A DNA stretch of 55,057 nucleotides from an uncultured Lachnospiraceae bacterium (GTDB taxonomy: Bacteria > Bacillota > Clostridia > Lachnospirales > Lachnospiraceae): positions 1 to 55,057 of the forward strand of contig CAOKPU010000012.1 of assembly GCA_948470755.1 (NCBI GenBank). Direction: 5' to 3'. The position numbers and the translations under genes are program-made. The notes beneath the pieces were generated by a model that was given only the letters and a program-made list of their open reading frames with translations, was not told the origin of the DNA and did not search any database. Positions 1 through 55,057 of the stretch are shown in pieces (the first letter of the stretch is position 1; every line of letters begins with the position of its first letter).

Positions 1-1
1 A

Positions 2-424
2 GTGGGAACAGGTAAATCGTTTCTTTCCGGATGCATTGCAAAGGAATTGCTGGAAATGGGCAATTCTGTCATATATTTCAGTGCCGTCGGATTTTTTGAG
101 GCATTATCCCACCTTTCTTTTGATTATAAAAATAAAGAAGAACTTCATAATGTATATGAAGATTTTTATCAATGTGATTTATTGATCATTGATGACCTTG
201 GAACGGAGCTGACGAATAACTTTGTAACTTCCCAGCTTTTTTCTTGTCTGAACGAAAGGCATATGCGGAAAAAATCAACGATTATCTCCACCAACTTATC
301 TTTGGAGGAATTGCGCAACCGCTATTCCGACAGGATATTTTCCCGGATTACAAGCAATTACACAATTTGCAAGCTTTCGGGCCCGGATATCCGGATCTAT
401 AAGAGGTTAAACAAAACAGAATAA
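2..424 (+). CDS. DnaC/DnaI-like ATP-binding protein, 3' part
   Basis: This is the C-terminal part of a small AAA+ ATPase of the DnaC/IstB family. The window begins inside its Walker A motif (GTGKS at the very first codons), so the N-terminal domain lies upstream. The Walker B motif is clear (LLIIDDLGTE). It is followed by the family pattern of a sensor segment (STIISTNLSLEEL) and a conserved RIFSRI box containing the likely arginine finger. Such proteins load the replicative helicase or, in mobile elements, assist IstA. No transposase gene is seen beside it, and a PRPP synthetase gene follows after 41 bases, so a chromosomal replication role (DnaC/DnaI-like) is more likely. The exact subfamily cannot be fixed without the missing half. 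Confidence 0.85.
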   Translation: MGTGKSFLSGCIAKELLEMGNSVIYFSAVGFFEALSHLSFDYKNKEELHNVYEDFYQCDLLIIDDLGTELTNNFVTSQLFSCLNERHMRKKSTIISTNLSLEELRNRYSDRIFSRITSNYTICKLSGPDIRIYKRLNKTE

Positions 425-465
425 GCCAAAGTTAAATACGTGAATACGGAAAGCGAGGATTTTTC

Positions 466-1656
466 ATGGCAAAACGCGAAGAAAAGAGAAATTTGGAAAC
501 TATCCCTGTCGGTTCCCTGGGGATCATCCCTCTGGAAGGCTGCAGAACCCTATGTGAAAAGGTAGATTACTATCTTGTCAAGTGGCGGACGGAACGGGAA
601 AGCGAACACAAGGACAGCCTTGCATTTGCCGGCTATCAAAGGGATTCCTATATTCTGGGCGCAAAAGTCCCCCGGTTTGGATCCGGGGAAGCTAAGGGCA
701 TCATTTTAGAATCTGTCCGCGGCACCGATTTATATCTTCTTGTCGATGTGGCTAACTACAGCCTTACCTATTCTTTATGCGGTCATGAAAACCACATGTC
801 TCCCGATGACCATTATCAGAACCTGAAACGCATTATTGCCGCTGTCGGCGGAAAAGCCAGAAGGATTACGGTCATCATGCCTTTCCTATACGAAAGCAGA
901 CAACACAAAAGGACTTCCAGAGAATCTTTGGACTGCGCCCTGGCCCTTCAGGAAATGGTTTCCATGGGAGTCGACAATATCATTACTTTTGACGCCCATG
1001 ACCCAAGAGTGCAAAACGCCATTCCCCTTCATGGTTTTGAAACAGTACAGCCTACTTACCAGTTTATCAAAGGCATTCTTCAGAATGTGGACGAACTGGA
1101 ACTGGATTCCGACCATATGATGGTGATCAGCCCTGATGAAGGCGGCATGAGCCGGGCTATCTATATGGCTAATGTTATTGGGCTGGATATGGGCATGTTC
1201 TATAAGCGCCGGGATTATACCCAGGTCGTCAATGGACGCAACCCCATTGTCGCCCACGAGTTCCTTGGGACAAGCGTTGAAGGGAAGGATATGATCATTA
1301 TTGACGATATGATTTCTTCCGGGGAAAGCGCTTTGGAAGTAGCCGCGGAGCTGAAAAAGAGAAAAGCAAACCGGGTGTTTATCTGCGCTACTTTTGGTTT
1401 ATTTACCAATGGGCTGAAACGGTTTGACCAGGCTTTTGCCGACGGCCTTATTGACAGGGTATTGACCACTAACTTAATCTACCAGACTCCCGATCTGCTT
1501 TCCAGGGAATGGTACATCAATTGTGATATGAGCAAATATATTGCTTATATTATAGATACGCTGAACCATGATGCATCCATCAGCGATCTGCTGAATCCTA
1601 ACGAACGGATCCAGAGTATTGTAGCAAGATATAAAAGCGGTGATTTTGACGATTAA
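466..1656 (+). CDS. prs: Ribose-phosphate pyrophosphokinase (PRPP synthetase), long variant
   Basis: The enzyme makes PRPP from ribose 5-phosphate and ATP for nucleotide, histidine, tryptophan and NAD synthesis. The 396-residue product has the PRPP-binding loop (DDMISSGES, residues 280-288), a metal/ribose region (TFDAHDP, 174-180) and an ATP-loop equivalent (YESRQHKR, 142-149). It is longer than the usual ~315 residues and the classical loop sequences are altered, so it belongs to the divergent long form seen in Clostridia rather than the standard class I enzyme. The start is supported by a GCGAGGAT ribosome site. A G+C-rich hairpin follows the stop. The PRPP made would feed, among others, the uracil phosphoribosyltransferase encoded at about 42 kb. 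Confidence 0.92.
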   Translation: MAKREEKRNLETIPVGSLGIIPLEGCRTLCEKVDYYLVKWRTERESEHKDSLAFAGYQRDSYILGAKVPRFGSGEAKGIILESVRGTDLYLLVDVANYSLTYSLCGHENHMSPDDHYQNLKRIIAAVGGKARRITVIMPFLYESRQHKRTSRESLDCALALQEMVSMGVDNIITFDAHDPRVQNAIPLHGFETVQPTYQFIKGILQNVDELELDSDHMMVISPDEGGMSRAIYMANVIGLDMGMFYKRRDYTQVVNGRNPIVAHEFLGTSVEGKDMIIIDDMISSGESALEVAAELKKRKANRVFICATFGLFTNGLKRFDQAFADGLIDRVLTTNLIYQTPDLLSREWYINCDMSKYIAYIIDTLNHDASISDLLNPNERIQSIVARYKSGDFDD

Positions 1657-1662
1657 TATCAC

Positions 1663-1700
1663 GGCAGGCCTTTGCACCGCTAAGGCCTGCCTGTTATTTC
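1663..1700 (+). terminator. Hairpin terminator after prs
   Basis: A perfect 8-bp stem (GGCAGGCC at 1663-1670 with GGCCTGCC at 1684-1691) is followed by a weak T-rich tail. It lies seven bases past the prs stop codon. Termination may be incomplete because the tail is interrupted. Confidence 0.65.
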
Positions 1701-1718
1701 ATTAAAAGAGGTGTCTGT

Positions 1719-3257
1719 ATGGCTTATATAATTATTATACTTATATTAACCGGCATTATTATTTTTATGGGCTACCAGTTGCGTATCAAAGATATCCACT
1801 ATAAATACAAAACAGACAAAATGTCTCATCTCGAACACAGCTATGAAGACAAGATTCACGATCTGGAAGGCACAATCCATTCTTTGAGCCAGACTGCGTT
1901 TACCCATACCGTAACAAAAATCGGAAACATAGATTATTTTATCGGTCAATGCGCTTCTCTTTTCGAGAGGTATCCCGATTCCGTCTTTATTATGATCGGC
2001 TTCAGCATCTCTAACCTGGGCAAGATCAACCAGTTTTTCGGCCCTTCGGAAGGCGATAAGGTCATGGTTTATACCGCCGATATATTAAAAAACTGCGTCA
2101 ACGGCAATGCCGTCTATGCCCATGTCAACTCCAACCTCTTTGGCATCCTCCTAAGGGATTCTAATGAAGAGGAAATGTTGAAAATTATTGATGCTATCAA
2201 TGGCAAATTGAAAGATTATTCCTCTGCTTTCGCGGTATCCGCAATATTCGGCATCTATTATATTGATCGGGACAAAACAGGCAGCAGTATGATGGACATT
2301 ATGAACTACACCTTATTGGCGCAGAAGGCTGTTACAGACCCAAAAACCATGAATTATGCATATTTTACCGAAGAACTCAGCCGTACCTATAATGAAAATA
2401 AAAAAATGAGCGTTGAAATGGAAGAGGCCTTGGACAGCCATAAATTTATTGTTTACCTGCAGCCCATGATCGATCTGCATTCCTACCAAATTGTATCTGC
2501 GGAAGCCTTGGTGCGCTGGGATTACCCCGGCAAGGGCATCCTTTCCCCCTATGCTTTCCTTCCTTTATTTGAAAATACATCGCTCATCCAGAAATTGGAT
2601 TACTATATGTGGGAAGAATGCTGCAAGATCCTAAGACGTTGGATCGATAATAAAATGGCTCCCATTCCCATCGCCATGAATATTTCGCCAATCCATCTAC
2701 AAGGACCCGCATTTATTGACAAGCTGGAACAATTGATGCATTCCTATCTGATTTCCAAAGATTTGCTCGTACTTGAACTGCCGGAAAGAGGAGTGGCAAA
2801 TGCAACAAAAGAAGTCTCTGAACTCATTATAAAATTAAAAGAAAAGAATTTTTCCCTTTGCATTGATAACTTTGGAAGCGTGCATTCTCCATTGAACCTT
2901 TTGAAAGATTATCCAATCGAACGGATTAAGCTGGATCGGAACTTTTTAACAAAGAACTCCTCTTCCAATGAAGGCCTTACCATTCTGCGTTATTTGGTCG
3001 CTATGGCAAAAGAACTGAACCTGACCATAATCACAGAAGGCGTGGAATCCCTGCAACAGGCTAACTTCCTCGCCGACATCGGCTGCGATATCGCCCAGGG
3101 ATATTTCTTTGCCAAGCCCTTGGACGTAAGGCATTTCGACCAGTTGAACAAATCCATGCTCCGTAACTTGTACCGCCCGTCAGAATATTATCCCACTTTT
3201 GAGGACTTCGCCAAAGATGTGGATATCCTGACGCAGATGATGCAGAGAGTCGGTTAA
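1719..3257 (+). CDS. Membrane-anchored protein with degenerate GGDEF domain and EAL domain
   Basis: The product has one N-terminal membrane segment (about residues 2-20), a short coiled stretch (25-60), a GGDEF-fold domain (about 65-215) and a C-terminal EAL domain (about 235-490). The GGDEF signature is lost (HVNSNLF in its place), so it cannot be a normal diguanylate cyclase and may only bind nucleotide. The EAL domain keeps the EAL motif itself (262-264), MNISP, the loop glutamate (ELPERG), the lysine (IKLDRNF), EGVES and the final AQGYFF. However, the usual DDFG pair reads D383-N384, and the following loop-6 residues are not consensus. Phosphodiesterase activity against c-di-GMP is therefore uncertain, and it may be a c-di-GMP sensor. 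It converges on the large surface locus at 3.3-24 kb, whose first gene is an HD-GYP protein. Confidence 0.9.
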   Translation: MAYIIIILILTGIIIFMGYQLRIKDIHYKYKTDKMSHLEHSYEDKIHDLEGTIHSLSQTAFTHTVTKIGNIDYFIGQCASLFERYPDSVFIMIGFSISNLGKINQFFGPSEGDKVMVYTADILKNCVNGNAVYAHVNSNLFGILLRDSNEEEMLKIIDAINGKLKDYSSAFAVSAIFGIYYIDRDKTGSSMMDIMNYTLLAQKAVTDPKTMNYAYFTEELSRTYNENKKMSVEMEEALDSHKFIVYLQPMIDLHSYQIVSAEALVRWDYPGKGILSPYAFLPLFENTSLIQKLDYYMWEECCKILRRWIDNKMAPIPIAMNISPIHLQGPAFIDKLEQLMHSYLISKDLLVLELPERGVANATKEVSELIIKLKEKNFSLCIDNFGSVHSPLNLLKDYPIERIKLDRNFLTKNSSSNEGLTILRYLVAMAKELNLTIITEGVESLQQANFLADIGCDIAQGYFFAKPLDVRHFDQLNKSMLRNLYRPSEYYPTFEDFAKDVDILTQMMQRVG

Positions 3258-3259
3258 AA

Positions 3260-3300
3260 ACAGCAGCAAATGGTAAAAACCATTTTGCTGCTGTCTTTAT
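3260..3300. terminator. Bidirectional terminator between convergent genes
   Basis: A 15/16-base inverted repeat (3260-3274 and 3279-3294, one bulged A) encloses an AAAA loop and is followed by CTTTATTTAT. It lies between the EAL gene stop and the stop of the giant leftward gene. It has A-runs on the other strand, so it may serve both genes. Confidence 0.8.
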
Positions 3301-3307
3301 TTATCCT

Positions 3308-6300
3308 CTAATAATCCAGATCCGTTTTCAATTTCGCTACCGTAAATACAAAGAAATCACTAAGAGCTTCGTTTAATTCCCGTTCAATGTCTTCTGGAGG
3401 CTGATCGGATATCATAACGGAAGCCTGAATCTTATAGTTGGACAGATCCATCTTTTCCGCATCCTGTACTGTCAATACCAAGTCTCTTGTAATCACTCCG
3501 CTTCCCGCATTTCCTGTCCCTTTTTTAATTTCATTCCAGCTAAAATGATAGGTTACATATCGCGAATTCCCAAATTCCCCCGTTGACGAAGGCCCCTTCT
3601 CCAGGTTTTTCTGTACATCGGATGCCGGAGGGCCTGCCAATGCTAATGATAATTGACTGCCTGTATAGGGTTTATAAACCGGCGTCCCGTTCCGGTTCGT
3701 CTTTTCCAGGATATGATAAGTCACCGTATAATATTTATCCGCTATCTGCTGGTTCGTCATTTCATTATTGCTTATAATTCCATTAAAATCCAATTTGAAA
3801 TCAAAATGGATCTCATGCGGCATAGGAGTCTGGCCCTGATAAGTATTGATGCCAAGTTCCATCAAATCTTTTGTTTCCAAAGCACAGGCCATATCCGTTT
3901 TTCTCTTTGCGGCCACGACCTCCTCATAAGTATCCAGCAGCTCCCCTCCTGCAGGATAATCCGCATCTTCTATCCTCAGCAGTTCCAAATGGATCACATA
4001 ATTGCTCTCCGTATAATCCGCCAGATCAGCATTCAAAAAATTCAGTGCGATCTTTAGATGTTCGCTGACCATACCTTCAATATTATTCGCCCCATTGCCG
4101 TCTATGTCTTTTTGGATCATATCTTTTAATGCATCCAAGGAAAATTGAATCTTTCCATCCTTATAGAAATATACGGCGGTGCGGTTCACATAAGAGCCAA
4201 TATTTTCTTCCGGCTTTATTTCTTCCTCCCAAGGTTTTAAACGTATTCCATTGACCGTTACATTGGTATTATCCGGTAGCCTTACCCGGTTGCCATTCAC
4301 ATCGGCAAGGTAAATCCCCACTTCCAGATATTTATTATGATTTGCACTGTCTATTGTGGTGACTTGGCTGTTTAACGCCCTTAGCCAATATTCTATCTCG
4401 CCGGCAATCTCAAAAGTAGCGTCTATCACGACTTCTTCGCCATCCTGTATGCTTCCTTTAACATCGGTTCCATTCTCCTCTCCTTTGAAAACAAATCCAA
4501 GAGTAAGCCCCGGCTGCATCGTCACATTCAGGTCAGTATGTTCTGTCAATGTGGTCCTTTTTTCAATTTCCTCATCCAGCTTTGGCGTTATATGGTAATC
4601 CCTGGCGTTTCTTGTCGTCAGTTTCAATTCCTCGTCTACCAAAGTCGTATCTACAATGATTAAAAATCTTTCCACCGCTACATCCGTATACGGCTGATCC
4701 ATATCTTCCGCCGGAAACTCCTTCCCGTTTTCATAAATATCCTTTCCATCTTCTCCATGAATCGGCTTATTTTTATATTTCGGGGAATCAGGATCCTTGG
4801 GATCTTCCACAAACTGGCTAAACTTGATCAAAGTATCCTTATCTTTCACAGTATAGTAATATACCTTACTGGAATCGCTGACATCGATCAAGGTAAGCCT
4901 TGTGCCTGCCCAGAACTTCGCCGGCACCGCATTGCCGTTCGCATCCATATAAGTAATTCCCAGCGTCTTATCAATGCAGATAGGATTATCTTCCGTGCTG
5001 TATTTGTTCCTCGCGCTACCATAAATATACTCCATATACAATGTATAGGAACTGTCATTGGCAAGAAGAGGATTCTTGCTGACTCCCTCCCTTTTTGCTT
5101 TATCCGCGTTATACACTTCGCCTTCCACCATTTTCAGGTAAGTGTCTATCGTCAGCCTTTCTACTACAAAGACAGGTATCTGCAATACGATTTTTCCCCC
5201 GGTCACTGCCTTATCATCCATCCCGGTATAATCGTCCTGTTTATAAGTAACCGTAAGCAGGGAAAAGGTGCCGCTGCCATCCTCCTTTTCTTCATCGAAC
5301 GCTCTATAGGACAATTCCGCCCGGCCATTTTCCTTCACACTCCACTCGATGCTGTTCTTTCTGTCCGGGTCCATATCTTCTTCTATCGTACCATCCGGAA
5401 GAACCGTCATCGGCTTCACCGATACATCCATGATCCTGCTGATGCCATAATCGTAATCCTCATTTTGACCGCTTTCCCCGCTATTATGGATGCCTCCTGC
5501 CCCCGTCAGCAATGCAAGCACGCTGCCCATTAATTGATCCACGGTGCCATATTGGGTATCAATGACTATCATGGGAAGTTTTTCCTGATTTACCAGCAGC
5601 TTGGAAAGATATCCTTCTTTATTTCTGTATACGTTTTGATAAATCTCTTCCACAGTTTTTCCGTTATCATCCGCTATCCGTAAACGGTATGCATCCAACA
5701 GACGGTCAGCTTTCCCGCTTTTTACCGCCTCCGCGTATTCTTCCAGCTCCGCTTCCGCATTTATCTGGGAAAACAGGCTGTCCCTGCCCATCGGCGCGTC
5801 TTTCCAGGCTTCTGCCGCCGTATTATTTTGCAAATCCGGTTCATAATAGACTACATGTATATTTTCCCTGTAGGAATAAGGGAAAGACAGCATCTGATTC
5901 CCCGGTATGCCTGACAGCGTCCCGCTGCCCACATCCACGACAGGCCTGGTCGCGTTTTCATCCGTATAGATTACATCCGGCATCAGGAAATATGCATGTC
6001 CGCCGCCCTCGTACATTCCTGCGACATTCCCGAAATATCCCGCATATTTGTTCAGATCTTCTTCCGTAAGCTTAGCCGGCAATGCGCCAAACCGGTTTCC
6101 GTCCCACAACCCGGCATCCTTCGTCTCCAGCCCGTCCAGACAGGCTTTTATCTTTTCCGCCTGTTTTTCCGGCAAGGATCCTAACAGATTTTTCTCAGCC
6201 GCCTCGCAATATCCTATCCGGTTATCCTTGATGACGGCATGGTATGCAAATATCTCTTTGCTTAGGTCCAGATAACCAAATACTCCCCCGGCGCTTTGCC

Positions 6301-9300
6301 GTCTTCCATCAGACAGATTATTAGCAAAAATACGATTATCTTCTATAGTAATATGATTTATATTATGGCAATCGTCCGTATTTTCCGAATTGCCCTTTCT
6401 TCCGCCAAAACCTCCGGCCGTACCATATATCTTATGATCTCCAAACCCTGCGATCAAGTTTCCGCTTATTTTTACTTGGTCAAAACATGTCTTTTTGCTC
6501 TCATCTGCTCCAAATACGCCGCCGGCCATATAACCCAGCAGGCGGTTATGGCTGATTGTGAGCGCATGGTCTTTGTTCCCGTCAGACCATACATTCCCAA
6601 TCTGCTGGCTGTTGCAGACAATCCCTGCGATCCCTCCTGCATTTTTTCCATAAATATCACAATGATCCACTGCTATTTTTGCAAGCTTCTGGCTTCCTTT
6701 ATCATTTGCCGCATAGATGCTTCCATAAATCCCGCCGCACCCGGCATTTGCCGCCATATCGGATATGCTTCCATTCGTCCCTATCATACATGCGGCAACC
6801 GATACCTCATCCAATGTCGTATCCGCCCATGTCTCTATGCCTGCATTCCTTGTCCCCGCCTGTCCGATTACTCCGCCGGCTGCGCCGGATCCGCTTTGGA
6901 TCATGCATTCTTCCACCACTGTCTTTTGGAGATTCATCGTTGTCATTGTTGCCAGCCCGACTATTCCGCCGGCCGCCCTCTTAGAGGTTCCGGTCGCACT
7001 GTCTTTTACCCGCTCCTCCTGTCTCCTGTCATCTGAAAGTATATTCATTCCCGATACTTTTGCATCTGTGATAACAACATCGCTCCGGTTGTTATCCGAA
7101 TATGTTTTGCCTTCTACGGAAGCCCCGATCAGGCCTCCTGCATTGGATAAGCGGGATAAAATTTCATACTGGGGCCTTCCGTCCTTCAGATCCCCTCTCA
7201 CCTGTACGCCATCGATACGGATCTTACTCTGCCAATAAAAGCTTCCGATCAGGCCTCCCGCGTGCAGATCGCCCTGAGCCGGGACGCCGCTTCCCGTTTC
7301 CACATCATATGCGGAACGGATATTGGTATTTATAACTTCCGTATCCGTTATCGCGCAAAATGCTTTTCTTTGCAGTTTCCCAATGATCCCTCCTGTGCCA
7401 AACGTGCCATATTCCGTTTCATTTCTGTTTTTGCTCTCTATTATGCTGTCGGATACAGTGATGCCGGAAATCTTAATACACTCTTCATTTTCATTCTTTC
7501 TCCATCCATAATACTCCCCGATAATGCCGCCGGCACTGTCTCCTCCGTCCAAGGCCGCATATCGCACATCCGCTATGCCGGCCTTTCCTGTAACCGTAAG
7601 TTTAATCTGCGTTTCCACAGGATTCCCGTCATGATGTTTCCCTACATGGCCAATCAAGGCGCCGCATCGCCCTCTGGCATTTCCTTCCTGTGTATTACCG
7701 CTCATTCCGGTCCTGTCGCCTTCATTTTCGATGGAAACGTAGTAATCCAGGCTCCCGTTGTCTTCTTCCCCCGCTACCCTGCATCCGATCAGTTCCAGTT
7801 CATAGCCATTCAGGGCATCTGTGTGCCAGGATCCCATTACACCGATAATTCCGCCGCTGCTTCCTCCCACTGCATGGATGGAAACCCCTTTTCCTCCTAG
7901 GCTGCCTTTGTCCGACAACACCTGGCAATCGGTAAATGAATATCTTTTTCCTTTTTCATTATTTGACGGCAAGTTGATCCATGCCGCAATGCCTGCCGCA
8001 TGGCCTTTACTCCATACATCCACATTTTTCACAGTCACGTTGCTGATTGCCCATGGCCGCCGCATCATCCCTATCACCGCCGCCGCCCGGTCCGCCGAAT
8101 AATTCGTCGCGGCATTCCCTTCCATAGAGTTGCTGCTTTTAAACGTCCCCGTCACCACCACATCTTTGATAAAATAGTTATTGACGGCATCCGTATTCAC
8201 CAAATCATTAAACAAGGCGGCCGTATGGATCCCTTTGGCGTAGTCATTCACCATCTCAGCTTTTACAGTAGCCCCGTTTCCATTGAAATTCGCCCTGAAA
8301 TCAGAATAAACCCCGCCTCTCGGCGTTAAATTCACCGTTGCCGAATCTTCCCTGAATACTCTGTAAGTAGCCCCTAGGCCGCGGAAGCCTCTTCCATATA
8401 CCGATAAATCATAATCGACTTCTTTTGCGCCATCATCCGTCAGTGTATAAGTCATGGATGCCCTGACCGCATTCGTTACCGCATTCAGCCTGCTTCTATA
8501 ACCTGACGGAGTACTATCCATTGTCCGGTAAAAGCCATTGCCCATACTGCTATCGCTGTCATCCGCACTGACCCCGTCAAAAGAAAAATATTGATATATA
8601 TATGGATACCAATATACATTGTCATCCTTCCTTGTTGCTCTTGTATATTCGGAGGTCAGGCCCGTAACATTTCCAATCTCAGTATAATCCGCTTTTCGGC
8701 AGGAAGCTTTCTTATCATATCCTCCGCCATCGTAGTATACCGAAAACGAATCCGAATTGATCGCCATGGACACAAGCTGAAGCTGGGCCCCGTTTGCGAT
8801 ATTGCAGATATAATCCCCTCCGCCGGATATGATCGGTATGCTTCCCTTTTCCCCGGCCATCCCGGCAGCGGTAATCACATCGTAAGTGTTGGAAAAAGGC
8901 AATGCATCATGTCTGTAAATGCCGGGAATATGCGTACTGCCATGTGGAAGCGTTGCATCATTCGATAACCCCCCTTCATAAACAACAAATCCATTCTCCA
9001 CTTTTCCCACAATTCCCGACACATAAGGGTAATCCGACAGATCCGGCATCCCGGATTCCATATGTTCGTTGCTGCCTCTTAACAATCCCCAGCAAAACCC
9101 TGACAGATTATCTTCCGACAGATTGCGCAGGATCAACGACCCTTGCTGCAAGGTCCCTACATAACCTCCTACTGCAGCATCCCTGCCTGCTCCCGCCGCA
9201 TCCACCGCAATCAGGCTTTCTGTCGTCACATTATCTATAATATTATCCCCTCCCAGAATGCACGCTATGGCGCTGCCTCCGCTATTCCCCACACGGGCCA

Positions 9301-12300
9301 CATTCGTCAGCCGGTCATTGTCATTCTCCGGCACTTCCGGGCTGATGATCTTTATATCTTTTATAACGGCGCCTTTGGCAAACTGAATGAAACCATAATA
9401 ATTGCTTGTATTCCCCTTTCTTTTATGAGGCAAGGTAATAACCGGGTATGTCCCGTTGTTTTCTTCGCCGGCAATAACGCCGGAAAAAGGAAATGTTTCC
9501 GTTCCCAACCCTACAAAGCTTTGCACGATCGCCGCATCCCCGGATCCTCTCAGTTCCGAAAAGTCAATATCTTTTGCAACTACATAATAAGCTTTCCTAA
9601 GCTCTTCCTGTGTGGGAAAACCGCTGTTCCCATAAGTCCTTAGCGTACCCTTGGTATGTGTCTTGGTGCAGATCCCATCCCCGGTCGTATTCTCTTTGTC
9701 CCCCGGCTTCCTGATCTGCCAGCCCTCTAAGTATTGCTGATTATTCCCATACATCAGATAATAAGACAAGGCCAGGAGCTGCTTTGCGCTGTCAATCCGA
9801 TACGGATCTTCATAGATGCCGCAGCCCTCCGTAATGGATACATTCTTAGGGTTTACCTGGATATTTTTGGTTCCGTCATGGCTGGTACATACATAAGGCA
9901 GATATACATTCCAATCGGCAATTGCCGCCACCAGATCCGCCTCTCCTTCCGTATTCCAATATTCCACTCCATTTTCAAGTTCACGCCCTACCGTTACATA
10001 CCCGCCTATGGTTTTATAATTGTTATCCCCATGGATCCCTCCTGTAAAAGGATCCCTTGTGGAATTTGAAGTATCAGCCATATCCATCCCCTTATAAGCC
10101 TCTTCCGTGAACAGATACCTGACCCTCCCTTTGTTTTCCTGCGTGTTATCGGTATATTGATGGATATCGATAAAAGAAGCAAACCGGAAGATTCCTTCGC
10201 TTTTATCTGCCGGATTCCTATCCGGATTCTTACCCCCTATTTTCACATTGGTAAAATCCAGCTTCAAATTCTTTGCCCATGTATTCCCCACTCTGCCAAT
10301 CAGAGCCGCCGCCGCGTATTTCTGCCTTGAGCTGCCGTTATAGCCTTTTGTCCGGATCCAACTGATATCTATATCGGAATTATCCTCCACCGCTCCGATC
10401 AACAAGCCATATCCATGAGCCGCGCCTCCATAATTATTCATATATAAATCTTCTAACTGAATACGATAGATTTGATTTGTCCCTTTGATCGACATACTGA
10501 ATAAAGCCCCGGAGTTCTCTCCAAGACGAGTGATTTTTCCTGCCAGCGTCAGGAAATCCTCATCGCCTTCCACACGCATCCCCCCATTGGGACTAAGCAG
10601 CAGGCCTCCCTGGAGCATATAATTTTCCCTCCACACGCTTTCGCCTTCCGCCAGGCCGGGGGAATCTATTTTATCCCCGTGGAATATGATTTTTGCCTTT
10701 CCTTCTCCTTTTACCACACAGTTTTCTACCGGAGTAGGGTAGTAGCTTCTCCTGTTTAAGTCGATTTCCCCGCTTAATGTAATGTCCTCATTTTTCGCCG
10801 GCACTATCCCATTTATAAAATAAGGCTTTAAATATCTGCGGATAGAATCATTCATATATTGGCTCAAATGCCAGATCATGATTTGATCCCCATCTGTCAG
10901 TTTCATCGCCGCCCCATCCAGCTCCCTGCCCGCCATAAAAGAATCGCCGTCTGCCAGGGAAGATCCAAATAAGTTATAGTAATATCTCGCATTATCCGAT
11001 CCTGCATCATTTTTCAGCAAATGACTCCTATATGCGACAAAATCAGAGCCAAAAGCCGGGCTAATAATATTGACGATCCCTCCCATCGTATGGTTTCTGT
11101 TATTTTTATCCTTACCAATATTATTACCTACGATTTCGCTGAATTTCCCAGTTTCGCCCGTTATTCTTACTTTTGCATTATTGGCGGTATAATTGATATT
11201 TTTTGCCCCCACATCCTGGCCCGCAATCTGATAGCCTTCCAATTCTATCAACGCCTTATGCCCATTATGGAACAAAAGCCCGTTATGATTACTTTCTCCC
11301 GGCGTAGCATAAAAAGACCCATTTTGGATCTTCACATCTTTTAACTGGATCCTTCCTGTCACTGTATGTACCAGCCCGCCGTAATTGCCTCCTGTGGAAT
11401 AGGCAGGGCCGTCATCTGCAGTACCTCCCTCCCCTACCGTCAGCCCATTGATGGAATAATTGCTTTTATCCGGGGCAATACCGTACCACTTCCACCCAAG
11501 GAAACCGCCTGTATCCTCCCTATCCTGTATCGCCATTTCGGCGTCATTGGTTACCGTAATATTTTTCAAAGCCAGTATGACCCTGTCGCCGCCCTTATCC
11601 AATGATTCATTTTCCGTATTGATCTGCGTTATCATACCGCTTACAAAACGGCTGCTGGAAACAATCTCCTCTGCCAGCTCCAGATCCTGTATTTTAATCA
11701 CAGGAACAGACCCCAGGTCCGCTTCATATTTGGCAAGCAGCCCCCCGCCATATTGTTTTTCTCCGGCAGCGCCTGTACTCTGGTTGATTTCCAGCCTACC
11801 GCCAATCCGGCTTTGCGTCACGCTTAACTCCACATCTCCTCCTGCGCGGTACTGGGCAAACATGCCTCCATATAAATACGGCGACGCCGCCTGGCTGCCG
11901 GTCATAGTAAGCCGCATATCCACATTATGGACTTTTATATTGCCGGAAGCATATGCGCAAAGCCCTGCTGCAGCTTCCCTTGCATAATGGATTTCCCTTT
12001 CAAGCGTCAGATTCCGGAACTCTGCCCCCTCGCCCGCATAAGGGAACAGGGAAAGATAAGATTGATAAGTGGTACATATGCCTAGACGGATGACTGCCTC
12101 CCCCGCCCCAATCAGCTTTCCGGTAAAGCGTTCCGCATCCGCCTTCCCCCTGTCATTACGATTCAAAGAGTAAATTCCCGATTCCTCCAGATCAAAGCTG
12201 CCATCCGCCGGATTTTCCAGCGAATAATCGGATGCAAGCAAGATCCCTTTATTTGCGCCCGGGAAACAATTTGCCGCGAATCTCCCCTCTGAATTCAGCA

Positions 12301-14779
12301 TAATTGCCAGACGGATAATATCCGCTTCCGTATCCAAAGTCCATGCGTTCCCGGAACCCGTAACCGTTCCCTTTACCGCTTTTTCCACATAGGAAATAAG
12401 AGGGCTTCCTTCCCCCCAACTGCCGTTTTTATAAACCCCTCCATAAGAACCGATATCATCTACCCATGCTTTTCCTTCCGTTCGTTGGTAATTTCCATTT
12501 TCTTCAAAGTAAACCAGGGCTTCTTCCTGCTTCCCTGCGATATAGCCTCTTTCCGGGCTGGAACCGGTAATTTCAAGCCCCCTTACATCGATATTCCTAT
12601 CCAGGGCCGCCATACTGTTCACACGGATGTTCCCAAATATTCCTCCCTGGATCTTTTGATCCGCCCGCGGATCCAATGTGGAACTTATCGACGCATTCGT
12701 CACTTTAACAACGGAACGTTTTGTCCCGTCCCCAACGCTTCCTATCATTCCCCCGATTACCGCGGCCTGTCCCACTCCTCCTTTGACCGATGCATGATAA
12801 ATCTCAATATACTCTCCTTTTGCATCCCCAATCATACCTCCGGCAGCGCCTGAAGCCGAAACCGTCCCTTCCACTTGCATACATTGGAAATTATCCGCTT
12901 CCCCCGGCAGCCCTATACGGAAATTGGATCCTTCCACGCGGCCCACTGCCCCGCCCGCACATGAACCTCCGCTTACATTGCCGGTTACCGTAATATGATG
13001 GAGAAGATGCCAGTCCGCGCCATTGGCATTCCCTACATCTTTTCCTTTAAAGTATCCTATCACCCCGCCTGCGTCTTTGGCGCTTGCAACAACATCCGCA
13101 GATACCTTTACATTTCCCAGGCTTATTTCCGTATCGATACATTCTCCCACCAGACCGCCTGCCGAATTCCCCTTCACGCTTCCTGTTACCGAAAATGACC
13201 GGGCATTTCCGGCCGTCTGGACCACCTTTCCTTTTTCTATCCTGCCGGCCAGACCTCCGCTTATCCCGCTACCGCCTACCTGGACCATCTTCTCGTCATC
13301 CGTCCCGTCCACATAGAGGACGCTTCCGTCTTCCATGCTTCCTGCCAGCATACCCGCGCATACTGTCCCCGTCACAGTCCCCATAGGGAAGACATCCGTT
13401 TTATGAACCTCTACAATGCCCTTGATCTTTCCTGCAAGACCGCCCGCATAGCCCCCGCTCACATCCGCCGGGGCATCCGCCGCCCCTCCTTTTCCCGGAA
13501 TGCCAAGTTCTATTGTACTGCTTGCTTCATAGCAAAGCTTCACTGGGGTATTCCCCTTATTTTCCACTTCCCCGAACAATATTCCTGCGGCCCCTCCCGG
13601 GTTTGATACCGTTCCCGATACCGACACTTCGGAAATCTTTACCGTATCCGCCATGCCCGATGCGGCCACATGGGCTGCAATAATCCCTGTCGGGCTGGTC
13701 CCATCCCCCTTGATATCGGCGCTGATCTGCAGCTTGGACACAGTAGCCCCTGTTGCCGCATAATTCAATAAAGGCGTCGCAGTACGAAAACGCAATGTGC
13801 CATAATCATAGCTGGATGTTAATTCCCCTTTAAACGGCGCTTTATCGCTCCCAATCCCATGAAAAAAACCTTTAAGCGGAGTCAGATCCCATGTCCTCCC
13901 CCCGTCTTCCCCCGGACTCCCGTCTGCCTGTTCGCGATGGATAAACTGTATGGAATAGCCTTCAAAATCAAATCCCCCGTCGCTTTCACCCAGTTTCTGC
14001 AAAGCCATTAGATCCGCCAGATTTCTCACCAAAAACTTTTTCTCTTTATAATTTTTCAGTTCAGCCTGGTTTGTAGGCAGTTCCGATACCTCATCGCCAA
14101 ACCGGTAAGTCTGGGCATATAAAGAGATATCCATGATTTTCCGGAATTCCTCTACTGTCAGATCCCACTCATCCAAAGTTTCTTTTTCTACCCCGCAAAT
14201 CAGGCACTGGTATTTATCCGGATGCCCTTCCTCCTGTATCAGTTCAAAAATATGTACTCCATACCCATTCTCGCCTTTGCAGTCTAAACGTTCCGCCTCG
14301 CAGGACTGGCACACCGGTATGATCTCCCCTTCTGCCCGGTCCCATGTATGTTTATGATAAACCGCCCCTTCCCGGATAAAGGTTTCTGCGTTTATGATTC
14401 TTTTGCAAAATACACATTGATAAACTATCGTACCGTCCTGCGCCTGAACTTCTTCATATTCATGCACTTTACCGGGAAGGCATGAATCCGTTCCCGGGAC
14501 ATTTCCGCTGATCGTATCTTTTTTATCCGCCCCTCCATCTTCCGGCAGCCCTTCATCCTCCGGCACATCTTTGCCTTCCCCGCCGTCCGGCAGCATCCCT
14601 TCCTGATATGCAGCCTCCTTTGGGATTATCCCCTCTTTTGGAGCATCACCCAATAAACCTTCCTCACTGATTTCGTTTTTTGCAGCAAATACAGAATACA
14701 TATCCTGATTGCTTAAAAATACCGCACCGGCAAGCCATATTGCTAATACTCTGCACATTCTCCCATTAGACTTTCTCAT
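3308..14779 (-). CDS. Giant secreted GLUG-type repeat surface protein (3,823 aa)
   Basis: This single uninterrupted frame encodes a predicted extracellular protein. It begins with a signal peptide (hydrophobic core about residues 11-22, probable cleavage near the Ala-Ala at 32-33). An acidic linker and a cysteine-rich segment with three CxxC pairs (122-125, 157-160, 192-195) follow, the latter resembling a structural zinc site. Most of the protein to about residue 2,750 is built from irregular repeats with the core GG-x-x-G (for example AGGLAG, AGGVIGYF, AGGLIGSF, AGGVFG). These are typical of GLUG-like and related beta-helix adhesins. The last ~1,000 residues are acidic, apparently globular Ig-like material. 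There is no LPxTG motif, S-layer homology domain or C-terminal membrane segment, so anchoring is unexplained. It is the last gene of a leftward train that includes a SipW-type peptidase and several secreted subunits. The function is unknown; adhesion or matrix formation is inferred. Confidence 0.88.
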   Translation of the reverse strand: MRKSNGRMCRVLAIWLAGAVFLSNQDMYSVFAAKNEISEEGLLGDAPKEGIIPKEAAYQEGMLPDGGEGKDVPEDEGLPEDGGADKKDTISGNVPGTDSCLPGKVHEYEEVQAQDGTIVYQCVFCKRIINAETFIREGAVYHKHTWDRAEGEIIPVCQSCEAERLDCKGENGYGVHIFELIQEEGHPDKYQCLICGVEKETLDEWDLTVEEFRKIMDISLYAQTYRFGDEVSELPTNQAELKNYKEKKFLVRNLADLMALQKLGESDGGFDFEGYSIQFIHREQADGSPGEDGGRTWDLTPLKGFFHGIGSDKAPFKGELTSSYDYGTLRFRTATPLLNYAATGATVSKLQISADIKGDGTSPTGIIAAHVAASGMADTVKISEVSVSGTVSNPGGAAGILFGEVENKGNTPVKLCYEASSTIELGIPGKGGAADAPADVSGGYAGGLAGKIKGIVEVHKTDVFPMGTVTGTVCAGMLAGSMEDGSVLYVDGTDDEKMVQVGGSGISGGLAGRIEKGKVVQTAGNARSFSVTGSVKGNSAGGLVGECIDTEISLGNVKVSADVVASAKDAGGVIGYFKGKDVGNANGADWHLLHHITVTGNVSGGSCAGGAVGRVEGSNFRIGLPGEADNFQCMQVEGTVSASGAAGGMIGDAKGEYIEIYHASVKGGVGQAAVIGGMIGSVGDGTKRSVVKVTNASISSTLDPRADQKIQGGIFGNIRVNSMAALDRNIDVRGLEITGSSPERGYIAGKQEEALVYFEENGNYQRTEGKAWVDDIGSYGGVYKNGSWGEGSPLISYVEKAVKGTVTGSGNAWTLDTEADIIRLAIMLNSEGRFAANCFPGANKGILLASDYSLENPADGSFDLEESGIYSLNRNDRGKADAERFTGKLIGAGEAVIRLGICTTYQSYLSLFPYAGEGAEFRNLTLEREIHYAREAAAGLCAYASGNIKVHNVDMRLTMTGSQAASPYLYGGMFAQYRAGGDVELSVTQSRIGGRLEINQSTGAAGEKQYGGGLLAKYEADLGSVPVIKIQDLELAEEIVSSSRFVSGMITQINTENESLDKGGDRVILALKNITVTNDAEMAIQDREDTGGFLGWKWYGIAPDKSNYSINGLTVGEGGTADDGPAYSTGGNYGGLVHTVTGRIQLKDVKIQNGSFYATPGESNHNGLLFHNGHKALIELEGYQIAGQDVGAKNINYTANNAKVRITGETGKFSEIVGNNIGKDKNNRNHTMGGIVNIISPAFGSDFVAYRSHLLKNDAGSDNARYYYNLFGSSLADGDSFMAGRELDGAAMKLTDGDQIMIWHLSQYMNDSIRRYLKPYFINGIVPAKNEDITLSGEIDLNRRSYYPTPVENCVVKGEGKAKIIFHGDKIDSPGLAEGESVWRENYMLQGGLLLSPNGGMRVEGDEDFLTLAGKITRLGENSGALFSMSIKGTNQIYRIQLEDLYMNNYGGAAHGYGLLIGAVEDNSDIDISWIRTKGYNGSSRQKYAAAALIGRVGNTWAKNLKLDFTNVKIGGKNPDRNPADKSEGIFRFASFIDIHQYTDNTQENKGRVRYLFTEEAYKGMDMADTSNSTRDPFTGGIHGDNNYKTIGGYVTVGRELENGVEYWNTEGEADLVAAIADWNVYLPYVCTSHDGTKNIQVNPKNVSITEGCGIYEDPYRIDSAKQLLALSYYLMYGNNQQYLEGWQIRKPGDKENTTGDGICTKTHTKGTLRTYGNSGFPTQEELRKAYYVVAKDIDFSELRGSGDAAIVQSFVGLGTETFPFSGVIAGEENNGTYPVITLPHKRKGNTSNYYGFIQFAKGAVIKDIKIISPEVPENDNDRLTNVARVGNSGGSAIACILGGDNIIDNVTTESLIAVDAAGAGRDAAVGGYVGTLQQGSLILRNLSEDNLSGFCWGLLRGSNEHMESGMPDLSDYPYVSGIVGKVENGFVVYEGGLSNDATLPHGSTHIPGIYRHDALPFSNTYDVITAAGMAGEKGSIPIISGGGDYICNIANGAQLQLVSMAINSDSFSVYYDGGGYDKKASCRKADYTEIGNVTGLTSEYTRATRKDDNVYWYPYIYQYFSFDGVSADDSDSSMGNGFYRTMDSTPSGYRSRLNAVTNAVRASMTYTLTDDGAKEVDYDLSVYGRGFRGLGATYRVFREDSATVNLTPRGGVYSDFRANFNGNGATVKAEMVNDYAKGIHTAALFNDLVNTDAVNNYFIKDVVVTGTFKSSNSMEGNAATNYSADRAAAVIGMMRRPWAISNVTVKNVDVWSKGHAAGIAAWINLPSNNEKGKRYSFTDCQVLSDKGSLGGKGVSIHAVGGSSGGIIGVMGSWHTDALNGYELELIGCRVAGEEDNGSLDYYVSIENEGDRTGMSGNTQEGNARGRCGALIGHVGKHHDGNPVETQIKLTVTGKAGIADVRYAALDGGDSAGGIIGEYYGWRKNENEECIKISGITVSDSIIESKNRNETEYGTFGTGGIIGKLQRKAFCAITDTEVINTNIRSAYDVETGSGVPAQGDLHAGGLIGSFYWQSKIRIDGVQVRGDLKDGRPQYEILSRLSNAGGLIGASVEGKTYSDNNRSDVVITDAKVSGMNILSDDRRQEERVKDSATGTSKRAAGGIVGLATMTTMNLQKTVVEECMIQSGSGAAGGVIGQAGTRNAGIETWADTTLDEVSVAACMIGTNGSISDMAANAGCGGIYGSIYAANDKGSQKLAKIAVDHCDIYGKNAGGIAGIVCNSQQIGNVWSDGNKDHALTISHNRLLGYMAGGVFGADESKKTCFDQVKISGNLIAGFGDHKIYGTAGGFGGRKGNSENTDDCHNINHITIEDNRIFANNLSDGRRQSAGGVFGYLDLSKEIFAYHAVIKDNRIGYCEAAEKNLLGSLPEKQAEKIKACLDGLETKDAGLWDGNRFGALPAKLTEEDLNKYAGYFGNVAGMYEGGGHAYFLMPDVIYTDENATRPVVDVGSGTLSGIPGNQMLSFPYSYRENIHVVYYEPDLQNNTAAEAWKDAPMGRDSLFSQINAEAELEEYAEAVKSGKADRLLDAYRLRIADDNGKTVEEIYQNVYRNKEGYLSKLLVNQEKLPMIVIDTQYGTVDQLMGSVLALLTGAGGIHNSGESGQNEDYDYGISRIMDVSVKPMTVLPDGTIEEDMDPDRKNSIEWSVKENGRAELSYRAFDEEKEDGSGTFSLLTVTYKQDDYTGMDDKAVTGGKIVLQIPVFVVERLTIDTYLKMVEGEVYNADKAKREGVSKNPLLANDSSYTLYMEYIYGSARNKYSTEDNPICIDKTLGITYMDANGNAVPAKFWAGTRLTLIDVSDSSKVYYYTVKDKDTLIKFSQFVEDPKDPDSPKYKNKPIHGEDGKDIYENGKEFPAEDMDQPYTDVAVERFLIIVDTTLVDEELKLTTRNARDYHITPKLDEEIEKRTTLTEHTDLNVTMQPGLTLGFVFKGEENGTDVKGSIQDGEEVVIDATFEIAGEIEYWLRALNSQVTTIDSANHNKYLEVGIYLADVNGNRVRLPDNTNVTVNGIRLKPWEEEIKPEENIGSYVNRTAVYFYKDGKIQFSLDALKDMIQKDIDGNGANNIEGMVSEHLKIALNFLNADLADYTESNYVIHLELLRIEDADYPAGGELLDTYEEVVAAKRKTDMACALETKDLMELGINTYQGQTPMPHEIHFDFKLDFNGIISNNEMTNQQIADKYYTVTYHILEKTNRNGTPVYKPYTGSQLSLALAGPPASDVQKNLEKGPSSTGEFGNSRYVTYHFSWNEIKKGTGNAGSGVITRDLVLTVQDAEKMDLSNYKIQASVMISDQPPEDIERELNEALSDFFVFTVAKLKTDLDY

Positions 14780-14807
14780 GTCATCACCTATCCTATATAC
14801 TATCCCG

Positions 14808-15899
14808 CTAATTGTCCACTTTTACTGCCTTAACCGTCCCTTTCAGTTCGTCCAGCGACTGCATCCTATCGATTTTATCGTCAAACCCTTCTATATGCTG
14901 GCCATCATCTCTATACCTCTTAAAAAAAATAAATTTGATAGAGGAATAAGGCGCGGTTTCTATTACCATAATGCCCTTTTCCTCATCGTATTCCACCAGC
15001 CTGGTACCCTCTTCATGATTTAAATACCGGTCGTTTTCATTCAGCGCAAACATATCAGGATCCCATTCGATCCGTATCTTCTGCAGCATGTTGTCATTTC
15101 CGTCCACATAATAATTCCCCGTTGTTTTAAGCTGATAGACAAAAGCCGATTCTTCCTTTGCACGCGCTTTCCAGTCATCCGCTTCTTCCAGTTCATTTTC
15201 TATCGTAAACTTCTGATCCGTAATTTCCATTTCCGCCAGATTATACTCTGCCTTAATGATTCCGGCTATTTTTTTGGTATTCTCCAAATAAGACGGTTCG
15301 ACAGGGTATGCCATCATCAATACGCGCGAGGGGATATATTCCTGCCCCTGGCTGTTATTTAAATCCACTCTCAAAACATAGCTTTCCCACGACAGCTTCC
15401 CGCCTTCTAGCGTCCCTTGGAAAGTTGCTTTCGTAAGATCTCCACTTGCACTGTTTAACGGGACAAATCGGTTATCCGCCACCACTCCATTCACTGCTTT
15501 CCCAATGCTGTAATCCGCCCCCGCAGGAGGATCCAGCAGGATAAATTCCACCGTATAGGCAACATCCAGATCTTTGTCATTATACAAAAGCTGGTTTGTA
15601 TGGTTCCTCACTTCTACGTCAAACTGGAAGCTGCTGCTTGTCCAGGGTTCATTGCTCACCGCAACCATCAGGCGGCTCACCAATTCCGTTTCTTTCTTTA
15701 AGCTTTCTATATCCTCTATACCGCTTAATCCATCCTCTTCATACATATAATTGCTGCTGAAATAGAATCCGGAAGCAATCGCCATCCCTTTTTCATAACT
15801 GGTCTTATAATACTTGGAATATACGGTAATGGATATTGCCGCCAAAACCACGCAGCCTATGAGAACCGCAACCGCCTTCTTCCATTTTTCATTCACCAT
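14808..15899 (-). CDS. Membrane-anchored extracellular protein of the SipW locus (unknown function)
   Basis: The 363-residue product has a short basic N-terminus, one membrane segment (about residues 9-26) and an extracytoplasmic body rich in beta-type segments. No named domain is recognised. The region after the membrane segment (ASGFYFSSNY) recalls the aromatic-rich processing region of the neighbouring proteins, but the TAWY/TAWF signature is absent, so cleavage by SipW is doubtful. I chose the ATG at 15899; a GTG four codons upstream is also in frame, and a purine-rich GGAAGGGG lies just upstream of both. It sits 28 bases before the giant repeat-protein gene and 36 bases after the previous gene, so it is almost certainly co-transcribed. 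It may be an anchor or cap subunit for the giant protein (inference from position only). Confidence 0.8.
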   Translation of the reverse strand: MVNEKWKKAVAVLIGCVVLAAISITVYSKYYKTSYEKGMAIASGFYFSSNYMYEEDGLSGIEDIESLKKETELVSRLMVAVSNEPWTSSSFQFDVEVRNHTNQLLYNDKDLDVAYTVEFILLDPPAGADYSIGKAVNGVVADNRFVPLNSASGDLTKATFQGTLEGGKLSWESYVLRVDLNNSQGQEYIPSRVLMMAYPVEPSYLENTKKIAGIIKAEYNLAEMEITDQKFTIENELEEADDWKARAKEESAFVYQLKTTGNYYVDGNDNMLQKIRIEWDPDMFALNENDRYLNHEEGTRLVEYDEEKGIMVIETAPYSSIKFIFFKRYRDDGQHIEGFDDKIDRMQSLDELKGTVKAVKVDN

Positions 15900-15935
15900 C
15901 TCAATACCCACGCCCCTTCCGCCATGCCGCTGCCG

Positions 15936-16676
15936 TTATTTTTCCGTAGGCCTTGGCTGTTTTGCATTCACCATCACATAAACCAGATCCGTTTCTTTTG
16001 TATATGCATTAAAATCCCTGATATCCTGCCACGTCATTTCAATCAGGTAATAATCGTATTCATAAGTGTTATCCCTATATGCCAGCTTCATATTCTCATC
16101 ATCAAAAAACAAGTACTTTCCTACGTTTACAATATCATCCGTATCTGCCGCCCCGAAAACTTCTTTTTTCATCTTTTCCGTATTATCCTTCCCCTTGAGG
16201 GAGGATTCTTCTTTCGTCCAATAATACCGTTTATACGCAGGATCATCCCCTTCCATCAGTATAGCCCCCTCAGGAAGAGTCCCTCCTGCAGGTATTTCAT
16301 GCCTCTTTAATGGATAAACGCGATAGTCCACGGCAAGATTTTCCGTATGCGCAAGCTGTAGTTCATAGTTAAATTCGGACTCTTTTACCAATTCCGACAT
16401 ATTGTCCTGCCCTGCATAGTTTTCCGGTATCCTGTTCGATACACAAATGACCGTATATTTTTCTTCCCCCGGATGAAGGTTCCCTATGGCAAATTTCAGG
16501 GAATCTTTGGCATTAGGGTTCATCAGATACAGATTATAGGGCGCCATCACAATAGCGGCGTCCGTCTGCGCCTGTTTCCTGTCATCCCTGATATACCAGG
16601 CCGCTGTCATGCCCGCCGTTGCCAGACAAAGCGCTATAAGAATCACCATTACCGTTATCTTCTTTTTTGCCGTCAT
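15936..16676 (-). CDS. SipW-dependent-type secreted subunit (TasA-like)
   Basis: The product of about 246 residues starts with a short basic segment and a membrane stretch that ends in TAAWY (about residues 24-28). This is the pattern of SipW-dependent signal peptides seen in TasA and camelysin relatives. The mature part is predicted to be extracellular; it contains no cysteine-rich or catalytic motif I recognise. Its C-terminus (LIEMTWQD...TDLVYVMVNA) is compatible with an Ig-like strand pattern. A TTG codon upstream at 16703 is in frame, but the ATG at 16676 follows GGGGAT and is preferred. The gene lies in the tight leftward train with the SipW gene only 0.9 kb upstream. I infer a structural fibre or pilus subunit; sequence alone does not show polymerisation. 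Confidence 0.82.
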   Translation of the reverse strand: MTAKKKITVMVILIALCLATAGMTAAWYIRDDRKQAQTDAAIVMAPYNLYLMNPNAKDSLKFAIGNLHPGEEKYTVICVSNRIPENYAGQDNMSELVKESEFNYELQLAHTENLAVDYRVYPLKRHEIPAGGTLPEGAILMEGDDPAYKRYYWTKEESSLKGKDNTEKMKKEVFGAADTDDIVNVGKYLFFDDENMKLAYRDNTYEYDYYLIEMTWQDIRDFNAYTKETDLVYVMVNAKQPRPTEK

Positions 16677-16748
16677 TTCATCCCCGCTTTCCTGCATCCG
16701 CAATTCTTAAATCATATAGTCCGCGTCCAAAGGATGCCCGCATATATT

Positions 16749-17549
16749 TCAGTGTTTATCCTCTTTTGTATCCTGTCCTGCAATATACACTTCAAACCAT
16801 ATATCGTCTATATAATTGCCAAGCAATGTATCTTCTTCATCATATTCCCTGATCTTCTCCCTCCGCTCTTCGCCCGGCAGGTTTTCATTTCCCGGAATAT
16901 CCGTATATTCATAATTCCATACCCAATAGATTTCCGCTTTGACCTCCTTATTAAACTCCAACGGCCCTATAGCGGCAGTGCCGTCATCCGATTCCACATC
17001 CGTATAATATTCCAGCGGGTTGGAGAACTTTCCCCATCTGCCCTGCCCGTTTCCGGAAGAAACTATTTCCATATTTGTATACACACGGATATGCCTTTCC
17101 ATCACTTGCCGGATTTTCTCCTGTTGCTCCGGCGTAAGCTTGTCTCCGGCCGCAGGCTCCTGCTTATAGCAAAGTTTCACCTTAATGGAATATCCTGTTA
17201 CGGATTCCCCTAACGATGTTATGTAAAAGGTCATAGGGCCGTACGCCCCCGGCGCAATCATCTGTTCTTTAATATTGTTCAATTCTTTCAGCCTGATCGG
17301 GATAATAGGAACCCCCTCCTGCGTGGTATCGGAAAGCTCCATTAAATCAGGGCCGCCCGGTTCTATGGCGACTTTTAATCCCCCAATGCCATTTGCAGCC
17401 AATTCCAGTCCATGGGCAGCCGTAGTATTATTCGCCGCATACCATGCCGTAGTCGCCGAAAAGAATACTATAAGAAGCAATATACACATAACGAAAGAAA
17501 GTATTATCTTTTCCTGTAATATCTTTTTCATTTTCCCCATATTTCCCAC
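16749..17549 (-). CDS. SipW-dependent-type secreted subunit with TTAWY signal
   Basis: The 266-residue product has a basic N-terminus, a membrane segment (about 15-32) and the motif ATTAWYAANN (32-41) at the segment's outer end, matching SipW-dependent signal peptides. After it comes a segment (HGLELAANGIGGLKVAIEPG) typical of secreted proteins in such loci, then a beta-rich body ending in a DDIWFEVYIAGQD strand. The ribosome site AAGGTGGG precedes the ATG. The gene is immediately downstream of the SipW-type peptidase gene (97-base gap), which makes it the likeliest substrate. It has no catalytic motif. I infer an extracellular structural subunit. The precise family assignment needs profile searching. 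Confidence 0.84.
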   Translation of the reverse strand: MGNMGKMKKILQEKIILSFVMCILLLIVFFSATTAWYAANNTTAAHGLELAANGIGGLKVAIEPGGPDLMELSDTTQEGVPIIPIRLKELNNIKEQMIAPGAYGPMTFYITSLGESVTGYSIKVKLCYKQEPAAGDKLTPEQQEKIRQVMERHIRVYTNMEIVSSGNGQGRWGKFSNPLEYYTDVESDDGTAAIGPLEFNKEVKAEIYWVWNYEYTDIPGNENLPGEERREKIREYDEEDTLLGNYIDDIWFEVYIAGQDTKEDKH

Positions 17550-17646
17550 CTTGCCGCTTCCGCCTTTTTATCATGTCTTTCCATTACCGCTTTGCAATAA
17601 TAACAATACGGATGCAGCATCCTGTTTTCGGTATAAAGCCCGTATT

Positions 17647-18192
17647 TTAAGACTTTAATCTCATCAATTCCCTGACCAAGCCGATCACGCAAGACGTAAA
17701 GCAAAGAATGACCGGCAATAAAACCACTACAAAGTAAAAATCCTGTCCTGCCAGCTTATCCAGAAAACGGGATAATATATCGCCATACGGTAGCTTTCCT
17801 ACATATTTCCCGGCAATATCTTCCTCCGATACGGCATACTCATCCGTCCATGTATTATTATCGCCTTTGGTAAAATAGATAGTCTCGCCTGTCACATAAT
17901 CTCTTACAATATCGCAAATCCTATGCGTATTATATGCCCCTCCCAAGGCAGGATCCCCCGAAACAAAAGTGATGATATCCCCCACAGCCAGTTCTTCTTT
18001 TTCTATTTCCTTAATAATAATGCAGTCCCCTCCGGAAAATACCGGTTCCATGCTGTCCGTCACCACGCGCAGCAGACGATAGCCAAAAAAATCCGGAGCC
18101 TTATGATAAGCCGCCGACACGATAAAATAACAAAGATACAAAACAATCCCTATAAATATTAAATTCCCTGTTCTTGATATGACTTTCTTCAT
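17647..18192 (-). CDS. SipW-type (ER-like) signal peptidase I
   Basis: This 181-residue membrane protease removes signal peptides from a small set of dedicated substrates. It has an N-terminal membrane segment (about 10-27), the catalytic serine in TDSMEP (Ser47), and the conserved region NTHRI with histidine at position 90. In SipW/ER-type peptidases this histidine replaces the lysine of ordinary bacterial enzymes. A TKGDNN box (108-113) provides the acidic residue, and a C-terminal membrane segment spans about 150-172. Positions 47, 90 and 111 correspond well to the Ser/His/Asp set reported for Bacillus SipW. Its start codon overlaps the stop of the DUF2357 gene by one base (TAATG), so the two are translationally coupled. 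The TAWY/TAWF proteins encoded on both sides are the expected substrates. Confidence 0.93.
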   Translation of the reverse strand: MKKVISRTGNLIFIGIVLYLCYFIVSAAYHKAPDFFGYRLLRVVTDSMEPVFSGGDCIIIKEIEKEELAVGDIITFVSGDPALGGAYNTHRICDIVRDYVTGETIYFTKGDNNTWTDEYAVSEEDIAGKYVGKLPYGDILSRFLDKLAGQDFYFVVVLLPVILCFTSCVIGLVRELMRLKS

Positions 18193-19508
18193 TACTTACC
18201 GGACTTACGCGCTGCCGCCCTCTCCTGCCGTTTCCGGCGCAGCAGCTTTCTTCTCCCTTTCATTTTATCCGCCCTTCCATCTTCTTCCTTTAAAACAATA
18301 TTTTTTTCCGTCTCCACATCTTCCAACGTCAATTCCCTGTTTCCCTGCTGAGCCTGATTTCTGCGGATTTCCCTCATTTTCTGTCTTTGTATCCTCTCAA
18401 TCTCCGCCAGCTCCACTTTCCGTTTCATCTGCAGATCCGACAATTCCTTAATCACCAGTTTCTTCAACGCCGCATCGCTCAGGTTCGTTTTGCGGACTAT
18501 CTCTTCCAACATCTGCCTGATCTGCTTTGCATCCATTTCCCTCTCTTTCCTCGGACGGTCGATGTCTATGTCATTGGCAAACTTCATATTATTATGGATC
18601 ATGGAATAATCCCTGATAATAGTATTATAAATGTCTCTTTCAAACTGTCTGGATATGCCCGGCTCCTGCTTAACAATATTTACTTTATACCCTACTCTGT
18701 TATATGAGTGTATAAAATTCCATAACTTATGACACGCCTTGTAATCCTTGTTTTTTCCGATGACGTTTGTCTTTACGATAGGATGGGAAACTGCCGGATA
18801 TCGTTTCATCATACCGATAAATTCTGTTGCCGCCAACATATTTACTTGTTGGTGTATCCTTATGATGCGGGCAAATATGTTATTATTTTCCTTTTCATTA
18901 TTCACATCCGTCTGCTTTTCCTGTATCTTTACAGACAAATTATACTCTACGACCTCCGTATAATTATCCACGCGGGACTCCACTTCAAAAAAAGTCCCGA
19001 TTTCATCCTTGCTGGCGTCAAATATAACATTAAAACGCTTATTTACAAAATATTGCAGCTCCGCCATCAATGTACAGATAAAGCGGTTTTCATAAATATT
19101 AATACTCTCTTCTTTATATACATTCAATATCCTGCTGGGGATAACCGTTCCATCCTCCTTATATTCATCAATCAGATCGCTATGCTGTAAAAGATGGCGG
19201 ATAGACTCTGTCGTGATATTCCGCGCCATCGCCACATTCACCACTTCCCGCTCTTCCTCGATAAATTTCCTCGGATGGATGATGACATAATGCAAAGACG
19301 GCAAAGCTTCTTCTATTTCCCTTACCCATTCCTCATCAATGCTTTTTACCAGCTTTGCATTGGAAAATTTACAATAATTGCTGGAATTTTCCAGCAGATT
19401 ATAGAAATAATTATAAAATTTGTCGCCTTTAAGCTGTTCCTGCATTTCCTCCCGGTTCATATTTTCATATGTTTCCTGTATATAACCGGTGCTTTCCACA
19501 TTTGCCAT
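18192..19508 (-). CDS. DUF2357/McrC-like protein lacking a recognisable nuclease domain
   Basis: The 438-residue, probably cytoplasmic protein contains the short signature IYENRFI (about 138-144) in a context (SRILNVYKEESINIYENRF) typical of DUF2357, the N-terminal part of McrC-like partners of McrB ATPases. I do not see the PD-(D/E)xK nuclease that McrC carries after this region. Instead the C-terminal 130 residues are charged and helical, ending in a strongly basic tail rich in Arg and Lys. It is encoded directly after an McrB-like AAA+ gene, as expected for a partner. Unusually, the next gene is a signal peptidase whose start overlaps this stop codon. I infer an adaptor or scaffold for the AAA+ ring rather than a restriction enzyme. 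The DUF2357 call rests on motif recognition only. Confidence 0.8.
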   Translation of the reverse strand: MANVESTGYIQETYENMNREEMQEQLKGDKFYNYFYNLLENSSNYCKFSNAKLVKSIDEEWVREIEEALPSLHYVIIHPRKFIEEEREVVNVAMARNITTESIRHLLQHSDLIDEYKEDGTVIPSRILNVYKEESINIYENRFICTLMAELQYFVNKRFNVIFDASKDEIGTFFEVESRVDNYTEVVEYNLSVKIQEKQTDVNNEKENNNIFARIIRIHQQVNMLAATEFIGMMKRYPAVSHPIVKTNVIGKNKDYKACHKLWNFIHSYNRVGYKVNIVKQEPGISRQFERDIYNTIIRDYSMIHNNMKFANDIDIDRPRKEREMDAKQIRQMLEEIVRKTNLSDAALKKLVIKELSDLQMKRKVELAEIERIQRQKMREIRRNQAQQGNRELTLEDVETEKNIVLKEEDGRADKMKGRRKLLRRKRQERAAARKSGK

Positions 19509-19605
19509 ATCTTTACCCCATGCCGCAGGCTGCCGCCCGGCTGGCTTTTCTCTTCCCTTCCGCTTCTTTTAAACCTTTTCCTGCCCGGTATGCTTCCAAT
19601 GCCCG

Positions 19606-21210
19606 TCATCCGGCGCTCATCCTCTTAAGCCTAGCAAGGTAAGCTTTGCTGATCTTCATATTCCCGCTTCCAAACTGCCGGTCAAGATATACCGCCAGGC
19701 CATCCAGTTCATCCCTGATAAATCCCAATCCCAAAGACTCGAATTTCCGCAATATTTTTTTGGAGAACATAAAATCAATCCCGTCAATCTCCGTGCCGCC
19801 GCACGCCACATAACAAGGGACGAATTCTTTCAACTGGCGCATAATCCTGTTCCCGAAAGTCAGCCGGAAATGTTCGATCAGATATTTGTCCAGCTTGTCC
19901 AGAAGGATGAGGTTTTCTTCCGAAATAGGATATTTTTTCTTTGCGTCCTCATACAATCTTTCCAAATGTTTATAACTTAAGCGCTGCGGTTCCGTATCCG
20001 GCGCCTCAAAAAATTCGGCACGGTCATCCAAATCGATCGGGATCGCGCGGTCATATACTTTATCCGCCACGGCAAATGTAGAGTCATCATTGTTAATCGT
20101 CCCCACATACCATATATTGTTGGGGATCCATATTTTCCCTTCCTTCATCAGCGCCGGGTCGTTTGCCGCCGTATTGGATACCACCGTAACAAACCGCTCC
20201 TCCTCCCTGGGCAATTCCAGGATAGAAAGCATTTCCGCAAAATAATACTCCACTCTTGCGATATTCATTTCATCCAAGATCACGATTCTGGGATCTTCAT
20301 AATAATGCGCTTCATACAAAGTCTTTAAAAAATCCGTTTCCGTATACTTCTTCGTAAAATCATTGTAATAACCAAACAGTTCTGTCCTGTCCCTCCATGA
20401 AGGCTGTACGGAACAGATCACGCTGGGATTTCCGATAAACTGGCCAAAGGCATATGGCAGGGATGTTTTCCCCGTTCCCGATATTCCCTGTAAGATCAGC
20501 ATTTTCGCCGCGCCAAAGGAAGCAAATACCTGCTTCATCACTTCCAGTTCATAATACAGCCCTAACTTGCTCGCGGCATAATTACGGAAATTAATGCAGA
20601 CTTCCTCCAGCGATATTGCATTGTTATAAACCGGAGCCTCATATCCCGGGTCGGAATAATATAAATCCACCGCCGACAGCCTTGGAAATCTTTTTTCTTT
20701 TGTCTCAATCACTTCGGCTGCTTCTTCTTCCTGCAAGACGGCTTGCTCCCCTTCCGATCCCGGCTCCTCCTGAGCCAAACCCCTTTCCATAATTTCATTA
20801 GGGGTATCCAATAAATCCGGGTTTACCTCCATGCCAAGTTCCGATATTTTCATGGCAAGGATTTTATCTTTTTCATAATTTGCTTTCATAATTTCACGCT
20901 TTAATGTAACAACTTCATCTTTCATTTTTTCATATTCCGCTACCGGAACTTTGAAACGGAAAACCACCTTCAGCCCTTTATAAATCAAGAATACAAATAA
21001 AGACAGAAGAAGCAGCAGCAGAATATGTACAATCGTGGCGGCCACCCAGCCGAGCGGGGATAAATCGCCCCTGTAAGTATTAAACAGTTCCATATAATAA
21101 CGTATATCGAAAATCCCTATAATGGCATCTTTTATGGCGGTAAGCACATTCCAGATATGGCCGAAGATACTCCTCATAAAATTATAAAAATAGTAAAAAA
21201 ATGCGTTCAT
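19606..21210 (-). CDS. Membrane-tethered McrB-like AAA+ ATPase
   Basis: The 534-residue product has an N-terminal hydrophobic region, a strong membrane segment (about 56-84), a coiled, acidic linker (about 90-170) and an AAA+ module. Walker A is GISGTGKTS (242-250) and Walker B is IVILDEMN (309-316) followed by ARVEYYF. The sensor region reads GTINNDDST, aligning with the McrB hallmark GTMNTADRS but losing its arginine, and YDRAIPIDL follows. This places it in the McrB branch that pairs with DUF2357/McrC proteins, the next gene downstream. McrB proteins are normally soluble, so membrane tethering is notable. Embedded between secreted-protein genes and next to a SipW-type peptidase, it is more likely to power assembly or export at the membrane than to act on DNA (inference). 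Confidence 0.88.
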   Translation of the reverse strand: MNAFFYYFYNFMRSIFGHIWNVLTAIKDAIIGIFDIRYYMELFNTYRGDLSPLGWVAATIVHILLLLLLSLFVFLIYKGLKVVFRFKVPVAEYEKMKDEVVTLKREIMKANYEKDKILAMKISELGMEVNPDLLDTPNEIMERGLAQEEPGSEGEQAVLQEEEAAEVIETKEKRFPRLSAVDLYYSDPGYEAPVYNNAISLEEVCINFRNYAASKLGLYYELEVMKQVFASFGAAKMLILQGISGTGKTSLPYAFGQFIGNPSVICSVQPSWRDRTELFGYYNDFTKKYTETDFLKTLYEAHYYEDPRIVILDEMNIARVEYYFAEMLSILELPREEERFVTVVSNTAANDPALMKEGKIWIPNNIWYVGTINNDDSTFAVADKVYDRAIPIDLDDRAEFFEAPDTEPQRLSYKHLERLYEDAKKKYPISEENLILLDKLDKYLIEHFRLTFGNRIMRQLKEFVPCYVACGGTEIDGIDFMFSKKILRKFESLGLGFIRDELDGLAVYLDRQFGSGNMKISKAYLARLKRMSAG

Positions 21211-21263
21211 CTTAATATCCTTGCCTTTCTTTCAGTCTTCCGTCCCCTGACGCAGTCCTCTAT

Positions 21264-22229
21264 TTATCTCCCGCCTTTTACTTCCGAAGAAATAAACTGT
21301 ATATTTCCTACAATCTCATCCAGCTCATTAGAATTGGTGCAGTCTTCATCTGTCCCCTCCATCCAGACGCGCATCGTCACCTTTACATCCTGCTCCTCTT
21401 CGATCACAAACAGCTTTTCTGAGTTCCCGTCTTCACCACCGACAAAACTCCCGTCATCCGTCTGTTGCAGGGTTTCATAAGTCCCATAAGTCCCTCTTAC
21501 ATGATCAATCGCCTTTTCCGTATCACCATTATGCCTGTTGCTGTTCGGTTCCCATATGACAATATCCTGCCCCTCTACTTCAAAGGAAACCCTAATGGAA
21601 TTAGCCGCCGTGTCGCCTGGGACCGTACCCGCAGCCCCGTCTGCCTGCCGTATTGAGCAGCCGCTGATCTCCTCCCCGTCCTGTTCCGGGCCGAGCAGCA
21701 TGATTTCATATTTTTTCATGGCTCCCTTTGTCACTCTGTCCCCTCTGCTGTTTTTTAGACTTCCCGCTTTCAGATAAAAGGTCTTTTCATAGACGTACTG
21801 CTGGTTCAGCTCGTCCAAATCCGTAATCTCCTTTACATCCGTTACTGCCTTCCCTGTATAGACGGGTGCATAAAACGTCTGTCCGTCGGCAGTCGTCACC
21901 GGATTGAGCAACACTTCCTCCATAGGGAATTTCTGCGTTGCCTCCTTTAGATCCAATTCCTCATCATATTCCCCCGGGCCGCCTCCTAAGTCGTCGGCTA
22001 TCAACAAGTCGCCTGCCGCAGCGGCAGAAAGGGCAAGGTTCAATACCTTCGGCTTGTTGTTCATGGTAAACCAGGCATAGGTTGCCGTGGACAAAACCGC
22101 AATATACAACAGGCACATCAAAAGCCTTGCTTTCAACCCCTGCTTTTCTTTTCCCTCTTCCGGCGCCATATTGTCCGTCTTTCTTTTTTCTTTTAATTTA
22201 CCCGTTACTGCTTTTTCCCTCTTCTCCAT
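21264..22229 (-). CDS. SipW-dependent-type secreted protein with TYAWF signal
   Basis: A long, charged cytoplasmic N-terminus is followed by a membrane segment ending in TYAWFTMNN (about residues 50-58 from the chosen start), the best SipW/TasA-type signal in this window. The mature part is acidic, and near its C-terminus has the pattern VWMEGTDEDC, which is shared with the next protein (IWLEGEDPEC). The two are therefore probably related. I chose the ATG at 22229 because AGAGGG precedes it by a normal distance; an upstream in-frame ATG at 22265 is possible. The gene lies 53 bases upstream of the McrB-like gene in the same train. I infer an extracellular structural subunit. No enzymatic motif is visible. 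Confidence 0.85.
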   Translation of the reverse strand: MEKREKAVTGKLKEKRKTDNMAPEEGKEKQGLKARLLMCLLYIAVLSTATYAWFTMNNKPKVLNLALSAAAAGDLLIADDLGGGPGEYDEELDLKEATQKFPMEEVLLNPVTTADGQTFYAPVYTGKAVTDVKEITDLDELNQQYVYEKTFYLKAGSLKNSRGDRVTKGAMKKYEIMLLGPEQDGEEISGCSIRQADGAAGTVPGDTAANSIRVSFEVEGQDIVIWEPNSNRHNGDTEKAIDHVRGTYGTYETLQQTDDGSFVGGEDGNSEKLFVIEEEQDVKVTMRVWMEGTDEDCTNSNELDEIVGNIQFISSEVKGGR

Positions 22230-22318
22230 TTGCCGTCCCTCTTTCGATTCTCCTATCCTTCCCATCTTTTTTCCGCTTCCGAACCGTTTTCAAACCTCCG
22301 GGTCTTCCGGAACGCCCC

Positions 22319-23230
22319 TTAATAAGTAAAACTCATTGCCAATTCTATTTCCCCGCCGATGATCGCATCCACGCATTCGGGATCTTCTCCCTCCAGCCAG
22401 ATGACTACGGTAAATTTATCCATGCCGTCATGCTCAAAATCCTGCCGCAGCCCTGTGCAGACTGTTTTCTCCGAAGCAAAGGGGACGGTTTTTAATTGAT
22501 AAATCCCGTCCAGGCCGTCAAACTCATGATAGTCAATAACTTCTTGCGTAATATAACCGGGGTTTCTGTCGGAAATAACCGTCTGCTGCAGCTCCGGATG
22601 AAGCGCATACTCCTGAAACGGAAATTCAAACTCGGAATATTGGCACTCGGGATGCCCCTCTTTATTTGCCTTTGCAAAGATTTCCTGTTTCCCATTATGG
22701 AACAACATGATCCATGCCGCTTCTTCTACCCCCTGCGTTTTATTTCTTATAAATAAAGTATATCTGTAATCCTTGGTTTCCCCCGTCAGGTTCTTTACAT
22801 AAAATGTGTAAGCGAATACATCATCGCTATGATGTTCCCCATCAATATCCATGACATCTTCGTCAATATTATAGATATTCACGTTGGTAGCGTCCACCAA
22901 CGCGTCTGCGCGCAACGTAATCAGCCTTTCGTCAAAATTCGGTATCTCAGACAGATAAAAACCGTCCCTCGCCATTTTTCTGTCCACTTTTACTACGAAC
23001 TCTCCGGCATTCGTATAAAATGCCGCCATCAGGAAGGCCACGGATAAGATAAATAAAATAATGGCTATCGTCTGCTTTGCCGCATGGATACGGAAGAGGC
23101 TTCGGAATAAGCTGATCCCCCCCATATACCAATGCTTAAACCGATTGAGAAGATCCACCCTGCTTATTAAAGGACGTCTGATCCGGTCCCCTTTCGGTTT
23201 TTTAGCAGGAAAACGTTTTTCCTTTTTCAT
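22319..23230 (-). CDS. Membrane-anchored extracellular protein, paralogue of the neighbouring TYAWF protein
   Basis: The 303-residue product has a very basic cytoplasmic N-terminus (about 50 residues), one membrane segment (about 52-70) ending in MAAFYTNAGEF, and an Ig-like extracytoplasmic domain. The sequence FAYTFYVKNLTGE, followed later by VVIWLEGEDPEC, is typical of secreted proteins in SipW loci. The second motif is shared with the protein encoded next (VWMEGTDEDC). The AAFY end of the membrane segment is a weak version of the TAWF cleavage region, so processing is uncertain. The gene follows the HD-GYP gene by 58 bases. It may be an accessory or initiating subunit of a surface fibre (inference). 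Confidence 0.83.
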   Translation of the reverse strand: MKKEKRFPAKKPKGDRIRRPLISRVDLLNRFKHWYMGGISLFRSLFRIHAAKQTIAIILFILSVAFLMAAFYTNAGEFVVKVDRKMARDGFYLSEIPNFDERLITLRADALVDATNVNIYNIDEDVMDIDGEHHSDDVFAYTFYVKNLTGETKDYRYTLFIRNKTQGVEEAAWIMLFHNGKQEIFAKANKEGHPECQYSEFEFPFQEYALHPELQQTVISDRNPGYITQEVIDYHEFDGLDGIYQLKTVPFASEKTVCTGLRQDFEHDGMDKFTVVIWLEGEDPECVDAIIGGEIELAMSFTY

Positions 23231-23288
23231 ACAACTCCCCCTGCCCTCTTGTTATCACGGACTTCTTTTCTTTTGCTAAACCGTATCC

Positions 23289-23942
23289 CTAAAATCTGTC
23301 GATGCATTCTTTAAATATCCCCACTAATTCCGGCTGAAACTGCCCCCCTGCTTCTCCTTCAATGATCCGGACAGCCTCTTCTCTCGTTGTCTGTTTCTTC
23401 TTGTACGGCTTCCAACTCACGATCCCATCATAGGTATCTGCAATTGCACAAATCCTTGCCCCTATAGGGATATCTTCCCCCTTTTTTCCTTCCGGATAGC
23501 CCCCGCCGTCAAACCTTTCATGATGATATACGGCAATGTTTTGCCACTGTTCCATGATCCCATCGGGAAATGGCTGTATATAGATGCCCTTCACCGCCTT
23601 ACGCGCATTTACCGTATGGTCTTTAATAATCTGTTTTTCCTCTTCGCTCAATCCTTCCACTTTATTAAAAATCTCAAATGGTATAAAATGCCTGCCGATA
23701 TCATGCAGCGCAAAAATTTCCTCGCTATACCGTCCAAACTCTTCCCCCATCTGCTCTCTGACGTTTCCAATCCCCTTCTCAACCATATAACGGTAAAGGA
23801 TATCCGCATATTTCCCTACCCGCTTCATATGTATCCTGACATTCCTTGGCAACGTACTGCATAAGGCGTCCAATGTTGGAAAACATCCGATTTCCGAACT
23901 TTTTATCAGGTTTTTATCCGTTGTTATCAAATAAACCTCCAT
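23289..23942 (-). CDS. HD-GYP domain protein, probable c-di-GMP phosphodiesterase
   Basis: The 217-residue cytoplasmic protein is almost entirely one HD-GYP domain. The metal- and substrate-binding set is complete: His38, His80-Asp81 (HDIGR in place of the common HDIGK), His109, His140-His141 (HHERFDGGGYP), and the ADTYD box (about 168-172). It has no receiver or sensor domain, only ~35 extra N-terminal residues. Such proteins degrade c-di-GMP. It is the first gene of the leftward train that leads into the SipW/McrB-like surface locus, and a strong promoter with a ~110-base leader lies upstream. This links second-messenger turnover to surface-protein output. The HDIGK-to-HDIGR change is conservative and activity is expected. 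Confidence 0.9.
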   Translation of the reverse strand: MEVYLITTDKNLIKSSEIGCFPTLDALCSTLPRNVRIHMKRVGKYADILYRYMVEKGIGNVREQMGEEFGRYSEEIFALHDIGRHFIPFEIFNKVEGLSEEEKQIIKDHTVNARKAVKGIYIQPFPDGIMEQWQNIAVYHHERFDGGGYPEGKKGEDIPIGARICAIADTYDGIVSWKPYKKKQTTREEAVRIIEGEAGGQFQPELVGIFKECIDRF

Positions 23943-23974
23943 CCTTATCGCACCACATTTTCCCCAATACTAAA

Positions 23975-23996
23975 AGCCGAACGTCTAGTTTCGGCT
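23975..23996 (-). promoter_or_regulatory. Leader hairpin upstream of the HD-GYP gene
   Basis: A perfect 7-bp stem (AGCCGAA/TTCGGCT) with an 8-base loop is followed on the transcribed strand by TTTTAG. It lies in the ~110-base leader between the promoter and the HD-GYP start. It could be a weak attenuator, and could be part of a small riboswitch, but it does not match the class I c-di-GMP riboswitch consensus. Confidence 0.5.
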
Positions 23997-24059
23997 CGGT
24001 AAATTAAGTTGAGTCACATGCAGCATAATTTTCAATTTTTATATCATACTTTATGAATA

Positions 24060-24088
24060 ATAATATATTTTTAACATCTTTATGTCAA
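24060..24088 (-). promoter_or_regulatory. Promoter of the HD-GYP/SipW/McrB-like gene train
   Basis: On the minus strand TTGACA (24083-24088) and TATTAT (24060-24065) are separated by 17 bases, an excellent sigma-A match in AT-rich DNA. Transcription would begin near 24053 and read into the HD-GYP gene. No other promoter this good was noticed inside the train, although internal promoters in the 53-97-base gaps cannot be excluded. Confidence 0.75.
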
Positions 24089-24255
24089 TAGAATTCTTCT
24101 AATTATTGTGTCTTTTTACATATTTTTATCAGTTTTCTCTTGAAAAATAAGCAAATTTCACTACCACGGCTAATGAAACAATATAATTATCCATATATTT
24201 TGATCCATCCCCTTCCCGCCTTACCTATTTTCTGATACCCGGATCAATCCTGGTC

Positions 24256-24283
24256 TTGACTTTTCTCCAATTCCCTGTATAAT
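24256..24283 (+). promoter_or_regulatory. queT promoter
   Basis: TTGACT (24256-24261) and a perfect TATAAT (24278-24283) are spaced 16 bases apart. The predicted start near 24290 coincides with the beginning of the structured leader. Confidence 0.8.
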
Positions 24284-24289
24284 AATTCT

Positions 24290-24420
24290 TCGGAAAAACC
24301 CGCAAAGTCAACAACCCCGATGCAAGCAGTCACTTGGCTTGTTGCTCGCGGGAATCAAGGTTTTTCCAAAATATAAACGTCAGTTCGGGACCTTCCTGAC
24401 GTAAAACAAAACTAAAGGAG
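24290..24420 (+). promoter_or_regulatory. Structured queT leader, candidate preQ1 riboswitch
   Basis: The leader folds into nested arms: GGAAAAACC pairs with GGTTTTTCC as the outer helix, CCCGC pairs with GCGGG inside it, and CAACAA competes with TTGTTG and CAAGC/GCTTG for alternative inner pairings. A separate 7-bp hairpin (ACGTCAG/CTGACGT, 24377-24402) stands just before the AAAGGAG ribosome site. Placement before queT, mutually exclusive pairings and a hairpin near the ribosome site suggest a translational preQ1 riboswitch, possibly class III. Against this, the core is homologous to a dispersed repeat elsewhere in the window, so it may be a captured repeat instead. Confidence 0.5.
24305..24358 (-). 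repeat. Dispersed palindromic repeat, short copy A
   Basis: Read on the minus strand, this 54-base segment matches copy B (53551-53694). They share TTGATTCCCGC, an AGCCAAG..CTGCTTGCA block, and TGCATCGGGG-TTGTTGACTT. Copy A lacks the central ~90 bases of copy B. The junction is exactly at a TGCA that is present at both edges of the missing part. Confidence 0.75.
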
Positions 24421-24428
24421 AACAAAAT

Positions 24429-24956
24429 ATGAAAAACCAATCTTATGACAAGGCCGCTCCTGTAGGAAGTATCCGGCCTTATTCCGTGATGACTATTGCT
24501 CAGGCGGCAATGATAGCCGCACTCTATGTTGCGCTTACCTTTACAGCCAACGCATTCGGGCTTGCCAATTACGCAGTGCAGATCCGATTTTCCGAAGCTC
24601 TTACGATTCTTCCTTATTTTACCCCTGCTGCCATACCTGGTTTATTTATTGGGTGTCTGATTAGCAATACCCTGACAGGCTGCGCCATTCCCGATATTAT
24701 TTTCGGCAGTATCGCCACCCTGATCGGAGCCGTATTTACCTATAAAATGCGCAGGCATAAATGGATGGCGCCTATTCCTCCCATTATTGCCAATATGATC
24801 ATCGTACCCTTTGTCCTTTTATATGCATATGGCATACGGCCCTTATGGTTTTCTTTCCTTACGGTTACTGCCGGGGAGATTATTTCCTGCGGCATTCTTG
24901 GCATGATGCTGCTTCTTACATTGGAAAAATATAAAGGGCGGCTCTTTATGAAATAA
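24429..24956 (+). CDS. queT: QueT family queuosine-precursor transporter (ECF S component)
   Basis: The 175-residue integral membrane protein matches the QueT family. It has the conserved QIRFSEALTILPYFTPAAIPGL region (two parts, about residues 52-73), a GCLISN motif and DIIFGSIATL, with about five to six membrane segments. Family members are substrate-binding S components that use a shared ECF energising module to import queuine or preQ1 for tRNA queuosine. No EcfA or EcfT gene lies nearby, which is normal for group II ECF systems. AAAGGAG eight bases before the ATG sets the start. Expression is probably controlled by the structured leader upstream. Confidence 0.92.
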   Translation: MKNQSYDKAAPVGSIRPYSVMTIAQAAMIAALYVALTFTANAFGLANYAVQIRFSEALTILPYFTPAAIPGLFIGCLISNTLTGCAIPDIIFGSIATLIGAVFTYKMRRHKWMAPIPPIIANMIIVPFVLLYAYGIRPLWFSFLTVTAGEIISCGILGMMLLLTLEKYKGRLFMK

Positions 24957-25066
24957 TCATCCCCCATCCGCTAATTATTCTTGGGAATATTGCCAAAGGT
25001 GTCCTGTATCCGTTAAAAATGCGGCCGGATGCCGGACTCTTCGGCAAATACTTTCCATAGTTTTGC

Positions 25067-25095
25067 TTGATTGTACAGGCTGTCAATGGTAATAT
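25067..25095 (+). promoter_or_regulatory. Probable promoter of the NSS symporter gene
   Basis: TTGATT (25067-25072) and TAATAT (25090-25095) are separated by 17 bases. A second AT-rich box (CATATAATAG) lies 8-10 bases further on. The transcript would include the hairpin element. Confidence 0.55.
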
Positions 25096-25114
25096 CATAT
25101 AATAGTCTTACAAT

Positions 25115-25267
25115 TGGAGGAAAATAGATTGAAAAATCAGCTTGATAGCTGATTTTATCAATCGGCTATTTGAGTCAGAGCCTCAAATAGCTTTGATCGC
25201 AGTCGGAAATTTAAAATTTCCGACGCGTGTCATCGCAGTAAACTGCTCTGACATGGAGGAAAATAGA
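25115..25267 (+). repeat. Multi-hairpin element flanked by 14-bp direct repeats
   Basis: Exact direct repeats TGGAGGAAAATAGA occur at 25115-25128 and 25254-25267, each containing a ribosome site directly followed by a start codon. The 125 bases between them are a row of strong palindromes. These are a 10-bp stem (25133-25142/25147-25156), a 10-bp stem (25165-25174/25182-25191) extended by ATCAA/TTGAT, an 11-bp stem (25202-25212/25214-25224), and a weaker fourth. GTCAGAG in the second loop can pair with CTCTGAC at 25246-25252. After the first repeat a TTG opens a seven-codon frame. It resembles an inserted palindromic element with a duplicated target, or a structured leader. Confidence 0.7.
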
Positions 25268-26665
25268 ATGAAAGAAACACTATCCGCAGGCCATCCGCCC
25301 CACCCTGCGAAATCAAGAAGCACGTTCTCAGGGAAAATGGGGTATGTCCTTGCTGTTGCCGGCTCCGCAGTCGGGCTTGGAAATATTTGGCGGTTCCCTT
25401 ATCTTGCCGCAAAATACGGGGGCGGCATTTTTTTACTCGTTTATCTGATCTTAATGCTTACCTTCGGCTATGCATTGATTATTTCTGAAACCGCCTTAGG
25501 CCGTATGACAAAAAAAAGCCCCGTAGGCGCGTTCCATGCTTTCGGCAAAAGCTTCCCTTTCCAGTTCGGAGGCTGGGTAAATGCGGTCATACCTATGCTG
25601 ATCGTTCCCTATTATTGTGTGATCGGAGGCTGGGTAACCAAATATCTTTTTGAATATATGACAGGAAGCGTCACCGCCTTGGCCGATGATTCCTGTTTTA
25701 CCGATTTTATCTCATCCGGAGCCAGCGTGGAATTCTGGCTGATCGTTTTCAGCGCCTTTGTCATCTTCGTTATCCTGGCAGGAGTGAAGCAGGGCGTCGA
25801 ACGGGTTTCAAAAATCATGATGCCCGTATTAGTCGTGTTGGCTGTCTTTGTAGCCGCATATTCCGTTACACGCCCCGGCGCGATGGAAGGCGTAAAGTAT
25901 CTCTTAATCCCTAATTTTAACAATTTTTCATGGATGACCGTCGTTGCCGCCATGGGGCAGATGTTCTATTCCCTATCCATTGCTATGGGCATACTGTATA
26001 CCTATGGTTCCTATATTAAAAAGGATGTGGATATTGAACAATCCACCACTCAAGTTGAAATCTTCGACACGGCCATTGCCATGCTGGCCGGCCTTATGAT
26101 CATTCCGGCCGTCTTCGCTTTTTCCGGCGGCGACCCTAATACCTTAAAGGCAGGGCCATCCCTGATGTTTATTACCCTTCCGAAAGTCTTTGCAAGCATG
26201 GGGATGGGGCGGATTGTCGGTATTGTCTTTTTCCTTTTGGTACTCTTTGCGGCTTTGACCAGCGCCATCTCGCTTACGGAGACCGGGGTGTCCACCTTTG
26301 AAGACCAGCTTGGATGGAGCCGGAAAAAATGCAGCCTTTTTATGGGCATCATAATCATCGTTTTAGGTTCCGCTTCGGCTCTCGGCTTTAGCGTCCTGGA
26401 TTTTATTTCCATCCTTGGAATGTCTATTCTGGACTTTTTCGACTTTTTAACCAATTCCATCATGATGCCTTTGGCTGCTTTGGCGACCTGTTTTCTTATT
26501 ACCCGCGTAGCCGGCTTGGATGCCATTGCAAAAGAAGTAGAACTTTCCTCCGCTTTCAAGCGGAAAAAAATATATAACTTCTTCATGAAATACCTTGCCC
26601 CCGTCTGCATCGGCATTATACTTATCAGTTCGATTGCAAATGTACTTGGATGGATTACCTTATAA
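25268..26665 (+). CDS. Neurotransmitter:sodium symporter (NSS/SNF) family transporter
   Basis: The 465-residue integral membrane protein begins its first helix with the family signature GSAVGLGNIWRFPY, including the unwound Na+-binding stretch. About eleven to twelve membrane segments follow, in the bacterial LeuT/MhsT fold. Family members import amino acids such as tryptophan, leucine or alanine with Na+; the substrate cannot be read from sequence. The start is placed at the ATG at 25268, which has GGAGGA directly upstream and begins MKETLSAG. A longer in-frame reading from 25142 would translate the hairpin element and is rejected. The Na+ gradient could come from respiratory or decarboxylase pumps or from the apparently Na+-type ATP synthase encoded nearby. 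A perfect hairpin terminator follows. Confidence 0.93.
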   Translation: MKETLSAGHPPHPAKSRSTFSGKMGYVLAVAGSAVGLGNIWRFPYLAAKYGGGIFLLVYLILMLTFGYALIISETALGRMTKKSPVGAFHAFGKSFPFQFGGWVNAVIPMLIVPYYCVIGGWVTKYLFEYMTGSVTALADDSCFTDFISSGASVEFWLIVFSAFVIFVILAGVKQGVERVSKIMMPVLVVLAVFVAAYSVTRPGAMEGVKYLLIPNFNNFSWMTVVAAMGQMFYSLSIAMGILYTYGSYIKKDVDIEQSTTQVEIFDTAIAMLAGLMIIPAVFAFSGGDPNTLKAGPSLMFITLPKVFASMGMGRIVGIVFFLLVLFAALTSAISLTETGVSTFEDQLGWSRKKCSLFMGIIIIVLGSASALGFSVLDFISILGMSILDFFDFLTNSIMMPLAALATCFLITRVAGLDAIAKEVELSSAFKRKKIYNFFMKYLAPVCIGIILISSIANVLGWITL

Positions 26666-26699
26666 AAATATGCATTCCCCCCCAGAGGAAAACGTTTTA

Positions 26700-26738
26700 A
26701 AGAGCCATAACCCTTTACAGTTATGGCTCTTCTCTTTG
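26700..26738. terminator. Strong hairpin terminator between NSS and XRE genes
   Basis: A perfect 12-bp stem (AAGAGCCATAAC at 26700-26711, complement at 26720-26731) with an 8-base loop is followed by CTCTTTG. It lies between convergent stop codons and probably serves both. Confidence 0.85.
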
Positions 26739-26743
26739 CCTCT

Positions 26744-27475
26744 TTAGTCTCTCCTTCTTCTAAAAGAATAATAGATCGGGATGGTAAGGTAAAGGACCCA
26801 GGCCGGATGCCATGCATTCAGGAAAAATCCGGCGCATAAAAACAACAATGTTACTAATACCGGGTAAGTAAAGCTATACCACAAAGGGATTAAAAGAAAC
26901 AGCAGCCAGGTCGGATGCCACACATGAAACAAAAAGCCAATTAGAATATATGATATACTGATTACAGCCGCAAATGGAAAATGTTCATTAAAAATCTTTT
27001 TTCTCTCATATTTTTCCCCATTCACATATATGCCGTTTTTGTCAATATGGACATCTTCCCCTCTCTGCTCGTCATTTACATGAATCCCTTCCCATCCAAT
27101 ATGTACTTCGCTGCCATCCCTGTCTTTTACGTGTACGCCTCCCAATCCTATGTCCACATATTCCTCTTCTTCCTCCGGCTCTTTATCAGCATCTTCATCC
27201 TGCTTTGTCTCCCCATCCATCTTTTCGCTTTGCAAAACTTCCGTATCGGGATCCCAAACCGATTGATCCTTTTCGTGAATCTCCAGAAGTTCATCCAATG
27301 ATATATGATATAGTCTTGCTAACTGAATCAGATTATCCATATCCGGCGACGCCTCCGCCCTCTCCCATTTGCTTACGGCCTGTCGGCTGATCCCCAGTTT
27401 TTCAGCCAGCGCTTCCTGAGACAGGTGGCTGCTTTTCCGTAAACTGACTAACCGGTTTGCGATTTCAATATTCAT
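26744..27475 (-). CDS. XRE-family regulator with repeat sensor region and membrane segments
   Basis: The 243-residue product begins with a Cro/C1-type helix-turn-helix (about residues 5-60; LSQEALAEKLGISRQAVSKWE). An acidic linker follows. Next come three ~18-residue repeats with the pattern V-[DH]-I-x3-GI-[HY]-V-x2-D/G (about 105-160), probably a small beta-structure, and then four hydrophobic segments to the C-terminus in which the phrase WHP occurs twice. The layout suggests a DNA-binding protein held at the membrane and responding to an envelope signal. The start at 27475 is fixed by AAGGAG; an in-frame extension upstream lacks support. It converges on the NSS gene. The target genes are unknown. 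Confidence 0.88.
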   Translation of the reverse strand: MNIEIANRLVSLRKSSHLSQEALAEKLGISRQAVSKWERAEASPDMDNLIQLARLYHISLDELLEIHEKDQSVWDPDTEVLQSEKMDGETKQDEDADKEPEEEEEYVDIGLGGVHVKDRDGSEVHIGWEGIHVNDEQRGEDVHIDKNGIYVNGEKYERKKIFNEHFPFAAVISISYILIGFLFHVWHPTWLLFLLIPLWYSFTYPVLVTLLFLCAGFFLNAWHPAWVLYLTIPIYYSFRRRRD

Positions 27476-27659
27476 ACCGTTTCTCCTTTCCTTTCTGCGC
27501 TTATTATAAAAATCCCTCTTCCCGCACACCACCAACTTAGGTTTGAATTTCCGCAACTATTGGTTGCAAACCGCGTTATTCCGCCTTTTTTACTGCTTTC
27601 TTTTCTATCCTATGGCATTTCCCCTTTTTTAAATGCAACTCTATTTCCCGTTATAATTT

Positions 27660-30197
27660 TTATTCTTTCATGTAAGTGATAAACCGGTTCCCATTTTCTG
27701 CAAACATTTGCGTGGAATCATTCATCCCTTTTTTATAAGGCGTCCCTCCCGTCAACGGATCCATAAGAACCGTATTTAATTCATTAAACCCAATGATCAG
27801 CACCGCATTTCCATCATTCAGGCAAGCCAGCACAGGTATGTCTTTGTTAATATAATACAAAATAGCATCCAGGCTGCACCCGCTTAAATCCAATATCCTG
27901 GCCCCTTCCAGATTCTCCTCCAGGATTTCCACAATCGTTTCCCCACGGTTCAACATATATTCCGTATTACGCATAATCCCTTCGTATTGCAGCACTGTGT
28001 CAAGGCAGACTGCAAGGCTGTTCTTTTCTTCTGTAATGGCGGCTCCCTTGATTGCCATAATCTGGTTCTTCAGCGCCCGGTTCCCACGGATCCATACATA
28101 GGCCCCTTTTTCATTTACCACCGTTCCCGACATGTGATAAGCCTTATTTACTGCATTGCCCTCATCGGAAAAAATCCCTTCCACCCCGTTTTTCCCATAT
28201 ACATAATACCTTGGCTCCTCTATTTCCTTTTCCTGCAATGCGACCTCTCTTCCGCCCTCAAACAAAACCTCTTTAGGGGTCAGCCTTTTTACCGTATTTT
28301 TATCAATGGCGCTTTTAACCGATATCTGCATGATTTTACCATAAATATCGATTGCTACCGTCTCCAATATATTGCTGCCGTCCGATTCGATCTTTGCATT
28401 CACAATCTGGTCATTTTCGATTTCCGTATAATTGCCTGTTTCCTCATCCTTCCGTAAACGGAATAGGTTGATCTGGTTATCCTGTATTTCGCTTCCGGCT
28501 ACATAAACCCCTGGCTCCGCATAGTTTTTCAGCACTTTCCCGTTTTCATTCTGTATCCGGACACAATACATGGGAAAAATAATATTCCCGGTCTTATCCC
28601 TTACTACATCACCCATGCGGGCAATGCCATAGATCAAATCCTCATTCATGAATCCTAAAGGGGCTATATACTCCCCGTTCCCGGCCCGGATTTCCTTTTT
28701 TTCTTTCGTATTCAGATTCATTAATATCAGGCTCTCACAATTATATATCGTTTCCCCTGTCTGCCATACAATCATCCGGTTGCTTTCCGATACTTTATAG
28801 CTTTCCTCCCGCAACCCGGAAATCATCACCTCACAAGTGCGGCTTGCCAGATCCGCCGCATAAACGGCCCCATCGTGCATGAAAAAGAAAACTTCAGCCC
28901 TGTTAATATAAGCCAGCTCCTCCAATTCCGCACGAAGCACTTCATAAGAACTATTCCCCGGCACATAAAGCAATTCCTCCACCGTATTCGTCAAACCATT
29001 GAAATAATATACGGAAATACCGACCTCGCCTTCATGTTTCCCCCTATTCATATATCCATAAACAATAAACTGTACTCCCCCTGCCTCATCCACGTTCATT
29101 ATTTTAATCCCATGCTTCTGCCAGCAGGCGCGTTCATCCTCATAATCCCCATCATAAAAACTAAATAAGGTGGAAAGTTTATTATCCGGCACATTATAGG
29201 AAAACAATCTCTGTCCATCGGTAAATGCAAGGATATTCCCCCCGTCGCTCTCCATCAGCCGGATATCATCCTCCAAAGTAATCCCCAATTCAATCTTGTT
29301 ATTGGCAAACACATCCTCTTCTTCATTGAAAATCTGCTTCATTGTCCGTTCAAAATCAAGAAGATATATTCTGTCCGGCGTATATCTTACCCGGTAGAAC
29401 TCCTTAACATTATATAAACTGTTCTTCCTGCCATCCCGCAAAGCAACAATATAGTCCAGTTCCAGGGAACCCGTCTGGGACGCTATCTCTTTAATCGTCA
29501 CATGCGGTTCCGTCAGTTTGTTTACCTGCAAATCGCCCCATGTTACCTGATGAAAACTGCTGTGAATCGTTACTTTCCCAAATGTGGTATTATCTCCGTC
29601 CGCATTGGATTCCAAATATTTCGCTAATTCTTTCGCCGCTTCCTTATTAAACGTCCTATGATGGAAGTCCAGGACATAATCCAACTTCTCTTCTACAAAA
29701 TAATCATCCGTCTGAATGATCCTTGTATAATATCGAATCGTCTGCCCCCATTTATTTTCTAAAAGCAATACGAGCATATATTCCGTATCAGCATCAATCA
29801 AATCCTTTATGCCAAACTCGGCACGAATAGTGTCTTCTGTTTCTTCATATACGGAAATCTCCGTGTTTTCCACCAGCCTTTCCCCATCAATACTCCTAAC
29901 CTCAAACAGCAGGCTTTCAATCTCCTGCCCATACTTATCCACTTCCAGGCTGACTTTCCGCCCTTCTCCAAGCGGCGTAATGCATCCCCTCTGGAAACTA
30001 CACTCCATAATGTTCTTATACCCATGAAGACTGTTTACCTCCTTCCCCCCTACATACATGTGGACTACCGGGAAAGAAGCCGGCCCCATCTCCATCGTCA
30101 TATCCGTATTCCCATGGTTCACCACCCCGCTAATGATAAACAGCGCAGCAATAAATACCATTAATAGATAACAACATTTAATGATCGTTTTTCTCAT
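27660..30197 (-). CDS. Large exported protein with degenerate C39-like C-terminal domain
   Basis: The 845-residue protein has an N-terminal membrane anchor or signal (about 6-24) and a long extracytoplasmic part. Its middle (about 290-640) reads like repeated beta-blades (for example GGNILAFTDGQRLFSY), suggesting a propeller-like fold. The last ~140 residues resemble a C39-like peptidase fold (LDTVLQYEGI ... DIPVLACLNDGNAVLIIGFNE ... VLMDPLTGG). However, the usual catalytic cysteine position appears to be serine and the histidine position is asparagine, so the domain is probably inactive and may bind peptide. It follows the methyltransferase gene by 12 bases, so the two are co-transcribed. 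The ribosome site is AAAGGA. I do not recognise a named family for the full protein. Confidence 0.8.
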   Translation of the reverse strand: MRKTIIKCCYLLMVFIAALFIISGVVNHGNTDMTMEMGPASFPVVHMYVGGKEVNSLHGYKNIMECSFQRGCITPLGEGRKVSLEVDKYGQEIESLLFEVRSIDGERLVENTEISVYEETEDTIRAEFGIKDLIDADTEYMLVLLLENKWGQTIRYYTRIIQTDDYFVEEKLDYVLDFHHRTFNKEAAKELAKYLESNADGDNTTFGKVTIHSSFHQVTWGDLQVNKLTEPHVTIKEIASQTGSLELDYIVALRDGRKNSLYNVKEFYRVRYTPDRIYLLDFERTMKQIFNEEEDVFANNKIELGITLEDDIRLMESDGGNILAFTDGQRLFSYNVPDNKLSTLFSFYDGDYEDERACWQKHGIKIMNVDEAGGVQFIVYGYMNRGKHEGEVGISVYYFNGLTNTVEELLYVPGNSSYEVLRAELEELAYINRAEVFFFMHDGAVYAADLASRTCEVMISGLREESYKVSESNRMIVWQTGETIYNCESLILMNLNTKEKKEIRAGNGEYIAPLGFMNEDLIYGIARMGDVVRDKTGNIIFPMYCVRIQNENGKVLKNYAEPGVYVAGSEIQDNQINLFRLRKDEETGNYTEIENDQIVNAKIESDGSNILETVAIDIYGKIMQISVKSAIDKNTVKRLTPKEVLFEGGREVALQEKEIEEPRYYVYGKNGVEGIFSDEGNAVNKAYHMSGTVVNEKGAYVWIRGNRALKNQIMAIKGAAITEEKNSLAVCLDTVLQYEGIMRNTEYMLNRGETIVEILEENLEGARILDLSGCSLDAILYYINKDIPVLACLNDGNAVLIIGFNELNTVLMDPLTGGTPYKKGMNDSTQMFAENGNRFITYMKE

Positions 30198-30209
30198 ATA
30201 TCATTTCCT

Positions 30210-31424
30210 TTACTGTAATAGCTTCTGCAAAGCCGTTTCTATATGGAGAAAATCCGTCATCTCCTTTACCCGCCCTGCTGCTGTCTTATCCTTGCCCTTC
30301 TTCTTCACCCCGCGGATCAATATATTCTTAGGGGTATGTTCCATATCTATGAATTCCAGCACTTGTACCTGATATCCGTTTTCTTCCAATATATTTGCCC
30401 GCACTGCGTCCGTGATGAGAGCGGACATTCTTTCCTTCAGCAGCCCATATTTCAATATTGGCTGTAATTCCCCACAGTCAATCTGTTTATTTACCTCATG
30501 CTGGCAGCAAGGCACCGATAAGATTACCTCCGCCCCCCATTCCACTGCTTTTGCCAAAGCATGATCCGTCGCCGTATCACATGCATGAAGGGTGATCACC
30601 ATATCGACTTTTTTCCCGGGCTTTGGCCCTGTACCGCCTTCCCCTTCCTGTATCTCCTCATTCCATATGCCGTCTTCCCCAATCTCATAGTCGCCAATAT
30701 CGCCTTGAACAAAACACAGGCCGTTATATCCGTATTTTACAGCCAGCCCGCCGCAATGCCGGATTACCTCTTTTTTCAGGTCAAGGCCCGTAATCTTTAC
30801 ATCCCTCCCTTGAAGCTTATTCAAATAATAATAAACTGCAAAAGTAAGATATGATTTTCCGCACCCAAAATCAATAATATGCAACGTCCCCTCCTTAGGG
30901 AGTGTGGGCAAAATATCTTCAATAAATTCCAGAAAACGGTTTATCTGTTTAAATTTATCATATTTTGCCCTTATAATTTTCCCTTCTTTTGTCTGTACCC
31001 CTAAATCAATTAAAAACGGCACCGGCCTACCCTCTTCCAAAATATAAGATTTTGTCCGGTTATGTGATAAGTCAACATCCCGGCTTCCCTCCGTTTTCTT
31101 CCTGCTAATATTTATTTTACCTTTTTTGCTTACGAGTATAACGGCCCTCTCCTGTGTCGTCTCTATTTCACACTGCCTGAAATCCTCCTCCATATACTCC
31201 GCAATCCGTTCCGCCAGAGCTTCCTTCTCAAAATTCTTATGAAACACCTGATTCCCGACATAAGCAGTTTCCTGAAAGCAAAGGCTTCCCTTCAGCATGA
31301 CCGGACGTATCTTGGCTTTTGCAATTTTTTCCCTGTTCCTTGGATTACTGACCGTAATCTGATACAGCCTTTCATCCACGGTATCCCGCATCAATTCTAT
31401 AATATGCTTCCTGTTTTCTTCCAT
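30210..31424 (-). CDS. Class I SAM-dependent methyltransferase (PF13679-like)
   Basis: The product of about 404 residues has an N-terminal domain of ~150 residues without a recognised motif and a Rossmann methyltransferase domain. That domain has motif I IIDFGCGKSYLTF, the acidic GLDLKKEVI strand end, VQGDIGDY, and a motif IV-like VITLHACDTATD followed by SVPCCQHE. This set is typical of the Methyltransf_31 group, in which the substrate is probably RNA or protein but is not established. The frame is open further upstream to 31511, but that stretch overlaps a terminator hairpin. The ATG at 31424 beginning MEENRKH is therefore preferred, although its ribosome site (GGTGACAGGGAT) is weak. It is co-transcribed with the 845-residue exported protein. 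Confidence 0.85.
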   Translation of the reverse strand: MEENRKHIIELMRDTVDERLYQITVSNPRNREKIAKAKIRPVMLKGSLCFQETAYVGNQVFHKNFEKEALAERIAEYMEEDFRQCEIETTQERAVILVSKKGKINISRKKTEGSRDVDLSHNRTKSYILEEGRPVPFLIDLGVQTKEGKIIRAKYDKFKQINRFLEFIEDILPTLPKEGTLHIIDFGCGKSYLTFAVYYYLNKLQGRDVKITGLDLKKEVIRHCGGLAVKYGYNGLCFVQGDIGDYEIGEDGIWNEEIQEGEGGTGPKPGKKVDMVITLHACDTATDHALAKAVEWGAEVILSVPCCQHEVNKQIDCGELQPILKYGLLKERMSALITDAVRANILEENGYQVQVLEFIDMEHTPKNILIRGVKKKGKDKTAAGRVKEMTDFLHIETALQKLLQ

Positions 31425-31487
31425 ATCCCTGTCACCGTACTTCTTTCCAACTTCCCACGACTCTGTTGCGTAATTTCCCATGATGCA

Positions 31488-31516
31488 AAATAGCCATGGC
31501 AAAAATGCCATGACTA
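31488..31516 (-). terminator. Terminator after the small hypothetical gene
   Basis: On the minus strand an 11-bp stem (31506-31516 with 31491-31501, one wobble pair, 4-base loop) is followed by TTTTGC. It lies downstream of the gene at 31547-31936, and argues that translation of the methyltransferase begins after it. Confidence 0.65.
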
Positions 31517-31546
31517 TATTTTACTGACTTTGTAATAAAACTACAA

Positions 31547-31936
31547 CTAAAACTTTAAAATCCCGCTATGATTATTATGCCTTCTCTTATATACCTCATA
31601 AAACAGGATAATCTGTACCAAATCAGATGCCCACTCCCATTTTTCTTTTGGAATCTCCTTATCCGGATCCCCGCTCTCTTCCTCCCGTTTGATACGTTCC
31701 AGAATATCCTGCGACAATTTATACATCTGCCAGCGGTCAGGATACTCGTCATATATCATACTTCCTTCATAATCCAGCTTATCCAATATTCCGGCAATCA
31801 TTTTCTGGTATCTTTTTGCCTCGGCCGGATACATCTGCTGTAAGTACTCCAGATCCCTGATTGCCGTATCTTCCTCCTGATAGTAGAGCGGCAAAGGATA
31901 GGTCATATAAAAAGGTAAGATTTTTTGATTATACAT
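31547..31936 (-). CDS. Conserved hypothetical protein (129 aa)
   Basis: This small soluble protein is rich in aromatic and charged residues (LPLYYQEEDTAIRDLEYLQQMYP near the start, in two adjoining parts; later YDEYPDRWQMYKLSQDIL) and is predicted mostly helical. I recognise no domain of known function, although the composition and spacing look like a conserved clostridial protein. GAGGAT precedes the ATG. It follows atpC by 67 bases with no strong terminator between them, so read-through from the ATP synthase operon is possible. A hairpin terminator follows it. Confidence 0.75.
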   Translation of the reverse strand: MYNQKILPFYMTYPLPLYYQEEDTAIRDLEYLQQMYPAEAKRYQKMIAGILDKLDYEGSMIYDEYPDRWQMYKLSQDILERIKREEESGDPDKEIPKEKWEWASDLVQIILFYEVYKRRHNNHSGILKF

Positions 31937-32003
31937 ATAATAACATCCTCAAAAAGATCAATTGTTATGTTATCATATGCAAAAATAACCGCTTAGTGCC
32001 ATA

Positions 32004-32408
32004 TTACGACAATACGTTAATACGGGCAATCGCCCTTTGAAGAGCCGTTTCCGCCCGCAGAAGATCCGTTTCCGGCGTTTTCGTGCGCAGCCTTTCCTCC
32101 GCACGGGCCTTTGCCGCTTCCGCGCGTTGTTTATCAATTTCGCCCGGCCATTCAATAACTTCTGCAAGAACCGTCACCTTATCCTGCAGGATCTCTACAA
32201 ATCCGGCATGCAGCGCCGCATTCTTCGTTTCAGAGTCTCCCGAAATAGCAAGGATTCCCGGGCTGACGATTACCGTCATAGGAACATGCCCTTTGTAAAC
32301 GCCGATTTCGCCTTCCGTCGTATTAAACTCCACCATATGCACATCCCCCTCATAGAAGATGCGTTCCGGGGTAATTATTTTCAACCGGAAATTTCTTTCA
32401 TCTGCCAT
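32004..32408 (-). CDS. atpC: ATP synthase F1 epsilon subunit
   Basis: The 134-residue product has the N-terminal beta-sandwich of epsilon (FRLKIITPERIFYEGDV ... GEIGVYKGHVPMT) and the C-terminal helical hairpin (DKQRAEAAKARAEERL) that can inhibit the rotor. It is the last gene of the standard atp order, 25 bases after atpD. Its length is normal. Confidence 0.96.
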   Translation of the reverse strand: MADERNFRLKIITPERIFYEGDVHMVEFNTTEGEIGVYKGHVPMTVIVSPGILAISGDSETKNAALHAGFVEILQDKVTVLAEVIEWPGEIDKQRAEAAKARAEERLRTKTPETDLLRAETALQRAIARINVLS

Positions 32409-32433
32409 ATGTCAATCCCGCCCCTTTCTCCGG

Positions 32434-33921
<1,488 letters not shown>

Positions 33922-34803
33922 TTACATCGAAATCGCATTAGCGCCGGCAATAATCTCCGTCAGTTCCTGTGTAATGGAACCTTGACGCGCCCTGTTGTAC
34001 ATCAAAGTCAAATGATCTATCATCTCTTCCGCATTACTTGTCGCCGAATCCATCGCCTGCATCCTCGCCCCATTTTCACTTGCCACCGATTCCACAAGAC
34101 CGCCAAAGATAAGGCTGGTGACATATTTGGGAATAATCATATCCAACGCGGCATCGTCTTCCGGCTCAAAATTCATCGGCGTACGGTCATCCGGCATATC
34201 TGTAGCTTTATCCGTCCTTCCGCCGCTCTTTGCATCCACCTCTACAGGCAGCAGCTTCAGCAGTGTAGGTTCATGGACTACCGTATTTTTAAATCCGGTA
34301 TAAGCCAAATATATTTCACCGATTTCCCCGTTCACAAAATCATCCAGCACTTTCTTGCTTAATTCCACTGCATCGGAGTACAAAGGCTCTTCCACAATAT
34401 CGGAGTAATCCCCCCTGACACTGTAACCATACCTTAATAATGTATCCCTTCCTTTTTTGCCGACCGCATACACTTCCACTTCTTCCTTACGGAATCCTCC
34501 CTGCGTAATCAGCTTCGTAATGTTGGAATTGTATCCTCCGGCAAGCCCTCTGTTCGATGTAATGACAATGATCCCTTTCTTTACGGAATTGCCGGGATGC
34601 AAATAAGGGTGGTTGATGTTCCCCGCCTTCGCGAGCATGGAAACCACAGTCTCATACATGCAATGGAAATAGTCTTTGGACTGCTCCGCACGCTGCTTTG
34701 CTTTCTGTAACTTGACAGTGGAAACAAGCTTCATAGCTTTGGTAATCTGCTGCGTACTTTGAATACTGCCTTTACGCCTTTTTATGTCTCTCATTGAGGC
34801 CAT
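33922..34803 (-). CDS. atpG: ATP synthase F1 gamma subunit
   Basis: The 293-residue central stalk subunit has the conserved N-terminal helix (MASMRDIKRRKGSIQSTQQITKAMKLVST, in adjoining parts) and C-terminal helix (ARQGSITQELTEIIAGANAI), which form the rotating shaft, and the SNRGLAGGYN motif. Length and ends are typical. The gene lies between atpA and atpD. Confidence 0.97.
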   Translation of the reverse strand: MASMRDIKRRKGSIQSTQQITKAMKLVSTVKLQKAKQRAEQSKDYFHCMYETVVSMLAKAGNINHPYLHPGNSVKKGIIVITSNRGLAGGYNSNITKLITQGGFRKEEVEVYAVGKKGRDTLLRYGYSVRGDYSDIVEEPLYSDAVELSKKVLDDFVNGEIGEIYLAYTGFKNTVVHEPTLLKLLPVEVDAKSGGRTDKATDMPDDRTPMNFEPEDDAALDMIIPKYVTSLIFGGLVESVASENGARMQAMDSATSNAEEMIDHLTLMYNRARQGSITQELTEIIAGANAISM

Positions 34804-34865
34804 AATCGTTACCTATCCTCTCTAAAACAAACATATCTGTGAAGCAAACGCATCCGCGTTTGTTT

Positions 34866-36404
<1,539 letters not shown>

Positions 36405-36438
36405 TCAATACAATCTAAGATGTATAAAAATTCGTCTT

Positions 36439-36984
36439 TTACAACTGAATCTTCATCAACTGCTTTGTCAACTCGTTCAGCTTTGTTTTTATACTGCTGT
36501 CCACCACGCGGTCGCCAATACGGATTACCATTCCGCCTATCAGGCTTTCGTCCACAGCGTAATGCATCTCCATCTGACGGTAAGACGTGGTTTCTAAAAG
36601 CTTCTGCTCCACTTCTTCCTGCTGTGCGCCGCTAAGCGCCGATGCCGTCGTTACATGGGCAATCCCTATTCCCTTATAACTTTTGACTTCCGTCAGGAAA
36701 TAATCCAGAATCGCATCTATTTCATGGTAACGGTCTTTTGTCACGATCAGGGTCAGAAAACCTGTCAGTTCATCCGAAATACGCCCTTTAAATACATTTT
36801 CAAGGACTTCCAGCTTTTCTTCCTTCAAAATCTTCGGATGGTTCATAAACTTTGCAAAATCCGTATTCTGCGCAAGAACCTTCCTTATTTCCGTAATTTC
36901 CTCCATGAAGGCATCGACTTTCTTTTCTTCAACGGCCAGCTCAAATAAAGCTTCACCATATGTTTTTGAAATTAGCTTAGCCAT
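36439..36984 (-). CDS. atpH: ATP synthase F1 delta subunit
   Basis: The 181-residue OSCP/delta family protein links the peripheral stalk to the F1 head. Typical features are the N-terminal YGEALFELAVEE and the C-terminal GGMVIRIGDRVVDSSIKTKL. It overlaps the end of atpF by 13 bases, suggesting translational coupling. Confidence 0.95.
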   Translation of the reverse strand: MAKLISKTYGEALFELAVEEKKVDAFMEEITEIRKVLAQNTDFAKFMNHPKILKEEKLEVLENVFKGRISDELTGFLTLIVTKDRYHEIDAILDYFLTEVKSYKGIGIAHVTTASALSGAQQEEVEQKLLETTSYRQMEMHYAVDESLIGGMVIRIGDRVVDSSIKTKLNELTKQLMKIQL

Positions 36985-37535
36985 GTGCTTTCACCTATTT
37001 CCTTCAATGTCTCATCGATCAAACTATCACGGACAGCAGCATCGATGGAAGAGTTCACTACTTTGCCTGCCATCATGGATGCGATCACAATCATTTCGCG
37101 CTTTACGTCGTCAGCGGCTTTTTTCTTCTCCAGTTCCGCTTCCGTTCCCGCACGCTCAATAATCCGGGCCGCTTCTTCTTTTGCTTCCGCAATAATCCTG
37201 TTTTCATTGGCAAGGGCTTTTTTACGCGCTTCGCTTAAAATAGCTTCCGCTTCCTTATCAATATTTTTAATTTTGGATTCATAATCTGCTTTCAGCTTTG
37301 CCGCATCCTCCATGTCGCGGGCCGCACTGTCCAATTCCCCTTTGATTTTGTCCTGCCTTTTCTGCATCATATCCCTTACCGGGTTAAAAAGCATCTTGGA
37401 CGCTATCAAAAACAGCGCAAAAACAGCGATGATCATTAGCGCCGCATCCGCTATCAACTGCAAATCCAAATCAAACAATCTAGGTTCCATCTGCCCTGTC
37501 GCCAGAATAAACCCCGCGCCTACTAATGTATTCAA
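36972..37535 (-). CDS. atpF: ATP synthase F0 b subunit
   Basis: The 187-residue peripheral stalk subunit has one membrane helix (about 29-48) and a long charged coiled coil (about 60-165; DKIKGELDSAARDMEDAAKL). The N-terminal ~25 residues before the helix are longer than in many b subunits. The gene follows atpE by 49 bases and overlaps atpH. Confidence 0.95.
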   Translation of the reverse strand: MNTLVGAGFILATGQMEPRLFDLDLQLIADAALMIIAVFALFLIASKMLFNPVRDMMQKRQDKIKGELDSAARDMEDAAKLKADYESKIKNIDKEAEAILSEARKKALANENRIIAEAKEEAARIIERAGTEAELEKKKAADDVKREMIVIASMMAGKVVNSSIDAAVRDSLIDETLKEIGESTWLS

Positions 37536-37583
37536 GACGTGAGCCTCCTTTCCTAAAGCATTTTATCTTTTCCCCGAGGCTCC

Positions 37584-37859
<276 letters not shown>

Positions 37860-37981
37860 TCAATCTTTTTAAGAGTTTTTAAACTTTTTGAAATTTTTCT
37901 TCTTTAATTAAAAAAGAATTTTTATATCCCTTATTCAATTTTTACACATTTCATGACAAGCCGCTGTTCCGCACGAAAACA

Positions 37982-38698
37982 TTATTCCGTAGTACACGCA
38001 TCCGTAATATACGTCATCGTCAGCATACAGAATACATAGGTTTGAATTGCCCCTGAAAACAAGTCGAAATACACATGAAGCGCAGCCGGCCATATAACCG
38101 CTATCTTAGCAAGCAGCCCATAAACCAACGCCATCATAACTACCCCTGACAAAATATTGGCAAACAGACGCAACGACAGCGAGATCGGCACTGCAACATC
38201 GCCAATCACATTAATCGGCGCCCAAATCGGCCATGGATCGCATAGACCCCGAATAACGCCCTTCACCTTTTGATGTTTAAACTTGTTGAAATGAATCGTT
38301 ACAAATGTCATAATGCCGAGTGCAAAAGTCACCCCATAATCCGCAGTCGGCGGACGCAGGCCAAACAGCCCGGAAATATTGCTGAGCAAAATAAAGATAA
38401 ATATCGTACCGATATAATTACGGAAACCTACTGCGTATTTACCCATAACTCCGCCCACCATATTATCCAGCATTTCCACAACTAATTCCACAATGTTCTG
38501 GAATGTGCCGGGGACTTCGGCCGCATGCTTCACTACACGGTTCGCCGCAATACAGAAACCAATAATGACAAGCATAACGATTAACACGCATACATGCGTG
38601 GTTGTTATCCAGACAGTCTGCCCAAACAATTCATAGGGAAACACTCCATGAACCATAAAATCAATATCTGCCGCAGATAACAAGATCCCTTCTCCCAT
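37982..38698 (-). CDS. atpB: ATP synthase F0 a subunit
   Basis: The 238-residue membrane stator has the essential arginine in SLRLFANILSG (Arg177) and five to six membrane helices, including the long C-terminal pair. It forms the ion path with the c ring. It lies 12 bases after the atpI-like gene and is followed by a 143-base AT-rich gap before atpE. Confidence 0.96.
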   Translation of the reverse strand: MGEGILLSAADIDFMVHGVFPYELFGQTVWITTTHVCVLIVMLVIIGFCIAANRVVKHAAEVPGTFQNIVELVVEMLDNMVGGVMGKYAVGFRNYIGTIFIFILLSNISGLFGLRPPTADYGVTFALGIMTFVTIHFNKFKHQKVKGVIRGLCDPWPIWAPINVIGDVAVPISLSLRLFANILSGVVMMALVYGLLAKIAVIWPAALHVYFDLFSGAIQTYVFCMLTMTYITDACTTE

Positions 38699-38710
38699 AT
38701 CCTCACCTCC

Positions 38711-39157
38711 TTATACATGGTCTTTGTAAAATTTAGTACATATTTTATGAGTAAACGGCTGCAGATAAGCCGCTACTTTCAAACCCATCAACCCCAGAAA
38801 TGCGGAAAGAGGATTCGCAAACCCGCTTACCATCACCAGGCCCATCGCAACGACAATTGCCGCATAACGGATAATGTTATATTTGGTCATCATCTTTACC
38901 GCGACGCCGCCTGCAAAATCAAGCGATTTATCCAACGCCCACCACATATGGGTTCCTGCTGCCACCGCCATAAACACCCCGATCCACAATCCAATGCTGT
39001 ATCCCATCTTGTCGCCAACCGGCCAGATGCCGGCCGCCTGACATACAATGCCCCAAAACAAGATGCCGACAGACAATTCCAATAAGGTTTTATCTATCCT
39101 TCCCACTTTACTCCCGCCTGTTGCCCGTTCTCCCGAAGCCATCTGATTTTCTTCCAT
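38711..39157 (-). CDS. ATP synthase subunit I-like membrane protein
   Basis: The 148-residue protein has four predicted membrane segments (about 27-45, 52-72, 88-108, 112-132) and sits immediately before atpB, the position of AtpI. AtpI proteins help assemble the c ring or supply Mg2+. Sequence similarity to classical AtpI is weak to my eye, so the assignment rests on topology and position. AAAGGG precedes the ATG. Its 5' end overlaps the upstream atpZ-like gene by 50 bases. Confidence 0.8.
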   Translation of the reverse strand: MEENQMASGERATGGSKVGRIDKTLLELSVGILFWGIVCQAAGIWPVGDKMGYSIGLWIGVFMAVAAGTHMWWALDKSLDFAGGVAVKMMTKYNIIRYAAIVVAMGLVMVSGFANPLSAFLGLMGLKVAAYLQPFTHKICTKFYKDHV

Positions 39158-39401
39158 GTACAGTATCCCTTTCGCTCTTCATGCTGTAAATCTTCTTTGC
39201 AAATACAAACACATTGCGGAAACCGGCCAAAGCCCCCACAAAAAACAATAGGATCATACAAAATGAAGTACCCAGCTTCTTATCCAAATAAATCCCTATA
39301 AAAGAACAAAGAAAAATAGGCACCAGCATGTTAATTCCAAACTGGGTAATCATCGCCAGAGCATGATAGACATTCTTTCTGTACTTCACTTCATCCTCCA
39401 T
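39108..39401 (-). CDS. AtpZ/AtpI-like protein, first gene of the atp operon
   Basis: The product of about 97 residues has two membrane helices (about 14-34 and 42-62) with the charged IGIYLDKKLGTS turn and GALAGFRNVF, typical of AtpZ-type assembly proteins. The start is uncertain: the ATG at 39401 has TGAGG immediately before it, and a TTG two codons upstream is possible. It is the first gene after the operon promoter. Confidence 0.82.
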   Translation of the reverse strand: MEDEVKYRKNVYHALAMITQFGINMLVPIFLCSFIGIYLDKKLGTSFCMILLFFVGALAGFRNVFVFAKKIYSMKSERDTVHGRKSDGFGRTGNRRE

Positions 39402-39439
39402 CCTCAAAACTATCAGGATCCAAATAGTCCACGGATATA

Positions 39440-39468
39440 ATTATAACCACTTTTCATGTTAATGTCTA
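39440..39468 (-). promoter_or_regulatory. atp operon promoter
   Basis: On the minus strand TAGACA (39463-39468) and a perfect TATAAT (39440-39445) are spaced 17 bases apart. The predicted transcript begins near 39433, about 30 bases before the first atp gene. Confidence 0.75.
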
Positions 39469-39545
39469 GCAAATTGTTACATCAAACCCCGTTATGCCGC
39501 AACCTTTATCATACTCTCCACTTCCCTCAAAAGTTACAGTTATAA

Positions 39546-39574
39546 TTGACTTTTCTTTTCCCGGATAGTAATAT
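39546..39574 (+). promoter_or_regulatory. Promoter of the DUF402 gene
   Basis: TTGACT (39546-39551) and TAATAT (39569-39574) are separated by 17 bases. Transcription would begin near 39581, about 60 bases before the ATG. Confidence 0.65.
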
Positions 39575-39639
39575 TTAGGCATATAGTATCATTGTTTGCC
39601 AACAGCAGCCGCCATTATCTGCGGCAACGAGGAAAAAGT

Positions 39640-40179
39640 ATGACATATCCCACTCTTTACAGAAAGCGAATTATACCGGATGAATGCGTTCACTTGAAAG
39701 ACGACGTCATTCTCTGCTGCAACGGGGAAATTATTCTTACGGAATGGAAGGCGATCCGCCCCAAAAAGGAACTCCACCATGGATACTCTTGTTATTTTCT
39801 GAAAGAAGGGTTAAAATTGAGCAAATTTTACCGCAGGGACAATTCCCTCCTCTATTGGTACTGCGACATCGTGGAATATGATTACCGCCAAGCAGACCAC
39901 TCACTGACTTCCCTTGATCTGTTGGCAGACGTCATCGTATATCCCGATGGTTTTGTAAAAGTCATAGATTTGGACGAACTCGCCATCTCCATGGGCAAAG
40001 GCGCTTTATCGGAAGAACTGCTAAAAAAATGCCTTTTCCGTCTAAGCAAGCTGCTTGAGATCATCTATAGCGGCAATTTTCATATGCTTCAAAAATACAT
40101 TGATGAAATAGAAAGCGACAGGACGGATGGTCAGATCCCTCTCCTGTCCCCGGCCTGCCATATCGATCCGCATCAATAG
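39640..40179 (+). CDS. DUF402 (FomD-like) family protein
   Basis: The 179-residue soluble protein carries the DUF402 core YWYCDIVEYDY, followed by LDLLADVIVYPDGFVKVIDLDEL (written here in its usual order, residues about 80-125). This is the acidic metal-binding set of the family. Characterised relatives are nucleoside phosphate or nucleotide hydrolases; the substrate here is unknown. The start at 39640 is chosen because GAGGAA precedes it; an upstream ATG at 39592 lacks a site. The last seven bases overlap the end of the convergent cell-wall hydrolase gene. Confidence 0.85.
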   Translation: MTYPTLYRKRIIPDECVHLKDDVILCCNGEIILTEWKAIRPKKELHHGYSCYFLKEGLKLSKFYRRDNSLLYWYCDIVEYDYRQADHSLTSLDLLADVIVYPDGFVKVIDLDELAISMGKGALSEELLKKCLFRLSKLLEIIYSGNFHMLQKYIDEIESDRTDGQIPLLSPACHIDPHQ

Positions 40180-41345
40180 AACACATGCCCTCCTATACGT
40201 ATCCCATTAAGCCCCTCGATGGGGGTGCGGAAATAAACGCAGTTTCCCACATTGGTATTCCCCTTCATAGCTTCGTCCGCCGCCTGATAACAGCTTGCCG
40301 TAGCCGAACCGCCAGCCAGAGCCGCCGCCAGACGGCCGCTCGCTACCGGGGAGAACTGCCCGCCCTGATAGATTACTCCTACTACGGAGTCCGGATATAC
40401 CGCGCTTAACACCCTATTAATCACGACAGCCCCAACCGCTACCTGTCCCGCATAACTTTCTCCCCCGGCCTCACAATAAATCAGATTAGCCAGAAGATAC
40501 CGATCCCCCTCTGCAAAACTCACTTCCGAAATATCCCTCCATGATGACTGGGCCGCCAACTGGGATAACCGGATTTCTTCTGCCAGTTTTTCCTGAAGTT
40601 CTTTGATATTCTCTTCCTGCTCTTTGATTTGCTGTTCATATGCATAAGCTTCCGATTCCGCCTGGGCGATTTCATTCTTTTTCCCTGCCACATTAGTAGA
40701 AGTCTGGCTTACCAGGCCCGACACGCTGCTTTTCTCCACTTCAACCTCTGCTTTATAATCATCCAGCTCTTTCTTTTCCTCCTCCAGCTTTTCTTCCGCC
40801 AACGCGATCATTTCTTTTGTCCGCTGATACTCCTCCAATTTTTTACGGTCATATTCGGAAAGCTGCTCGATATAATCGCTGCGGTTTATCAAATCCGAAA
40901 AATTAGCTGATGAAAAAATCATTTCCAGCATAATATAATCCTGCGTTTCATAAATAAACTGGATCCGTTTTTTCATACATTCATATTGCCATTCTTCCGT
41001 AGCCTTTGCATCCGCCAGTTCCGCCTTTGTCGTCTCTATCTCGGCTTCCTTTTCCACTATGAGCCGTTCCAGCTCTTCCAGTTTCTCGCTTACCTTTTTT
41101 AACTGGCTGTTTAATGAATTCAGTTGTCCTTGAAGAGCGTCTTTCTCCTCATTGAGATTCTGGAGTTCTTCCTTTGTCTGCCCCAGTTCAGCTTCTGTCT
41201 GCTCTTTCGCATTCTCCGCCTCCTTCAGCTTTTTCCTGGTAGCCTCCGTGGCGTAAACCTTTCCTGCATTCTTTTCAGGGAAGACCCCTATTAACAGCGC
41301 CGCCGCCAGCGTTGCCGCCATTATACGTTTTCCCATATGCTTCAT
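40173..41345 (-). CDS. Secreted cell-wall hydrolase with coiled coil and SleB-type domain
   Basis: The 390-residue protein has a signal peptide (about 1-28), a long coiled coil (about 35-115 and 160-262) like that of PcsB-type hydrolases, and a C-terminal Hydrolase_2/SleB domain (about 276-390). The domain includes LIYCEAGGES (catalytic-type Glu292) and GQVAVGAVVINRV. SleB domains are lytic transglycosylases known from spore cortex lysis, but the coiled-coil version is found in vegetative or peptidoglycan-remodelling enzymes of Clostridia. GGTAGGA precedes the ATG. It is the last gene of the housekeeping group. Confidence 0.9.
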   Translation of the reverse strand: MKHMGKRIMAATLAAALLIGVFPEKNAGKVYATEATRKKLKEAENAKEQTEAELGQTKEELQNLNEEKDALQGQLNSLNSQLKKVSEKLEELERLIVEKEAEIETTKAELADAKATEEWQYECMKKRIQFIYETQDYIMLEMIFSSANFSDLINRSDYIEQLSEYDRKKLEEYQRTKEMIALAEEKLEEEKKELDDYKAEVEVEKSSVSGLVSQTSTNVAGKKNEIAQAESEAYAYEQQIKEQEENIKELQEKLAEEIRLSQLAAQSSWRDISEVSFAEGDRYLLANLIYCEAGGESYAGQVAVGAVVINRVLSAVYPDSVVGVIYQGGQFSPVASGRLAAALAGGSATASCYQAADEAMKGNTNVGNCVYFRTPIEGLNGIRIGGHVFY

Positions 41346-41410
41346 GCGTCCTACCTGCCTTGTATTTACTCATAACCGTCCCGTCTTCGGCCTTGCTGTA
41401 TATTGATCCT

Positions 41411-41890
41411 TCACATATTCAGTTCCACCCTGCGTCCGGTTTTCTGATATTGGTAATACCTTACCCCCGCTGCATCCAACATCCTTTTCGATGCCTTTAT
41501 AGCGGGCGAATCTGCATATTTATCGCTGTCGTATACGATTGTTTTGATTCCTGACTGAATAATCGCTTTTGCGCATTCGTTGCAGGGAAACAGGGAAACA
41601 TATATCTTTGCCCCTTCTAAGCTCCCTCCCCGGTAATTTAATATGGCGTTCAATTCGCTATGAGTCACATATGCATACTTACTGTTATATAGTTCCCCCT
41701 CTTTCCCCCAAGGGAATTCATCATCCGAACACCCCGCCGGAAAGCCATTATAACCCATGGACAAAATCTTATTATCCTCGCTGACAATGCAAGCCCCCAC
41801 TTGCGTATGAGGATCCTTGGAACGCAGGCCGGACAACATGGATACCCCCATAAAATATTCATCCCAAGAAATATAGTCTTGCCTTTTCAT
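41411..41890 (-). CDS. dCMP deaminase (ComEB family)
   Basis: The 159-residue zinc enzyme deaminates dCMP to dUMP for thymidylate synthesis. The zinc site is HSE (His77-Ser-Glu79, where HAE is usual) and PCNEC (Cys103, Cys106), with the further conserved MGYNGFPAGCSDD loop. AGGAGGG sets the start. It follows upp by 17 bases in a pyrimidine-related cluster. Confidence 0.93.
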   Translation of the reverse strand: MKRQDYISWDEYFMGVSMLSGLRSKDPHTQVGACIVSEDNKILSMGYNGFPAGCSDDEFPWGKEGELYNSKYAYVTHSELNAILNYRGGSLEGAKIYVSLFPCNECAKAIIQSGIKTIVYDSDKYADSPAIKASKRMLDAAGVRYYQYQKTGRRVELNM

Positions 41891-41907
41891 ATACCCTCCT
41901 ATGCATT

Positions 41908-42537
41908 TTATTTTGTACCGAATATCCTATCCCCGGCATCCCCCAAACCCGGGACGATATATCCATGGTCATTCAGCTTTTCATCCAACGCGCCAATATA
42001 CATGTCCACATCCGGATGTGTCTTCTTCATCCTCTCCACGCCTTCAGGAGCCGCTATGATGCACATAAAATGAATGTTCTTACATCCCTTATCTTTTAAC
42101 ATTTGTATCGCCGCCACAGACGAACCGCCGGTTGCAAGCATCGGATCCACCACGAAGACTTCCCGTTCCGCGCAGTCTGCCGGAAGTTTGCAATAATATT
42201 CCACCGGCTCTAATGTCTCCGGATCCCTATACAACCCGATATGTCCTATTTTGGCGGCCGGGATGAGCTGCAGGACGCCGTCCACCATTCCCAGGCCCGC
42301 ACGCAAAATCGGGACAATGGCCATTTTCTTCCCTTTGAGCGCCTTTACCGTCGTTTCACAAATTGGCGTCTCTATCTGGATTTCCGAAAGCTGCAGTTCC
42401 CTTGTAGCTTCATAGCAGATCAGCATCGCTATCTCGCCAATCGTCTGCCTGAAATCCTTAGTCCCCGTCTGTTTTCTCCTGATATAACCAATTTTATGCT
42501 GAATCAACGGATGATCCATAATCGTTACTTTTGCCAT
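41908..42537 (-). CDS. upp: Uracil phosphoribosyltransferase
   Basis: The 209-residue enzyme salvages uracil to UMP using PRPP. Signatures are [13 protein letters not shown], the [10 protein letters not shown] region, and the PRPP loop [12 protein letters not shown]. The start [11 protein letters not shown] at 42537 has GGAAGG in front; a longer in-frame reading to 42603 would translate repeat copy C and is rejected. The length is exactly the usual one. Confidence 0.96.
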
Positions 42538-42580
42538 TTTTACGCCTTCCTTTCTTCTTTCTGTTTTGTTCACGAAAGCG

Positions 42581-42656
42581 GTGAGCCAGGCGGCTGCCTG
42601 CATCCGGAGACTGCCGCAAAGCTCAATACCCCATTGCCGGCGGCGGTATTGCTCAC
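42581..42656 (+). repeat. Dispersed palindromic repeat, diverged copy C
   Basis: The 35 bases at 42583-42617 match copy B at 53569-53607: GAGCCARGCGGCTGCYTGCA with 18 of 20 identical, then GACTGCCGC identical, with a shorter spacer between. The segment is bounded by GTGAGC (42581-42586) and GCTCAC (42651-42656) as inverted ends. It fills the rpiB-upp gap, and its right end reaches the rpiB stop codon. Confidence 0.6.
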
Positions 42657-43105
42657 TTCATGCTTTCAGCTTCCAACGCTTCTATCTTCGCCACCCTTCT
42701 ACAATGCTTCTCTTCACCAGGAAACTCTGTATTCAGGAATGTTTCCACAATCCCCAGCGCCAGGTTCGTTCCCACAATGCCAGCCCCAAGAGCCAGCATA
42801 TTGGCATTGTTATGTTCTCTTGTCAGTCTTGCGGAAACCGTGTCGGAACATAGTGCGCAACGGATCCCTTTTACCTTGTTAGCCGCAATGGATATGCCGA
42901 TTCCCGTCGTACAGATCACGATCCCCTTATTACATTCTCCATTTGCCACCGCTTTTGCCGCAGCAATCCCGAACTCCGGATAATCGCAGGAAGAAGTATC
43001 CATACAGCCAAAATCCTTATACTCAATCCCTTCTCTCTCCAAATATTTCATTACTTCCCGTTTTAGGCCATATCCTCCATGGTCACACCCTAATGCAACG
43101 CTCAT
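42653..43105 (-). CDS. rpiB: Ribose-5-phosphate isomerase B
   Basis: The 150-residue LacAB/RpiB family enzyme interconverts ribose 5-phosphate and ribulose 5-phosphate in the pentose phosphate pathway. It has [10 protein letters not shown] at the N-terminus, active-site cysteine 65 in [14 protein letters not shown], and the [10 protein letters not shown] loop. GGAGGAAG precedes the ATG. It sits between sua5 and upp, as in Bacillus. Confidence 0.94.
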
Positions 43106-43134
43106 CCCCGTCTTCCTCCTTTTCCTTACGCATT

Positions 43135-44187
43135 TTATACCGTCTCTATATGATAACCGGCCGCTTTCAGCAGACGGTTCATAATTGCCTGTCCAATCCC
43201 TGCCGTCCCTTCAAAAGACTCGGAATAAATCACACTCACTCCCTCATCATCAAATTCCCGGAGAATGCGGTACAAAGCTCTTGCTATCGTCGCTTCTTCT
43301 TCCCGTTTCCCCGCGCTTTTTATAACATCCCCCTCATAAAAGGCTATCGTATCCTCCGTTCCGATAATCCCTGTTTTTTCTCCCTTTTCCCTCATTTCCC
43401 GGCTTCTTTTATTGATCTCCTCGATTACCCTCCCTCTGCTTCCGTTGATAATCGTCAACTCGCCTTTGGGGGCATAATGTTTATATTTCATCCCGGGCGC
43501 CTTCGGCGCTTGTCCCGTCCCATGCTTCAGAACATCCTCGTCCGTTTCCACATGCCCAATCACTTTTTCCAGCATTTCCTTTGTAATATACCCGGGGCGG
43601 AGGATCATGGGAACCTCTTCCGTCAAATCTATAATCGTAGACTCCAGCCCGATTTCAATCCCGCCGCCGTCTAAGATCATATCAATCCTGCCGTCCATAT
43701 CTTCTATTACATATTTTGCAAGCGTAGGGCTCGGCTTTCCTGATATATTGGCGCTAGGCGCCGCCACATATCCTCCTGCCTCTTCGATAAATGCAAGCGC
43801 TGTTTTATGCCTTGGCATCCTGATTGCTACGGTGTTAAGCCCTCCCGTCGTCGTATAAGGGATTTTATCCGATTTCCACAGGATCATCGTAAGAGGCCCG
43901 GGCCAAAACGCTTCCGCTAATTTCATGGCTTCTTCCGGCGCCTCTCTTACAATCGGATACAGATCCTCCATCCTGCAGATATGCACAATAAGGGGATTAT
44001 CCGAAGGCCGTCCTTTCGCACGGTATATTTTTCCCGAAGCCGCCTCATCCAGGGCATTCCCGCCAAGCCCATACACCGTTTCCGTTGGAAATGCCACTAA
44101 TCCTCCGTTTTTTATAATTTTCCCCGCTTCCTTTAAGGCGGCTTTATTTATATTTCCTTCCTCTATCGGAATGATCTTTGTCTCCAT
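43135..44187 (-). CDS. L-threonylcarbamoyladenylate synthase (Sua5/YwlC type)
   Basis: The product of about 350 residues makes threonylcarbamoyl-AMP for tRNA t6A modification. It has the YrdC domain (GGLVAFPTETVYGLGGNAL ... KGRPSDNPL ... APSANISGKPSPT) and the C-terminal Sua5 domain, so it is the long form. The ATG at 44187 (METKIIP) has GGAG and AGGG upstream and is preferred over the one five codons earlier. It lies upstream of rpiB, a conserved arrangement in Firmicutes. Confidence 0.93.
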   Translation of the reverse strand: METKIIPIEEGNINKAALKEAGKIIKNGGLVAFPTETVYGLGGNALDEAASGKIYRAKGRPSDNPLIVHICRMEDLYPIVREAPEEAMKLAEAFWPGPLTMILWKSDKIPYTTTGGLNTVAIRMPRHKTALAFIEEAGGYVAAPSANISGKPSPTLAKYVIEDMDGRIDMILDGGGIEIGLESTIIDLTEEVPMILRPGYITKEMLEKVIGHVETDEDVLKHGTGQAPKAPGMKYKHYAPKGELTIINGSRGRVIEEINKRSREMREKGEKTGIIGTEDTIAFYEGDVIKSAGKREEEATIARALYRILREFDDEGVSVIYSESFEGTAGIGQAIMNRLLKAAGYHIETV

Positions 44188-44299
44188 CCCTATCCACTCC
44201 ATATATACGGCCTACCCGTAATTTACACGCAATCTATTATACCATACCTTCTCATTCTTGTCTCTATTTATATGCGCTGCCGGCCGGAAGATATATGCG

Positions 44300-45052
44300 T
44301 CACTGCCCGGAAGCCAACGATGTGTTTAAATATTGCATAATCCCCATATACACCGCCCAAGCCGCCTTTTCCTGGTAAACTTCTGAATTTAATTTCTCTT
44401 CTTCTTCCCTGTTGGAAAGAAAACCGCACTCTACAATCACGATAGGGCAGGATGTTTTTTTCAGGAGATAATAACTGCTATTCCCCTTCGCTTCCCTCTT
44501 ATTCTCCGCATCCACACTTGCCGCAAAACGTTTCTGGATCATACCGGCCAGCCGCTCTCCGGTAATGCTTCCATCATAATAGAACACCTGCGCCCCATGG
44601 ACATATTCCTCATGATAGCTGTTCTGATGGATGCTCACAACGATTTGAGGATTCGCTTCTTCAATAATCGCAATCCTCCTCTTCATATCCTGCACCTTTT
44701 TATTGGACGCGCCCTCGTCATACAGCCCATGGTCATCCGTCCTTGTCATAACCACTTTTACCCCTTCGGTTTCCAGGAATCCCTTCACCATCCCCGCGAT
44801 TTTTAAGTTAATATCCTTTTCCAGGGATCCGTTCACTCCCACCTTTCCCGGGTCAGCTCCTCCATGCCCCGCGTCAATCACTACACAGAATTTTTCCCTT
44901 TCTCCCTCCCCCCTGTTTTCTTCCGGCTCCTGCCCTGACACATCCCGGGAATTAACATAGGCGGCGCCTTCTCCCGCCACAAAGTACATAGACACGAGAA
45001 GAATTGCCGCCATTATTATCCGTAAGACCTTACCCTGTTTTTCTTCCATCAC
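44300..45052 (-). CDS. N-acetylmuramoyl-L-alanine amidase (Amidase_3, CwlD-like)
   Basis: The 250-residue protein has an N-terminal membrane anchor (about 9-26) and an Amidase_3 domain. The zinc ligands are visible: His63 (DAGHGG), Glu78 and His142 (SIHQNS), and the catalytic Glu208 in VECGFLSN. Size and single-domain layout match CwlD, which makes muramic lactam in spore cortex, although a general amidase role cannot be excluded. It lies 68 bases downstream of the GH18 hydrolase gene, another cell-wall or spore-type enzyme. Confidence 0.9.
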   Translation of the reverse strand: MMEEKQGKVLRIIMAAILLVSMYFVAGEGAAYVNSRDVSGQEPEENRGEGEREKFCVVIDAGHGGADPGKVGVNGSLEKDINLKIAGMVKGFLETEGVKVVMTRTDDHGLYDEGASNKKVQDMKRRIAIIEEANPQIVVSIHQNSYHEEYVHGAQVFYYDGSITGERLAGMIQKRFAASVDAENKREAKGNSSYYLLKKTSCPIVIVECGFLSNREEEEKLNSEVYQEKAAWAVYMGIMQYLNTSLASGQ

Positions 45053-45120
45053 TTTTCTACCGTTCTGTTCCTTCTGTTATTAAACTTTATGAAACAGGAC
45101 AAAGAAAAATGAACCTAACC

Positions 45121-46863
45121 TTATTGGTTTAAATAATTTTGGATTACATCCCATATTGCCGCTTTTTCAAATCCCAACTTCCATGCCGCCACCCCGGCAA
45201 TATTATATTTCTGCATAATATTCAACTTTGCCTCAATGGAATGTTCATCTTCCAGCCATACCTGATAGAAGACCCCTCCCTCCTGGGTTTCCCCATAATT
45301 TTGACAAGCCTCCTCATCCCAGCGCATTTCTATACTATGATTGGACACAAATTGTTCTGCCAGATCCATTCCAACCGCTTCACTTGTCAAACTTGCTCCT
45401 TCCGTCTTCCATATACGGGTATAGAACGGGACGGCATTGATTACTTTTTGCGCCGGAACCTCCTCTACCGTTTTACGAATCCCGTCTTCCACAAAACCGA
45501 TAGACGCCACGCTCCCCGCTTCCGGGCTGCCATTGTAATGTTCGTCATATCCCATAATAATGACATAATCCGCAAAAATGCCTTGTTCCTTCCTATTGTA
45601 ATGATCGGTATATCCCATCGGCACATAGTTGTCCACCGAAAGTACAATCCCTTTCTCCCTGCATGGGATGGACAATTCCCTGATAAACTGGATAAAATGT
45701 TCCCCTGTATCCTGGCTTAGTCCTTCAAAATCGATGTTAATGCCGTCCAGCCCATATTCCAGGGCCGTATTCACCAGGGCTTCGATCAGATACGCCCTCT
45801 TGCTCGTATAGGACAATACCTCATAAGTATCCACATCAGGATTAGAAAAATTGTCAATCAGCCCCCAGACTTCCAATCCCATTCCATGCGCCCTTTCCAC
45901 ATAATCTTTTGACGCAAAGCTGGAAAAATCCCCCTCATTATTCGTCAGGGCAAACCACGTAGGGGAAATCACATTTATCCCTTTCGTATTCTCCAACACG
46001 GGACCCAGCGTATCGTTCCCTGCCGTTCCTGCCACTGCGTGCCATGCCAGGTTAATCTTATATGGTTTGGAGATATTGACAAATTCAGGATTGATAAAAG
46101 CATTCCCCTCCGGCTCCTGAGGCTGGGGTTCTATCCCTGTCCCATCCTGCGTCCCGTCTTCCAATTGTTTATTCTCCACATAACCGATAAAAGCGTCCTG
46201 CGTCTTAACCTTGCTCCACTTTTCCATTTTTTCCAGGACTACTACTCCATCCCCCTTTTTTATATCCGTCAAGATAGGGCTCTTGACGCCGCCCTGATAC
46301 CTGACCGCCGTATCTTTGGCAATTACGGCTTCATTCCCTCCCCTTCCGTATTCCTTCGTATAAACCTGCATCCGGTTAGGGGCCGTAAACGTCTCATAAG
46401 AATAACCCGTAAACAGCTTTACATAATCCGCCGCCACATAAAGAGCTTCCCCGCTTCCGTCCATCGCCTCGGCATATCTGGCAATCGGGAATCCCATATC
46501 GCTCTCCCCGTCTTTTGTAAGGTAAACACAGGAACCAATCTCCACCCTTACCGTATCCGTTGGCAAAGTATATAAAAGGAGCCCTTCATTCTTATCTTCA
46601 TAAAACCTGTCATTCAAATACTTATGGACGGTTGCCAGATCAAAATAATACGCGCCGTCCATCAGCCTGGCCGATTCTTCTGCCAGTTCATCCCCAAGTA
46701 TGATAGCCACCTCGTCTTTACTGCTTATCGAAAAATATTCTTCTAAATCAACGCGTTCCTTAGAATAAGAATATTTATCCACTAATTTTATGCCAATGCT
46801 GACTGCAACCGTAAAAAAAATAAGGACGACTGCAATGATTACCGGAATTATTTTTTTCTTCAT
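45121..46863 (-). CDS. Secreted GH18 glycoside hydrolase with SH3 domain
   Basis: The 580-residue protein has a membrane anchor (about 4-25), a region resembling a copper-amine-oxidase-N or stalk domain (about 50-165), a bacterial SH3 domain (about 178-235), a short Pro/Gln linker, and a GH18 barrel (about 265-575). The catalytic motif is DGINIDFE (373-380), with acid Glu380. This layout is close to YaaH/YdhD-type N-acetylglucosaminidases acting on peptidoglycan or spore cortex. The ribosome site AAGGGAG precedes the ATG. It begins the leftward group that continues with the amidase. Confidence 0.9.
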   Translation of the reverse strand: MKKKIIPVIIAVVLIFFTVAVSIGIKLVDKYSYSKERVDLEEYFSISSKDEVAIILGDELAEESARLMDGAYYFDLATVHKYLNDRFYEDKNEGLLLYTLPTDTVRVEIGSCVYLTKDGESDMGFPIARYAEAMDGSGEALYVAADYVKLFTGYSYETFTAPNRMQVYTKEYGRGGNEAVIAKDTAVRYQGGVKSPILTDIKKGDGVVVLEKMEKWSKVKTQDAFIGYVENKQLEDGTQDGTGIEPQPQEPEGNAFINPEFVNISKPYKINLAWHAVAGTAGNDTLGPVLENTKGINVISPTWFALTNNEGDFSSFASKDYVERAHGMGLEVWGLIDNFSNPDVDTYEVLSYTSKRAYLIEALVNTALEYGLDGINIDFEGLSQDTGEHFIQFIRELSIPCREKGIVLSVDNYVPMGYTDHYNRKEQGIFADYVIIMGYDEHYNGSPEAGSVASIGFVEDGIRKTVEEVPAQKVINAVPFYTRIWKTEGASLTSEAVGMDLAEQFVSNHSIEMRWDEEACQNYGETQEGGVFYQVWLEDEHSIEAKLNIMQKYNIAGVAAWKLGFEKAAIWDVIQNYLNQ

Positions 46864-47439
46864 TTATCCAGCTCCCTTCCAACCGTCCTTATTATAACAA
46901 ACTATTTAAATACCGTCATTACCTAATTTGACATTTTCCTGCTTTTTTTGACAGCATGGACGCTGTTTTTCGCAAACGGCAGCACAGCATCTATCGCTCC
47001 GGGGGGTCTTCCTGTTTTTGATCATGAAATGCTGCCGCCCGCTTCTTCACAGGAAATTTTTAACGCTTCTATTTTTCCAAAAGAAGATATGTGATATATT
47101 TTTCTTCCTTAAATTATATTCTTTAAAATTATATTTTTTTATAATATGACGATACTAAACAGTGTGCAAAAAACGGAATGCCCGGACATGTACGCATAAA
47201 AACATTAAAAACCTAAAAATAAAATTACCTTTTTTTACAAAAAATATTCGTGAGTTTGAATTATAATAACGTGAAATCATTTGGAAAATTTTATTTTTTG
47301 AACAAGCACATAAGCTTGTAAGACTTCTCCCATACTAACCTAGGGAGAAAAGATTAAAATACAATAAATAATAAAATGACCTATTAAACTGCTGCGCCTC
47401 CTTCCTGTACAAATTGTCCGAAAGCATTCCTTAGAGTTG

Positions 47440-47468
47440 ATTATAACAAATCCTACCACTTATTTCAA
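47440..47468 (-). promoter_or_regulatory. Strong leftward promoter without an assigned gene
   Basis: On the minus strand TTGAAA (47463-47468) and a perfect TATAAT (47440-47445) are separated by 17 bases. The nearest leftward gene starts 570 bases further on, so the product is either a long leader for the GH18 gene or an independent small RNA. Confidence 0.65.
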
Positions 47469-47527
47469 GGAATTTTAAAAAAAATGTCGAATTTTTATTA
47501 AAAATTTTTAAACACTGACGAATTCTA

Positions 47528-47554
47528 TTGACTTAAATTTATGAAAAGTATAAT
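47528..47554 (+). promoter_or_regulatory. mecA promoter
   Basis: TTGACT (47528-47533) and TATAAT (47549-47554) are separated by 15 bases, slightly short. Transcription would begin about 90 bases before the mecA ATG. Confidence 0.6.
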
Positions 47555-47653
47555 ATACTTTTAACTGTAAAGCATTATCTTTCGGGATAATTTGGTTCAG
47601 GTTAGTCACAATATAACAAGGTGGCAGTATCTTAATAGTAAGGATGTGATAAC

Positions 47654-48412
47654 ATGAAAATTGAAAAAGTAAATGACCATCAGATTCGCTGTACACTTAC
47701 CAGAGAAGATTTGGCCGACCGTGAATTGAAAATCAGTGAACTCGCATACGGAACGGAAAAAGCAAAAAACCTGTTCAGGGATATGATGCAGCAGGCATCG
47801 TTTGAATTCGGTTTTGAAGCCGAAGATATTCCGTTAATGATAGAAGCCATTCCTCTTAACTCAGAATGTATTGTACTCATAATTACGAAAGTGGAGGATC
47901 CGGAAGAGCTGGATACGCGCTTTTCCAAGTTTGCACCTTCCGTCCATGATGCAGAAGGCGATTTGGATGAGATGATTGACAGCCTTTCCGAAGGCGCTGA
48001 CGATGTTCTGGATTTATTCAAAAAAATTCACGAAGGCAAATTCACGGATGCTTTGCCAAAAGAAAAACAACCTAAGAAAAAAGCCGCAGGACAGGAAAAA
48101 GCCCCTTTGCAGGATCAGGAACTGGTAAGGATCTTCTCCTTCGATTCCATCCGCACCGTGGCAAGGATTTCCCATGTCCTGGCCGGTTGTTATAGCGAGA
48201 GCAATTCCTTATATAAAAACGAGAACGCACACAGGTATCTTCTGGTTGTTGCAAAAGGAAACCATTCCCCGGCGGAATTTAACAAAATATGCAATATTTT
48301 GTCCGAATATGGCCGGGCTGAAAAATATGTTTCCGCTGGGGAAGCATATCTGGAAGAGCATTTTAACCCCGTGATCAAAGAAAACGCCTTACAGTCATTA
48401 TGTAAGATTTAA
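47654..48412 (+). CDS. mecA: MecA-family adaptor protein
   Basis: The 252-residue cytoplasmic adaptor delivers substrates to the ClpC-ClpP protease. It has the MecA N-terminal domain (MKIEKVNDHQIRCTLTREDL; about 1-90), an acidic linker (about 90-160) and the C-terminal ClpC-binding domain (about 160-250; FSFDSIRTVARISHVL). The linker is longer and more charged than in Bacillus MecA. The start follows AAGGATGTGATAAC, whose ribosome site is modest. A strong terminator follows. In Firmicutes MecA controls competence, sporulation or matrix genes; the target here is unknown. Confidence 0.9.
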   Translation: MKIEKVNDHQIRCTLTREDLADRELKISELAYGTEKAKNLFRDMMQQASFEFGFEAEDIPLMIEAIPLNSECIVLIITKVEDPEELDTRFSKFAPSVHDAEGDLDEMIDSLSEGADDVLDLFKKIHEGKFTDALPKEKQPKKKAAGQEKAPLQDQELVRIFSFDSIRTVARISHVLAGCYSESNSLYKNENAHRYLLVVAKGNHSPAEFNKICNILSEYGRAEKYVSAGEAYLEEHFNPVIKENALQSLCKI

Positions 48413-48421
48413 CGATGCAGC

Positions 48422-48466
48422 AAAAACAGGGCCGGCGGAAGCAAAACCCCGCGGCCCTGTTTTTAT
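48422..48466 (+). terminator. Terminator after mecA
   Basis: A 13-bp stem (AAAAACAGGGCCG at 48422-48434 with CGGCCCTGTTTTT at 48452-48464) ends in a T-run. This is a strong intrinsic terminator. Confidence 0.9.
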
Positions 48467-48522
48467 ATGATCTTTTATTTCTTAATTATATTCTATAAGC
48501 CATATCATGGAAGGCCGGACAG

Positions 48523-51300
48523 TCAATCGGCTTTTACCCCATCTGTCTTATAGATAAACTTCACATTTCCTTCCGTGCCTTCCGGCAGGCCGCTAAACGT
48601 ATTATAACCGCTTCCCGCCGCCTTTAACGCATCTATCCTGTCGATCACCGCCTCAATATCATCGCCGAACAGATCCGTCAGTTCCCTGATCCCTTCTTCA
48701 TCAAAACGTATCATGCCGTCTTTCAGTTCTAATGCGCCATCATCCAGCTTTATCGTACCGTCTTTTAATTTCATCACTCCGTCATCCAGTTCTATGACCC
48801 CGTCTTTCAATTCATTTACTCCATCGTCAAGTTCTGCCGTGCCGTTTTTTAATTCCCCGGCTCCGTCATCCAGTTTCCCCGCGCCTTCCCACAGTTCATT
48901 TGCACCGCTGTTTAATTTTCCGGCTCCATCATCCAGTTTTCCCACACCTTTCTGTAAATCAGCCGCTCCGTCATCCAGTTTCCCGGCCCCTGTTTCCAGC
49001 AATCCCGTTCCCGCCTTTAACTCCGTCGTCCCATCCTTTAATGCAGCGATGCCAACGTTTAAAGATGCCGCGCCTGTTTCCAGCGTTTTCGTCCCCTCCA
49101 CGGCCGCGGCTGTCCCGGCTTTTAATTCCGTCGCCCCTGCCGCCAGCGCCGGAACTCCCGTCTGTGCATCATTGAGCAGCAACAACGCCTGATATAAAGC
49201 GTCCACTCCCGTTTCCAATGTTTTTGCACCCGTTTTTAAATTCGCGGAAACTGTTTTCATATAAGAAACATAATCCATTTGGGATGCTTCCTGCATATTT
49301 CCTGCCTGGCCGGAAACTTCATTGCTCCTTGTCAATTCTTCAAGCATTTTTTGCGCTGCCTGCGTCTGGGTCCTGGCTGCCGCTACCTGCGCCTGGGCTT
49401 CCGCCATCTGCTCCCATGCCGCACGGCAATCCGCCGCCGCTTGCTGCACCGCTTCCGCCGATACGCTTTGCACCGCCACATCCGTCTGCGTTATCACCGG
49501 TTCCATGCTATACCCTGTCACCAGCCCGCTGACCGTTGTCTGCGCCATTTTCCCCTCGGTCTCCACATCCACCGTCATTGTCTTTGTTACCGGCTCACAT
49601 GCTGCATTAAGCGCCGCCTCTGCCGCCTGCCGGCGCTCCGTAGCTTGTTCCAGGGCAGCTTGGGCCAAAGCCTCCTTCTCCTTCCCTTCCGCCGCCATTT
49701 GCTTCAGCATTTCTACTTTTCCATTGAAATCCGCCTCATATGCCGCGAAATACTGATTTAATAATTGATCCAACCCTTCTGCGCCTTCCGCCAGCGACCG
49801 GCTTCCTCCCAAGAGGCCCGCCGCCCCGTCTTCTCCCTGACAGGCGCCTACCATAGCCTCAATTGCCGCATCCACAGAAAGGATTCCCTGTTCCAGGCTT
49901 GCCGCCCCCGCATCCAAGGCAGCGCTCCCGCTTGTCAATGCTTTTGTCCCTTCTTCCAGCGCGCTTCCGCCTGCCAGCAGTCCCATCGCCCCATCTTCCA
50001 GCTTTCCGGCTCCTGCATTTAATACTTTTGATTTTTCATCCAATTCCTGAGTGCCGGTTTTCAACGCATCCGCACCTTTTTTCAATTCACCGGTTCCATT
50101 TGCCAGCTCGCCGCTTCCGTCCTTAAGTTTGGCCGCCCCATCTTTTAAATCAGATGTTCCATCCTTTAAATCAGACGCGCCATCCCTTAATTTTACCGAT
50201 CCATCCTTTAATTCCAACGCGCCATCCTTCAGTTTAACGGTACCGTCTTTCAATTCTTCTGCGCCTTCCCTTAACTCGCCGGCGCCGTCCTTCAAATCAG
50301 ATGTACCGTCCTTCAGTTCTTCTGTGGCCGACCTTAGATCATCCATGGAATCATTCATATCGTCCAGATCAATAGAATCCGTCAGGCTGATATCGGAAAG
50401 TATGTCGCTCATAGCCATTGTCATCGTCATGGACAGATTAAAGTTTACGGCATCCGCCGAGACTTCAATATACTCCGGTATATTAATCTCATCCAGCTCT
50501 TTCTTTTTCTCCTCATCTTCCATATCCGCCTTCAGCCCTTCGATATCCAGGCTATTTTTCAGCCCCGGAAAAGCCATGCCTACTACAAGGTAATTATCCC
50601 CCTCTGAAATTAATCTTGCATTTTCCACTTCAATATTGGAAAAAGTATCCGAAGGAAGCACCATGCCGGAAATCATTGCAAAAGGCACATAAATCTCTTC
50701 ATTCCTGCCGTTAATCTCCACCATCTGCTTCTCCTTATTCTCATAATCAAAACGGATGGTTACTTTTCCGCTTTTGCCGGCTAATTCTTCAGGCATGATT
50801 TCCTTACCGTCCAAAGTATAGGAAAGCTTCACCTCCACCGGAAGTTCCTGCCGGGTCGTCCCCTGATAATAAATATCGGAGCCTCCCGCTTTCCATACCA
50901 GATTCCCATTCTCTCCTACCGTATATTCCTCATAACCTTTTACATTCTCAATATCCTGCAGATTACTTACATCCGCCAGGCTGCTGCTGCCTTCGCCGTT
51001 TTTTACCCAATTGCTGACAATCACTTTATTTACGTCGCCTTTCGCATCCGCCAGGACGTATACGGTTTCCTCTTTTCCCGAAGAACTGCTATGAGCCGCT
51101 CCCGTCTGCTCATCCACTGAAAGGGCAGGCGCTTCCTCTTCCTTTTTTATGTCTGCCGCATCGGCATTTGTCTCCGCCATCCCGTCCCCGCCGTCAGCGC
51201 AAGCCGCAAGAGAAACCGCCATTGTTCCGGCCAGCACAAGGCTGCATGCCTTTTTCCATTTTCTATTTCCTGCATAAATATCCCTTACTTTTTTCATCAT
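48523..51300 (-). CDS. Lipoprotein with long YhgE/Pip-type heptad repeats
   Basis: The 925-residue protein has a lipoprotein signal with lipobox LAAC (Cys34). An N-terminal domain (about 75-300) follows, and then two long blocks of seven-residue repeats of the form L-x-x-G-x-x-x (typified by ELKDGTSDLKDGA; about 325-480 and 690-860) separated by an Ala-rich coiled coil (about 505-670). Such repeats occur in YhgE/Pip and in partners of MMPL exporters, where they form a rod spanning the wall. Its ATG overlaps the stop of the MMPL gene (ATGA), so the two are translationally coupled and probably form one complex. The DNA of the repeat blocks has a 21-base period, prone to copy-number change. The cargo is unknown. 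Confidence 0.87.
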   Translation of the reverse strand: MMKKVRDIYAGNRKWKKACSLVLAGTMAVSLAACADGGDGMAETNADAADIKKEEEAPALSVDEQTGAAHSSSSGKEETVYVLADAKGDVNKVIVSNWVKNGEGSSSLADVSNLQDIENVKGYEEYTVGENGNLVWKAGGSDIYYQGTTRQELPVEVKLSYTLDGKEIMPEELAGKSGKVTIRFDYENKEKQMVEINGRNEEIYVPFAMISGMVLPSDTFSNIEVENARLISEGDNYLVVGMAFPGLKNSLDIEGLKADMEDEEKKKELDEINIPEYIEVSADAVNFNLSMTMTMAMSDILSDISLTDSIDLDDMNDSMDDLRSATEELKDGTSDLKDGAGELREGAEELKDGTVKLKDGALELKDGSVKLRDGASDLKDGTSDLKDGAAKLKDGSGELANGTGELKKGADALKTGTQELDEKSKVLNAGAGKLEDGAMGLLAGGSALEEGTKALTSGSAALDAGAASLEQGILSVDAAIEAMVGACQGEDGAAGLLGGSRSLAEGAEGLDQLLNQYFAAYEADFNGKVEMLKQMAAEGKEKEALAQAALEQATERRQAAEAALNAACEPVTKTMTVDVETEGKMAQTTVSGLVTGYSMEPVITQTDVAVQSVSAEAVQQAAADCRAAWEQMAEAQAQVAAARTQTQAAQKMLEELTRSNEVSGQAGNMQEASQMDYVSYMKTVSANLKTGAKTLETGVDALYQALLLLNDAQTGVPALAAGATELKAGTAAAVEGTKTLETGAASLNVGIAALKDGTTELKAGTGLLETGAGKLDDGAADLQKGVGKLDDGAGKLNSGANELWEGAGKLDDGAGELKNGTAELDDGVNELKDGVIELDDGVMKLKDGTIKLDDGALELKDGMIRFDEEGIRELTDLFGDDIEAVIDRIDALKAAGSGYNTFSGLPEGTEGNVKFIYKTDGVKAD

Positions 51301-53396
51301 ATGATTCCTCCTTCCAAATCCTCCACTTTCTTCTCTTTCATTTTTCCACCCATTGAACTCATCATTATCAATTGATCAAATATCATAAACATAGACGGCA
51401 GGATAAAGATAACGCTGAACATACTGATGATCGCCCCTCTCGCCATTAATGTGCAAAGCGAACTGATCATGTCAATATTGGAATATAGCCCCACTCCAAA
51501 GGTAGCGGCAAAAAAGGTAAGGGCGCTGACCACAATGGATTTTGCGCTCGTCTGGCAGGCAATGTCCACCGCCTCTTTCTTCCCCGCTCCCGCGCTGCGC
51601 TCCCTCCGGTACCTGGTAGTCATTAAAATGGCATAATCCACGGTAGCCCCAAGTTGTATCGTCCCTATGACTACTGAGGCAATAAAAGGAATTGCCGTTC
51701 CCGTATAAAATGGGATTCCCATATTTACGAAGATTGCTCCCTCGATTACCGCCACTAATATCACTGGCAGGGAAATGGAACGGAACACCAGCATAATGAT
51801 AATAAAAATCACGCCGATGGAAACTATGCTTACCGTTTTAAAATCCTTATCCGTTATCCTTATCAAATCCTTGGTGCAGGGGGCTTCTCCCACCAGCATC
51901 CCTTTTTGATCATAGGATTTACATATTTTATCCAGAGCATCGCACTGGGCGTTCACTTGATCCGATGCGACTTTATATTTCGACCCTATCAGCAAAAGCT
52001 GCCAATTGTCGTTGCTTAATGCATCTTTCAACTCATCAGGCACCATCTCTTCCGGCAGAGCCGCCCCCTTAATGGCATTCAGCCCCAAAATCCAGCTTAT
52101 CCCCGGAACCTTCTTCATATCATCGCTCATATGCTTTACATCCTTCGCCGGTAAATCTGCGCCCACCAACAGCATATGGGTAGCGTTCATATCAAACTTC
52201 TCCTCCAGTTTTGCATTAGCTACAATACTCTCCAAATCTTTTGGCAAAGTTTCATCCAAGTTGTAATATACCTTTGCATTCCGGTATCCATACAACGCCG
52301 GAGCTAAAAGGATGACAAACAGGACGGCAAATACCGCGAAATGCCCCGTCACAAACCGGCCGATATGATCCATATCCGGAAGCAGCGCCTTGTGCTTCGT
52401 CTTTTCCAACGGTTTATCCAGTACCAGGATTAAGGAAGGAAGAACCGTTACGCAAGCCGCCACGCCCAGCACTACCCCCTTCGCCATAACCAGCCCCAAA
52501 TCCATTCCAAGGGTAAAACTCATAAAACATAAAGCGATAAATCCTGCCACAGTAGTGATGGAACTTCCTACCACCGAAGAAAGCGTTTCCCCTATAGCTC
52601 CCGCCATCGCCTCCTTTTTCCCTTTGCATATCCCCTGCTGCTCCTGGTAGCTGTGCCAAAGAAAAATAGAATAATCCATCGTTACCCCGAGCTGCAGTAC
52701 CGCGCTCAATGCCTTCGTAATATATGAAATCTCCCCAAAAATAATATTGCTTCCCAGATTATAAACGATTGCCATGCCTATACTGATCAGGAAAACAAAA
52801 GACACCAGATAAGAATCCATAGCCAAAGACAGGACAATGCACGTAAGAAGCACTGCGATGCATACATAAACCGGAGCCTCCCTTTCGGACAAGTTTTTTG
52901 TATCCGTAACCACTGCGGACATACCGCTCAAAAAACAGCTTTTCCCTGCAATCCCACGGATCTCCTCTATGGCTTCCATTGTAGAATCCGCCGATGTGGT
53001 TTCATTAAATATAATGACCATCAATGTACAGTCGCCGCTGTTAAAAGCATCATACAACTCCTCCGGCAGCAGTTTTGCCGGCACCGAAATATCCATCGCC
53101 GTATCATACCAGATCACCTTTTCCACATGCTCCACTGTTTCAATTCTTTGTTTTAATGCCGCCGTCTCTTTCGGCTTCATCCCTTCCACCATAAACATGG
53201 AAAAGGCTCCCGTCCCAAATTCCTCCACTAAGATATCCTGCCCCACCATAGTCTCAATGTCCTTTGGCAGATAAGAAAGAATATCATAATTAACCCTTGT
53301 TCCCACATATCCAAAAAACGATGGGATAAGCAGAAGCAAACTGATGATAAGAATTGGGATTCTCATTTTCACTACCCATTTGCCAAAATTTTTCAT
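51297..53396 (-). CDS. MMPL-family RND transporter
   Basis: The 699-residue inner-membrane transporter has two repeated halves, each a single membrane helix, an extracytoplasmic loop domain and about five further helices. LGVTMDYSIFLWHSY and LGATVDYAILMTTRYR contain the paired aspartates of the proton relay. Relatives export lipids, lipopeptides or hydrophobic compounds using the proton (or Na+) gradient. AGGAGGT precedes the ATG. It is followed, with overlap, by the heptad-repeat lipoprotein, and is divergently arranged with a TetR regulator whose likely operators overlap its promoter. Confidence 0.93.
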   Translation of the reverse strand: MKNFGKWVVKMRIPILIISLLLLIPSFFGYVGTRVNYDILSYLPKDIETMVGQDILVEEFGTGAFSMFMVEGMKPKETAALKQRIETVEHVEKVIWYDTAMDISVPAKLLPEELYDAFNSGDCTLMVIIFNETTSADSTMEAIEEIRGIAGKSCFLSGMSAVVTDTKNLSEREAPVYVCIAVLLTCIVLSLAMDSYLVSFVFLISIGMAIVYNLGSNIIFGEISYITKALSAVLQLGVTMDYSIFLWHSYQEQQGICKGKKEAMAGAIGETLSSVVGSSITTVAGFIALCFMSFTLGMDLGLVMAKGVVLGVAACVTVLPSLILVLDKPLEKTKHKALLPDMDHIGRFVTGHFAVFAVLFVILLAPALYGYRNAKVYYNLDETLPKDLESIVANAKLEEKFDMNATHMLLVGADLPAKDVKHMSDDMKKVPGISWILGLNAIKGAALPEEMVPDELKDALSNDNWQLLLIGSKYKVASDQVNAQCDALDKICKSYDQKGMLVGEAPCTKDLIRITDKDFKTVSIVSIGVIFIIIMLVFRSISLPVILVAVIEGAIFVNMGIPFYTGTAIPFIASVVIGTIQLGATVDYAILMTTRYRRERSAGAGKKEAVDIACQTSAKSIVVSALTFFAATFGVGLYSNIDMISSLCTLMARGAIISMFSVIFILPSMFMIFDQLIMMSSMGGKMKEKKVEDLEGGII

Positions 53397-53436
53397 ACCT
53401 TACCTCCTGACCAAATACCAGTATATATTATCAATA

Positions 53437-53449
53437 TGACCATTGGTCA
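53437..53449. promoter_or_regulatory. TetR operator 1
   Basis: TGACCATTGGTCA is a perfect palindrome around its central base. It lies just downstream of the predicted MMPL transcription start. Confidence 0.75.
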
Positions 53450-53463
53450 TTTTTGTTATATAT

Positions 53464-53492
53464 GGTATATCACGGAAATGACTAACGGTCAA
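53464..53492 (-). promoter_or_regulatory. MMPL operon promoter
   Basis: On the minus strand TTGACC (53487-53492) and TATACC (53464-53469) are separated by 17 bases. The -35 box lies inside operator 2, so a bound TetR protein would block RNA polymerase. Confidence 0.65.
53479..53491. promoter_or_regulatory. TetR operator 2
   Basis: TGACTAACGGTCA shares the TGAC-N5-GTCA form of operator 1. The two sites are 42 bases apart, about four helical turns, so both would face the same side of the DNA. Confidence 0.7.
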
Positions 53493-53550
53493 TATTTTTT
53501 GCGCATTTTATAAAAAGTTTATGTTTACCTGGCGTCCACATAAATCCCCA

Positions 53551-53694
53551 TTGATTCCCGCCAACAACGAGCCAAGCGGCTGCTTGCAGGCATTTGGCGA
53601 CTGCCGCGAAAGTCACATACACATCGAAGATGCGTTATACTCTGTATCGCTGCTTGTTTGACTCCCCGTATGCCTGCATCGGGGTTGTTGACTT
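53551..53694 (+). repeat. Dispersed palindromic repeat, full copy B
   Basis: The 144-base element has inverted parts CAACAAC near the left end with GTTGTTG near the right, and TGCAGGCAT (53585-53593) with ATGCCTGCA (53670-53678). Copies A and C match its left and right parts. Its right edge, ending TTGTTGACTT, contributes the -35 box of the tetR promoter. Confidence 0.75.
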
Positions 53695-53716
53695 CCCCGA
53701 AAGCCCATCTTATAAT
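53688..53716 (+). promoter_or_regulatory. tetR promoter with -35 inside the repeat
   Basis: TTGACT (53688-53693, within repeat copy B) and a perfect TATAAT (53711-53716) are separated by 17 bases. Transcription would begin near 53723, about 37 bases before the ATG. Confidence 0.7.
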
Positions 53717-53759
53717 ATACATACCTTTTTTATCAACATGCCAGGGGAAGGACTTTGCT

Positions 53760-54356
53760 ATGGGAAAGATAGATAATAATAAAAAACAAAAAGAAGACGC
53801 CCTGTTAAATACCGCCTTTGACTTGTTTACCAAACAGGGCATACACAAGACCTCCATCTCCGACATCGTCAATCAGGCCGGAGTGGCAAAAGGGACTTTT
53901 TATTTGTATTTTAAAGACAAATACGATATACGTAATAAATTAATCGCTAAAAAAGCCAGCCAGGTCTTCCGCCTCGCCGACTCCGCAATGCATCAGGCCG
54001 GCATTGCCGGTCTGGAAGATCAGGTCATTTTCCTTATCGACAATATCGTCGACCAACTGACAGAAAACAAATCTTTACTAAATTTCATCTCCAAAAACTT
54101 AAGTTGGGGGATTTTTAAAAATGAACTTTTATATTCAGGAGCAACAGACATCGATTTCTATAATATTTATTCTTCTATTTTTGAACATTCAGGAAAGACC
54201 TATAAAAATCCCGAGATTCTTGTATTTATGATTATAGAGCTGGTGAACTCCACTTGTTTTAGCTGCATCCTGTACGAAGACCCGGTGCCGGTAAAGGAGT
54301 TGAAGCCTTATTTATTTGAATCCGTAAGACAGCTCATGAAAGGCATGGAGACCTGA
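53760..54356 (+). CDS. TetR/AcrR-family transcriptional regulator
   Basis: The 198-residue product has an N-terminal TetR helix-turn-helix (about 10-55; GIHKTSISDIVNQAGVAKGTFYLYFKDK) and an all-helical ligand domain. The ATG at 53760 follows GGGGAAGGA; a longer in-frame reading would translate the intergenic repeat. It is divergent from the MMPL/lipoprotein operon and most likely represses it through the two TGAC-N5-GTCA sites. The ligand may be an exported lipophilic compound (inference). Confidence 0.92.
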   Translation: MGKIDNNKKQKEDALLNTAFDLFTKQGIHKTSISDIVNQAGVAKGTFYLYFKDKYDIRNKLIAKKASQVFRLADSAMHQAGIAGLEDQVIFLIDNIVDQLTENKSLLNFISKNLSWGIFKNELLYSGATDIDFYNIYSSIFEHSGKTYKNPEILVFMIIELVNSTCFSCILYEDPVPVKELKPYLFESVRQLMKGMET

Positions 54357-54487
54357 CTCCCGAACCCTGGACGTAAAAATGCCCGGCAAAGGGATGCTTT
54401 AAAATACCGCATACCGCTTACCGGACATTATCCTCATATCCCGCTTCTTTATTCCCCGGGAACAGGCCAAAGCCAAACTTTCCATGT

Positions 54488-54679
54488 TTATACTGCCGCG
54501 ATCTTCTCCATCAGCACATCCGCATCCAGCCCATGCACCATAGCGGCCTCTTCCAAAGTTTCCCCTTGGGCGGACGGACAGCCAAGACAATGCATCCCAA
54601 TCTCCATAAGCACCGGGGCAATGTCAGGATTTATTCTAAGCGCCTCACCGATCGTTGTATTTTTGGTAATCTCTGCCAT
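54488..54679 (-). CDS. DUF1858 redox-disulfide protein
   Basis: The 63-residue protein has the DUF1858 pattern [20 protein letters not shown] followed by [18 protein letters not shown]. The CxxC pair is the redox-active or metal-binding feature, and such proteins are linked with hybrid-cluster and anaerobic redox proteins. The start at 54679 follows a strong GGAGG; a longer frame upstream would include the promoter and is rejected. It stands alone, divergent from pflB. Confidence 0.9.
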
Positions 54680-54737
54680 ATAAAAACCTCCTTTTGTGTG
54701 GAATATTTCCATATATTTCAATAGGAAAACTGATATC

Positions 54738-54766
54738 AGTATAATACTTTCTCCGTTTTGTTTCAA
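54738..54766 (-). promoter_or_regulatory. DUF1858 promoter with palindromic site
   Basis: On the minus strand TTGAAA (54761-54766) and TATACT (54738-54743) are separated by 17 bases. The perfect palindrome ACTGATATCAGT (54729-54740) overlaps the -10 box and start region, a natural place for a repressor. Confidence 0.7.
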
Positions 54767-54858
54767 GTCATTCCTGATTCTTCATAAAATTCACAAAAAT
54801 TTAATATTAAAAATGCCGAAAACATACCGAATGTACAGAAAAAAGTACACTTCGTTGC

Positions 54859-54888
54859 TTGACGTTATAAGCCTCTTAATACTATAAT
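54859..54888 (+). promoter_or_regulatory. pflB promoter
   Basis: TTGACG (54859-54864) and a perfect TATAAT (54883-54888) are separated by 18 bases. The leader to the ATG is about 100 bases. Confidence 0.75.
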
Positions 54889-54997
54889 GAGGATACAGAA
54901 TTAGCGTTACAGCTTTACTTTCGTCAGGCTGCAACGGATTAGTGATTTTTGAACCACTTAACCAAAATATTTTAATTAATAGGAGGGCTTATTCAAA

Positions 54998-55057
54998 ATG
55001 AGACCAGAATGGACAGATTTTGTAGGCGGCAAATGGGAAAATGAAGTCAATGTACGT
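54998..55057 (+). CDS. pflB: Formate acetyltransferase (pyruvate formate-lyase), 5' end
   Basis: Only the first 20 codons lie in the window. They read MRPEWTDFVGGKWENEVNVR, the characteristic N-terminus of clostridial pyruvate formate-lyase. This glycyl-radical enzyme splits pyruvate to formate and acetyl-CoA under anaerobic conditions. AGGAGGG ten bases before the ATG and a strong promoter indicate high expression. The glycyl-radical motif and the activating enzyme gene lie outside the window. Confidence 0.85.
   Translation, partial: MRPEWTDFVGGKWENEVNVR

Follow-up and report, generated by a model that had tools for sequence, protein, structure and literature searches.

The ten-gene locus described here probably encodes an McrBC motor without nuclease, anchored in the membrane and now engaged in the biogenesis of a surface structure, as far as can be judged by sequence comparison. 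McrBC is a textbook case of restriction. If the reading is true, a restriction motor has been turned into an envelope machine, in a nuclease-free branch tied to exported proteins, and Gram-positive gut bacteria gain an energised route of surface assembly that resembles neither sortase nor type IV pilus systems.

Organisation of the locus

The window (the whole stretch of DNA analysed, 55,057 nt) contains ten close-packed open reading frames between positions 3308 and 23942, all of them on the minus strand, which agrees with the preliminary description of ten leftward genes in close order headed by an HD-GYP enzyme. The intergenic gaps, read 5' to 3', are 58, 53, 53, 97, -1, 97, 45, 24 and 28 bases, and 20181 of the 20635 bases are coding. 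The first gene (23289..23942) encodes an HD-GYP phosphodiesterase-like protein of 217 aa (PF13487, E 2e-27) with the motifs HDIG and HHERFDGGGYP; among the HD matches scoring above 100, HHE..[DN]G.GYP is present in 32/32 and HDIG in 24/32, and the HD gene was found in all 30 readable close Lachnospiraceae-type loci.

Housekeeping genes (ATP synthase, UPRTase, Sua5) make up most of the cluster's surroundings. No DNA-modification gene is found among the ten; the nearest methyltransferase match (PF13679, 30210-31511) lies more than 6 kb off the cluster, amid ATP synthase genes. In a set of 72,556 plasmids and one of 50,697 phages, matches to the AAA protein are partial (267 and 2, respectively) and none spans 80% of it; a mobile origin of the locus was dropped because such long matches are absent from both sets.

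The AAA+ and DUF2357 proteins

The motor candidate is an McrB-like AAA+ protein of 534 aa (19606..21210, minus strand), whose N-terminus is a transmembrane (TM) segment at residues 49-86, so that the membrane tether proposed earlier is borne out. It carries Walker A (GISGTGKT), Walker B (DEMN) and an NxD motif (NNDD, within GTINNDDST), of which N373, N374 and D375 are invariant across 29 aligned sequences. Pfam gives AAA_5 at E 1e-3 and NCBIfam an McrB model at E 1e-4, below its cut-off, and McrB (6hz4, 6ut6, 7vsr) is the sole protein of the PDB to which the family profile matched at E<=0.01. No DNA-binding Pfam domain was matched in this protein at E<=0.1. A DivIC/FtsB model gave a weak match in one of the 29 members (E 0.034), and in a crude heptad test for coiled coils 10 AAA and 8 DUF2357 rows scored no better than shuffles (lowest shuffle fraction 0.08).

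The adjoining gene (18192..19508, minus strand) encodes a protein of 438 aa with DUF2357, the N-domain of McrC (PF09823, E 1.2e-9; found in 31/31 aligned sequences), and a basic tail of net charge +13. It had been described as a DUF2357 protein without visible nuclease, and indeed no nuclease family was matched in the window's protein at E<=0.1, and beyond residue 264 the 31 aligned sequences have no D, E or K with a conservation of 90% or more. The hidden nuclease with a modification gene nearby, named beforehand as the finding that would speak against a surface role, is thus not seen in this protein or among the ten genes, as judged by motif and profile; the DUF2357 protein may contain an inactive remnant of a nuclease.

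Peptidase, exported proteins and the giant repeat protein

Directly following is a SipW/ER-type signal peptidase of 181 aa (17647..18192, minus strand), identified as such by TIGR02228 (E 5e-25, with a score above the cut-off); the match to the Bacillus SipW model has E 6e-25, but its 87.9 bits fall short of the cut-off of 190. SipW-type peptidases work with a Ser/His pair, which we take to be represented here by Ser47 (within SMEP) and His90 (within THR). An overly strict sequence pattern caught the serine in 17/54 sequences; its presence was therefore judged by visual inspection of the listed rows. Small membrane proteins of three loci (L032, 135 aa; L033 and L035, 125 aa) proved to be false SipW matches and were excluded from the counts.

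Five predicted exported proteins, also encoded on the minus strand, accompany the peptidase: P9 (303 aa, 22319..23230), with a long conserved cytoplasmic N-terminus, one TM segment (48-76), an AAFYT signal and a C-terminal WLEGEDPEC motif; P8 (333 aa, 21264..22265; TYAWF); P4 (266 aa, 16749..17549; TTAWY); P3 (255 aa, 15936..16703; TAAWY); and P2 (367 aa, 14808..15911), whose [A/S]KYY signal reads SKYYK in the window. The announced minimum of three TAWY/TAWF-type signals is therefore reached by P8, P4 and P3, and P9 and P2 bring signals of other forms. P8 and P9 are homologous outside the signal (hhalign probability 96.8, E 3e-10), P8 and P4 match only weakly (probability 10, over 25 residues directly after the signal), and a search of P8 and P9 against PDB chains by sequence gave no match. 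The "TasA-like" label given to the locus at first finds no support in the sequences: PF12389 has 0 matches in the genome and reaches just 1 of 38 P8 members (E 0.0099), and hhalign comparison of the five exported proteins and the C-terminus of the giant protein with PF12389-type proteins found nothing; a relation to TasA was dropped on these grounds.

The last gene (3308..14779, minus strand) encodes a giant secreted repeat protein of 3823 aa with a conserved C-terminus (DFFVFTVAKLKTD), kept in 6/8 complete giants and different in L094 and L096. By hhalign this C-terminus shows no relation to the exported proteins, and the last 120 residues hold no LPXTG-like motif. Its earlier designation as GLUG-type holds in part: Pfam GLUG is not matched at E<=0.1, but 16 [GA]G-hydrophobic-hydrophobic-G motifs occur against a mean of 0.43 and a maximum of 3 in 500 shuffles.

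Conservation and linkage

In loci of the CoCoPALM type (see below), the DUF2357 gene follows the AAA gene in 38/38 readable cases and SipW follows DUF2357 in 36/37, locus L011 having no SipW there; these counts come from a pattern-based scan which finds only relatives with one of six short peptides, and its genome set overlaps the family set of 250 genomes, for which reason the counts are kept separate. The order HD-P9-P8-AAA-DUF2357-SipW-P4-P3-P2 recurs in close Lachnospiraceae-type loci, and since the gene order is seen again in about 30 related loci, the cluster is more than a chance assembly.

It had been asked whether the pair occurs mainly away from SipW genes. It does not: SipW lies within 10 kb of 16/19 CoCoPALM-type AAA genes and of 0/40 other McrB-like loci, without correction for relatedness and with one genome (G147) scored as a miss although its SipW follows DUF2357 on another contig. 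The 40 control loci represent 39 genomes: of the 13 family genomes with weaker matches, all but G239, G078 and G176 (E over 1e-7) were used, 10 in number, and these were joined by 29 of the 54 genomes outside the own phylum with a match; the motif at the NxD site was read in 29 of the 40 (L048-L076). Of the 250 family genomes, 17 have AAA and SipW, and among the matches listed P9 is present in exactly these 17 and in 0 of the 233 others, again uncorrected for relatedness and with P9 and AAA profiles built from loci holding both; the 250 genomes of the two surveys were equated by their genome handles, and in one of the 17 (G009) the P9 match is weak and on another contig.

The CoCoPALM-type AAA sequences (48 rows, delimited by profile score) form one clade with support of 99/98. 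The tree omits six duplicate loci (L043-L047, L088) and a fragment (L042), L078 is represented in it without its second AAA copy, and the placement of long branches (L038, L040, L066 and others) is unsure. A sister lineage of two genomes is without SipW and has a TM-anchored AAA protein and DUF2357 beside single-pass membrane proteins for which surface domains are predicted (AgI/II C2, transglutaminase and, weakly, MBG). An outgroup locus (L038) carries VWA and PP2C genes.

Relation to described systems

The preliminary description knew of no system uniting McrB/McrC with a SipW-type peptidase, which is incorrect, since the pairing has been named "CoCoPALM" and left for later work (PMC11090510, eLife 2024). 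The features given there are an NxD motif usually followed by E/D, an FtsB-like N-terminal domain of TM segment and coiled coil on the McrB homolog, an adjacent McrC homolog with a fused coiled coil, and a protein of the signal-peptidase family. The window shares the NxD McrB-like protein with N-terminal TM segment, the adjoining DUF2357 homolog and the signal-peptidase gene, and by NxD, DUF2357 and peptidase, all recognised at the level of motifs and profiles, it is assigned to the CoCoPALM type. The account of CoCoPALM in PMC11090510 mentions no substrates, giant protein, HD-GYP or tested function; the window has candidate substrates, a giant protein and HD-GYP.

CoCoNuTs, the predicted restriction systems of the NxD-motif McrB branch (PMC11090510), share that motif with the window, but nuclease, HEPN and RNA-binding domains were not matched in its ten proteins (E<=0.1, Pfam and NCBIfam). 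With McrBC Type IV restriction the locus has in common an AAA domain matching E. coli McrB structures and the DUF2357 domain of McrC; it differs by having NxD in place of NxxD, a membrane anchor on the AAA protein and, by sequence, neither DNA-specificity domain nor PD-(D/E)xK nuclease. The SipW-TasA/TapA operon of B. subtilis and sipW-bsaABCRSD of C. perfringens likewise place a dedicated SipW peptidase beside exported proteins, those of the window, however, not being detectably PF12389-type. In C. perfringens, BsaA depends on SipW both to be secreted and to polymerise (PMC7395162), and the assembly of TasA proceeds by donor-strand exchange (PMC9674648). The main text of PMC7395162 does not use the words AAA, McrB and ATPase, whereas the window has an AAA protein; SipW fibres in general thus seem to need no such motor.

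Proposed function and alternatives

The suggestion made beforehand, a secretion or fibre-assembly machine run by the AAA+ ring, fits the linkage data, while the assembly step itself is something that we infer, together with the site of action in the cell, the handling of substrates, the product and the role of HD-GYP. P9, P8, P4, P3 and P2 would be exported by Sec via their SipW-type signals and kept tethered by the N-terminal helix, and the dedicated peptidase would free some of them. The AAA+ ring would lie at the cytoplasmic face, with its own TM helix as anchor and the DUF2357 protein as activator, and would consume NTP (by homology, GTP) in extracting, ordering or releasing tethered subunits, with the conserved cytoplasmic tail of P9 as a candidate handle. 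The NTPase would in this manner act at the inner face of the membrane on tethered exported subunits, probably assembling a fibre or coat, for which freed subunits and the giant repeat protein would come together outside the cell. By way of cyclic dinucleotides, HD-GYP may adjust either expression or activity.

Chance neighbourhood, i.e. an McrBC-like pair inserted by an unrelated SipW operon, has a negligible probability and is refuted by the order conserved in readable loci and by the P9 (17 vs 0/233) and SipW (16/19 vs 0/40) counts; the clade support of 99/98 also speaks against it. Anti-phage defence along McrBC/CoCoNuT lines, in which AAA/DUF2357 would sense infection, perhaps phage on surface proteins, and trigger envelope damage or shutdown at the membrane, is decidedly improbable. 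The NxD motif does belong to the branch of the CoCoNuTs (PMC11090510), the VWA and PP2C genes of the outgroup recall TerY-type conflict systems, and the AAA domain is covered by a candidate defence model in PADLOC (PDC-M26A, E 1e-39); yet this is the sole match at E<=0.01 among the nine cluster proteins scanned (the giant was left out), all ten proteins are free of matches (E<=0.1) to nuclease, HEPN or other toxic domains, the surroundings are largely housekeeping, AAA matches of 80% coverage are missing from the plasmid and phage sets, and immunity poorly explains five exported proteins and a secreted one of 3823 aa.

The possibility that AAA/DUF2357 is a regulator, governing SipW activity, membrane quality control or the turnover of tethered precursors while the fibre self-assembles outside, is regarded as unlikely, and the data here do not separate it from the assembly motor. 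In its favour, descriptions of SipW fibres from other systems include no such motor (main text of PMC7395162; assembly account of PMC9674648), both proteins are presumably cytoplasmic except for one TM helix, and HD-GYP is the operon's first gene; the SipW-free sister lineage speaks against SipW itself as the target. For the assembly motor, a broader version may be put forward tentatively, although it is somewhat doubtful: a membrane-anchored, nuclease-free McrBC class domesticated for surface assembly, whose cytoplasmic NTPase ring would extract, order or release tethered beta-rich proteins, with SipW as an accessory and not core component and the sister lineage (AgI/II, MBG, transglutaminase) as a second branch. 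Specific partners that can be tested, in a system which has so far only been named, are offered by the sister lineage without SipW and by P9, which co-occurs with AAA.

Upstream region

A promoter-like site (TTGACA-17-TATTAT, 11/12) lies upstream of the operon at 24060..24088 on the minus strand; it comes from a consensus scan only, in which the region yielded 33 sites and its shuffles 20.9. No known RNA element reaches its gathering score in the window, and the leader of L001 gave one match to known elements, at chance level. Between promoter-like site and first gene, a leader hairpin with a T-run (23974..23997, minus strand) is kept in the three closest relatives, its pattern occurring in 4/29 upstream regions with the window counted in.

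Organization of the locus and its core proteins

The window locus comprises ten genes on the minus strand, running from 23942 down to 3308 with intergenic gaps of -1 to 97 bases. In transcription order they encode an HD-GYP protein (217 aa), the exported proteins P9 (303 aa) and P8 (333 aa), a McrB-like AAA+ protein (534 aa), a DUF2357 protein (438 aa), a SipW-like peptidase (181 aa), the exported proteins P4 (266 aa), P3 (255 aa) and P2 (367 aa) and a giant protein of 3823 residues. The region 5' of the HD gene (23974-24088, minus strand) has a strong promoter-like site and, after it, a leader. The leader contains a GCCGAA...TTCGGC hairpin with a T-run, possibly an attenuator, which is kept in the three closest relatives (loci L001-L003) and was not found in the remaining 25 upstream regions compared (one of them a duplicate); no Rfam family was matched by the window leader at the gathering score. 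GGDEF-EAL and PRPP synthetase-like genes lie on one flank, QueT and an SNF-type transporter on the opposite one, and farther away come genes for ATP synthase, UPRTase and Sua5, among others. The GGDEF-EAL gene (1719-3257, plus strand) is convergent with the giant gene, and two cyclic-di-GMP-type enzymes bracket the locus, GGDEF-EAL at one end and HD-GYP heading the operon.

The peptidase matches TIGR02228 above cut-off (E 5e-25); the Bacillus SipW model matches it too, but below the cut-off of that model. The AAA protein has the motifs GISGTGKT (Walker A), DEMN (Walker B) and NNDD (the NxD motif) and a single hydrophobic segment at residues 49-86. It matches Pfam AAA_5 (E 1e-3) and the McrB model of NCBIfam (E 1e-4, under the cut-off) weakly; when a profile of 29 aligned sequences was compared with PDB, E. 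coli McrB was the sole match at E<=0.01 (best E 3.5e-5). PF09823 is matched by the window DUF2357 protein (E 1.2e-9) and by 31/31 aligned sequences. The last 58 residues of this protein are barely conserved, and no position beyond residue 264 holds a D, E or K conserved at 90% in the 31-row alignment. No nuclease family was matched by the window protein at E<=0.1, none appears among the first 25 listed of the 39 families matching any DUF2357 member, and the DUF2357 profile gave no meaningful match in PDB.

The pairing of McrB/McrC with a signal peptidase was named CoCoPALM in eLife in 2024 (PMC11090510). No follow-up was found among the matches listed in literature searches on CoCoPALM, SipW with McrB or DUF2357, and McrB with signal peptidase, on McrB with pilus, signal peptidase and GTPase from 2022 on, or on DUF2357 alone; the window locus thus belongs to a kind that has been named yet not studied. 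As to the further CoCoPALM features, a DivIC/FtsB model matched 1/29 AAA members weakly (E 0.034), and a simple heptad test for coiled coils gave no clear signal over shuffles in 10 AAA and 8 DUF2357 rows.

Linkage and conservation

The AAA profile matched 32 of 250 family genomes, 19 with a gene of this type (membrane-anchored AAA+ with DUF2357, usually with a SipW-like peptidase; E below 1e-120) and 13 at 1e-36 or weaker. Among 398 genomes of the phylum 55 had an AAA match, and only the window's own genome was of this type. SipW above cut-off lies within 10 kb of 16/19 AAA genes of this type versus 0/40 other McrB-like loci, whose genomes have SipW elsewhere in 10/39 cases; the three misses are a contig break (G147) and the two genomes of a sister lineage (G073 and G189). 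The motif was read in 29 control loci and is NxD-type in every one, so this is largely a contrast inside the NxD branch. An 82-row tree places this type in one group of 48 (support 99/98). P9 was found in all 17 genomes having both SipW and an AAA of this type and in 0/233 remaining family genomes (Fisher p 1e-26, with kinship among genomes ignored and the P9 profile built from AAA-carrying loci). In 15/17 the match shares a contig with AAA and lies within 10 kb of it; G211 has it about 12 kb away, and the weak match of G009 is located on a different contig.

Scanning the species-genome collection by patterns from the AAA protein yielded 42 loci, two of which (L038 and L040) were excluded as not of this type. 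AAA is followed by DUF2357 in 38/38 readable loci of this type, and DUF2357 by the SipW gene in 36/37, the exception being L011. Close Lachnospiraceae-type loci have HD and P9 each in 30/30 readable cases, P8 in 31/31, and P3 and P2 each in 29/29. Erysipelotrichaceae/Bacilli loci retain AAA, DUF2357 and SipW, with a weak P8 match in most and a weak P9 match in some; in three of them a small membrane protein of 125-135 aa with a charged tail is encoded shortly before P9 (L033 6957-7334, L035 6960-7337, L032 6684-7091), the products being similar to one another. In the more divergent family loci that were read, the head HD gene is mostly missing (it is present in L087, with a weak partial match in L084), two SipW genes flank the AAA-DUF2357 pair on both sides in L079, L080, L084, L085 and L086, and L079 holds six P8-like genes.

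The sister lineage adjoins the main group in the tree (support 100/99). In G073 and G189 the DUF2357 gene stands between two membrane-anchored AAA genes, no SipW above cut-off occurs anywhere in either genome, and single-pass membrane proteins come after the AAA/DUF2357 genes. Those of G073 include one with AgI/II C2 (E 9e-8) and another that matches MBG weakly. Among those of G189, one matches AgI/II C2 weakly, and another, of 852 residues, combines a transglutaminase domain (E 2e-22) with weak matches to AgI/II C2, MBG and YDG. These domains are probably located outside the cell. In the Paenibacillus outgroup L038, which is placed with uncertainty in the tree, the AAA protein lacks a membrane segment and the neighbours are VWA, PP2C and a helicase. 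Taken together, the comparison indicates that membrane anchor and tethered exported partners go together on this branch, SipW being confined, judging from two sister genomes, to one part of it. This pattern is the main addition of the present analysis and is based on those two genomes.

Exported proteins and the giant

A hydrophobic segment is terminated by TYAWF in P8, TTAWY in P4 and TAAWY in P3, and ends with AAFYT in P9 and SKYYK in P2. Outside the signals P8 and P9 are homologous (profile comparison, probability 96.8, E 3e-10). Profile comparison gave no convincing kinship of P2, P3, P4 and PF12389-type proteins of other loci to P8/P9 or mutually, the best remaining pair being P8 with P4 (probability 10, 25 residues). 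The cytoplasmic stretch of P9 is conserved: block 21-40 has a mean majority identity of 0.74 over 26 rows, about level with the best later blocks (0.75-0.77). The giant has no hydrophobic segment passing the threshold applied, its N-terminus looks by eye like an ordinary Sec signal, and no LPXTG-like motif occurs in its last 120 residues. It contains 16 glycine-rich motifs versus 0.43 in shuffles, and its C-terminal end (DFFVFTVAKLKTD in the window) is conserved in 6/8 complete giants.

Possible mechanism

SipW is required for BsaA secretion and polymerisation (PMC7395162), TasA polymerises via donor-strand exchange (PMC9674648), and a sortase-independent, CapP-assisted filament system is described in B. 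cereus (PMC13082335). McrB hexamers are activated by the DUF2357 domain of McrC (PMC11090510). The data above establish gene content and order, motifs, clade and linkage. Beyond these, the AAA+ ring may work on tethered subunits at the inner membrane face with the DUF2357 protein as its activator, and the giant would be part of the resulting fibre or coat. McrC is described as a stalk in contact with McrB in the hexamer (PMC11090510), and the ring therefore need not thread its substrate through the pore: it could as likely pull or gate by cycling between conformations. A defence system instead of surface assembly retains some weight because the AAA belongs to the NxD branch and matches PDC-M26A.

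Other genes in the window

An 845-aa ORF (27660-30197, minus strand) adjoins a methyltransferase gene and has no Pfam or PADLOC match at E<=0.01. The 925-aa product of 48523-51300 gives a weak beta-helix trimerisation match, and its gene overlaps that of an MMPL transporter (51297-53396) by a few bases; both genes are on the minus strand and may encode another exported-protein pair.
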